A DNA stretch of 32,987 bases from positions 1 to 32,987 of IMG/VR virus record IMGVR_UViG_3300032331_001279, one strand, 5' to 3'. This DNA comes from a virus. The notes beneath the pieces are model-generated. The model did not search any database and had not been told where the DNA came from. It saw nothing but the letters and a program-made list of their open reading frames with translations. How positions within the stretch are numbered: position 1 is the first letter of the stretch; each line of letters begins with the position of its first letter. Made by a program: the position numbers and the translations under genes. Below, one piece after another: positions 1 through 32,987 of this stretch.

Positions 1-43
1 ACTCTTGGATGCTGAGATCAACTTTAAAATAATTAATGACTGA
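1..43 (+). CDS. 3' end of an upstream gene (partial)
   Basis: Reading from base 2, an open frame of 13 codons ends in TGA at 41-43, overlapping the desaturase start at 36 by eight bases (ATGACTGA). That overlap style is the rule in this window, so this is probably the tail of the preceding gene. Too little is visible to name it, and another frame also stays open until a TAA at 30-32, so the frame is uncertain. Confidence 0.35.
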   Translation, partial: LLDAEINFKIIND

Positions 44-737
44 ATTAATCTATACACTAATAGTAACACATATTACAATCATTTGTGTTACAGTGTTCTT
101 GCACCGCGGTCAAGCACATAAATCACTGATATTCAGTCCTGTACTCAGTCACTTCATGCGTTTTTGGTTATGGTTAACTACTGGCATGATTACTAAAGAA
201 TGGGTAGCAATACATCGCAGACATCATGTTAGCAGCGATGCGCCGGGAGATCCTCACAGCCCTCATGTGTTTGGTATTTGGCGTGTACTATTTGGCGGAG
301 CATTGTTATATAGAAACAGTGCCAAAGAATCGGCAATAATATTACAATACGGTCGCGGCACACCCGATGATTGGTTAGAACGTAAAATATATACTCCCTA
401 CAACTTCCTGGGCATTCTCATAATGCTGTGGATAGACTTACAACTATTTGGATTAGTTGGATTAGTTATCTGGGCAGTACAGATGTTATGGATACCGTTT
501 TGGGCCGCTGGAGTAATTAATGGAGTTGCACACTGGTGGGGTTATCGCAATGGTGAAACTAAAGATAAAAGCACAAACATTAGTCCTTGGGGTATTATTA
601 TTGGTGGTGAATGTCTGCACAATAATCATCATCTGGAACCCGCAAATCCTCGTCTCAGTCGCCGCTGGTTTGAATTTGATATAGGCTGGATGTATATAAA
701 AATATTCGAATTTTTAAGACTTTTAAAAATAAAATGA
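36..737 (+). CDS. Fatty acid desaturase (acyl-CoA/acyl-lipid delta-9 type)
   Basis: A 233-aa integral membrane di-iron desaturase that would introduce a double bond into acyl chains of host lipids. The three histidine boxes are visible: H23-x4-H28 (HRGQAH), H60-RR-H63-H64 (HRRHH) and H195-NN-H198-H199 (HNNHH), plus H166 in a GVAHWWGYRN stretch typical of the family. Hydrophobic segments lie near residues 5-21, 40-52 and 124-160. The length is short next to many family members, but all boxes are present, so it looks functional. It overlaps the upstream reading frame by eight bases and is followed by a 103-base gap with a GC-rich block and a late promoter, so it is not in the same tight run as the sugar genes. 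It could remodel membrane fluidity during infection; that role is inferred. Confidence 0.88.
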   Translation: MTELIYTLIVTHITIICVTVFLHRGQAHKSLIFSPVLSHFMRFWLWLTTGMITKEWVAIHRRHHVSSDAPGDPHSPHVFGIWRVLFGGALLYRNSAKESAIILQYGRGTPDDWLERKIYTPYNFLGILIMLWIDLQLFGLVGLVIWAVQMLWIPFWAAGVINGVAHWWGYRNGETKDKSTNISPWGIIIGGECLHNNHHLEPANPRLSRRWFEFDIGWMYIKIFEFLRLLKIK

Positions 738-740
738 CCT

Positions 741-801
741 TGGCCTTAGGACCGGGTGGGCGGCTGCTGCCTGTGGGAATCGATTCGCTACCGTGACCCA
801 C
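741..801 (+). other. GC-rich intergenic block with predicted hairpins and a palindrome
   Basis: In an AT-rich genome this 60-base block is strikingly GC-rich. It contains a potential hairpin at 759-771 (GGCGG/CTGCC with one G-U pair, loop CTG), a perfect 10-base palindrome GAATCGATTC at 777-786, and a 5-bp complementary pair GTGGG (773-777)/CCCAC (797-801). No T-run follows, so it is not a classical intrinsic terminator. It lies between the desaturase stop and the late promoter. It may be a processed or protein-bound RNA element, or a terminator of an unusual type; the role is unknown. Confidence 0.4.
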
Positions 802-810
802 TAAGTGAGC

Positions 811-818
811 TATAAATA
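811..818 (+). promoter_or_regulatory. T4-type late promoter octamer TATAAATA
   Basis: An exact TATAAATA lies 22 bases before the ATG at 841. In T4-like phages this octamer is the whole late promoter, read by the gp55 sigma factor with the sliding clamp as co-activator. It sits in one of the few true intergenic gaps and would drive the overlapping sugar cassette from 841, implying late expression. Single octamers can arise by chance in AT-rich DNA, but placement and exact match favour a real promoter. Confidence 0.7.
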
Positions 819-840
819 AAACACAACTTCAACTAACATT

Positions 841-1314
841 ATGAATAATCGAATTACACACCAAACTCTGGGCCTAGTTAAAACCGTTTCTAAACCATGG
901 GGGCAAGAAAAATGGATACAACAAGGCCAAGGAGAACATACCTATGTTCTTAAAGAAATAAAACTTAATGCAGGATTTAGAACCAGCATACAAGTACATA
1001 AATTCAAAGCAGAAACTAACTATATTTTAAAAGGTACCGGGCAACTCTGGTACAGTGAACAATTCTTTGATTGTGATCGTTATGCGGCAGGCGGTTATAC
1101 GCAAGAAGAAATCAATGAAATAATTGACACATTACAAGTTATAGTATATAATCCAGGAAGCGTAATGAGTATAGAGCCAGGCACCATACACAGAATGGTT
1201 GCTCTTACTGATTTAGAATTTGTCGAAGCCAGCACTTGCCATTTAGACGATGTAGTAAGATTGCAAGATGACGCTAATAGATCGCACGGTAGAATTGACA
1301 ATGAACATCAATGA
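841..1314 (+). CDS. Cupin protein, mannose-6-phosphate isomerase type II-like
   Basis: A 157-aa single-domain cupin. KPWGQE (18-23) matches the start of the type II phosphomannose isomerase/cupin domain, H53 and E58 in HKFKAET supply metal-binding positions of cupin motif 1, and PGTIHRM is motif 2. It would isomerise a sugar phosphate or bind a nucleotide sugar, feeding the adjacent sugar cassette. It is first in the run behind the late promoter, and its stop overlaps the next start as ATGA. No strong Shine-Dalgarno precedes it. Free-standing cupins of this kind have varied substrates, so the exact reaction is uncertain. Confidence 0.72.
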   Translation: MNNRITHQTLGLVKTVSKPWGQEKWIQQGQGEHTYVLKEIKLNAGFRTSIQVHKFKAETNYILKGTGQLWYSEQFFDCDRYAAGGYTQEEINEIIDTLQVIVYNPGSVMSIEPGTIHRMVALTDLEFVEASTCHLDDVVRLQDDANRSHGRIDNEHQ

Positions 1315-2063
1315 AGAAAACAATATTAATACTTGGAGATAGTTGGACTCAAGGCGAACTAGATATACCCGATGCGGGACCTGGCAGGAAAATATTACAC
1401 AAAGGACTAGAACAATATCTATTAGATAATGAGTATAATGTAGTAAACTTAGGTGGCCTAGGTGAAACAAATTATCATGCTTGCAGACAACTACAAAATT
1501 ATAAAGGACCTGCAGACTATGTGTTTTGGATTACTACAGATCCATTCAGAGATATAAATTCAGAATTGCTGATAAATGCAGATGCTTTTATTAACTTAGT
1601 AGCAGAGTCAAAAAGTATCAGAGCAGCATTTGAAAAAAAATTATTGTCATCGTATGAAAAAATGAACACCATAGCACAAACAAAAAACTTAGTGGTACAT
1701 GTTATGGGTGGCCTTACTAAAATCCATGGAAACATTTCCCAATACAGTAATCTTGTACCTTACATTGATAGTATCAAAGAGTTTTTAGTTCCCGGGTCTA
1801 TAGTTAATCCGCACTTTATTGCATTGACTTTTGATTTTAGTAAAAATATAATAGAAGATATAAAAGATCTACATGTACTAACAGATAATGAATTAATTAA
1901 TTTGAAAGCAGAATATGTATACTTGTCTGACCAACTCAAAGCAGCAGAAGAATTAAGAAGACTGAACCCTGAAGTTTTTTATCCCGATGGTGATCATCCT
2001 AATAGACACGGACATTGGTTATTGTTTAATAAAATCAAAGAATATATAGAAAATGGAAAATAA
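1311..2063 (+). CDS. SGNH/GDSL-like hydrolase
   Basis: A 250-aa protein with an SGNH fold signature: block I GDSW at residues 9-12 gives the nucleophile Ser11, a glycine-rich GGLGETN occupies the block II position, and the C-terminal DGDHPNRHGH (from residue 226) supplies the D-x-x-H dyad D226/H229. There is no signal peptide, so it acts in the cytoplasm. Such enzymes add or remove acetyl or acyl groups from glycans. It starts on the ATGA overlap with the cupin and overlaps the next gene by 11 bases. The block III Asn is not obvious (WITTDPF replaces it), so the family call is good but the activity is uncertain. Confidence 0.68.
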   Translation: MKKTILILGDSWTQGELDIPDAGPGRKILHKGLEQYLLDNEYNVVNLGGLGETNYHACRQLQNYKGPADYVFWITTDPFRDINSELLINADAFINLVAESKSIRAAFEKKLLSSYEKMNTIAQTKNLVVHVMGGLTKIHGNISQYSNLVPYIDSIKEFLVPGSIVNPHFIALTFDFSKNIIEDIKDLHVLTDNELINLKAEYVYLSDQLKAAEELRRLNPEVFYPDGDHPNRHGHWLLFNKIKEYIENGK

Positions 2064-3597
2064 TTTAACAGTATTAATATTGGCAGCTGGATATGGTCGG
2101 CGTATGGGACCGTTTGCTAGAATGGTCAACAAAGGTCTTATTCCTTATGATAACAAACCTTTGATCAGTCATATCATTGATAAATTTGACCCAGACACAA
2201 AATTTGTCATCGCTTGTGGACACATGGGACAACAAGTCAAAGACTACGTTAGTGCTGTACACACAGACAAACAAATTCTGTATGTAGATATTTCTGACTA
2301 TGCAGAAGGCACAACAGGACCTGCTACCACCATACAAAAATGTGCGGCACACATCAATGGCGCATTTATGTGGCTGAGTTGCGATACGCTATTTGACTTT
2401 GACTACAAGGACAAATTGGATCACAACTGGATTGGTGTACATCCTGTGGACAGTGCAATCGCACAAGACTACTGTTGGGTTCGTCGTGATGGCGAGACTA
2501 TCACAGAAATTAAAAACAAAGAGCCCAACAAACAAGCAGTAGATGCTTTTATTGGATTGATGTATTGCAAAGACATGCAATACGTAGAAAATCTAGAACG
2601 TGTATCAGCCAGGGAAGCATACCAAGGACTGCAAGATAATTTGAATCTTAAGGCCCATACTGTGCGTGACTGGAAAGACTTTGGCACTTACGATAAGTGG
2701 GTCGAGCTCAGTGAGGGTCTTAAAGAAATGAGCTTTCCCAAGCCCAATGAACTGTTTTACAAAGACAACAACAAGATCATTAAGTTTACCACAGACAGTA
2801 CACTAACAGATAAAAAAGCAAATCGTGCATTATTAAATCCCCAGTGTATGCCTAACGGTATTAGACGCAGTGGACAATTCTTAGTCTATGACTACGTAGA
2901 AGGCGACATTATCTATAGTCAATTAACACCACAATTATTTGATAAGTTATTGACATGGTCTAATGAAACACTATGGAAACGCAAGTGGTTCCCTAGTACT
3001 GCTCAAACCTGTAGAGATTTTTACTTTAAGAAAACACAGGATAGGCTTAATCAATTCCGTGTCAAGTACAGTGACTGGAGTGAGCCCTGCACAGTCAACG
3101 GCATACCAGTACAAAGCATTGATTACTATCTTAATAAAATAGATTGGGATTGGTTATGCACTACTACCGAGTGGGCATTTATACACGGTGACTTCCAGTT
3201 TGAGAATGTTATCTATAACCCCCAAGCAGATGAATTTACTTGCATCGACTGGCGCACAGACTTTGGTGGAGACAGTTATGGCGACTTGTACTATGACATG
3301 GCTAAGATGCTGGGCGGTATATTATTAGATTATCAAGCAGTTAAAGCAGATAAGTTAGAGTACAACGAACACGCAGACTCTGCTACATTAAATGATTGTA
3401 GCATTGAAAATAGTCGGCATTATGAAATGCAGTTACAAGAATATTGCAAGACATTAGGTCTGGATTGGAGCAAAGTTATATTATTAGTACCAATCATTTA
3501 TTTGAACATGAGTCCATTGCACGATGCACCTTTTGACAAGTATTTGTTTGCACTGGCTCAATTTCATTTTGCAAGGGTCTTACATGAAGTTGAGTGA
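2053..3597 (+). CDS. Bifunctional nucleotidyltransferase / aminoglycoside-choline-kinase-type kinase fusion
   Basis: A 514-aa two-domain protein. The N-terminal part (about 1-230) is a sugar-phosphate nucleotidyltransferase: LAAGYGRRMG (10-19) is the nucleotide-binding loop, followed by a downstream K and an SCDT metal-site-like motif. The C-terminal part (about 240-510) is an APH/choline-kinase fold: HGDFQFEN with H378, D380 and N385 is the catalytic loop, and IDW with D399 is the metal-binding motif. The order activation domain then kinase suggests one chain that phosphorylates a small alcohol or sugar and couples it to a nucleotide, as separate LicA/LicC or AmgK/MurU enzymes do. The substrate cannot be read from the sequence. 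It overlaps the genes on both sides. Confidence 0.85.
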   Translation: MENNLTVLILAAGYGRRMGPFARMVNKGLIPYDNKPLISHIIDKFDPDTKFVIACGHMGQQVKDYVSAVHTDKQILYVDISDYAEGTTGPATTIQKCAAHINGAFMWLSCDTLFDFDYKDKLDHNWIGVHPVDSAIAQDYCWVRRDGETITEIKNKEPNKQAVDAFIGLMYCKDMQYVENLERVSAREAYQGLQDNLNLKAHTVRDWKDFGTYDKWVELSEGLKEMSFPKPNELFYKDNNKIIKFTTDSTLTDKKANRALLNPQCMPNGIRRSGQFLVYDYVEGDIIYSQLTPQLFDKLLTWSNETLWKRKWFPSTAQTCRDFYFKKTQDRLNQFRVKYSDWSEPCTVNGIPVQSIDYYLNKIDWDWLCTTTEWAFIHGDFQFENVIYNPQADEFTCIDWRTDFGGDSYGDLYYDMAKMLGGILLDYQAVKADKLEYNEHADSATLNDCSIENSRHYEMQLQEYCKTLGLDWSKVILLVPIIYLNMSPLHDAPFDKYLFALAQFHFARVLHEVE

Positions 3598-4318
3598 TGC
3601 AATCGCTTGGCAACACGCAGATAAGTTGTTTGTAAGTCTTGCTGCCATACCTGGCAAGACTGGTGAAACATTTTATAACACAATGTTCAAGCATCATAAC
3701 ATCAATGCCGAATATGTTGCATGCGAATGCACGGATTTGAAAGCAGACATGGAGTTAGTGCGTGAACACTGTGCTGGGGCTAGTATTACTATGCCCTTTA
3801 AAAAACAAGTAGAGCAATATTTGGACGTGGATCGGTCTAACTACATGCCTGTTAACACTGTAGTAAATAGAAATAAACTACTATTGGGATTTAATTGTGA
3901 TTATCTAGGCCTTAGTGAAGTTTTATTAGGTAAAATTAAAGACAAAAGTATAGTTTTGTTAGGCGACGGTGCCATGGCCCAGAATGTTAAAACATTGTGT
4001 AAAGAAAATAACATTTATCAAGTACAAAGAGATAATTGGTACCTAAGACATAACCCCGCTGATATTTTAATCAATGCTACCAGCGTGGGTATGGGCACAG
4101 ACGAATCTCCAGTTGATAATATCAATGCAGACTTGGTTGTAGACTGTGTAATAGGCAATACCAAGTTAATCAAAGATGCACAAGCAAAAGGTAAACAAAC
4201 CATAACTGGTGCAGACATATATATTGCACAGTTTAAATATCAGTTTAGACTGTACACAGATCAGTATCCCGATGAGGATGTAGTAAAATTAATAGCAAAG
4301 AAAGTGTTTGATGTTTAA
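3584..4318 (+). CDS. Shikimate 5-dehydrogenase-like protein (AroE family)
   Basis: 244 aa, compared with about 270 for AroE. Family motifs are in order: SITMPFKK (67-74) with the catalytic lysine near K73, PVNTV (89-93), GFNCD with D106 at the substrate Asp position, a nucleotide loop GDGAMA (127-132) and NATSVGM (164-170). It would reduce a keto group using NAD(P)H. In this setting it more likely acts on a cyclitol or keto-sugar intermediate than on shikimate, since no other aromatic pathway gene is present; that is inference. The ATG at 3584 is preferred over an in-frame ATG at 3524 because it aligns with family N-termini and gives a 14-base overlap with the previous gene. Confidence 0.8.
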   Translation: MKLSDAIAWQHADKLFVSLAAIPGKTGETFYNTMFKHHNINAEYVACECTDLKADMELVREHCAGASITMPFKKQVEQYLDVDRSNYMPVNTVVNRNKLLLGFNCDYLGLSEVLLGKIKDKSIVLLGDGAMAQNVKTLCKENNIYQVQRDNWYLRHNPADILINATSVGMGTDESPVDNINADLVVDCVIGNTKLIKDAQAKGKQTITGADIYIAQFKYQFRLYTDQYPDEDVVKLIAKKVFDV

Positions 4319-4781
4319 GTATTTTATCAGTGACGTAGACGGTTGTTTAAACGATGGCGTAATTTATTGGGATCCGACGGGACGAAAACCATTTAAGGCA
4401 TTTGGTAATTACGACCACGACGGAGTTAAATTGTTAAAACCGCATGTGAAATTAATTTTTATCAGTGCAGACAAAACTGGCTGGGAAATTATGCGTACAC
4501 GTATTGTTAACCATATGAACTGTGAATTACATTGTGTTCCAGAATCCGAAAGATTTAAATTTGTTGAAAATTACGGATTCGAAGATGTTGCTTACATGGG
4601 AGATGGTATACACGATGCTAAGATAATTAAAGCGGCTAAGTTAGGCATAGCACCAGCACAGGCCAGAGTTGAAGCTCGTAATTCCGCAGATTACGTAACC
4701 CCCAGTAGAGGTGGGGAAGGCGCATATTTGGATGCTTGTATACATGTTATGAAGATTATGGGAATACCTTATGAATTTTAA
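4311..4781 (+). CDS. HAD-superfamily phosphatase, KdsC-like
   Basis: A 156-aa cap-less HAD phosphatase the size of KdsC (3-deoxy-D-manno-octulosonate 8-phosphate phosphatase). Motif I DVDGCLNDG carries nucleophile D8 and acid/base D10, motif II is ISAD, and motif IV is MGDGIHD. The C-terminal SRGGEGA stretch is also KdsC-like. It would remove phosphate from a keto-sugar acid or related phosphate. The ATG at 4311 is chosen over an in-frame TTG at 4308, and it overlaps the AroE-like gene by eight bases. Its partner is probably the aldolase-type barrel directly downstream, as KdsC-type phosphatases commonly follow an aldol step. Confidence 0.87.
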   Translation: MFKYFISDVDGCLNDGVIYWDPTGRKPFKAFGNYDHDGVKLLKPHVKLIFISADKTGWEIMRTRIVNHMNCELHCVPESERFKFVENYGFEDVAYMGDGIHDAKIIKAAKLGIAPAQARVEARNSADYVTPSRGGEGAYLDACIHVMKIMGIPYEF

Positions 4782-5748
4782 ACTAGGGTTTGGCCCAATG
4801 AGCATATTAATCAATGATGCCATGGCTCGATATGCAAGAGAAAATCAAAAACCATTGATGTTTATTGCCAGTCGTAATCAAGTCGACGCAGACAGCGGCT
4901 ATGTGATGACTACCAAAGAGTTAGCAGAACAGTTGCAACCGTTGCGTAGTGAGTATATAATGCTGTGTAGAGACCATTGTGGTCCGTATTTTTTAGATGT
5001 AGAGAAATCACTGAGTCTAAATGACGCGGTAGAAGCAACCAAAAAAACTATTGCAGGGGATATTGAAAACGGATTTGATTTAATACATATAGACACTAGT
5101 CGTTGTGATAATCCGTATCATGTTGCAGATATATTGTTTAATTTTAGTTTAAGGTTAAACCCAAATATTAAATTTGAGTTTGGTACAGAAGAAAATGTAG
5201 GTGTGGCAGCTGGAGTTAAAAAGTATCAAGAAGATGTTAAATTTGCTAGTCAGTATCCTAACATGGAATTTGTAGTAGCACAGACTGGAAGTTTGACTAT
5301 GGAAGACCGGCAAGTAGGCAGTTTTGATGTACCAATGGTTAAAAAGTTAGTTAACTTTGCCAAAACTGCCGGAGTTAAATTAAAAGAGCACAATGCCGAT
5401 TATTTAACTGCTGAACAAATACAACTTAGACGACAAGCAGGAGTTCATGCTTGTAACATAGCACCACAGTTAGGCGTAATACAAACTAAACGTATTTTGG
5501 AACTAGCAAGACAATTTGACATCGACTCTAGTCAATTTGAAAATATGGTTTTAGCCAGCGAAAAATGGCGTAAGTGGATTATTGATGGCAATGACACAGT
5601 AAAGATAGCAGTTGCAGGACACTATTGTTTTAGCACTGATGTTTATAAAAAATTAGAAGATCAACTAAGTTGGCACTGCGATATAGAAAAAGAAATCGAA
5701 CAAGGCATCGCAACTTGTTTAAATTTATACTATGAGAATTTATTATGA
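4771..5748 (+). CDS. TIM-barrel protein related to GatZ/KbaZ (tagatose-bisphosphate aldolase non-catalytic subunit family)
   Basis: 325 aa, shorter than the roughly 420-residue GatZ/KbaZ proteins. ASRNQVD (33-39) followed by SGYVMT and RDHCGPYF (67-74) match conserved blocks of that family. GatZ itself is called non-catalytic in the tagatose pathway, but no GatY-type catalytic partner is present here, so this protein may act alone on another substrate. It sits between the KdsC-like phosphatase and the 363-aa unknown, overlapping both (11 bases and ATGA), which points to the same pathway. The family match is fairly good; the reaction is unknown. Confidence 0.72.
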   Translation: MNFKLGFGPMSILINDAMARYARENQKPLMFIASRNQVDADSGYVMTTKELAEQLQPLRSEYIMLCRDHCGPYFLDVEKSLSLNDAVEATKKTIAGDIENGFDLIHIDTSRCDNPYHVADILFNFSLRLNPNIKFEFGTEENVGVAAGVKKYQEDVKFASQYPNMEFVVAQTGSLTMEDRQVGSFDVPMVKKLVNFAKTAGVKLKEHNADYLTAEQIQLRRQAGVHACNIAPQLGVIQTKRILELARQFDIDSSQFENMVLASEKWRKWIIDGNDTVKIAVAGHYCFSTDVYKKLEDQLSWHCDIEKEIEQGIATCLNLYYENLL

Positions 5749-6836
5749 TAATTTGGTTCAACTGTAAAATAACTGACATACGACTAAACCCACAAAGTAT
5801 TGTGCGATATGGTTTAAATAACGACAATCGTTTTGATGTAGCACGATATAGCTTTGCTAGTTTTGCTCCTTTGGAACCCTTGACCACTAAATTTATTTTT
5901 AATTTAGAAATGGCCGATGGCTATGAAGGTCGCGAAGGAGAAATGGCTGAGTGGCTTAAAGGTATCTTTCCTGAAGAAAAATTAAGTCTACATTGGCATC
6001 GCTGTAACAACATTGCACAATGGCGTGAAGTTAAAGCGGAAATGGATCTACTAGATGATGATTTAATTTTTCCTGCAGGAAATGAAGATCATATCTTCTT
6101 AGATGATAACATTGATGTATTCCGTGAAGGGCTAGAGTTAATTGCCGCAGATCCTGATCCCTATGCTGTGTTAATGACCAGTCATTATCCGGAAAGTATT
6201 AGAGCTGTGTCCTATTTCAATGGTCAGCCAGCCAGCTACAATTACCTAACTTATGTCATGGAAAACAATGATGCTATTAGGGTTATGAAAAAAGAATACT
6301 TTGAATGGTATTTGGATCAAGTTACTAATCCGGATCAATTTATTTTTAGAACTGAACATTGGAACAACATCGGAATCCTACGTAATAAACTGTACATTCC
6401 CACCAAAGAACAGTTTAGACACTTTGACGGTTACCACCATGTTCAAATAGGGCCAGATGTTTGTCCTCCTTTGGAAATTCCCGCAGGATTCTTTGAAGGT
6501 ATGACCATACGCTACGGATTCAATGATAGACAAGCTGATGCAGTAAACATTAACCCCATGGCCAAGGACTTGTACACTGTTAATCCAGAGTCTGGCACAG
6601 ACTATAGATTTACTTTGGATACACTACCTGCATTCTGGAAGCCTTACATCAAACAAGTAGTAAGCGCAGACAACATTGATGAGGAAAAAATGAATCAAGC
6701 ATATGATACATACTTGTTGTCATTGACTAGAATCTTTATCAATTGGCATCATATAGGTGTAATGTTTAACGATTCAAATTGGCCACCTGCACAATGGCTT
6801 AACAACCACACCAAAGCCTACGTATTTGAAGAATAA
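5745..6836 (+). CDS. Unknown protein of the sugar cassette, possibly glycosyltransferase-like
   Basis: A 363-aa soluble protein starting on the ATGA overlap with the GatZ-like gene. I do not recognise a named family with certainty. It is acidic and rich in Trp, Tyr and His. LLDDDLIFPAGNEDHIFLDDN (split around residues 103-124) contains Asp clusters that could be a DxD-type metal site of a GT-A glycosyltransferase, and the central region holds several conserved-looking Trp/His blocks such as RTEHWNNIG. As the last gene of the overlapping cassette it could attach the activated sugar to its acceptor. The glycosyltransferase idea is inference only. Confidence 0.6.
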   Translation: MIIWFNCKITDIRLNPQSIVRYGLNNDNRFDVARYSFASFAPLEPLTTKFIFNLEMADGYEGREGEMAEWLKGIFPEEKLSLHWHRCNNIAQWREVKAEMDLLDDDLIFPAGNEDHIFLDDNIDVFREGLELIAADPDPYAVLMTSHYPESIRAVSYFNGQPASYNYLTYVMENNDAIRVMKKEYFEWYLDQVTNPDQFIFRTEHWNNIGILRNKLYIPTKEQFRHFDGYHHVQIGPDVCPPLEIPAGFFEGMTIRYGFNDRQADAVNINPMAKDLYTVNPESGTDYRFTLDTLPAFWKPYIKQVVSADNIDEEKMNQAYDTYLLSLTRIFINWHHIGVMFNDSNWPPAQWLNNHTKAYVFEE

Positions 6837-6841
6837 CGTTG

Positions 6842-6870
6842 TTGCTTTTGTTTGGCATTTCACGTATAAT
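6842..6870 (+). promoter_or_regulatory. Sigma70-like promoter before the DsbA-like gene
   Basis: TTGCTT (6842-6847), a 17-base spacer and a perfect TATAAT (6865-6870) lie in the gap after the sugar cassette. A Shine-Dalgarno GGAGA follows at 6881-6885, six bases before the ATG at 6891. The -35 is weak but spacing and -10 are ideal. Confidence 0.68.
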
Positions 6871-6890
6871 AATTTTTTTAGGAGAAGAAT

Positions 6891-7157
6891 ATGAGCGACT
6901 ATAACCGCAGTTTTAATGGCGATGCCAAAATTAAACTCACACAATTAATCAACGAAGGTATGCAAGTGTTACAAGAAGTTGAAGACTTAAATGCAGGCCT
7001 TAATGAAACAATCAAAGCAGTAGCAGAAGAACTTGAAATCAAACCTGCTACACTTAAGAAAGCAGTTAAGATTGCACACAAGGCTAAACTTGGCGAAACC
7101 AATCGTGATCATGATGAGCTGAATACTATTTTGGAAACAGTGGGCAAGACTCTTTGA
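6891..7157 (+). CDS. dsbA: Small helical protein resembling T4 DsbA (dsDNA-binding late-transcription factor)
   Basis: An 88-aa, almost wholly helical protein, about the size of T4 DsbA (89 aa). It has the central LEIKPATLKKAVKIAHKAK region followed by an acidic C-terminal helix (DELNTILETVGK), matching the general pattern of this family in T4-like marine phages. DsbA binds near late promoters and assists late transcription. It has its own promoter and a good ribosome binding site. Identification rests on size, layout and the Lys-rich helix; it is not certain. Confidence 0.6.
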   Translation: MSDYNRSFNGDAKIKLTQLINEGMQVLQEVEDLNAGLNETIKAVAEELEIKPATLKKAVKIAHKAKLGETNRDHDELNTILETVGKTL

Positions 7158-7444
7158 AAGATATAGTATATGGAATCTTCAACTGGATCAGACTGGACTG
7201 GACGAGTAGTAGAATTCGTTTTTGTCTTGAGAGCCTTGCTTGGGGTATATCTGTTGGTTGTTCTATCACAATGGCCATCACCGTCCCTAATCCCCCACTT
7301 CTGGCCTTATACCCAGTATGGATTCTTGGCTGTGGCATTTACGCTGGGTGTGCTTATAGTCGGCGTTCCTTTGGTATGCTTGCTAACTATATCCTCCTCA
7401 CCACCATCGACACCATCGGACTAATTAGGATGTTGATATCGTAA
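7154..7444 (+). CDS. Small multi-pass membrane protein (TTG start)
   Basis: A 96-aa membrane protein starting with TTG that overlaps the previous stop as TTGA and ending as TAATG on the next start, so it is translationally coupled on both sides. Hydrophobic segments lie near residues 25-44, 50-68 and 73-93. The AITVPNPPL and FGMLANYILLTTID blocks look like a conserved small phage membrane protein, but I cannot name a function. A competing ATG frame at 7170-7424 is rejected because it lacks coupling on either side. Confidence 0.65.
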   Translation: MKDIVYGIFNWIRLDWTSSRIRFCLESLAWGISVGCSITMAITVPNPPLLALYPVWILGCGIYAGCAYSRRSFGMLANYILLTTIDTIGLIRMLIS

Positions 7445-8070
7445 TGTTTTCGGCTGTTATATACACTCCTGGAAGAACTGGTTCAAAATTAATTGAACGT
7501 AATTTAATTGATCATTTTAGTTCGCTACATAGATCGTGGCAAAATAAGAAACTTTTTGATTCCGGAATTGTTCATTGTCATAACCCGTTATATGTTCCAC
7601 CAAATAAAAATTTTATCTGTATAATTAGTACTCGACGTAATGAATTTGATGCAATACTCAGTATGATAACCACCAAACAAACTAAAGAATTTGCAACTTA
7701 TACAAATAAAACTATAGAACCTTTTGAAGTAAGTGAAACTGAATTTAAATCTATGTTTTACTATTATACGTGTTTTTATGAAATAATTAATCGCAGTTTT
7801 TTTGACAGTGTAGTAGAAATGGAATACGAATCTTTGATCAGTAATCCAAAATATTTGTTTTCAAAATTGGGGATTGATCAAGTAACTAACTACAAAAAAA
7901 TAAAGAAATCCCCCTACGACTATCATAGTTTAATAACTAATGTAAACGAACTTAAAAAATTGTATCTTGAAATGAAATCAACTCCGCTGACTCAAGAAGA
8001 TATCAATCAAGTAAAAAATAATATAGAATTAGATCTGCATAACCTTAGAGTATACGGCATAGTTTTTTAG
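7444..8070 (+). CDS. Sulfotransferase-like P-loop protein
   Basis: A 208-aa protein with an N-terminal P-loop-like TPGRTGSKL (8-16), the 5'-phosphosulfate-binding motif of PAPS sulfotransferases, and ISTRRNEFDAI (61-71), which fits the 3'-phosphate-binding strand-helix. It would move sulfate from PAPS to a sugar or lipid. It is AT-richer than the DNA polymerase gene next door, consistent with recent acquisition. It begins on a TAATG overlap. The family assignment is good; the acceptor is unknown, though the glycan genes in this window are natural candidates. Confidence 0.72.
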   Translation: MFSAVIYTPGRTGSKLIERNLIDHFSSLHRSWQNKKLFDSGIVHCHNPLYVPPNKNFICIISTRRNEFDAILSMITTKQTKEFATYTNKTIEPFEVSETEFKSMFYYYTCFYEIINRSFFDSVVEMEYESLISNPKYLFSKLGIDQVTNYKKIKKSPYDYHSLITNVNELKKLYLEMKSTPLTQEDINQVKNNIELDLHNLRVYGIVF

Positions 8071-8081
8071 GATAAACACAC

Positions 8082-10745
8082 ATGAGTTATGTTGACGCAT
8101 TATTTGATAGACAAAAAGACCGCATACACGTTGTAGAACGTGTCAACGGAGAACGAATATACACAGAGTATCCCGTTAACTATATCTTTTATTACGATGA
8201 TCCCAAAGGCAAACATCGTACTATATACGGAACACCTGTGAGTAGATTTGCCACACGCAATGGCAAAGAGTTCCAAAAAGAAATCAGAGTGCAAGGCAAT
8301 AAACGGCTATGGGAAAGCGATTTCAAACCCGTGTTCCGTTGTCTTGAAGAAAACTATTTAGGCGCAGAACCCCCTAAACTACACACAGCGTTTTTTGACA
8401 TCGAAGCTAACTTTGATCCCGAACGTGGCTTTGCGCCTACCAATGACCCGTTTAATAACATCACTGCTATCAGTGTTTACTTAGACTGGTTAGACAAACT
8501 TGTTACTCTGGTTTTACCGCCCAAGAGTATGAGCTGGGAAACAGCAGAAGAAATCTGTGCTAAGTTTGAAAACTGTTTTATCTTCGATCGCGAAGAAGAT
8601 ATGCTGGATACATTCTTAAATTTAATCGACGACGCAGATATCATAACTGGATGGAACAGCGAAGGCTATGACATTCCCTACACCATTGGTCGTATTACTC
8701 GTGTGCTGAGTAAAGACGACACACGCCGTATGTGTTTATGGGGACAATTTCCCAAGCAAAGAGAATTTGAAAGATTTGGCGCAAGCAATACAACATTTGA
8801 TTTGATTGGTCGTGTGCATATGGACTATATGCAACTCTATAGAAAATACACATATGAAGAACGCCATAGCTATAGTTTGGATGCTATTGGCGAATACGAA
8901 CTTGATGAACGTAAAACACCTTATGAAGGTACGTTGGATCAGTTGTATAACAAAGATTTTGAAAAGTTTATTGTTTACAACAGACAAGATACTCGCTTGA
9001 TAGCGAAACTGGATAAGAAACTTCGTTTCTTAGATTTGGCAAATACCATTGCTCACGATAACACAGTGTTATTGCAGACAACAATGGGTGCCGTAGCAAC
9101 TACTGAACAGGCAATTATCAATGAAGCACACAGTCAAGGATTGGTCGTACCTAACAGAAAAGGACGAGAGGAAGAAGTCGAATCACAGGCAGCAGGTGCC
9201 TATGTTGCTTACCCCAAAAAAGGTATGCACGAATACATCGGAGCCATTGACATCAACTCGCTGTATCCCTCGGCTATTCGAGCCCTTAACATGGGACCAG
9301 AAACAATCATAGGACAACTACGTCCCATAATGACTGACAAACTAATTGCAGAACGCATAGCTGGGGGATCGAGCTTTGCGGCTGCTTGGGAAGGTTTATT
9401 TGGTAGCTTAGAGTATGAAGCTATGATGGCTGGAGAAGTAGGCACAGAACTAACTATAGACTGGGAAGTAGACGGTACCAGTGATGTATGCAGTGCCGCA
9501 GATGTATGGCGCATTATCTTTGACCGTAACAAACCCTGGACTGTTAGTGCAAATGGTACAATCTTTACTTACGAAAAGAAAGGTATCATTCCCGGGTTGT
9601 TGGAACGTTGGTACGCCGAACGTAAGGAAATGCAAAAGAAATTAAAGGACTGCACAACTCCAGAAGACCAAGAGTATTGGGACAAGCGACAGCTAGTTAA
9701 GAAAATTAACTTGAACAGTTTGTATGGTGCTATTTTAAATCCAGGTTGTAGATTCTTTGACCACAGGATTGGACAAAGTACAACACTAACAGGACGTACC
9801 ATTGCCAAACACATGGATGCTTTTGTCAATGAAGCAATCACTGGCAAGTATGATCACGTAGGTGATGCAATTATCTATGGTGACACTGACTCTGTGTATT
9901 TTAGTGCTTGGCCCATTGTTCGAGCAGATGTAGAAGCTGGCCGCATGGAATGGAACAAAGATGTTTGTATTCAAGTCTATGACAGTATTGCAGATCAAGT
10001 CAATGAATCGTTTCCTGCATTTATGGAACGTGCTTGCCATTGCCCCAGAGTCAATGGTTCAATTATCAAAGGCGGGCGTGAACTGATTGCTACCAAAGGA
10101 TTGTTTATTAAAAAGAAACGCTATGCGGTATTGATCTTCGACAAAGAAGGTAAACGCAAAGACGTTAAAGGTAAACCTGGTGATGTAAAAGCTATGGGCT
10201 TGGACTTGAAGCGCAGTGATACTCCTAAGATTGTACAGGACTTCTTAAGTGAAGTTTTGTTAGACGTGCTAACTGATGCTAAACGTGAAGATGTTATTGA
10301 AAAAATCAAAGACTTTAAACTTAAATTCCAAGATCGTCCTGCTTGGGAAAAAGGCACACCCAAACGTGTCAACAACTTAACCAAGTACACAGCAGAAGAA
10401 TCTAGACTGGGTAAGGCTAACATGCCAGGACATGTACGTGCGGCAATGAATTGGAATAACTTACGTAAGATGCACGGTGATAATTATTCTCTGACCATTG
10501 TTGACGGTATGAAAACCATTGTATGTAAACTTAAACAAAATCCACTGGGATATACATCTGTGGGCTATCCCACTGACGAAAGTCATATTCCACAGTGGTT
10601 TAAAGACTTACCTTTTGACGACAATGAAATGGAAGCTGGTATTGTGGATCAAAAAGTAGAAAATTTGTTGGGTGTACTAAATTGGGACATCACTGAAAAC
10701 ACCAACATTAACAGTACATTCGATAGTTTGTTTAGCTTTGAATAA
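8082..10745 (+). CDS. 43: Family B DNA polymerase, T4 gp43-like
   Basis: 887 aa against 898 for T4 gp43. The proofreading exonuclease carries FFDIEAN (D106, E108), GWNSEGYD (N192, D197) and YNRQD (Y299, D303). The polymerase domain has motif A DINSLYPS (D390), motif B KINLNSLYG (K541-G549) and motif C YGDTDS (D601, D603). All catalytic residues are intact and there is no intein. The C-terminus ends in STFDSLFSFE, matching the short clamp-binding tail of gp43. It replicates the phage genome with the clamp at 12888-13619. A weak AGGA precedes the ATG. Confidence 0.97.
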   Translation: MSYVDALFDRQKDRIHVVERVNGERIYTEYPVNYIFYYDDPKGKHRTIYGTPVSRFATRNGKEFQKEIRVQGNKRLWESDFKPVFRCLEENYLGAEPPKLHTAFFDIEANFDPERGFAPTNDPFNNITAISVYLDWLDKLVTLVLPPKSMSWETAEEICAKFENCFIFDREEDMLDTFLNLIDDADIITGWNSEGYDIPYTIGRITRVLSKDDTRRMCLWGQFPKQREFERFGASNTTFDLIGRVHMDYMQLYRKYTYEERHSYSLDAIGEYELDERKTPYEGTLDQLYNKDFEKFIVYNRQDTRLIAKLDKKLRFLDLANTIAHDNTVLLQTTMGAVATTEQAIINEAHSQGLVVPNRKGREEEVESQAAGAYVAYPKKGMHEYIGAIDINSLYPSAIRALNMGPETIIGQLRPIMTDKLIAERIAGGSSFAAAWEGLFGSLEYEAMMAGEVGTELTIDWEVDGTSDVCSAADVWRIIFDRNKPWTVSANGTIFTYEKKGIIPGLLERWYAERKEMQKKLKDCTTPEDQEYWDKRQLVKKINLNSLYGAILNPGCRFFDHRIGQSTTLTGRTIAKHMDAFVNEAITGKYDHVGDAIIYGDTDSVYFSAWPIVRADVEAGRMEWNKDVCIQVYDSIADQVNESFPAFMERACHCPRVNGSIIKGGRELIATKGLFIKKKRYAVLIFDKEGKRKDVKGKPGDVKAMGLDLKRSDTPKIVQDFLSEVLLDVLTDAKREDVIEKIKDFKLKFQDRPAWEKGTPKRVNNLTKYTAEESRLGKANMPGHVRAAMNWNNLRKMHGDNYSLTIVDGMKTIVCKLKQNPLGYTSVGYPTDESHIPQWFKDLPFDDNEMEAGIVDQKVENLLGVLNWDITENTNINSTFDSLFSFE

Positions 10746-11859
10746 AAAAATAATACCAATTATTAATTTAAACAATGAATTTTATAAGAATAGAATTCCA
10801 CTGAACTACGACGATGTGGTTGATGCTCATAAATGGAACCGTCATGGCACTGGAATTAATTTTAATAAAGACCTAGGTCTCAAAGGTCGTTATTGTTATC
10901 ACCCATTTAATACCATTACTGTGGACAGTGCAGGTGATGTTTATATGTGTGTATGTCAAGCATGGTTACCTATCAGCGTAGGTAAAATTTGGGAATTTGA
11001 AACCCTGGAAGACATTGTCAGTAGCGTTAGGGCGAGAGAAATACAAGCCAGTATACTAGATGGATCTTACAGATACTGTGACGAAGGTTCTTGTAGTTTA
11101 ATTTTATCAAATGATCTGTCGGAACGTATAGATCACAGGCCGGACACTGTTAATTGGATTAATTTTGCAATAGATTCTAGCTGTAATTTAACATGCCCTA
11201 GTTGTAGGAAAGAATTCATATTTACCAGCGAAGGTCCTGAATTTGATCACAAAGTAAAACTAGTAGAACATTTAGTTAAGTTGATTGAAAATCAAGATCA
11301 CTTTATAAAATTTACGCTAAGTGGTGACGGTGATCCTTTTGCTAGTCTGATTTACCGACATTTTTTAAGTAAGTTAGATGTTAAAGATAAAAGCAACGTA
11401 GAAATAGAAATTGTTACCAATGGTATATTAGCCAAAGCACATTGGCACAAAATGTCAGGAATTTATAACAACGTAGTTCGATTTAAAATTAGTTTTGATG
11501 CTGGCTCTGAACAGGTATATAATATTACTCGTCGTGGTGGCGACTGGAACAAATTGCTTGAAAGTTCTAAATATATGATAAAATGGAAACAAAAACATTA
11601 CAGTCAAATGCAGTTAACTTCTAATTTTGTAGTACAACAAGCAAATTATAAAGACATGTTAACTTATGTAGAACTTTGCGATAAATTAGGATTTGATGAA
11701 ATTAATTTTCAAAAAATAGACGACTGGGGTACGTTCAGCGACTATGCCAGCACAGCAGTTTGGCAACCTAGTCACCCAGAACACGAAGAATATTTGAAAT
11801 ATTTCAATGACCCTGTCATAAAAAACAAAAAAGTTAACTTAACTAATTTGAAAGATTAA
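10738..11859 (+). CDS. Radical SAM protein with an N-terminal SPASM-like Cys region (TTG start)
   Basis: A 373-aa protein. C149-x3-C153-x2-C156 (CNLTCPSC) is the radical SAM cluster motif, followed by SGDGDPF (195-201) at the SAM-binding GGE position. Upstream, C53, C71, C73, C114 and C119 lie in a RYCYHPF...VYMCVC...YRYCDEGSC arrangement resembling a SPASM auxiliary-cluster domain, which normally sits C-terminal to the core. The only reasonable start is TTG at 10738, overlapping the polymerase stop by eight bases. The substrate is unknown; SPASM enzymes often modify peptides or proteins. It is AT-richer than the polymerase gene. Confidence 0.8.
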   Translation: MNKKIIPIINLNNEFYKNRIPLNYDDVVDAHKWNRHGTGINFNKDLGLKGRYCYHPFNTITVDSAGDVYMCVCQAWLPISVGKIWEFETLEDIVSSVRAREIQASILDGSYRYCDEGSCSLILSNDLSERIDHRPDTVNWINFAIDSSCNLTCPSCRKEFIFTSEGPEFDHKVKLVEHLVKLIENQDHFIKFTLSGDGDPFASLIYRHFLSKLDVKDKSNVEIEIVTNGILAKAHWHKMSGIYNNVVRFKISFDAGSEQVYNITRRGGDWNKLLESSKYMIKWKQKHYSQMQLTSNFVVQQANYKDMLTYVELCDKLGFDEINFQKIDDWGTFSDYASTAVWQPSHPEHEEYLKYFNDPVIKNKKVNLTNLKD

Positions 11860-11860
11860 A

Positions 11861-12841
11861 ATGAATTTATATAATTTAGTTAAATTAAAAAATCAATTGA
11901 AGTCTGTTAAACTAGAAAAGATAGATTTCGAAGTTGATGTTGTTAAAAATCTAATAGAAGATACAAAAAACATTCAACCCAGCTATGATGTTATCCAAAC
12001 TCATATTGTTGATCTTACTGACTCGGTTGAAAAAACAAAAACAGATATAGTAAACGTAGATAAAAAGATATCAGAGTTTATCGAAGTTGTCGATGACTAT
12101 ATAGAACGAATGACTAGAAATTTTCATGCCAGAGGATATGTAGTAAACGATTTCGTGGCCTGTGACATGACTGACGTCGAAGGAGAGCGTCGACGCTTAT
12201 TGCCCGTATCCTTGGAATTGAAAAGCGAATTGATAGTTAAAATAAGAAGTTACACGGAATGGCACTATCCTACTTTGGAAATAGGCCCAGGTGATGGGGA
12301 ATGGACTGATCATTTAATCGGAGGCGATCCGTTATATCTAGTAGACCAATATCAAGAGTTTATCGACAGCACACTAAGTAGATTCAATCCTGCATACCGA
12401 GGTAGAGTGAGGCCTTACTTAATAGGGGTAGGCTCGGGCAATACACCCACAGCAGAAAATATGTCAGACACAGACCTAAGCCAGTTACCAAAAAATCAAA
12501 TCGGGTTTATTTTTAGTTGGAACGTCTTTAACTATTTTCCACTTAAACATGTTCAATCATACCTTGCACAATGCTACGATGTTTTGCGACCGGGTGGTGT
12601 TATGATGTTTAGTTATAATAATTGTGAAGATGTAAACTGTGCTATTTTTGCAGAAATGGGCTACAGAAGTTGGATGCCCGAATCTTTATTAATTAAAACT
12701 TGTAAAGAACAAGGATTCGAAATTATTAACTCAGTTAACAAAGACGAATCAATACATTGGGTAGAAATTAAAAAGCCCGGACATATTAAAACGGTAAAAG
12801 GACATCAAGTACTAGGTGAAATTCGTAGCACAGGCACTTGA
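11861..12841 (+). CDS. SAM-dependent class I methyltransferase with N-terminal coiled coil
   Basis: 326 aa. Residues 1-90 are charged and helical and look like a coiled coil. Motif I LEIGPGDGEW (139-148) starts the Rossmann fold, and a later YDVLRPGGVMMFSYNN block is the motif typical of small-molecule or sugar methyltransferases. It follows the radical SAM gene by one base, suggesting a paired function. The substrate is unknown; sugar or polymer methylation is plausible given the coiled-coil start, which is common in glycan methyltransferases. Confidence 0.8.
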   Translation: MNLYNLVKLKNQLKSVKLEKIDFEVDVVKNLIEDTKNIQPSYDVIQTHIVDLTDSVEKTKTDIVNVDKKISEFIEVVDDYIERMTRNFHARGYVVNDFVACDMTDVEGERRRLLPVSLELKSELIVKIRSYTEWHYPTLEIGPGDGEWTDHLIGGDPLYLVDQYQEFIDSTLSRFNPAYRGRVRPYLIGVGSGNTPTAENMSDTDLSQLPKNQIGFIFSWNVFNYFPLKHVQSYLAQCYDVLRPGGVMMFSYNNCEDVNCAIFAEMGYRSWMPESLLIKTCKEQGFEIINSVNKDESIHWVEIKKPGHIKTVKGHQVLGEIRSTGT

Positions 12842-12866
12842 TTTTTCTAAATAAACAATATACAAT
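12838..12866 (+). promoter_or_regulatory. Sigma70-like promoter before the sliding clamp gene
   Basis: TTGATT (12838-12843), 17-base spacer, TACAAT (12861-12866). The -35 overlaps the previous stop. A CTAAATAA at about 12847 also resembles a degenerate late motif, so early and late use are both possible. Confidence 0.5.
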
Positions 12867-12887
12867 ACAACATCATTGGAGAAAAAT

Positions 12888-13619
12888 ATGAAAGACCACT
12901 TATTAGACATCGTACAACATACTCATGGACTTGGAATTATTAACCTTATTAAGGTTACAGGTACCGAAGAAGAAACTACACTGGAGGCAATCGACGTTGA
13001 GCGTTTAGTGATTGTCAAGGCTAAAATCAAAGGAGTCGTTCCAGAGTTTATTGGAACATTCGGTATGCCAAATTTGGCTAAACTGAACACAATTCTTAAT
13101 ACACCAGAATACAAAGAAGATGCCAATATTACAGTAACAAAAAAAGCGGTAACAAATGAACCAGATGGCATTCACTTTGAAAATAAAACAGGTGACTTTA
13201 AAAACGATTATCGTTTGATGGGTTCGGGTGTAATAGAGGCACAAATTAAAACTAGCAAATTGGTCAAAGAAATTAAATGGAGTATGGAATTTCAACCCAG
13301 TGCAATTAGCGCACAAAGGTTAAAATTTCAAGCCAGTGCTAACAGCGAAGAAACTAACTTTGTCGCTAAAACAGAAAACGGCGACTTAAAGTTTTTCTTT
13401 GGTGACCACAGTAGCCATGCAGGAGATTTTGTTTTCCATGCTGGTGTTAATGGGACACTGACCAAAGCACATCGTTGGCCGGTTAATGTTGTTATCGGCA
13501 TTTTGAGCTTGCCCGGTGACAAGACATTTAAGATCAGCGGTGACGACGGCTTGATTGAGATTGCTGTTGACAGTGGTCTTGCTGAATACCGTTACTTGCT
13601 ACCTGCACAGACAAAATAA
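12888..13619 (+). CDS. 45: DNA polymerase sliding clamp, T4 gp45-like
   Basis: 243 aa against 228 for T4 gp45. The internal stretch GTFGMPNLAKLNTILNTPEY (about 58-77 from this start) is a hallmark of gp45, and the protein has the expected alternating strand pattern. The trimeric clamp tethers the polymerase and, in T4, activates late transcription at TATAAATA promoters. The ATG at 12888 is chosen over a TTG at 12876 because GGAG at 12878-12881 sits six bases upstream. Clamp loader genes (gp44/62) are not in the window. It ends TAATG on the DpdA start. Confidence 0.92.
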   Translation: MKDHLLDIVQHTHGLGIINLIKVTGTEEETTLEAIDVERLVIVKAKIKGVVPEFIGTFGMPNLAKLNTILNTPEYKEDANITVTKKAVTNEPDGIHFENKTGDFKNDYRLMGSGVIEAQIKTSKLVKEIKWSMEFQPSAISAQRLKFQASANSEETNFVAKTENGDLKFFFGDHSSHAGDFVFHAGVNGTLTKAHRWPVNVVIGILSLPGDKTFKISGDDGLIEIAVDSGLAEYRYLLPAQTK

Positions 13620-15172
13620 TGCGTATCGACGATTTAACCAGCAAACAAAGTGATTATGCAGTGTTCTTGCCTGCATTGAGTAGCTTCTATGGTACTTACA
13701 TAGGCAAGCAACGGCATGATCCCAATTACATAGATCCCGGTCGTATACCTGCAGACTTTGAAAACGGCATTGAAGGCATGAACTGGCTTAATAAAGATGC
13801 CGCTTACTTTCCTTATAAGTGGGCATTGTACAGTGCAGGTCATGCTAACTTAGATACCAACAAGTTTGACCCCAAAGAAGACATGATCCGCAATCGCGAT
13901 CCCAATACATTTGTCTTGGGAGATTCAGGGGGATTCCAAATTGGTAAAGGAGTGTGGGAAGGCGATTGGAAAGATCCTAATTGCCCCAAGGCTGCTAAAA
14001 AACGAGCACAGGTTCTAAGCTGGTTAGATGCTTATTCAGATCGTGGAATGATTTTAGATATTCCTGCGTGGGTTGCTCGTAGTCCTGCAGGTCAACGTGC
14101 TACAGGTATCAGCACATATCAAGAAGCAGTTGATGCAACGTATATCAACAATGAGTACTTCATGAAGAATCGCACAGGGCGGTGTAAGTTTTTGAATGTA
14201 CTACAAGGTGAAAATCATACTGATGCAGACGATTGGTATGACCGTATGAAAAAGTATTGTGATCCTAAACAATATGCACAGCCATTTGAAGGTTGGGCCA
14301 TGGGCGGACAAAATATGTGTGATGTTCACTTGGTGCTACGCAGACTGGTGGCGCTGAGATTTGATGGATTACTGGAATCTGGCTTACATGACTGGATGCA
14401 CTTTTTAGGCACTAGTAAACTCGAATGGGCTACGCTGTTAACTGACGTTCAACGTGCAGTTCGTAAGCATCATAATCCTACATTCACAATTAGTTTTGAC
14501 TGTGCTAGTCCGTTTTTAGCAACTGCTAATGGACAAATTTACTATGATGTCAGCACAGAAGATAGGACTAAGTGGAGCTACCACATGCAACCTAGTGTGG
14601 ATAATAAAAAGTATGCCACAGACACACGCAGATTCGGCGATGCATTACTACAGGATAAAATCTTTGACTCGTTCTTAGAAAGCCCAATCAGTGAACGCAT
14701 GATGATTAAAGATGTTTGTGTGTACAAGCCCGGCGACCTAAATAAAATAGGTAAGGAAGGTAAAACATCTTGGGACAGTTTTAGCTATGCACTGCAAATG
14801 GGCCATAACGTATGGACACATATTCATTCTGTGCAAGAAGCTAATCGTCAATATGATGCTGGCAACTATCCCGAAATGCTAGTTGCTACCACAGCAGACA
14901 AGAAAACATTTCGTCGGTACGATAGAAACTTTTTTAGGGATATTGTTGATGATATTTTTGCTACCAGTGATAGAGGCCGAGCCGAAGAACTAGTAGAACA
15001 TTACAATAGATATTGGCTAAGTATTATTGGTACTCGAGGTGCAGTTGGTAAAAAGACTTTTAACTCAAGTACTGTGTTTAATGCTTTATTTGAACAAGAC
15101 GAACCTGTTGAATATCACACAGACGACAGCGGTCTTGATGATTCTAAATTAGACGTTTTGGAGGCTGAATAA
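13619..15172 (+). CDS. dpdA: DNA guanine transglycosylase, DpdA-type (TGT family)
   Basis: 517 aa. The tRNA-guanine transglycosylase fold is visible: DSGGFQ (D102-Q107) is the active-site base-binding Asp motif, FLNVLQGE (191-198) and GWAMGG (225-230) line the pocket, and SFDCASPF supplies the likely nucleophile D294. The usual Cys/His zinc site of tRNA enzymes is not obvious. DpdA exchanges guanine for a 7-deazaguanine in DNA, after replication. FolE, QueD and QueE in the same window support a DNA-modification role. It starts in a TAATG overlap with the sliding clamp, so it is probably expressed with the replication genes. The DpdA subtype cannot be assigned by eye. Confidence 0.88.
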   Translation: MRIDDLTSKQSDYAVFLPALSSFYGTYIGKQRHDPNYIDPGRIPADFENGIEGMNWLNKDAAYFPYKWALYSAGHANLDTNKFDPKEDMIRNRDPNTFVLGDSGGFQIGKGVWEGDWKDPNCPKAAKKRAQVLSWLDAYSDRGMILDIPAWVARSPAGQRATGISTYQEAVDATYINNEYFMKNRTGRCKFLNVLQGENHTDADDWYDRMKKYCDPKQYAQPFEGWAMGGQNMCDVHLVLRRLVALRFDGLLESGLHDWMHFLGTSKLEWATLLTDVQRAVRKHHNPTFTISFDCASPFLATANGQIYYDVSTEDRTKWSYHMQPSVDNKKYATDTRRFGDALLQDKIFDSFLESPISERMMIKDVCVYKPGDLNKIGKEGKTSWDSFSYALQMGHNVWTHIHSVQEANRQYDAGNYPEMLVATTADKKTFRRYDRNFFRDIVDDIFATSDRGRAEELVEHYNRYWLSIIGTRGAVGKKTFNSSTVFNALFEQDEPVEYHTDDSGLDDSKLDVLEAE

Positions 15173-15173
15173 A

Positions 15174-15386
15174 ATGTATGAAAATAGAATTGCACATTTA
15201 AAAGAAAGTCTTCGTGTATTGGATGAAAAAATTATACTACACGAAAAAGAACATCCACATTCCGAAAGTACACTAGTACAGGATTGGAAGAAACAGAAAC
15301 TCATGCTTAAAGATGAGATTCGAAAAATGGAACGGTTACAGTGGGAACACGACCACGAAACCGTAGATCTTGACGATCATCGATAA
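15174..15386 (+). CDS. Small coiled-coil hypothetical protein
   Basis: 70 aa, highly charged and helical, with heptad-like Leu spacing (LKESLRVLDEKI) and an acidic His-rich tail. A strong GGAGG ribosome binding site lies inside the end of dpdA. Family not recognised. Confidence 0.65.
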   Translation: MYENRIAHLKESLRVLDEKIILHEKEHPHSESTLVQDWKKQKLMLKDEIRKMERLQWEHDHETVDLDDHR

Positions 15387-15398
15387 ATCGTGTATAAT
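15370..15398 (+). promoter_or_regulatory. Sigma70-like promoter giving a leaderless start
   Basis: TTGACG (15370-15375), a 17-base spacer and TATAAT (15393-15398). A start seven bases after the -10 would be 15405, the first base of the next ATG. The spacer contains GATAAAT. The -35 lies within the end of the preceding gene. Confidence 0.72.
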
Positions 15399-15404
15399 GT
15401 TTAC

Positions 15405-15521
15405 ATGATTTATATTGTAAACAAAACAGGCGAAATAAAATTACCATATGAACCAGGCCTACTGGAATGGTTGCAGGAACACTATCCTCACAGTAAATAT
15501 CATTTAGAAGAAAGAACTTAA
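15405..15521 (+). CDS. Small hypothetical protein (38 aa), probably leaderless
   Basis: An ORF of 38 codons, MIYIVNKTGEIKLPYEPGLL..., ending TAA two bases before the next ATG. It fills an otherwise empty gap and has a near-perfect promoter directly upstream, but no Shine-Dalgarno. The expected transcription start falls on its ATG. The EWLQEHYPHSKYHLEER end looks like a folded mini-domain. Function unknown. Confidence 0.6.
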   Translation: MIYIVNKTGEIKLPYEPGLLEWLQEHYPHSKYHLEERT

Positions 15522-15522
15522 C

Positions 15523-15765
15523 ATGACTGTTGAACAAGCCGGAAATTTTTTAATTGGATCCATATTAGCTGGTATGGGGTTCTGCGTAATTACCATTGCC
15601 ATTCTTGTTATTAACAACCTATTTCATAAATATTGGAAACCTGTTACTTGGGGATTCTTACCCGAGTCAATGCGGACACCTTATCGTTTTCAACAACCGC
15701 ATGAACAAATGGATCACTATGAACCTAAAATAGAACCTACTTTGGACGATAAAGTTAAAAAATGA
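15523..15765 (+). CDS. Small single-pass membrane protein
   Basis: 80 aa with one strong hydrophobic segment at about 8-33 followed by a cytoplasmic-type Pro/acidic tail. It overlaps the next gene by four bases (ATGA). Function unknown. Confidence 0.65.
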   Translation: MTVEQAGNFLIGSILAGMGFCVITIAILVINNLFHKYWKPVTWGFLPESMRTPYRFQQPHEQMDHYEPKIEPTLDDKVKK

Positions 15766-16643
15766 AAAGTCTTGTAATTGGTATGGGTATAGGACAGTTG
15801 TATAAAACTGTGCTGACAGAGTTAGGGCACGAAATTGTAACAGTAGACATGGATCCTGCAAAAGGTGCAGACTTTTATGATTATGGGTTTGCATTTGCCG
15901 CACATGGTCATTTTGATACTGTACATATTTGTACCCCAAATTACACACACATCAATCTAGCCAGACATGCTGCCATCCACGATGCTGGTATTGTATTTGT
16001 TGAAAAGCCTGGCGTAGAAAACAGTGGTATATGGGCACAAATGTGTGAGGACTTTCCTAACACACGTTTTATGATGGTTAAAAATAATCAATGGCGTGAC
16101 AACATAGAACATCTAAAGGCTTTAGCCGATCAAGCAAAGACAGTAAACTTAAACTGGATCAACAAAGACCGTGTGCCTAATCCAGGTACTTGGTTTACCA
16201 CTAAACAATTGGCATTTGGTGGTGTTAGTAGAGACTTGATGCCTCATTTGTTAAGTTTATATATTGCACTAAATCCAGTGTGGCGCACAGACAATGTTAA
16301 TAAAATTGAAGCAGAAAGAAAATGGCAGCTCAATGAGTTAACTACCACAGACTATGGTCAAGTCAAAGCAGATGGCATTTATGACGTTGATGATGTATGT
16401 CGTATGATGTTTACTGATAAATGGAATCTAACTGCCGACTGGCGTAGTATGGATCAGGATCAACGCAACATTGAATTTATCATGCAGGATGACTCAGTAG
16501 AAACATTTGAACTAGGACTTTGTCCAGAGTATGCGTACAAAGAAATGATTCGTGACGCTGTAGCAAACCTAAATAACAATAAGTTCTGGAAAAATCAATA
16601 TGCCCAGGACATGTGGATCCATCAATTAATCGAAAACGTATGA
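15762..16643 (+). CDS. Gfo/Idh/MocA-family NAD(P)-dependent oxidoreductase
   Basis: 293 aa. An N-terminal Rossmann fold with GMGIGQLY (7-14), then HICTPNYTH (55-63) and the family marker EKP (81-83). The usual second-domain His is probably in the PHLL block. Such enzymes oxidise or reduce a sugar ring position, often on nucleotide sugars such as UDP-N-acetylhexosaminuronate. Its stop overlaps the next dehydrogenase as ATGA, and both lie upstream of a glycosyltransferase and an aminotransferase, suggesting a sugar-modifying pathway. Slightly short for the family. Confidence 0.82.
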   Translation: MKSLVIGMGIGQLYKTVLTELGHEIVTVDMDPAKGADFYDYGFAFAAHGHFDTVHICTPNYTHINLARHAAIHDAGIVFVEKPGVENSGIWAQMCEDFPNTRFMMVKNNQWRDNIEHLKALADQAKTVNLNWINKDRVPNPGTWFTTKQLAFGGVSRDLMPHLLSLYIALNPVWRTDNVNKIEAERKWQLNELTTTDYGQVKADGIYDVDDVCRMMFTDKWNLTADWRSMDQDQRNIEFIMQDDSVETFELGLCPEYAYKEMIRDAVANLNNNKFWKNQYAQDMWIHQLIENV

Positions 16644-17548
16644 ATAGAATATTAGCGACTCGGGGCGATGGCGCCTTTTATGAAACTACCTATGAGCGTC
16701 CTGTTTGTAGCGACAATGAAATAGGTGTAGTATCTATTATGACTGGTGTATGCCGCAGTGACATAGATATGATGTCAGGTAATTTTGGTCCACTGCCCCT
16801 ACACATGCAAGGACACGAAGGACTGGGTCAAGTGGTAGAAATTGGCAAGAATATCAAAGACGTTGATATCGGAGACTTTGTCGCTACACGTGGTGAACCT
16901 GCGTATGCCGACCAATACAATGTGCGCTGTGAAGAATATGTCCCTGTGCCAGAAGCGCACCCCCGCTACATATTGGAACCTGTGGCCTGCGGCATTAACA
17001 TTGTGTATCAAGCAGTACGTGAAATTGCAGAACGTGCAGGTCCAGGTAAGAGACTGCTTATATTAGGCAGCGGATTCCTTGCGTGGGTTGCATATAACAC
17101 ACTACTGCTCAATCACTTGGATGACTTTGAAATAACTGTAGTGGGAACCAGCAATAGAGACCTATGGGGAGATAGACTAAAACCCATTTATACAGGTACG
17201 TATGATGTTGTCATTGACTTGGGTGGCAGACCCACAGTGTTTACAGAAAACATTTTAAACAACGAAGCATTGGTTGTGTTCGGAGCACAGAAAACGGTTA
17301 CAACTGATTTCAGTAACTTACTTTGGAAAGCCTGTACAATGATCTTTCCTAGTCCAAGAACGGATCGTTTTTATAGTTGTATGCGCGATGCCGCATATTG
17401 GATCGAAAACGGTGATATCAATGTTGACAGTTTCTGGACAAAAGGCTATAATAGAGACACTGAGTGGCAACAGGCCTTCAGCGATGGAATCAACAGACCT
17501 CATGCTTACAGCAGAGGTTACATTAAATGGATAGATCATGGCAATTAA
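16640..17548 (+). CDS. Medium-chain (zinc-type) dehydrogenase/reductase
   Basis: 302 aa. GVCRSD with C38 and GHEGLGQVV with H59-E60 are the catalytic zinc site of the alcohol/sorbitol dehydrogenase family; EPVAC (113-117) and the Rossmann loop GSGFLA (143-148) follow. The structural-zinc four-cysteine lobe is absent. The C-terminal domain is shorter than in typical 340-aa enzymes. The ATG at 16640 is chosen over 16613 for its ATGA overlap. It probably oxidises a sugar alcohol or sugar hydroxyl together with the Gfo/Idh enzyme. Confidence 0.8.
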   Translation: MNRILATRGDGAFYETTYERPVCSDNEIGVVSIMTGVCRSDIDMMSGNFGPLPLHMQGHEGLGQVVEIGKNIKDVDIGDFVATRGEPAYADQYNVRCEEYVPVPEAHPRYILEPVACGINIVYQAVREIAERAGPGKRLLILGSGFLAWVAYNTLLLNHLDDFEITVVGTSNRDLWGDRLKPIYTGTYDVVIDLGGRPTVFTENILNNEALVVFGAQKTVTTDFSNLLWKACTMIFPSPRTDRFYSCMRDAAYWIENGDINVDSFWTKGYNRDTEWQQAFSDGINRPHAYSRGYIKWIDHGN

Positions 17549-18077
17549 TACAAGTGGACGTCAACAAGTAGATTATTTTGTTGGCATTGAAGTAGAAAAT
17601 ACTGCAATGAAAGGTCAAAAGACTTTGTTTGTAGTAGGAGTTAAACCTGTAGACGAAATCATTGCGCTTGCAGAAAAACACGATGTAAAACATTTGTACT
17701 TTGGTACAAGCCAAAGTTTTCATCCACACAGTCCTTATGACTGGGCCGCATGGGATGATATGATTAAACCTTTGTTGGTCAAAGACTATTGGGTTACGCT
17801 AGACTTTGGTGTTGAGTATTGTAAGGAAATTCACGAACAAGCATGGTGCGAATATAATACTTTTATTCCTATGATCAGTGTTAAGATTCCCTACATCAAA
17901 CTCTACAACTATAATGCTACAGTTAAAATTGATGACAACACTTGGGGTGATACCAATCCCGGTGTGTGGTGTCATCCACTAAACGAATTACTAACCAGGA
18001 ATGTATACACAGACTGGAAGGACTACACCGGAGATTTTCCTGTAACGCCAACACATAGTGGAAGTGAAGAAGAATGA
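17538..18077 (+). CDS. Conserved-looking hypothetical protein
   Basis: 179 aa, overlapping its neighbours by 11 and 4 bases. Compact soluble protein with Trp/Tyr-rich blocks (KHLYFGTSQSFHPHSPYDW, ISVKIPYIKLYNYNATVKI, TNPGVWCHPLNELL). It looks like a protein family shared by marine phages, but I do not recall a function. Its position beside the T-fold-like gene may indicate a nucleotide-related role; that is speculation. Confidence 0.7.
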   Translation: MAINTSGRQQVDYFVGIEVENTAMKGQKTLFVVGVKPVDEIIALAEKHDVKHLYFGTSQSFHPHSPYDWAAWDDMIKPLLVKDYWVTLDFGVEYCKEIHEQAWCEYNTFIPMISVKIPYIKLYNYNATVKIDDNTWGDTNPGVWCHPLNELLTRNVYTDWKDYTGDFPVTPTHSGSEEE

Positions 18078-18508
18078 ATCAAGAACAACGAGTAACTGTA
18101 GATAGGATCATGGAAGCCGCTGATCGTAAAATATGGATACGTTTTCAAAAAGAAGGTATTCATAAATACCCAGCGGCACTAGAAGATCCTAAATTAGCAG
18201 ATGTACAATTCCTTGGTTTTCCTCATCGTCATATTTTCCATTTCCGGGTGTGGATTGATGTGTTCCACAATGACCGGGATGTTGAGTTCATACAATTCAA
18301 ACGCTGGTGCGAATCGCTGTATAACGGTGACAATTCCGTTCTAGCACTAGACTACAAGTCATGCGAAATGATCGCAGATGATTTGTATGTACAAATTGCT
18401 GCTAAATATCCAAAACGCACAGTATGGATTGAGGTCAGCGAAGACAGTGAAAATGGTGCATTAATCAAATACGAATTAACAAAACCCTACAACTCAATCA
18501 AAATTTAA
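18074..18508 (+). CDS. Candidate T-fold (QueD/PTPS-like) protein with HRHxxH motif
   Basis: 144 aa. FPHRHIFHF (49-57) gives H51, H53 and H56, comparable to the zinc ligands of PTPS/QueD; HNDRDVEFIQFKR resembles the strand-loop that ends in a D-F-x-x-L-K pattern; SCEMIADDLYVQIAAKYP resembles the P-T-x-E-N-L-A helix; and WIEVSED (118-124) resembles the C-terminal V-x-V-x-E-T with E120 and E123. The order matches a T-fold. It lacks the exact QueD motifs, so it is not a standard QueD. In a 7-deazaguanine phage it could process CDG or a related base. The assignment is my own pattern matching. Confidence 0.5.
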   Translation: MNQEQRVTVDRIMEAADRKIWIRFQKEGIHKYPAALEDPKLADVQFLGFPHRHIFHFRVWIDVFHNDRDVEFIQFKRWCESLYNGDNSVLALDYKSCEMIADDLYVQIAAKYPKRTVWIEVSEDSENGALIKYELTKPYNSIKI

Positions 18509-18511
18509 TAA

Positions 18512-19120
18512 ATGATTGATCACTCAGAATATTTTAATCACAGGCGACATGATCTAGATATGAAAGAGATTGTTCCCGATAGAACCAATCCATTAACAAT
18601 TCTTGGAAAATTTGATGGGACATGGTTCGGTGAATTAGAAGATGCTTTAAAAACTTCTAATTCAATTTGTTATAGGGATAGACCTATTCATAAAGATTAT
18701 TTGTACGAAGTCTACGATTTATCTGTATGCCCGACTATACAAAAAATGCCCAAAGCATTGGGATTTGTTGAGGGGTACTATAAAGTACAAATTCAATCAC
18801 AGAAGCCAGGGTGTATTATGTCTAGGCATGTTGATCCCCCCGAAGGATATAAAATGGTTCCCGAGGAGTTACAGCATAAAGGAATTAGAGTATTGGTTAT
18901 GCTAACTCCATGGGAGTACGGACAAATTATGGGATTCAATAACGAAATATGGAGAGAGTGGGAAGCAGGTACTATAATCCATTGTGATTTTCTAAATGTA
19001 ATTCATTTTACAGCCAATTGCAGTAGTACTAGCAGACCAATTTTATCAATTCAAGGCCTAGCAAGTGATCGATTAATCGAAATGATCAACAGCAAACAAA
19101 AAAATATTATTAACATTTAA
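18512..19120 (+). CDS. 2-oxoglutarate/Fe(II) oxygenase-like cupin-fold protein
   Basis: 202 aa. SRHVDPP gives an H106-x-D108 metal pair, VIHFTAN gives H165, and SRPILSIQG gives R175 at the 2-oxoglutarate position; between them lies WEAGTIIHCDF, typical of aspartyl/asparaginyl hydroxylase-like phage proteins. It would hydroxylate a protein residue, nucleotide or sugar. No clear ribosome binding site precedes it, and its codon use is AT-richer than its neighbours, suggesting a cargo gene. The substrate is unknown. Confidence 0.7.
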   Translation: MIDHSEYFNHRRHDLDMKEIVPDRTNPLTILGKFDGTWFGELEDALKTSNSICYRDRPIHKDYLYEVYDLSVCPTIQKMPKALGFVEGYYKVQIQSQKPGCIMSRHVDPPEGYKMVPEELQHKGIRVLVMLTPWEYGQIMGFNNEIWREWEAGTIIHCDFLNVIHFTANCSSTSRPILSIQGLASDRLIEMINSKQKNIINI

Positions 19121-19135
19121 TCTTAGGAGAATAAA

Positions 19136-19339
19136 ATGGGACAACCTAAATGGGTAGAAAAATATCTGCGTATGAAGCCCGAAGTCAATCAAATTTTCAA
19201 CGACTTAGAAGGCTACAAAGATTACTGTAGACTTAACATGTTGAAGTTCGACGAAAAGGATTTGTATCGCAGTGAACAATACCGCAAATACGAAAAATAT
19301 CGTAACTGGTTAAACCGTCAAGCAGAAGCACATAGATAA
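19136..19339 (+). CDS. Small basic hypothetical protein
   Basis: 67 aa, charged and helical with many Tyr and Arg residues (YLRMKPEVNQIFNDLE...YRKYEKYRNWLNRQ). Clear AGGAGA ribosome binding site. Stop overlaps the glycosyltransferase ATG as TAATG. Function unknown. Confidence 0.7.
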   Translation: MGQPKWVEKYLRMKPEVNQIFNDLEGYKDYCRLNMLKFDEKDLYRSEQYRKYEKYRNWLNRQAEAHR

Positions 19340-20433
19340 TGTCTAAGATTTGGTTAGTTGATTTAGAAGCAGTTGAAACAAGGTACACGGCTCAGTGGAA
19401 AAGCCATGTACCTAAACTTTTACAAAAGGCAGGACACAATGTGGAAATTATCTCAGGCCCTGAAGATATACCTAGTGCTACTACTCCCGGTGCTTTTCTT
19501 AATTTCGGTGGGACTAATATATACAAAGCTAACCAAGTTGAGCAAATCAGTCGGCTATTTTGTAGCGGATCCATTCATGCTGGCGACCATTTTGTTTTTA
19601 CTGATGCTTGGCATCCAGGCATTATAAACTTAAGGTACATGAGTGAACTACTGAATATTCCAGTGGTCACACACGGACTATGGCATGCTGGCAGTTATGA
19701 TCCTCAAGACTTCCTTGGACGCTTGGTTGGCAAAAAGAAATGGGTTAGACACGCTGAAAAAAGTTTTTATCATGCGTTTGATCATAACTACTTTGCCACT
19801 GAGTTCCATGTTAAGTTGTTCATAGATGAATTACTTGAAGATGGATACCCTAGTGAAAATGCTTGGTATGAAGAAGACTTTGCCGAGCGATACGATGACG
19901 GCAAAATGGTTCGTACTGGATGGCCCATGGAGTATATGGACAATGCATTGACTCCATATAAAGATATGACTAAGCGAGACCTTATTGTGTTTCCACATCG
20001 TATTGCTCCAGAAAAGCAAGTAGAGATTTTCAGAGACTTAAAAGAACAACTACCACAATATGAGTTTGTTGTTTGTCAGGATCGAGAGCTTACTAAAAAT
20101 GAATATCATAACTTATTAGGCGAAGCTAAGATGGTGTTTAGCTGTAGTTTACAAGAAACATTGGGTATTGGCTGTTATGAAGGTGCGCTGGTAGGGGCTA
20201 TTCCATTGGTTCCAGATCGTTTAAGTTATACTGAAATGTATTACGATACATTCAAATATCCCAGCGAGTGGACTGAAAGTTTTGATGCATATACCGCGCA
20301 TCGACCAAACTTGTGTCGACTGATTATAGAACATATAGCTAATTACGATACACGACTTCCACAATTACGCAAGCAGGCAGATGATTTAACCAATAACTTC
20401 TTCAGCGCAAATGAGTTCCTCAAACGCCTTTGA
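19339..20433 (+). CDS. Glycosyltransferase, GT-B fold, family 4-like
   Basis: 364 aa. The C-terminal nucleotide-sugar-binding part contains SLQETLGIGCYEGALVGAIPLVPD (around residues 271-294), with the E-x7-E pattern of GT4 enzymes. The N-terminal half has the Rossmann-like layout of the acceptor domain (VTHGLWHAGSYD). It would transfer a sugar from a nucleotide donor to a surface polymer or phage target. The aminotransferase overlaps its end by 23 bases, linking the two. Confidence 0.75.
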   Translation: MSKIWLVDLEAVETRYTAQWKSHVPKLLQKAGHNVEIISGPEDIPSATTPGAFLNFGGTNIYKANQVEQISRLFCSGSIHAGDHFVFTDAWHPGIINLRYMSELLNIPVVTHGLWHAGSYDPQDFLGRLVGKKKWVRHAEKSFYHAFDHNYFATEFHVKLFIDELLEDGYPSENAWYEEDFAERYDDGKMVRTGWPMEYMDNALTPYKDMTKRDLIVFPHRIAPEKQVEIFRDLKEQLPQYEFVVCQDRELTKNEYHNLLGEAKMVFSCSLQETLGIGCYEGALVGAIPLVPDRLSYTEMYYDTFKYPSEWTESFDAYTAHRPNLCRLIIEHIANYDTRLPQLRKQADDLTNNFFSANEFLKRL

Positions 20434-21022
20434 TATAATATTACAGTTTGAACAAGAACTGGCAGAGTTTACTGGAGCTCCGTATGCAATTATGACTGAT
20501 TGTTGTACCCATGCGATCGAACTGTGCATGAGACATGATCGTGTAGAGTTTTGTACATTCACTCCTTTTACATATCTAAGCATACCCATGCTCATGCACA
20601 AACTAGACATCGAGTATGCGTATGAAGAGGATGATCCTGCTCAATGGATCGGTGAGTACCGTTTTCTATCAACTAGAATCTGGGATAGCGCACGTAGGCT
20701 AGAAAAGGATATGTATAAACAGGACCAGATGCAATGCCTTAGTTTTGGACACAGCAAGCCTTTACAAATAGGTCGCGGTGGTGCTATACTATTAGATGAC
20801 AAACAAGCGTATGAGGAAATAATTTTAATGCGTTATGATGGCCGCGACCTAAATAATATACCCTGGACAAAACAACAAAAGTTTAAAGTTGGTTACCACT
20901 ATAAACCCACCCCAGAGGAAGCGGAGATTGGCATTAAACTATTGGAAGGTATTCGAGTTAATCAACCCAAACCCGAATATGTTGAATATGCAGATCTAAG
21001 ACAATTTACTATTACGGATTAA
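20411..21022 (+). CDS. DegT/DnrJ/EryC1-type sugar aminotransferase, shortened
   Basis: 203 aa against about 360-400 for normal members. The N-terminal substrate-loop block FEQELAEFTGAPYAIMTDCCTHAIEL, a WDSARRL block with D92 in place of the usual E-D-A-A, and SFGHSKPLQIGRGG with the PLP lysine K116 are all recognisable. The large C-terminal domain is reduced to a short GYHYKPTPEEAEIGIKLLE tail. It may be a minimal active enzyme or have lost catalysis. DNA shows no stop or frameshift. It overlaps the glycosyltransferase, pointing to amino-sugar synthesis. Confidence 0.78.
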   Translation: MSSSNAFDIILQFEQELAEFTGAPYAIMTDCCTHAIELCMRHDRVEFCTFTPFTYLSIPMLMHKLDIEYAYEEDDPAQWIGEYRFLSTRIWDSARRLEKDMYKQDQMQCLSFGHSKPLQIGRGGAILLDDKQAYEEIILMRYDGRDLNNIPWTKQQKFKVGYHYKPTPEEAEIGIKLLEGIRVNQPKPEYVEYADLRQFTITD

Positions 21023-21023
21023 T

Positions 21024-21764
21024 ATGACAGAACCAGTATCAACAGATAACATAGACGACAAAGGTTATGAAATAGGTTACCTAGGTGGTGCTATTCGTGC
21101 TAGAATGAAACGCGAAGGCAAACGTTTCTGGGCAGGCGACAACATTAGCGAATACATCAAAGATGACTTTGATAAAAACGAGCTTATTGAAGAAGCCACT
21201 CGAGCATTCGAAGGTGTGCTCGATGCATTGCTTATTGATAGAGAAACCGACCCTAACAGCAAAGGCACAGCACGTCGCCTGGCTAAAATGTATTTTAACG
21301 AAATTATGGCAGGTAGATATGAACCAGGACCAGACGCAACAGCGTTTCCTAATGATAGTGAAGACCGTTACGAAGGCATGCTTGTTGTTCGTAGTGAGCT
21401 TCGTAGTATGTGTAGCCATCATCATCAGCCTGTTACTGGCGTTGCTTATATTGGAATCATTGCCGCAAACAAACTCATTGGATTGTCCAAGTACACACGT
21501 ATTGCCCAATGGTGTGCTCGTAGAGGAACCCTACAGGAAGAATTGTGTAATGACATAGCTAAAGAAATTATGAAGGCCACAGACAGTGAAAATGTTGGCG
21601 TTTATATTCAAGCAGTACACGGATGTTGCGAGAATCGTGGTATTATGGCACACAGTAGTCTAACACAGACCACTGTGTTAAAAGGTGCCTTTACCACTGA
21701 CTCGGGAACGAAGAAAGAATTCTTCGACAACATTAAACTACAACAAGATTTTGCCCCACGTTAA
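21024..21764 (+). CDS. folE: GTP cyclohydrolase I (FolE)
   Basis: 246 aa. Converts GTP to 7,8-dihydroneopterin triphosphate, the first step of both folate and 7-deazaguanine synthesis. SMCSHHHQP carries zinc ligands C130 and H133, HGCCENRG carries H199 and C201, and ANKLIGLSKYTRI with WCARRGTLQEEL is the family core. The N-terminal 100 residues include an extension relative to short bacterial forms. No other folate gene is present; with queD, queE and dpdA in the window it most likely serves the deazaguanine pathway. No Shine-Dalgarno is obvious. Confidence 0.93.
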   Translation: MTEPVSTDNIDDKGYEIGYLGGAIRARMKREGKRFWAGDNISEYIKDDFDKNELIEEATRAFEGVLDALLIDRETDPNSKGTARRLAKMYFNEIMAGRYEPGPDATAFPNDSEDRYEGMLVVRSELRSMCSHHHQPVTGVAYIGIIAANKLIGLSKYTRIAQWCARRGTLQEELCNDIAKEIMKATDSENVGVYIQAVHGCCENRGIMAHSSLTQTTVLKGAFTTDSGTKKEFFDNIKLQQDFAPR

Positions 21765-21779
21765 TTTAAGGAGAACATT

Positions 21780-22283
21780 ATGGCATTATGGACTGTAAGC
21801 ACACATTATAAAAAGAACGTTCAAGAAGTTGAAACATATACTCAACGCGGTGACGGCAAAGGTAAAGTAACTGTTACTAATGGATTCCGTTGGGGATCTT
21901 GGGAAGTTACCACTACTGATGACAATCCGCCCGAGTTTGAATTTACTGAAGTACCCGGAGGTGATGGTGCCAAAGACAGTATCGACATGTTAGAGTGCGA
22001 GTACAACAATATTGAAAGTGTTGAACTACTCAGCATGGATGACGGTGGTTGCTGGTATGACATCGAGATCGAAGGACTAGACGAAGAAGCTGAAGAAGAA
22101 ATTCGTGAGTTCTTAGATGAAAACAGTCCATATGAACTAGAAGAACGTGATGACGGTTGGATGCAAGACGACAGTGCATGGTGGATCTGGGGACCAATTG
22201 AGATCTGCAATGAAGCTGGAGAAACTGTGCGTATTATCTGTGCTGACGCAGATGGCAATGTCATCGACTTCAAGGACGAATGA
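21780..22283 (+). CDS. Acidic hypothetical protein
   Basis: 167 aa, very acidic, with a long Glu/Asp-rich centre (LDEEAEEEIREFLDE) and Trp-rich ends. Strong AAGGAG ribosome binding site. Such acidic proteins can mimic DNA or bind basic proteins, but I have no family match. The N-terminal LWTVSTHYKKNV reads like a phage conserved protein. Confidence 0.75.
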   Translation: MALWTVSTHYKKNVQEVETYTQRGDGKGKVTVTNGFRWGSWEVTTTDDNPPEFEFTEVPGGDGAKDSIDMLECEYNNIESVELLSMDDGGCWYDIEIEGLDEEAEEEIREFLDENSPYELEERDDGWMQDDSAWWIWGPIEICNEAGETVRIICADADGNVIDFKDE

Positions 22284-22492
22284 TGAGACCTGCAGACGCC
22301 GCCGGCAAAATATTGGATCGTGTAATGAACTTAAAAACTTACGTAGTTGAAGTAGCATTACCTGAAGAATTCGAATTCACTGGCAAAGTGCCATACGATT
22401 TGACAATTAAGGACGGAATTGTTAGAATAGAAATTCCCGCACTTAATGAAAAAGAAGCCGCATCTAAAGCTCGGCAATTCTTAAATGCATGA
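22280..22492 (+). CDS. Small hypothetical protein
   Basis: 70 aa. Starts in an ATGATGA overlap with the acidic gene, so either of two adjacent ATGs (22280 or 22283) may be used. Sequence suggests a beta-rich domain (TYVVEVALPEEF) and a helical C-terminus. Function unknown. Confidence 0.7.
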   Translation: MMRPADAAGKILDRVMNLKTYVVEVALPEEFEFTGKVPYDLTIKDGIVRIEIPALNEKEAASKARQFLNA

Positions 22493-22722
22493 AAGCCGCA
22501 AGCATCAAAATATGGGTCACTGCATTGACCGATGCGGCACCCATAGTCACTGAATCAGCGGCCGAGCTATTGTATTATCGTGCGGTCACTGCTTGGGCAA
22601 CCGATACTAAATTTGAAATTCAAGATGGTCGAGGCGGATGGGTAGACTTGACAAAGCTCTACGAACAATGTAAAATATTAACTTTACTTAAAGGAGAACA
22701 CAATGGCAACGAAGAAAATTAG
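22489..22722 (+). CDS. Small hypothetical protein
   Basis: 77 aa, starting on an ATGA overlap with the preceding gene and overlapping the next by 20 bases. Its last codons contain the ribosome binding site of the following gene. Function unknown. Confidence 0.6.
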   Translation: MKAASIKIWVTALTDAAPIVTESAAELLYYRAVTAWATDTKFEIQDGRGGWVDLTKLYEQCKILTLLKGEHNGNEEN

Positions 22723-22909
22723 CAAAATCGCAGACAAACTGGACAAAGTAAACGAATCATTTACAGTCAACATGTATGACAATGGCTTTATGATTGAAAT
22801 TGGTGGTCGTAAAAATGACGACTGGAAAACAGCAAAGATCATGGTTCCCACTATTGATGAACTAGTTGTGCTGATCAAAGAAGCCGCAGACATGGAGCGC
22901 GATAGTTGA
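22703..22909 (+). CDS. Small hypothetical protein
   Basis: 68 aa with the strong ribosome binding site AAGGAGA. Charged N-terminal helix followed by a beta-rich region (MYDNGFMIEIGGRK). Stop overlaps the next start as TTGA. Function unknown. Confidence 0.7.
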   Translation: MATKKISKIADKLDKVNESFTVNMYDNGFMIEIGGRKNDDWKTAKIMVPTIDELVVLIKEAADMERDS

Positions 22910-23253
22910 TTGGCACAATAAAAACAACTAGTAAGTATGTTGCAGTTACTGGCGGCCCTGCTGGTAACTATGTCAACAACAGTAATTACATGAGTGTTGG
23001 GGATTTACGATATAATACTAACAATCAGCAATTAGAACTGTACAATGGCAAAGACTGGCAACCCGTTAATCTAGGCACTTACCATGTTGATTTAAATCCA
23101 CATGCTGAAAATATACTTGACTGGGCCGCTAAAAAAATGTCCGAAGAACAAGAGCTTAAAGAGCGCATGGAAAAATACCCGGGTCTCAAAGATGCTTACG
23201 AGCAGTTTCAGATCATGGACGCACTAACAATGAAAGAAGAACAAAATGTTTAA
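22906..23253 (+). CDS. Hypothetical protein with virion-like N-terminus (TTG start)
   Basis: 115 aa. TTG start overlapping the previous stop as TTGA. Residues about 29-55 (MSVGDLRYNTNNQQLELYNG...W) follow the G-x-L-R-Y-N...W pattern common in phage tail and fibre domains, although this gene is among metabolic genes. A charged coiled-coil-like helix (SEEQELKERMEKY) follows. Function unknown. Confidence 0.68.
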   Translation: MIGTIKTTSKYVAVTGGPAGNYVNNSNYMSVGDLRYNTNNQQLELYNGKDWQPVNLGTYHVDLNPHAENILDWAAKKMSEEQELKERMEKYPGLKDAYEQFQIMDALTMKEEQNV

Positions 23254-23542
23254 ACGATGGTTACGAAATTGGTTAATGAATGACGAGTCAGAAAAACGCC
23301 AGCGAGCGGAGAAATATTCCAACTCTATTATCACCGGCGGCTCAACGTTCAACGCCGATGATCATCGTGTTAACACTTTAAGATTTAATGTCACTCCTGC
23401 AAGGGGAGGTGTTGTACTTACAGTTAAAAACTACGATCGTAAACGTGACGAAGACCATTGTACTGTTCACGTTCTCCATGACGGCCAAGACTTAGCCAAA
23501 GACATTGGCGACATTGTTAGTATGGAATTGTTGCGCTCATAA
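23246..23542 (+). CDS. Hypothetical protein
   Basis: 98 aa, overlapping the gene before it by eight bases. A basic amphipathic N-terminal helix (FKRWLRNWLM) precedes a beta-rich body (PARGGVVLTVKNYDRKRDEDHCTVHVL). It ends TAATG on the next start. Function unknown. Confidence 0.7.
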   Translation: MFKRWLRNWLMNDESEKRQRAEKYSNSIITGGSTFNADDHRVNTLRFNVTPARGGVVLTVKNYDRKRDEDHCTVHVLHDGQDLAKDIGDIVSMELLRS

Positions 23543-23883
23543 TGATTCGACTACCCCCAGGCTGTACTGTTGGCTATGGCATTCGCATAGACATTGACAA
23601 TTTATCAGATGACATCATCGAGTGGTATGAAACTGTTGGTGGTGTTATAACTGAAAGCAAACACTACGACCGTAGAGGTAAAGAACAAGTAACGACTTAT
23701 GTACAATATGGTAAGTCAAAGAAATGCCATTATCATCACAATGGTGAATCCAATGCTGTCAGACTTCATTTCCTTGGGGAAGATGCTAGTGTTGCCAGTA
23801 TGTTCTTGTTAAAGTTTATGGAACATGTAACTGACCATAACCTTAAGGAAGTGATGCACAGGATCGAGTACGATAAATACTAG
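23542..23883 (+). CDS. Hypothetical protein
   Basis: 113 aa, TAATG-coupled to the preceding gene. Contains a Lys/His-rich loop (SKKCHYHHNGESN) that might bind metal. Followed by one of the few intergenic gaps (77 bases), which carries a promoter. Function unknown. Confidence 0.7.
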   Translation: MIRLPPGCTVGYGIRIDIDNLSDDIIEWYETVGGVITESKHYDRRGKEQVTTYVQYGKSKKCHYHHNGESNAVRLHFLGEDASVASMFLLKFMEHVTDHNLKEVMHRIEYDKY

Positions 23884-23915
23884 TTCAATCCAGCGGCCTT
23901 TGAGCATCATCCCGC

Positions 23916-23944
23916 TATACAAATTCTGCTGCCTATGCTAAAAT
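23916..23944 (+). promoter_or_regulatory. Extended -10 sigma70-like promoter
   Basis: TATACA (23916-23921), a 17-base spacer and TAAAAT (23939-23944) with an upstream TGC, giving an extended -10. AGGAGA at 23950-23955 then precedes the methyltransferase ATG. It marks a new transcription unit. Confidence 0.6.
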
Positions 23945-23960
23945 TAACATAGGAGAACCA

Positions 23961-24680
23961 ATGAAAGATGTAAACAAGTTGCTAAACAAAAAATGGTTTG
24001 GCGGACTTTATCACATTTATAGTACTAACGACACATGGGAACAGTGGATTGATGAATTTGAATCATCGTATCAGTGGAGTGATCATGATGCTGAAAAGAT
24101 CATTAAAGTCTTAGGTAATAATCTACTTTATATAAAAGATAAAAACGTAATCGATCTTGCATGTAACCTTGGGTATTTTACTCTTGCTAGTAGTAATATC
24201 GGAGCAAAAAATGTAACAGGTGTTGAAGTAAGACAATTATATATTGATGTCTTCGATAAAGTTAAAACACATTGGCCGCATAACAATGTAACTGTGGTAA
24301 ATGCCAACTTAGAAAAAATTGATATATTAAATAATATATTGATCGATGTTGATACAATATTATACACAGGACATTTATATCACACTGTGAATCATTCATT
24401 TATCCTAAATGCATTTACAAAAAGTTCAGCTACATGTATAATAGTAGAATCAATAATTCCTAAATCCACTACTGAATTTAAAGAATCCGTTACAGATCCA
24501 TTAAATGGGTATATCGATGAAAGCACACTTATGGTAAATGCTCGTGCTCCTTCGATAGCTGAAACAAAAAATATGATATCTTCACTGGGATGGACTGTTG
24601 TCAGTGAAGATATCATTAATAGTTTTAACCCAAAAAGATTTGTAATTACAGCAACACGAAACACAGGAGAACAAACATGA
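23961..24680 (+). CDS. SAM-dependent methyltransferase (CmoB-like fold)
   Basis: 239 aa. Motif I VIDLACNLGYFT (63-74) and motif II VTGVEVR with the acidic ribose-binding residue after it are clear; this arrangement with a short N-terminal region is like tRNA carboxymethyl/methoxyuridine methyltransferase relatives. It is AT-rich and has its own promoter, suggesting a recently acquired cargo gene. It overlaps queD by four bases. The substrate could be a nucleobase, a sugar or a small acid; unknown. Confidence 0.75.
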   Translation: MKDVNKLLNKKWFGGLYHIYSTNDTWEQWIDEFESSYQWSDHDAEKIIKVLGNNLLYIKDKNVIDLACNLGYFTLASSNIGAKNVTGVEVRQLYIDVFDKVKTHWPHNNVTVVNANLEKIDILNNILIDVDTILYTGHLYHTVNHSFILNAFTKSSATCIIVESIIPKSTTEFKESVTDPLNGYIDESTLMVNARAPSIAETKNMISSLGWTVVSEDIINSFNPKRFVITATRNTGEQT

Positions 24681-25174
24681 CACCCGTATTATACAAATAC
24701 ACTAGTACTAAAGAGTACCACGACGCATTTCCTTGCGCTTATCGCCAATGGCGAGCAGACAGTCATTGCAATCTAATACATGGCTATTCGTTTAGTATGA
24801 AATTTTACTTTGGTACAAATGATTTAGATGTTCGTAACTGGGCCGCAGACTACGGCGGACTTAAAGAACTTAAGAAGATACTTGAAGATCAATTCGACCA
24901 TACACTTATTGTAGCACAAGATGATCCAGAACTGGCAACATTTAAGTTGTTGCAGGAAAAGAACATGGCCAAGATTGTTGTACTACCCAAACTAGGCTGT
25001 GAAGGACTTGCAGATCAACTGTATAAGTTTGTGAATGGTGTTTACATTCCCGACAATTGGGGGCCAGGTGAAGCAGAACGCTTATGGTGTTATCGTGTTG
25101 AAGTTAGAGAAACACAAAGTAACATGGCTTTCCGTGAAGGTCACCGCGAATGGAATGAGGACTTGTTCGTATGA
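24677..25174 (+). CDS. queD: 6-pyruvoyl/carboxy-tetrahydropterin synthase-like protein (QueD)
   Basis: 165 aa. QueD makes 6-carboxy-tetrahydropterin for 7-deazaguanine synthesis. C31 and H35 in HCNLIHGYSF match the catalytic Cys and a zinc His, FDHTLIV (73-79) matches the catalytic D/H, LGCEGLADQLYKF is the helix of the P-T-x-E-N type, and VEVRET is the C-terminal substrate Glu. Two zinc positions appear changed: HGH reads HGY (Y37) and the first His reads Y22 (CAYRQ). H30 may substitute. It overlaps the methyltransferase and the next small gene as ATGA. Confidence 0.8.
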   Translation: MTPVLYKYTSTKEYHDAFPCAYRQWRADSHCNLIHGYSFSMKFYFGTNDLDVRNWAADYGGLKELKKILEDQFDHTLIVAQDDPELATFKLLQEKNMAKIVVLPKLGCEGLADQLYKFVNGVYIPDNWGPGEAERLWCYRVEVRETQSNMAFREGHREWNEDLFV

Positions 25175-25269
25175 AATGGCCCACTGCAAGACTCTATTGC
25201 CCAAACTGTTTTGATCAATTCTCCCGGGTACGAATACTGGGTATATGGTATTCAAAGCACAGGTGCTGA
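25171..25269 (+). CDS. Very small Cys-rich protein (32 aa)
   Basis: A 32-codon ORF starting on the ATGA overlap with queD and ending three bases before the next ATG. C10-PN-C13 and a terminal KHRC (H30, C32) could form a zinc knuckle. It fills the gap between queD and the next gene exactly. Function unknown. Confidence 0.5.
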   Translation: MKWPTARLYCPNCFDQFSRVRILGIWYSKHRC

Positions 25270-25271
25270 TA

Positions 25272-25622
25272 ATGGTTGATGTGTACCAGTTGTCAAAAGC
25301 AGAACTGTGGAAACTGATTGACAGTTTTGGCCGTGAGAACACAACGGTTGCGGTCACCGACAACACTGTGCGGATCACTACTCAGTACCAAGATACAGAG
25401 TATCCCATTAGAACATCCTACTACTTGGATGAGTGGGATCGCATCATCAATATTGAATGTGGCTGGTACCGCAGGAATCACAATCTGGTGTTTTGTTACA
25501 ACGAAGGCAAGCGTGAGCATTTTTTCATTGACCCTGTGGGACTAGAAAATCATCTCACGAAGTATGCAGAACTGATGCAAGCTCTCATAAGAGATAAGGT
25601 AGGAAGGTTGAAAAATGATTAG
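25272..25622 (+). CDS. Hypothetical protein
   Basis: 116 aa. The ATG at 25272 (MVDVYQLSKAELWKL) is preferred over one at 25245, which would run through the end of the small upstream gene. Helical N-terminus, beta-rich middle, and a helical end. Overlaps the next gene by eight bases. Function unknown. Confidence 0.68.
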   Translation: MVDVYQLSKAELWKLIDSFGRENTTVAVTDNTVRITTQYQDTEYPIRTSYYLDEWDRIINIECGWYRRNHNLVFCYNEGKREHFFIDPVGLENHLTKYAELMQALIRDKVGRLKND

Positions 25623-25836
25623 TTTATTTTTATTTGTTGTTATTTTGTTCATATGGGGTTATATGGTATTTGGTAATCATTTCACATGGCAAGAACGCCG
25701 CAAAGAATTATGCAGTATAGGCGAACATTGGTTGACTGAAAAAAGCCTTGAGTTTCACAATAAACAAGGTCAATATTTCACTGAGCAACATTGCAGAGCC
25801 TGCGATTATATGAAAGTCACAAAGGTCGAGAAATGA
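25615..25836 (+). CDS. Small membrane-anchored Cys/His protein
   Basis: 73 aa. A hydrophobic segment at about 2-20 anchors it in the membrane; the rest carries C33, H37, H59, C60 and C63 (EQHCRACDY), which could form a zinc site in the cytoplasm. ATGA overlap with the MazG-like gene. Function unknown. Confidence 0.66.
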   Translation: MISLFLFVVILFIWGYMVFGNHFTWQERRKELCSIGEHWLTEKSLEFHNKQGQYFTEQHCRACDYMKVTKVEK

Positions 25837-26105
25837 ATTCAAAAATAGAAGAAGCATTGGGTATACTGCAAGAAGAATGTGCAGAGGTTATTGTAGAAGT
25901 AAGTAAATGCCGTAGATTTGGTATCGACAGCGTACACTATAAAACTGGTATCGAACACTCCAAAATGCTTGAGTTGGAAGTGGGAGATGTGTTAGCATTA
26001 GTAGATATTCTTGTTGAGCAAGGCGTTTTAAATACAGCAGTATTAGACATTGCCAAAGCAAACAAAAAAGAAAAACTTAAACAATGGTCAAAAATATATG
26101 AGTAA
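25833..26105 (+). CDS. MazG-like nucleotide pyrophosphohydrolase
   Basis: 90 aa. LQEECAEVIVEVSK (11-24) is the E-E-x-x-E-x-x-x-E-x-S-K helix and LELEVGDVLALVDILVEQG supplies the E-x-x-D metal-binding pair of the MazG fold. These enzymes hydrolyse (d)NTPs to monophosphates; phage versions alter nucleotide or alarmone pools. Here it sits between queD and queE, where it might sanitise or recycle nucleotides linked to deazaguanine synthesis. ATG at 25833 is chosen for the ATGA overlap. Confidence 0.78.
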   Translation: MNSKIEEALGILQEECAEVIVEVSKCRRFGIDSVHYKTGIEHSKMLELEVGDVLALVDILVEQGVLNTAVLDIAKANKKEKLKQWSKIYE

Positions 26106-26955
26106 GATTAAAATATCGGAATTATTTTATAGTGCCCAAGGCGAAGGTCGCTTTGTTGGCGTTCCTAGTGTGTTCTTACGCACATATGGTTGTAACTTTA
26201 AATGTGCAGGCTTTGGCTGTAAGCCCGGCGAACTTAGCACAGAAGCAGACGAAGTAGCAAAGAATATTCATCTGTACAAAACGTTTGAAGAACTGCCTTT
26301 AGTCAATACAGGTTGCGACAGCTATGCTAGTTGGCATCCTGCATTTAAAGATCTAAGTAACACATACAGTATAGACGAAATCGTTGAAAAAATGTTGGCA
26401 CTGACTCCTAATGGTCGTTGGGAACAAAACAATGGCAATGACGTGCATCTTGTTATTACAGGCGGAGAACCTTTGTTAGGTTGGCAACGTACATATGAAG
26501 AATTATTAAGTCATCCCCGTATGCAAGATATTCACAGTATTACATTTGAAACAAACGGTACCCAAGAACTCAGCAGTAAATTTAAAGAATTTCTAGATGA
26601 ATGGTATCGTGGAGATAGAGAAATTACATTCAGTGTAAGTCCTAAGTTGTCTGCCAGTGGTGAAGCATGGGAAGAAGCTATTCAGCCTGAAGTTGTTGTG
26701 GGATACCAAAACTACGGATACACTTATTTGAAGTTTGTAGTAGAAACAGAAGCACACTTTGATGAAGTGGATCGTGCAGTAGCAGAATATATACGAGCAG
26801 GATTCCATATGCCTGTTTTTGTTATGCCACAAGGCGGTGTAGTTACCCCTTATGAAAAAAATCGTGTCAATGTTGCTAACTGGGCACTGACTAGAGGTTA
26901 CAACTACAGCCCACGCCTACATGTTGACCTTTGGGGCAACGGTTGGGGCAAGTAA
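26098..26955 (+). CDS. queE: 7-carboxy-7-deazaguanine synthase-like radical SAM enzyme (QueE)
   Basis: 285 aa. QueE converts carboxy-tetrahydropterin to CDG. YSAQGEGRFVGVPSVFLR (11-28) is the family signature, followed by C32 and C36 of the cluster motif; TGGEPLLGW (121-129) binds SAM. The third cluster cysteine of C-x3-C-x2-C is replaced by Phe (CNFKCAGF); C41 and C73 (TGCDS) are the alternatives. A 50-residue insert separates the cluster loop from the rest of the fold. The ATG at 26098 is preferred over one at 26050. It overlaps MazG by eight bases and the next gene as TAATG. Confidence 0.88.
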   Translation: MSKIKISELFYSAQGEGRFVGVPSVFLRTYGCNFKCAGFGCKPGELSTEADEVAKNIHLYKTFEELPLVNTGCDSYASWHPAFKDLSNTYSIDEIVEKMLALTPNGRWEQNNGNDVHLVITGGEPLLGWQRTYEELLSHPRMQDIHSITFETNGTQELSSKFKEFLDEWYRGDREITFSVSPKLSASGEAWEEAIQPEVVVGYQNYGYTYLKFVVETEAHFDEVDRAVAEYIRAGFHMPVFVMPQGGVVTPYEKNRVNVANWALTRGYNYSPRLHVDLWGNGWGK

Positions 26956-27227
26956 TGTTTGGAACTAGTTACAACGAGCATAGAGCGACCATGGGCTATC
27001 CCAAAAAGAATCAACAAGAAGCCGACGACTGGTTTTATCGCCGTTGTCTCGGAGCAGAACTTAAATTTTGTTTATGGCCCAGGCGTTGTGATATAAGTAA
27101 TAAACTTATTTGGTTTACGTACGGATATAGATTAATTGCTATATTGACTGGCCCGGGCGACGATGTTGTTGAAACTCGATGGCATGATAAGAATGAACAC
27201 ATATTGTGGCAATTAAAAAGGAATTAA
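26955..27227 (+). CDS. Hypothetical protein
   Basis: 90 aa, TAATG-coupled to queE. Contains a WPRRCDISNK loop and Trp/Tyr-rich hydrophobic strands (LIWFTYGYRLIAILTGPG); compact soluble domain. Function unknown. Confidence 0.7.
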   Translation: MFGTSYNEHRATMGYPKKNQQEADDWFYRRCLGAELKFCLWPRRCDISNKLIWFTYGYRLIAILTGPGDDVVETRWHDKNEHILWQLKRN

Positions 27228-27228
27228 A

Positions 27229-27621
27229 ATGGGACTATTCGATAGATTTAAAAAACAACCAGAGCCGGCTGCGCCAGTGGTCAAGGAGCCTAAAGTAAAG
27301 GCTTCTAAAGTAGAAAAGACCGCTAAAGAAATTGCTACGGAAAAAGGCGAACCTTGGGTAGACTGTGTGACCATTGACCTTGATCCTGAGAATATTGGTG
27401 CTGGTGCATTTGAATTGGATTGGAATGAATTCTTTATTGCCAAACTTGTACGCAGTGGGTATCAAGGCAAAGATGATGCTGCCATTGTGGATCGTTGGTT
27501 TCAGGATGTTTGTAGAAACGTTGTACTGGAAACATTTGAACAATATGAAGCAAATAATCCAAGACCATTAACCGGCATTCAACGTAAAAAATTGGATGAC
27601 GGACGCACTGAAATTAGTTAA
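27229..27621 (+). CDS. Conserved marine-phage-type hypothetical protein
   Basis: 130 aa with an AAGGA ribosome binding site. A Lys/Pro-rich linker (about 5-40) leads to a domain with GAFELDWNEFFIAKLVRSGYQ and VDRWFQDVCRNVVLETFEQ, a pattern I associate with a small protein shared by T4-like marine phages. No function known to me. Confidence 0.75.
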   Translation: MGLFDRFKKQPEPAAPVVKEPKVKASKVEKTAKEIATEKGEPWVDCVTIDLDPENIGAGAFELDWNEFFIAKLVRSGYQGKDDAAIVDRWFQDVCRNVVLETFEQYEANNPRPLTGIQRKKLDDGRTEIS

Positions 27622-27644
27622 TTTTACCAAAAGTTAAAAAATCA

Positions 27645-27673
27645 TTGACAGATAAATTATAATATGCTATTAT
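27645..27673 (+). promoter_or_regulatory. Sigma70-like promoter giving a leaderless RNase H mRNA
   Basis: TTGACA (27645-27650), 17-base spacer, TATTAT (27668-27673). The start predicted seven bases downstream is 27680, the ATG of the RNase H gene. An overlapping TATAAT at 27671-27676 is spaced 20 bases. The spacer begins GATAAAT, as in the promoter at 15370. Confidence 0.65.
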
Positions 27674-27679
27674 AATGGC

Positions 27680-28669
27680 ATGAGATACTTAATCGTTGAT
27701 ACCGCTAACACATTCTTCCGTGCCCGACACAGTGCCCATCGCCAAAGCGATACATGGGACAGGTTGGGGTTTGCCATTCATGTCACACTGGCCAGCGTAA
27801 ACAAAGCATGGCGTGATCAAAAAGCAGATCATGTGGTATTCTGTTTAGAAGGTCGTAGCTGGCGCAAGGACTTTTATGAACCCTACAAAAAGAATCGCTC
27901 AGTGGCAAGAGCTGCTCAAACTGAGGCCGAACAAGAAGAAGATAGATTGTTCTGGCAAGCGTTTGACGACCTCAAAACATTCCTCACAGACAGAACAAAT
28001 TGTACTGTTCTCCAGCACGGACAGTTGGAAGCAGATGACCTGGTGGCAGGATGGATCCAAAGTCACCCTGAGGATCACCACACCATTGTAAGTTCAGACA
28101 CCGACTTTCATCAACTGCTTAGTGCCAATGTAAATCAATATAACGGCATTGCAGATGAACTGCATACCTTAGAAGGCATACTTGATAAAAAAGGCAAGTT
28201 AGTTATTGATAAGAAAACTAAAGAACCTAAGAAGATTCCCGACCCTAGCTGGATCTTGTTTGAAAAATGTATGCGCGGTGACCCCACTGACAATGTGTTT
28301 AGTGCTTATCCAGGTGTGCGTACTAAAGGTAGCAAAAACAAAGTAGGTCTCGAAGAAGCCTATGCTGATAGGGCTAAACAGGGATTCTCTTGGAACAATC
28401 TCATGCTTCAACGTTGGACAGACCACAACGGTGTCGAACATCGTGTGTTAGATGATTATGAACGTAATCGTACTTTGGTAGACTTGTCTGCACAGCCAGA
28501 CAATATCAGGGCCATCATTGCAGAAACTATTGCTATCAACAGTGTAGCAAAGAATCGTCCAATGATTGGCGCTCAGTTCTTAAAGTTTTGTGGCAAATAT
28601 GAACTGAATAGACTAAGTGAAAATGCCACAAGTTTTAGTGATTTTTTAAGTAAAGGATATACACAATGA
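27680..28669 (+). CDS. rnh: RNase H / 5'-3' exonuclease (T4 Rnh-like)
   Basis: 329 aa against 305 for T4 RNase H. Metal-binding acidic residues of the FEN-type nuclease are present: D7 in LIVDTAN, E117/D119/D120 in LEADDLV, D140/D142 in SSDTDF and D201/D204 in GDPTDN before the YPGV helix-turn. It removes RNA primers from lagging-strand fragments. The start is fixed by the LIVDT strand; the ATG has no ribosome binding site and lies seven bases after a -10 element. Its stop overlaps the next gene as ATGA. Confidence 0.92.
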   Translation: MRYLIVDTANTFFRARHSAHRQSDTWDRLGFAIHVTLASVNKAWRDQKADHVVFCLEGRSWRKDFYEPYKKNRSVARAAQTEAEQEEDRLFWQAFDDLKTFLTDRTNCTVLQHGQLEADDLVAGWIQSHPEDHHTIVSSDTDFHQLLSANVNQYNGIADELHTLEGILDKKGKLVIDKKTKEPKKIPDPSWILFEKCMRGDPTDNVFSAYPGVRTKGSKNKVGLEEAYADRAKQGFSWNNLMLQRWTDHNGVEHRVLDDYERNRTLVDLSAQPDNIRAIIAETIAINSVAKNRPMIGAQFLKFCGKYELNRLSENATSFSDFLSKGYTQ

Positions 28670-29187
28670 TTGAAATGAAAGAATTTTTTGAAGTAGTAGG
28701 ATATAAAATTACCGAGGGCAGTGACTATGGGTGGGAATGTTACGGACCATATAGCCATAGACTCAGTGCGTGGAATGGAAAACACAGTGATGGTGGGTGG
28801 AGTGCTGACATTGTGTTCAGTACTAAAAGCCAAAAAGTCTATGAAGTAACAGTATGTGATATGACCAACAATCGTGCTTACCGCATGATCAATCCCAAGT
28901 TTGTGGACAAGCATAACAAAGAAGCTGAACGGCGTTCGGTGTCGGCTAATCAAGCATGGGACGATATCAACTACACTGATCTTGACGTAGATGCTGACTT
29001 TTTGGAAAAAGCCCGGGCTATTGTAGCAGGTCGAGACTATGACACTCGTGTACAAATCGAAGTTGATTTTTCAGATGAAGAACTGTTACGCTATATGAAA
29101 ATTGCACACGAACGTGATATAACATTTAATGCGCTGATTGAAGAAAGTCTGCGTCATGCCATTAAGGAACACGGCATAGAAGTTTGA
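28666..29187 (+). CDS. Hypothetical protein with ribbon-helix-helix-like C-terminus
   Basis: 173 aa. The N-terminal domain (YGWECYGPYSHRLSAW) is Trp/Tyr-rich and beta-like; the C-terminal 45 residues, VQIEVDFSDEELLRYMKIAHERDITFNALIEESLRHAI (written in parts), resemble a ribbon-helix-helix DNA-binding domain. ATGA overlap with RNase H. A DNA-binding regulator is possible but not shown. Confidence 0.7.
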   Translation: MIEMKEFFEVVGYKITEGSDYGWECYGPYSHRLSAWNGKHSDGGWSADIVFSTKSQKVYEVTVCDMTNNRAYRMINPKFVDKHNKEAERRSVSANQAWDDINYTDLDVDADFLEKARAIVAGRDYDTRVQIEVDFSDEELLRYMKIAHERDITFNALIEESLRHAIKEHGIEV

Positions 29188-29188
29188 T

Positions 29189-29386
29189 ATGGATATAACA
29201 AATATCAAAGATATTAAAATTAACTTTAATCGAGGATCGTGGGATCCTAGATCACAAAGTATTGTGTTGAGCTATGATCCCAATTCCCAGTGCGGATTTA
29301 GTATAAAACTAATTCCTGTGTATGTCGAAACTTCAGTGGATAACACGGATCTAGCCAAAGAAGTATTAAGGAAATTTACTAAATGA
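29189..29386 (+). CDS. Small hypothetical protein
   Basis: 65 aa, beginning two bases after the previous stop. Beta-rich with no recognised motif. Overlaps the next gene by four bases. Function unknown. Confidence 0.6.
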   Translation: MDITNIKDIKINFNRGSWDPRSQSIVLSYDPNSQCGFSIKLIPVYVETSVDNTDLAKEVLRKFTK

Positions 29387-29694
29387 ACTTTATAACATGG
29401 ATTTTTAAACGAATCAAAAACAGCCAATCAGATTGGGTAGAAGGTTATCGCCGTTTGATCCTAGAGGAAACTTTCCTCAGCATAGTGACAACCGCAGTGG
29501 TTGGCGTGTTCTGCTGGTTGGCACCTCTAGGATGGATCAGCATACACTTCATTGACCGAGCGGCCACAGCAGAATACATTCTTATAGTTTTAGCTCTGTC
29601 AGTGCCTCTATTCTATGTGTATCATTGGCTCATGGCCCTGCATGAAGTGTACGAACTAGAGAAACAGAAAACTTGGGAGGCATTAAAGCGATGA
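29383..29694 (+). CDS. Two-pass membrane protein
   Basis: 103 aa with hydrophobic segments at about 27-50 and 60-83 and a charged helical C-terminus. ATGA overlap on both sides. It could be an inner-membrane protein affecting host envelope; the role is unknown. Confidence 0.7.
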   Translation: MNFITWIFKRIKNSQSDWVEGYRRLILEETFLSIVTTAVVGVFCWLAPLGWISIHFIDRAATAEYILIVLALSVPLFYVYHWLMALHEVYELEKQKTWEALKR

Positions 29695-29891
29695 CATTAG
29701 AAGATTTACAACACATATTTGATTACCAGATAGAACAAGGTACCAAGAAGTTGTACTTCATGCTGGTGGATGGTGCGGCTATGCCTGTGGTTGAGCGTCA
29801 TCCTGCAGAGGACCTAGAAGGCTTGTTGCCCATGTTATCAAGTTTCGAATACGCTGGCGCACCTGCTGGCATGCCGAGGTTTACTAAATGA
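29691..29891 (+). CDS. Small hypothetical protein
   Basis: 66 aa from the ATG at 29691, chosen over 29673 for its ATGA overlap. Mixed alpha/beta (LYFMLVDGAAMPVVERHPAEDLEGLL). Overlaps the next start as ATGA. Function unknown. Confidence 0.65.
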   Translation: MTLEDLQHIFDYQIEQGTKKLYFMLVDGAAMPVVERHPAEDLEGLLPMLSSFEYAGAPAGMPRFTK

Positions 29892-30157
29892 ACGAAGAGC
29901 GATTTAGAGAACTTGCTAGACAGGCTGGTGTATTAATCGATTGGGGCGAGGATATAAAGGTAGGTAGATGGGGCATTGGTGGGAACTACAACAATATGCA
30001 AAAGTTTGCCGAGTTGATTGTGCAGGAATGTATTGACATTGTCAAACCCACCCAACATCACGAAGCATTTGCTCAAGGGTATTTAGGTGATGTAGATGGT
30101 CTTGAACTGCTAGACGGAAAAGTTAAACAGATTCAAAAACATTTTGGAGTCAATTGA
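29888..30157 (+). CDS. Conserved-looking small phage protein
   Basis: 89 aa, starting ERFRELARQAGV and containing MQKFAELIVQECIDIV, a layout common in small phage proteins of unknown role. ATGA-coupled upstream and TGATG-coupled downstream. Confidence 0.72.
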   Translation: MNEERFRELARQAGVLIDWGEDIKVGRWGIGGNYNNMQKFAELIVQECIDIVKPTQHHEAFAQGYLGDVDGLELLDGKVKQIQKHFGVN

Positions 30158-30285
30158 TGATAGTAGAACTATTACTAGCAGGTTTCTTTACAGCGTTTGG
30201 TTGGTGGGGTGCAACACATTACGTAATTGAACCATATTTTCCCCCGCCAATTGAAAAGAAAATTGAGCTGGAAGAAAAGAAATAA
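30157..30285 (+). CDS. Small single-pass membrane protein (42 aa)
   Basis: An ORF starting on the last base of the previous stop (TGATG). Residues 2-24 are hydrophobic with GFFTAFGWWGA, and the tail is Pro-rich then charged (PPPIEKKIELEEKK). Good coupling and membrane-protein layout support it. Function unknown. Confidence 0.68.
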   Translation: MIVELLLAGFFTAFGWWGATHYVIEPYFPPPIEKKIELEEKK

Positions 30286-30339
30286 TGTATGCCAAACATC
30301 ACTCTAAGGCGTTATATATGTACACACTAGGAGTCATAT

Positions 30340-30477
30340 ATGGCACGTGATATCATTAATCAAGTTAGAGAGATGTTAGACAGACAATTAGACGTAGTTG
30401 AAATTGCCAGTAAATTAAATTTAGATTTAGACACAGTAAAAATAGCCGCAGACATTATTAAAGAACTTATTACATAG
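30340..30477 (+). CDS. Small helical protein, HTH-like (45 aa)
   Basis: AGGAG (30329-30333) precedes the ATG by about six bases. MARDIINQVREMLDRQLDVV... is helical with the IASKLNLDLDTVKIAADIIKEL region resembling a helix-turn-helix. It may regulate transcription. It ends one base before the next ATG. Confidence 0.62.
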   Translation: MARDIINQVREMLDRQLDVVEIASKLNLDLDTVKIAADIIKELIT

Positions 30478-30478
30478 C

Positions 30479-30703
30479 ATGTTTAAAACTCATATCAGCA
30501 CTATTAAAACTATTCGTCAAAGTGACGATGACTTTATGCTCAATGACGGAATGATCATGAGCCCTAGAGCTGGTTTTGAGATTAGTACAAAATGTCCCGA
30601 CGGTTACAAAAGAGTCATACAAGAAGCTATCGACATGGGGTGGCTCAAACCTGTGGCACACTTACACGATCATGAATACATGTGGGACAAATTAAAAGGT
30701 TGA
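30479..30703 (+). CDS. Small hypothetical protein
   Basis: 74 aa. The region GMIMSPRAGFEISTKCPDGY and HLHDHEYMW suggest a compact fold. It begins two bases after the preceding stop. Function unknown. Confidence 0.65.
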   Translation: MFKTHISTIKTIRQSDDDFMLNDGMIMSPRAGFEISTKCPDGYKRVIQEAIDMGWLKPVAHLHDHEYMWDKLKG

Positions 30704-30705
30704 TT

Positions 30706-30891
30706 ATGAATAAAAACATTGAGCAACGCATGACGGAAATAATGAAACCCATAGATCAATCTATACAATTAACCGACGACGAGAATGATCTATTAATGTT
30801 GGCCTGTGCCATGCTACAACGTGTAACAGAAATATTTGATAAAACTCTTGGCAAAGAAGGTCGTCGTCAAATGTTCAAGGATCATGAATGA
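30706..30891 (+). CDS. Small hypothetical protein
   Basis: 61 aa helical protein; start at 30706 chosen because AAGG lies upstream and it follows the prior stop by two bases. Overlaps the next gene as ATGA. Function unknown. Confidence 0.62.
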   Translation: MNKNIEQRMTEIMKPIDQSIQLTDDENDLLMLACAMLQRVTEIFDKTLGKEGRRQMFKDHE

Positions 30892-31067
30892 CAGATTTTA
30901 GATCTTGGTTAAACGATTTATGGCAAGACAACTGTAGTGAACATGACGAATACAATGAACCACGCTATACCCTGCAAGAATATTTTGCTAAGTACAAGTG
31001 GTGGTTGCGTAGAGAATATAGACATCAACAAACTTTGAAAGAATCAAATGACAGAATTAGTAGCTAA
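30888..31067 (+). CDS. Small hypothetical protein (59 aa)
   Basis: An ORF starting on an ATGA overlap and ending inside the next gene, overlapping it by 20 bases. It has Trp/Tyr-rich blocks (FRSWLNDLWQDN, YFAKYKWWLRREYRH). The clean coupling and filled gap support it. Function unknown. Confidence 0.58.
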   Translation: MTDFRSWLNDLWQDNCSEHDEYNEPRYTLQEYFAKYKWWLRREYRHQQTLKESNDRISS

Positions 31068-31527
31068 ACCAGTTATTAAAAATAAGTTTTGGATTGTAGA
31101 ATCCCAAGGCACTAAAGTTGCCACAATCCAAGCAGTAGAGGACGGCGGCTTTGTTTATGTACACGACGAACAAAGACAAAGATTTCCCACAATTAAATTG
31201 TTGACCAAAGAGCATAATATTGTGTTTGATGGCGTAACTATTAAAAAAGAAAAAGTCCAAGCTGAACATCATGAAGTCTACGGATATCCTGTAAGCAACA
31301 GAGCATGGAATACATTGTGGGACGTTAAACATCAATTTCCTGTTTACACTAAAACCAGTAAAAGTAAAAGTTATTATTGTGCAGGATACTACATCATTAA
31401 ATTCAACAACGGCTGGGTTAAAAGTTATTGTCCAAAATTAATTACGTTAAATCGTTATGAATTTAAAGGGCCCTATAAGACTAAAATTGAAATGCAAGAA
31501 CAACTGAGATTAGCCAATGGAAAGTAA
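31048..31527 (+). CDS. Conserved-looking phage protein
   Basis: 159 aa. KPVIKNKFWIVESQGTKVATIQ at the start and YYCAGYYIIKFNNGWVKSYCPKL near the end look like a small phage family; the Cys pair could bind metal. Function not known to me. Overlaps the next gene by 11 bases. Confidence 0.72.
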   Translation: MTELVAKPVIKNKFWIVESQGTKVATIQAVEDGGFVYVHDEQRQRFPTIKLLTKEHNIVFDGVTIKKEKVQAEHHEVYGYPVSNRAWNTLWDVKHQFPVYTKTSKSKSYYCAGYYIIKFNNGWVKSYCPKLITLNRYEFKGPYKTKIEMQEQLRLANGK

Positions 31528-31741
31528 ATTAACATTACATTTAAAAGTATTCAACGATAAAGTTAAACTAATGAATCAAAGTAACAGCAAACAATTGACG
31601 CTTACTGCCCAAGAAGCACGTAATTTACACGCCGATTTATTTGATTTACTCAATCATTGTGCTACATTAAGTCAAAGAACAGCTGGCAGCAACAAAACAG
31701 AAGAAGTTATCACTGTGGCCATGGATGGCGGCAGTTTTTAA
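31517..31741 (+). CDS. Small hypothetical protein
   Basis: 74 aa. KQLTLTAQEARNLHADLFDLLNHCATL is a helical region; the rest is polar. Function unknown. Followed by a 49-base gap with late-promoter-like motifs. Confidence 0.65.
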   Translation: MESKLTLHLKVFNDKVKLMNQSNSKQLTLTAQEARNLHADLFDLLNHCATLSQRTAGSNKTEEVITVAMDGGSF

Positions 31742-31752
31742 TAATATACGCA

Positions 31753-31769
31753 GATAAATATACTAAATA
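31753..31769 (+). promoter_or_regulatory. Possible late-promoter-like motifs GATAAATA and CTAAATA
   Basis: GATAAATA (31753-31760) and CTAAATA (31763-31769) lie 31 and 22 bases before the ATG at 31791. They are one or two bases off the T4 late octamer and sit in a real gap. Weak evidence; AT-rich DNA produces such matches. Confidence 0.35.
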
Positions 31770-31790
31770 CAACAGTCAATTAAGAATAGT

Positions 31791-32078
31791 ATGTCGAGAC
31801 CTAAACCAAAAGTGTTAGTGGAACACGTTAACAAAACAAACTATAAGACAGAACAGGTCTTGAGTAGCGAAGGCATATGGGCTGTTTTCTACGATAATCA
31901 ACCTGTTAACCTAAAGTCCAGCAACATGTTAGTCAGCTACCCTGGGCCTAAATATAAGAAAACTAGTTTTTCGAACCCCGGACATGCTATCAATTTGGCC
32001 AAGAAACTCAATACACTATTCAAGACTGATTTGTTTACTGTGGTGTTATTGAAAAGTGGTGACAGAATCTACCCCTAA
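31791..32078 (+). CDS. Conserved-looking phage protein
   Basis: 95 aa, basic, beginning SRPKPKVLVEHVNKTNYKTEQVLSSEGIWAVFYD (written in part) with YPGPKYKKTSFSNPGHAINLAKKLN later. Conserved-looking in phage small-gene regions; function unknown. Overlaps the next gene by 23 bases if that starts at GTG 32056. Confidence 0.72.
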   Translation: MSRPKPKVLVEHVNKTNYKTEQVLSSEGIWAVFYDNQPVNLKSSNMLVSYPGPKYKKTSFSNPGHAINLAKKLNTLFKTDLFTVVLLKSGDRIYP

Positions 32079-32430
32079 GAGATTTAAACAAAATCAGCTG
32101 ACTAAAGTATTTGCAGAAATATTAGGACAGCCCACACATCTGGTGCATTATCAGTTATGGAACAATCCCACAGACAGCAACAGTCTACGCCTAAGTCTAC
32201 AAGGTTACAACCTACTAAAGAAAAACGATGTTAAGAGTTACACATTCGAACTCAGTGAACCATTGACCAACAAGAACCTGCTACAGTTGGAAAGACACTT
32301 TCCTGGCATGTACTTTTTATTTCGAGCACAGAAAATTACTGTATACGATGAACAAGAAGCCAGTATGCTAACACTAATGGACAGCAATCTTAAAGGCTAC
32401 TTAGACAACTTAGAAGAAAGTAATACCTAA
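32056..32430 (+). CDS. Hypothetical protein (GTG start)
   Basis: 124 aa. Tandem GTG codons at 32056 and 32059 are the likely starts; no upstream ATG is available. Contains a PTHLVHYQLWNNPTDSNSL block and a helical C-terminus. Function unknown. Confidence 0.65.
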   Translation: MVTESTPKRFKQNQLTKVFAEILGQPTHLVHYQLWNNPTDSNSLRLSLQGYNLLKKNDVKSYTFELSEPLTNKNLLQLERHFPGMYFLFRAQKITVYDEQEASMLTLMDSNLKGYLDNLEESNT

Positions 32431-32460
32431 GTACTAATACCCATTCACCCTGTCGGGTCA

Positions 32461-32489
32461 TTGACAATAAATCCAAATTCCTATATAAT
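32461..32489 (+). promoter_or_regulatory. Perfect sigma70 consensus promoter
   Basis: TTGACA (32461-32466), exactly 17 bases, TATAAT (32484-32489). A short ACCC/GGGT inverted repeat lies just upstream (32447-32458). The leader is about 26 bases with AAGGAG before the ATG at 32522. This is the strongest promoter in the window and probably early. Confidence 0.85.
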
Positions 32490-32521
32490 TGTGGCATACG
32501 TTAACAACAAAGGAGTTGAAG

Positions 32522-32806
32522 ATGGAAAAACTTACAGATATTCAGCAGGTCAATTCTGCAATTATGTTTGGTAACTTTACAGACACTGAACTGACCAGCA
32601 TACTCAGTGCCGTGCAATTTGCTAGGGCTCAACTCCGCAAAGAAAAAATACGCTCATTTAGAGTCGGTGACAATGTCAAGTTCACTAGCACCAAACGTGG
32701 CATGGTGATCAACGGCACTGTGACAAAAGTAGCTATTAAGTATGTGACCGTAAAAGATGGGTATACTCTGTGGAAAGTGCCCGCTAACATGTTGGAGGCT
32801 GTATAA
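32522..32806 (+). CDS. Small conserved-looking phage protein
   Basis: 94 aa with ribosome binding site AAGGAG. N-terminal helix, then a beta-barrel-like region (RVGDNVKFTSTKRGMVINGTVTKV) reminiscent of a small SH3/KOW-like fold. Starting at 32522 rather than 32489, which would lie in the -10 element. Expressed from the consensus promoter. Function unknown. Confidence 0.75.
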   Translation: MEKLTDIQQVNSAIMFGNFTDTELTSILSAVQFARAQLRKEKIRSFRVGDNVKFTSTKRGMVINGTVTKVAIKYVTVKDGYTLWKVPANMLEAV

Positions 32807-32987
32807 TGCAAGAATGGGTCTTAATTATATCTTTGTTCACTCCTGGCGGGGACTTTATGGATAAACGTCATATCGTCCTTCCGGACCAACAAGCCTGCCA
32901 ACGTGCCAAAGTGGACGTCGAACAAGCAGACAATCCCATGGGCATAAAAGTTAAAACTTTATGTGTAACCAAAGCGCATTGGACTGG
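32806..32987 (+). CDS. Hypothetical protein, 5' part (runs off the window)
   Basis: Starts in a TAATG overlap and remains open to the right edge (60 codons). Its start, MQEWVLIISLFTPGGDFMDKRH, is followed by a region with two cysteines (ACQRAKVDVEQ, TLCVTKA). Not identifiable. Confidence 0.6.
   Translation, partial: MQEWVLIISLFTPGGDFMDKRHIVLPDQQACQRAKVDVEQADNPMGIKVKTLCVTKAHWT

Follow-up and report, generated by a model that had tools for sequence, protein, structure and literature searches.

Six genes of a T4-related marine phage form a cassette for what is probably a nucleotide-sugar pathway, one that would provide an unusual sugar during infection for glycosylation, with a host surface glycan as the most likely target. 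Our case for this pathway draws on domains, conserved catalytic residues, co-occurrence, cellular polysaccharide context and alternative positions; every substrate, the order of the steps, the nucleotide and the acceptor are inferred.

A six-gene block and its 363-aa neighbour

The window, by which we mean the whole 32,987-base virus record analysed, carries seven plus-strand genes between positions 841 and 6836, with successive overlaps of 4-14 nt, and a T4-type DNA polymerase gene (Table 1). All seven open reading frames reported in the first-pass annotation are present and domain searches agreed with the domains named there; the AroE-like start was set at the conserved ATG at 3584, where the ORF list has 3524. 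The cassette proper is the six genes from 841 to 5748, and the inclusion of the 363-aa gene as a seventh member did not hold up, as this gene belongs to a separate locus of its own, adjoining the DNA polymerase gene. Megablast of the cassette region against phage records gave no match, and in PHROGs the nucleotidyltransferase-kinase fusion matched families of unknown function only.

Table 1. Features of the window, with coordinates and the evidence for each assignment
Feature	Position	Strand	Evidence or remark
Segment that the closest relatives, L157 and L158, do not have here	773-5740	+	blastn
TATAAATA, T4-type late promoter-like motif	811-818	+	30 nt upstream of cupin ATG
Cupin	841-1314	+	PF01050 1.4e-6; ManC C-terminus alignment
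SGNH/GDSL-type hydrolase	1311-2063	+	GDSL 0.014 (weak); SGNH motifs
Nucleotidyltransferase (MobA/MurU/RmlA-like) fused to APH-family kinase	2053-3597	+	NTP_transf_3 2.3e-11; APH 5.6e-4
Shikimate-dehydrogenase-family oxidoreductase (AroE-like)	3584-4318	+	Shikimate_dh_N 5.5e-9
KdsC-like HAD phosphatase	4311-4781	+	KdsC family 1.6e-14
GatZ/KbaZ-like class II aldolase-fold protein	4771-5748	+	GatZ_KbaZ 1.1e-8
363-aa protein, probable glycosyltransferase, possibly of GT-A fold	5745-6836	+	AlphaFold model; weak Foldseek matches
T4-type DNA polymerase	8082-10745

Comparison with the closest relatives of the 363-aa gene, in contigs L157 (93%) and L158 (89%), marked out the block. By blastn, positions 35-772 of the window align with L157 6200-6937 and positions 5741-7432 with L157 6997-8687, and the 60 nt between the aligned L157 blocks hold a sigma70-like box. 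Since the two contigs join the flanks with only these 60 nt between, the desaturase gene running straight to the 363-aa gene, about 5 kb is extra in the window. In other phages the module adjoins a ClpP gene, and in two very long contigs (L115, 327 kb; L153, 339 kb) the 363-aa gene and the module lie at separate places. The idea that L157-type phages altogether lack the module was rejected: contigs that have the 363-aa gene alone and contigs that have the module at the ClpP locus look like complementary pieces, and each of the two very long contigs has both. L157 and similar contigs may come from genomes in which the module lies elsewhere. The nucleotidyltransferase-kinase is 97% identical to its counterpart in L001 but the cupin only 70%, a difference suggesting that recombination has occurred inside the module. 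From codon usage there was no firm sign of a recent import (correlation 0.934, against 0.959 ± 0.011 for random splits with a minimum of 0.918). By these alignments and alternative positions, the six-gene block is an exchangeable cassette.

The block was said to be driven by a late promoter, and a motif of this type lies upstream of the cupin gene. TATAAATA occurs once in the window against 3.3 occurrences expected by chance, a single match that by itself is uninformative. Across 73 viral loci, however, the region 12-50 nt upstream of ORFs is strongly enriched for sense-oriented motifs of the NATAAATA class, with sense and antisense counts of 12 and 0 for TATAAATA, 15 and 1 for GATAAATA, and 25 and 1 for AATAAATA. 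The late promoter reading is reasonable because of this enrichment and because NATAAATA has been described as a late promoter in T4-like cyanophages (PMC2984593). At the homologous spot, three relatives (L004, L005 and L108) have a TTGACA-N17-TATAAT-like box, which is decayed in the window.

The 363-aa protein, for which domain searches gave no match, is probably a glycosyltransferase, possibly of GT-A fold. Its AlphaFold model (pLDDT 91.7) gave weak Foldseek matches to GT-A-type folds, nucleotidyltransferases and glycosyltransferases alike (best E 5e-5 in the PDB and 6e-7 among viral models; TM <0.6). A profile comparison of this family with the cellular 274-aa neighbour found no similarity. 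In L185, L196, L200 and L201, a different kinase-nucleotidyltransferase pair lies beside the 363-aa gene, consistent with a transferase that would draw on different donor cassettes.

Recurrence of the module in phages and cells

The set of enzymes is no chance assembly, and the module recurs in scores of phages. Scanning with the GatZ-like protein yielded 72 viral loci from IMG/VR and 211 relatives from GTDB genomes, the best 80 of which were taken. There are 91 loci in which the GatZ-like gene has a nucleotidyltransferase-kinase fusion no more than six genes away. Similarity clustering of the 91 loci assigned a nucleotidyltransferase-kinase to 87, a cupin to 77, an HAD phosphatase to 74, an AroE-like protein to 28, a C-methyltransferase to 16 and an SDR to 7, counts that include near-copies and come from a simple ORF caller that misses some genes, such as the cupin of L114; some modules are without cupin or HAD. 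A profile scan of viral records with the fusion gave 361 matches, of which the best 80 were taken, and among these we read 32 distant loci (34-40% identical). All 32, from big phages, have GatZ and AroE, 30 have the cupin, and in many a gene of about 490 aa follows GatZ, a carbamoyltransferase where checked.

The first-pass annotation suggested looking for the same gene order in other phages and in bacterial capsule/LPS loci, and the gene set was found both in phages and in cellular polysaccharide loci. Nor do its genes occur independently in related phages, a finding that would have counted against a shared pathway: 13 of 13 AroE-scan matches and 52 of 53 HAD-scan matches were in contigs with the module, the 53rd being at a contig end, with the reservation that these search patterns were derived from module members and would miss distant stand-alone relatives. 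Groups with cellular modules include Woesearchaeota, Pacearchaeota, Nanoarchaeota, several lineages of CPR, Omnitrophota, Pelagibacteraceae, Prochlorococcus and Nitrotoga. The module is found within polysaccharide loci in CPR bacteria, DPANN archaea, Pelagibacter, Prochlorococcus and Nitrotoga. Among the neighbours of cellular copies are genes for polysaccharide flippases, group 1 glycosyltransferases, NeuB, UDP-GlcNAc 2-epimerase and UDP-glucose dehydrogenase.

A tree of GatZ sequences gathers nearly all the viral members in a single group (96/73) that lies close to one of CPR, DPANN and Pelagibacter sequences; a second group unites Prochlorococcus with proteobacterial copies and a third consists of Firmicute copies from PTS operons. 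L019, L152 and L156 are long branches of unsure placement. GatZ matches from Listeria, Enterococcus and Klebsiella are only ~33% identical. The Firmicute copies that we read (L074 and L080) are in catabolic PTS operons and were set aside as an outgroup. In this related Firmicute clade the gene lies next to PTS genes of the fructose type and no GatY partner was seen nearby, as would be the case for a single enzyme acting on an imported sugar phosphate.

The cellular context bears on what the sugar is attached to. That the activated sugar might modify phage DNA or virion proteins instead of the host surface, with the 363-aa protein as transferase, would suit both the position of that gene next to the DNA polymerase gene and the late promoter-like motif of the operon. 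We nonetheless consider it improbable, given that the cellular copies are in surface-polysaccharide loci, that the thymidylate synthase/dCMP hydroxymethylase family turned up in only 4 of 18 viral records searched, most of these records being fragments, and that the stretch read around the big-phage module was without the 363-aa gene in 31 of 32 loci. A host surface glycan is our preferred acceptor.

Predicted enzymes and a possible route

In the route that we propose, the GatZ-family enzyme would invert C4 of a ketose-6-phosphate by retro-aldol/aldol chemistry, for which the conversion of fructose-6-phosphate (F6P) to tagatose-6-phosphate (T6P) is the precedent, and the ManC-type cupin would isomerise the ketose phosphate to an aldose phosphate. 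The HAD phosphatase would then take off the phosphate, the fused APH kinase would add a new, probably anomeric, phosphate, and the fused nucleotidyltransferase would yield an NDP-sugar. The AroE-like reductase and the SGNH hydrolase would tailor the sugar, with the adjacent 363-aa protein as a candidate transferase. Followed through in its simplest form, this logic would end in an NDP-D-talose-type sugar, an identity that we rate as rather improbable.

This scheme keeps part of what had been read from the gene set, namely a pathway of aldol formation, dephosphorylation, reduction, phosphorylation and nucleotide activation leading to an unusual sugar, keto acid or cyclitol. Co-occurrence and polysaccharide context support an activated-sugar pathway. 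The aldol formation step is better read as C4-epimerisation of a ketose-6-phosphate by retro-aldol/aldol, after E. coli GatZ/KbaZ (PMC11907403), and neither AroE, which occupies a variable slot, nor SGNH, found in one other locus, belongs to the core. Nothing points to a cyclitol or keto acid product: the cassette is without a sugar-phosphate cyclase or PEP-dependent synthase, and domain searches of the seven proteins revealed no sugar-phosphate cyclase or inositol-phosphate synthase domain.

Family scores place the GatZ-like protein as a predicted member of the GatZ/KbaZ superfamily outside the equivalog: it scores 34.6 against a cut-off of 26.7 for Pfam PF08013 but far below the cut-off for NCBIfam agaZ_gatZ (29.5 against 568.8). 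Asp68, His69 and His207 are invariant in 138 of 138 homologues and position 140 is Glu or Asp in all 138, so that the metal ligands and catalytic Asp of E. coli GatZ (Asp87, His88, Glu171 and His257) have their counterparts. The GatZ-specific Glu44 and Lys279 do not; in all 138 homologues the corresponding residues are Ile/Val32 and Asn229, although the alignment at Lys279 is weak. As these equivalents are consistently changed, the substrate may differ from F6P/T6P.

We propose that the GatZ-like protein is a sugar-phosphate 4-epimerase or an aldolase. GatZ and KbaZ of E. coli, which had long passed for aldolase chaperones, turn F6P into T6P in vivo (PMC11907403). An enzyme that instead makes a new C-C bond, for example between dihydroxyacetone phosphate and an aldehyde, would give a sugar of unusual length or branching, which would then be dephosphorylated, reduced, phosphorylated and activated. 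The fold and catalytic residues are the same as in class II aldolases, the two residues distinguishing GatZ from aldolases are again different in these proteins, and the C-methyltransferases in the AroE slot of some modules would suit unusual sugars; however, epimerisation is what the members of the GatZ family assayed to date carry out, a study of them saw no aldolase activity (PMC11907403), and we regard this course as unlikely. Epimerisation of a ketose-6-phosphate remains the preferred reading of this step.

The cupin, with a PF01050 score above the Pfam cut-off, is proposed to be a ketose/aldose-phosphate isomerase homologous to the phosphomannose-isomerase domain of ManC. In alignment with the ManC C-terminus, Gln51, His53, Glu58, His117 and a DDVIRLQD-type tail are kept, matching the Gln-His-Glu-His metal ligands of type II phosphomannose isomerases.

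The AlphaFold model of the fusion protein (pLDDT 94.3) has a nucleotidyltransferase domain that matches UGPase, RmlA and MurU. Motifs of both domains are intact, and the kinase motifs HGD-N and D-WR are invariant in 45 sequences. The kinase is a weak APH match only; searches against PDB sequences gave nothing significant for it and no close match to a characterised sugar kinase. HAD phosphatase, APH kinase and nucleotidyltransferase are encoded together in the cassette, as in MupP-AmgK-MurU, where an HAD phosphatase, an APH-type anomeric kinase and a nucleotidyltransferase share one logic (PMC5371407). With 34.8 bits against a cut-off of 250 for the MurU equivalog, the fusion is predicted to work like MurU/AmgK and, by these scores, is no ortholog of them.

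The gene order cupin - nucleotidyltransferase-kinase - slot - HAD - GatZ is kept in phages, and the content of the slot varies. It holds AroE in the window, a C-methyltransferase in L016, L115 and L153, and an O-methyltransferase-like gene, judged by eye, in L111; it may also hold an SDR, and most members of the group L116-L155 have nothing there. None of the viral loci clustered has both AroE and the C-methyltransferase. Because the slot is so variable, AroE is probably a tailoring step in the window's branch, outside the core, although every one of the distant big-phage loci read has it. Its Lys73, Asp106, Gly127 and Gly129, corresponding to the catalytic pair and the NAD(P) glycine motif, are found in 60 of 60 module members, and its best NCBIfam equivalog score, 113.5 bits against a cut-off of 306, places it outside the AroE equivalog. 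In a route to NDP-talose, AroE has no obvious job.

A different use of AroE would be to reduce the ketose, once dephosphorylated, to a polyol; the fusion would phosphorylate this and link it to CTP, giving a CDP-alditol as in teichoic-acid-like polymers. A shikimate-dehydrogenase-family enzyme does reduce 5-ketofructose (PMC7954740; PDB 7cok), and the nucleotidyltransferase domain also matches phosphocholine cytidylyltransferase; yet the majority of the 91 module loci have no AroE and the scheme leaves the cupin isomerase without a function, and we consider a CDP-alditol very unlikely. We retain the NDP-sugar as the expected type of product.

The SGNH protein has the motifs GDSW and DHPNRHGH, with GDSW and HPNRHGH common to L114. 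Its gene lies between the cupin and nucleotidyltransferase-kinase genes only in the window and in L114, where the proteins are 37% identical. We propose that it provides an optional decoration (acyl transfer or removal) and, as it was found in only one other locus, that it is outside the core.

Significance and comparison with known systems

Literature searches for this gene set found no published description; all the enzyme classes are familiar ones, but their combination, its breadth and the variable slot appear to be undescribed in the literature searched. We offer, as a tentative possibility, that this is a new nucleotide-sugar pathway with a GatZ-type aldol enzyme, leading to a sugar unknown from nature, common to large groups of aquatic phages, CPR bacteria, DPANN archaea and marine bacteria, and moved between sites and switchably re-tailored (by dehydrogenase, C-/O-methyltransferase or carbamoyltransferase) as phages recoat their hosts. 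The cassette combines its enzymes in an unfamiliar way, is frequent in aquatic phages and extends to lineages with almost unknown surface sugars. Its product, if identified, would give a handle on phage alteration of host surfaces, serve to probe surface chemistry in CPR bacteria, DPANN archaea and marine oligotrophs, and provide a biosynthetic role for a GatZ-like subfamily whose present annotation is that of a non-catalytic aldolase subunit.

A close parallel for the activation steps is MupP-AmgK-MurU in peptidoglycan recycling, with which the cassette shares an HAD phosphatase, an APH-fold kinase and a MurU-like nucleotidyltransferase in series. In the cassette, however, kinase and nucleotidyltransferase are fused, nucleotidyltransferase first, the HAD is of KdsC type, there are an additional epimerase, isomerase and dehydrogenase, and another substrate is expected. 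Like the GatZ/KbaZ C4-epimerases, the GatZ-like protein has a class II aldolase-type fold and keeps the catalytic Asp-His, acidic ligand and distal His. It differs as a distinct subfamily with Ile/Val and Asn for Glu44 and Lys279, in length (325 aa against 420 aa in E. coli GatZ/KbaZ) and in its biosynthetic setting, GatZ/KbaZ serving galactitol or GalNAc catabolism.

The cupin shares the Gln-His-Glu-His ligands and DDIVR-type tail of the type II phosphomannose-isomerase domain of ManC/AlgA but is stand-alone, with some active-site His/Arg positions altered and an insertion in the phage form. The AroE-like protein shares the catalytic Lys-Asp pair and NAD(P) glycine motif of HI0607 (1npy) and the 5-ketofructose reductase (7cok); in contrast to these, it lies in a sugar-nucleotide cluster and the second Ser of its SxS motif is replaced by Ala in the window and is not conserved overall. 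Phage-borne sugar-nucleotide clusters are already known, with heptose and LPS genes in cyanophages. The cyanophage heptose clusters (phosphoheptose isomerase, nucleotidyltransferase, epimerase and cupin) resemble the cassette as phage-borne sets of sugar-phosphate isomerase, kinase, nucleotidyltransferase and small cupin, whereas the cassette has, in place of a phosphoheptose isomerase, a GatZ-like enzyme and an APH-type fused kinase.

Gene sets around the module in other phages

In the distant big-phage loci L332, L341 and L345, and in other big-phage loci, the GatZ-like gene is followed by a gene for a NodU-type carbamoyltransferase, which suggests that the sugar made by the module is carbamoylated there. 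In L008, a phage island, the module adjoins a gene for a DegT-family PLP enzyme and split transketolase-like genes, with several sugar epimerase and transferase genes also beside it. Relatives of the 363-aa gene, which encodes a probable GT-A-like transferase, are adjoined in L185, L196, L200 and L201 by a separate APH kinase and nucleotidyltransferase pair that replaces the GatZ module.

Flanking and further metabolic genes in the window

As judged from aligned sequence, the 208-aa gene looks like a second insertion, because L157, the locus of the closest relative of the 363-aa gene, continues uninterrupted across that point. The phage-borne desaturase is kept at the same locus among relatives. 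Two radical-SAM genes are also present in the phage window.

Flanking and further metabolic features
Feature	Window position	Match or property
Fatty acid desaturase, DesA-family	36-737	NCBIfam score above cut-off
208-aa gene	7444-8070	Weak sulfotransferase match; low GC (0.284)
Radical-SAM gene	10738-11859	SPASM domain
Possible second sugar-modification region	15762-22283	GFO_IDH-like oxidoreductase, zinc alcohol dehydrogenase, DegT-type aminotransferase, GTP cyclohydrolase
Second radical-SAM gene	26050-26955	

Firmicute relatives of the GatZ-like protein

In the Firmicute loci L074 and L080, a fructose-type PTS is directly followed by a relative of the GatZ-like protein, and no GatY-like aldolase was found among the displayed neighbours. 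These relatives are candidates for a single-enzyme catabolic epimerase.

Follow-up and report, generated by a model that had tools for sequence, protein, structure and literature searches.

dCDG and dDG are reportedly known phage bases, and the phages that carry them are said to use a QueC-less pathway with DpdL, in a scheme of which a glycosyltransferase is not known to be part. In the available text on phage 7-deazaguanine modification (Hutinet 2019, PMC6884629), the phage encodes FolE, QueD, and QueE together with a TGT-fold DpdA, and QueC-less but otherwise full sets are described for Mycobacterium phage Bipper, for which CDG was suggested, and for an uncultured incomplete phage. The window, which is the whole stretch of 32,987 nucleotides (33 kb) analyzed here and probably a genome fragment, likewise encodes these four proteins. 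In contrast to the modification in that text, it has no QueC, and c3, a QueD/PTPS paralogue, and a glycosyltransferase (GT) are added. All of the window genes described below are on the plus strand.

The precursor enzymes of the Dpd pathway were identified by Pfam and PHROGs matches, which bear out the three positions proposed in the sequence-only reading. FolE, a GTP cyclohydrolase I (21024 to 21764), matched PF01227 (1e-38) and phrog_2197 (2e-44), QueD of the phage type (24677 to 25174) matched PF01242 (4.3e-14) and phrog_2389 (3.4e-35), and QueE, the radical SAM 7-carboxy-7-deazaguanine synthase (26098 to 26955), matched phrog_2076 (3.1e-52). All three were below the curated NCBIfam equivalog cut-offs, and QueE was also below the Pfam Radical_SAM cut-off; therefore, they are divergent members. 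QueD keeps Cys31, Asp74, and His75, with HGY in place of HGH. Although the QueE frame opens with a TTG (26050), translation more likely starts from the ATG at 26098. Numbered from the TTG, Cys48, Cys52, and Cys89 of QueE were invariant (32/32 aligned), and a CX3CX4C motif was rejected because conservation puts the third cysteine at Cys89. A CmoB-like protein beside QueD was dropped as a pathway member, with a match in 1 of the 80 DpdA-seeded loci (31%).

DpdA (13619 to 15172) showed no match in Pfam, PHROGs, or NCBIfam, and the name therefore needed separate proof. All six PDB matches of its AlphaFold2 model (pLDDT 80) at an E value of ≤0.001 were TGTs, and the structure alignment (VIA-align) gave a Z score of 18.2 and an rmsd of 4.5, with 298 residues aligned. 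Ten motif residues, whose roles are presumably those in Zymomonas TGT, were checked; nine were invariant in 84/84 members and one was kept in 83/84. The TGT fold and the conserved active-site residues confirm the DpdA proposed at this position as a divergent, DpdA-like DNA guanine transglycosylase. Direct membership in phrog_10773, which is taken as DpdA2 because Vibrio nt-1, which has QueC and no c3, matches it, was not found for the window DpdA (no match at an E value of ≤0.01); the two are related at the profile level (hhalign, 88%, E value of 2.9e-6). The start of dpdA is overlapped by 1 nt by the gene of a probable T4 gp45-like sliding clamp (12876 to 13619), a match to phrog_12062, for which PHROGs names no function and which we read as a clamp here. 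A clamp homologue was located upstream of dpdA in 80/80 DpdA-seeded loci.

No QueC match was found in the window by a search that was positive in 12 of 14 control genomes. QueC, the mark of the preQ0 branch, was also not found over the cut-off in any of the 41 related records searched, many of which are fragments; one weak match reached 18.7 bits. A relative with a 157-kb record, L001, encodes DpdA, FolE, and QueD that are 92%, 96%, and 98% identical to those of the window, respectively; this record has FolE, QueD, and QueE, and QueC was not found in it. The missing QueC of the sequence-only reading was thus corroborated in both the window and the relative, and its prediction that the gene set leads to CDG rather than preQ0 is supported. 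If QueC were encoded elsewhere in the genome or supplied by the host, the base would be preQ0 derived, which would fit a fragmentary window, a YhhQ-type (Vut_1) transporter that is present in 11 loci and adjoins GT in 9 of them (mostly near-identical contigs), and QueC matches, weak or partial but above the cut-off, in the GT contig G043 (L099; pieces totaling 24.4 bits against a cut-off of 22) and in phage D479. However, QueC was missing from the 157-kb relative and, at that cut-off, from 10 of 11 searched isolate genomes with c3, D479 being the exception (X1 showed a match of 16.2 bits, under the cut-off), and we consider a preQ0-derived base very improbable. The 41 related records support the lack of QueC as a trait of this phage group, and the predicted gene content gives good support for a CDG-derived base in the DNA.

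The sequence-only reading also held that the pathway stops at CDG. This was not borne out: c3 (18074 to 18508) and a GT4 glycosyltransferase (19339 to 20433), both missed in that reading, are conserved between DpdA and FolE. c3 matches phrog_17812 and has four invariant histidines (H30, H51, H53, and H65) and Glu98. Homology to the QueD/PTPS T-fold was found at the sequence-profile level, with an hhalign probability of 91.7% (E value of 7.9e-7) against a QueD profile including E. coli QueD and 0.1% for the control against GT; the match to E. coli QueD alone was weaker (36.9%, E value of 3.6e-4). In both alignments, H51 and H53 fall on the HGH pair of QueD, and the catalytic cysteine of QueD is missing, with Leu47 at that position in 77/77 rows. 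H30 corresponds to the first zinc histidine when aligned with E. coli QueD alone and is four positions off in the profile-profile alignment. Among 25 chosen large or complete phage records, c3 was absent only from the two with a strong QueC, and within the gene set c3 appears to stand in for QueC. c3 is a candidate CDG-processing enzyme, possibly DpdL, and if the pathway reading is true, a function would be provided for phrog_17812, which is of unknown function in PHROGs. The gene of c4, a conserved 179-aa protein (17538 to 18077), overlaps c3 by 4 nt and was present in 70/80 DpdA-seeded loci, in 64/78 GT-seeded loci, and in ACP17. The c4 profile had no match among PDB sequences, and nothing meaningful was obtained there with the alignment profiles of GT, DpdA, c3, and c4.

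The GT protein is a GT4-type glycosyltransferase with a GT-B fold, R221/K226, and an EX7E motif (E273 and E281), which we take to be a GT4 glycosyltransferase motif. In Foldseek, the model matched glycogen synthase (1.7e-10) and BshA (8.9e-9), and alignment with the BshA structure gave a Z score of 22.8 and an rmsd of 3.1, with 303 residues aligned. Among the 67 aligned rows, 64 kept R221, K226, and E281 (gaps in the other 3), and 63 kept E273 (3 gaps and 1 Asp). PHROGs gave no match to the family, Pfam and NCBIfam gave none that passed the cut-off, and the pathway, if true, would give the family a function. A scan with the X1 GT sequence alone identified no relatives; one with the GT alignment did. 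The T4 AGT and BGT were absent among the 50 matches listed for the GT fold, which excludes nothing. Remote GT homologues occur outside the pathway; PhiXhv-12, which has no c3, carries one next to genes resembling GlmS and BshB. The model also matched the BH4 glucosyltransferase 5zer (6.7e-7), and FolE and PTPS-type genes are present, so that FolE, the QueD-like protein, and GT could make a glycosylated pterin (compare the cyanobacterial BH4 glucosyltransferase) and no DNA base. However, 5zer ranked only 27th, under glycogen synthase and BshA, and a pterin product would leave QueE (25/25 chosen records) and DpdA (28/28 long GT loci) without a role, which makes this explanation highly unlikely.

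GT was present in 17 of the 25 chosen records; all 17 had c3, FolE, and QueE, and none had QueC over the cut-off. In the GT-seeded IMG/VR loci of at least 18 kb, DpdA, c3, and FolE were found in 28/28 and QueE in 25/28. At all lengths, c3 was found in 76/78 GT-seeded loci; in the other two (L123 and L139), c3 may be cut off because the contigs start 380 and 1327 bases before GT. Across 236 IMG/VR loci from three seeds, c3 was present in 178 of the 180 GT-bearing loci, and such locus counts are not independent because loci overlap and many are closely related. Among 50,697 isolate records, 20 matched GT, 26 matched c3, and 16 matched both, in five lineages (hypergeometric, 2.8e-52, a value that ignores relatedness and duplicate records). 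In Paride, the GT gene shares 1 nt with dpdA; in ACP17, it shares 4 nt with dpdA; and in Phosso, it shares 4 nt with c3. GT and c3 also occurred with phrog_10773 in ACP17, BUCT-ZZ01, X1, and 7/7 contigs having this family; the pair recurs alongside two predicted DpdA families.

GT can be no more than an optional step, because 6 of the 23 c3 records lack it and only 40 of the 78 c3-seeded loci showed it. Six isolates with c3 and no GT (Cellulophaga phiST, RHph_I1_18, Ahp1, Bakedbeans, D479, and MA9V-3) have FolE and QueE, which suggests a GT-independent c3 pathway. The pathway might therefore end at dDG (or dCDG), much as in the sequence-only reading, with c3 decarboxylating CDG as DpdL and GT modifying something else, such as a phage protein, a host surface glycan, or another base; the missing acceptor group at C7 of dDG also favors such an end. 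It is at odds with the constant company of c3 in the 17 GT records and nearly all GT-bearing IMG/VR loci and with the overlaps of GT with dpdA or c3 in three lineages, and we regard it as rather unlikely. GT might instead act on 5-hydroxymethylcytosine or a similar pyrimidine in the manner of T4 alpha-GT, with the deazaguanine pathway unrelated. Glucosylation of hmC is possible in T4-like phages, and a thymidylate-synthase-family gene, for either an ordinary ThyA or an hmC synthase, was present in 5 of the 17 GT records. However, 12 of the 17, including the complete ACP17, BUCT-ZZ01, and X1, had no such gene (contigs may be incomplete), and GT goes with c3 and DpdA; a pyrimidine target is hardly probable.

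Several accessory genes surround GT. A compact homologue (203 aa) of DegT-type sugar aminotransferases (20411 to 21022; PF01041, 5.8e-14) overlaps the end of GT by 23 nt; it was found in 22/181 GT loci and adjoined GT in 11 of these 22. A Gfo/Idh/MocA-like oxidoreductase homologue (15762 to 16643), below the Pfam cut-off and possibly a nucleotide-sugar enzyme, and an alcohol-dehydrogenase-like protein (16613 to 17548; PF08240) were each present in 27/181 GT loci. An NAD-dependent epimerase gene was present in 12 loci and adjoined GT in 10 of them; one member each of the epimerase and DegT-like families was checked in Pfam. A small protein was encoded directly downstream of GT in 59/68 loci and another protein directly upstream in 39/46, a cupin-looking protein was found in 67/181 GT loci, and a HIT-domain protein was found in 56/181. 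These four conserved GT neighbors are unaccounted for by the pathway proposed below, which we count against it. Two 2OG-Fe(II) oxygenase-like families near GT (28/181 and 23/181 loci; one member each checked in Pfam, one below the cut-off) were rejected as a general source of a hydroxyl acceptor, as the loci were too few.

We propose, with somewhat better than even confidence, that the phage DNA is hypermodified from CDG through c3, DpdA insertion, and GT glycosylation. FolE, QueD, and QueE would convert GTP to 7-carboxy-7-deazaguanine (CDG); QueC would not be used, and c3 would act on CDG, most probably removing its carboxyl group to give 7-deazaguanine. DpdA would then swap guanine in phage DNA for the c3 product, and the GT4 glycosyltransferase would add a sugar from a nucleotide-sugar donor to the deazaguanine, with sugar-tailoring enzymes contributed by some members. 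Homology or fold comparison supports FolE, QueD, and QueE, the folds of DpdA and GT, the GT4 motifs, and the c3-QueD relation, and the co-occurrence of the genes and the lack of QueC were observed directly; we infer the c3 reaction, the action of GT on deazaguanine and not on another target, the step order, and the sugar. The swapped base may be glycosylated, as the linkage suggests, and a 7-deazaguanine that has been processed and perhaps glycosylated is the likelier final base. Decarboxylation by c3 would leave C7 without an O or N acceptor, so that the sugar would have to be attached through a C-C bond or to a different acceptor; action of GT on the CDG carboxylate would leave c3 without a clear role, which counts against the proposed pathway. 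We are slightly short of evenly confident that the DNA contains a glycosylated 7-deazaguanine, either a C7 C-glycoside or a CDG acyl glycoside, sometimes with an amino or epimerized sugar.

To our knowledge, all DNA sugars known so far are on pyrimidines, and we know of no other sugar-bearing purine in DNA. A guanine analogue bearing a sugar would represent a novel class of hypermodified bases, encoded by many environmental phage contigs and by cultured phages such as Paride and ACP17. The prediction is testable at once because the cultured Synechococcus phage BUCT-ZZ01 (host, S. elongatus PCC 7942), Acidovorax phage ACP17, Sinorhizobium phage Phosso, and PA5oct/Paride group share the genes. 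No report of glycosylated 7-deazaguanine, or of DpdA with a glycosyltransferase, was found in the available portions of open-access literature, including PMC6884629, PMC12028318, PMC12783734, PMC13390438, PMC13216743, and PMC13329287. Nothing relevant to dDG, DpdL, DpdM, DpdA3, or CDG decarboxylase was found among the open-access matches listed.

The locus has a QueC-less pathway in common with the dDG/dCDG phages, and c3 is a plausible DpdL. GT shares the GT-B fold, EX7E, and R-x4-K with the retaining GT4 enzymes BshA, MshA, and glycogen synthase, but its identity to them is about 10 to 13% over the alignments and it is linked to DpdA genes. The proposed action resembles that of the T4 DNA glucosyltransferases, in which a sugar is placed onto a phage base after replication, whereas the T4 target is hmC. 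In carboxymethylcytosine hypermodification (CmoX/CmoY), as described in the available text of PMC12783734, a base carboxyl is likewise the handle for a second group; that system involves a pyrimidine and an amide, whereas a deazapurine and a sugar are proposed here.

FolE (21024-21764), QueD (24677-25174), QueE (26098-26955) and DpdA (13619-15172), all named by the sequence-only reading, were found at these coordinates. FolE, QueD and QueE strongly matched PHROG families, and FolE and QueD passed the Pfam cut-off; none of the three reached the NCBIfam cut-offs. QueC had no match in the 32,987-base virus record, in agreement with that reading, and its prediction of a CDG-derived DNA base is supported by the gene content and the absence of QueC. 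However, its claim that the pathway ends at CDG is probably wrong. It overlooked the genes for c3 (18074-18508) and a GT4-type glycosyltransferase (GT; 19339-20433), which lie between DpdA and FolE. The phage QueD proteins (the window and loci L085, L086 and L090) mostly read HGY rather than HGH, carry Tyr or Phe where the first zinc His would stand, and have an additional His ahead of the catalytic Cys. Unusually many QueE-profile matches were found in the IMG/VR phage records of loci L251 (16), L116 (9) and L001 (7); the majority are weak and probably represent radical SAM genes other than QueE.

The window DpdA had no family match in Pfam, PHROGs or NCBIfam. Because no sequence family supported the name, its identity was tested by fold. 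All six PDB matches of the AlphaFold2 model (pLDDT 80, 25 sequences) at E≤0.001 were TGTs, which also ranked first in VIA-align (Z 18.2, rmsd 4.5, 298 aligned). Four residues of the DSGGFQ stretch (Asp102, Ser103, Gly105 and Gln107) were invariant in 84/84 members, as were Asp147, Gly197, Gly230, Asp294 and Ser297, and Gln196 was kept in 83/84. By sequence comparison, this DpdA is divergent, and its tie to the nt-1/ACP17 type (phrog_10773) is at the profile level only (hhalign 88%). In the contig of locus L142 (G059), dpdA is split into two frames by a frameshift, a sequencing error or pseudogene formation.

Conserved proteins between DpdA and FolE, here labelled c3, c4 and GT, emerged when open frames from 89 sequences were clustered. 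Among 80 DpdA-seeded loci, c3 was present in 67, GT in 62 and the protein c4 (17538-18077) in 70, and each was present in 25/25 of those of at least 18 kb. The c3 family (phrog_17812) is annotated "unknown function." A profile of 14 diverse c3 members scored 91.7% (E 7.9e-7) against a QueD profile including E. coli QueD, 75.8% in an earlier, narrower profile pair, 36.9% (E 3.6e-4) against E. coli QueD alone and 0.1% against the GT control. The QueD HGH pair is matched by His51 and His53, and conserved glutamates of QueD by Glu98 and Glu123. His30 falls on the first zinc His against E. coli QueD alone but four positions off in the broader profile-profile alignment. His30, His51, His53 and His65 were conserved in 77/77 rows and the two glutamates in 76/77, whereas the QueD catalytic cysteine position is Leu in 77/77. 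These alignments thus point to c3 as a QueD paralogue that is unlikely to make CPH4. The family was found in 26 of 50,697 phage records and, by profile search, in 0/14 control cellular genomes; all 11 c3 isolate genomes searched had FolE and QueE. Cui et al. (2023) reportedly predicted DpdL to be a CDG decarboxylase, and c3 may correspond to it. Fusions of c3 to other domains occur at two loci (L093 9212-10363 and L096 9443-10324): the partner is an endonuclease VII-like domain in MA9V-3 and, in Bakedbeans, an N-terminal part of ~260 residues with no PHROG match.

The linkage was examined in 25 records (12 IMG/VR contigs of 107 to 344 kb and 13 isolate genomes), selected after a match to DpdA, GT, c3 or QueE pointed to them. 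FolE and QueE were each present in 25/25, c3 in 23, QueD-type phrog_2389 in 20 (E≤0.001, two weak), and GT and window-type DpdA in 17 and 14, respectively, with profiles partly built from the same records. All 17 GT records had c3, and the two records without c3 were the two with strong QueC. PhiXhv-12, searched for c3 alongside this set, was negative. The best 80 of 585 relatives in a GT scan gave 78 new loci, two being already in the set; these contained c3 (76), window-type DpdA (72), FolE (58) and QueE (44), rising to 28, 28, 28 and 25 of the 28 loci of at least 18 kb. In the five GT-seeded loci without any DpdA, the contig starts 380 to 1515 bases before GT. The best 80 of 575 relatives in a c3 scan gave 78 new loci, 40 with GT. 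Over all 236 loci, which overlap between scans and include many close kin, c3 was present in 178 of the 180 having GT. Four isolate GT matches lacked c3 (PhiXhv-12, PhiXhv-15, PhiXhv-16 and Ep032).

QueC was searched in two record sets containing many fragments, with a cut-off of 22 bits. No match exceeded it in 41 mostly longer records behind the DpdA-seeded loci (one match of 18.7 bits). Among 53 records chosen by length (13 isolates, plus 40 contigs that the c3 and GT scans had yielded), four exceeded it: nt-1 (5.7e-54), Vibrio 2.275.O (1.7e-51), D479 (partial, 32.8 bits) and contig G043 of locus L099, which has GT and c3 (24.4 bits, a sum of weak pieces); six more gave 15 to 20 bits. We judged only nt-1 and Vibrio 2.275.O to have true QueC. 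The gene set of Vibrio 2.275.O is telling: this phage encodes QueC and QueF alongside a DpdA of the window's family (31% identity, 3e-25), as well as a YhhQ-type transporter, and profile searches of the record found neither c3 nor GT. An amidoligase-like protein (L083 13723-14835; PF12224 just below cut-off) follows its dpdA, beside QueF, the transporter and QueC.

The GT model (pLDDT 82) has a GT-B fold nearest to GT4 enzymes, and its best match among viral models was ACP17 (E 9.7e-30). The member alignment shows conservation of R221, K226 and both glutamates of EX7E, with Asp replacing the first Glu in BUCT-ZZ01. Some GT loci have possible donor-sugar enzymes nearby (an epimerase, DegT-like and class III aminotransferases, and Gfo/Idh-like proteins), which fit a sugar-tailoring role. 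Other conserved neighbours stand outside the proposed scheme: a small protein immediately downstream (59/68 loci; L031 7496-7858), a protein immediately upstream (39/46; L014 13531-13788), a cupin-looking protein (67/181; L006 19753-20199) and a HIT-domain protein (56/181; L243 17481-17858). A radical SAM protein that weakly matches SPASM (L245 13528-14553) adjoins GT in three of the four loci having one. In Xanthomonas phage PhiXhv-12 (L089 7798-11032), a remote GT homologue lies beside genes with GlmS-like and BshB-like deacetylase annotations, which suggests a glucosamine pathway.

In the proposed pathway, FolE, QueD and QueE would convert GTP to CDG. In the gene set, c3 takes the position of QueC and is therefore expected to act on CDG or on a product of it. 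DpdA exchange would release free guanine, which a phosphoribosyltransferase (PF00156), found in 52/78 GT-seeded loci and not seen in the window, could presumably turn back into GMP. GT would catalyze the last, optional step. Its acceptor is the weak point of the scheme: since C7 of 7-deazaguanine offers no hydroxyl or amine, GT would form a C-C bond, esterify the retained carboxylate of CDG or act elsewhere. A glycosylated 7-deazaguanine is, with moderate confidence, the best reading of the gene linkage.

Two further window genes were noted. A radical SAM-looking protein (10738-11859; CxxxCxxC by eye) matched only phrog_29267 ("unknown function") and occurred in 8 loci in the open-frame clustering of 89 sequences; its gene is flanked by DNA polymerase on one side and by a methyltransferase-like gene (11861-12841) on the other. 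A CmoB-like methyltransferase (23961-24680; PF08003 above cut-off, TIGR00452 below it at 4.5e-9), whose gene end overlaps the QueD start by 4 nt, had a match in 1/80 relatives. It differs in type from CmoX, the carboxymethyl-DNA enzyme, which PMC12783734 presents as a cytosine C5-methyltransferase homologue.
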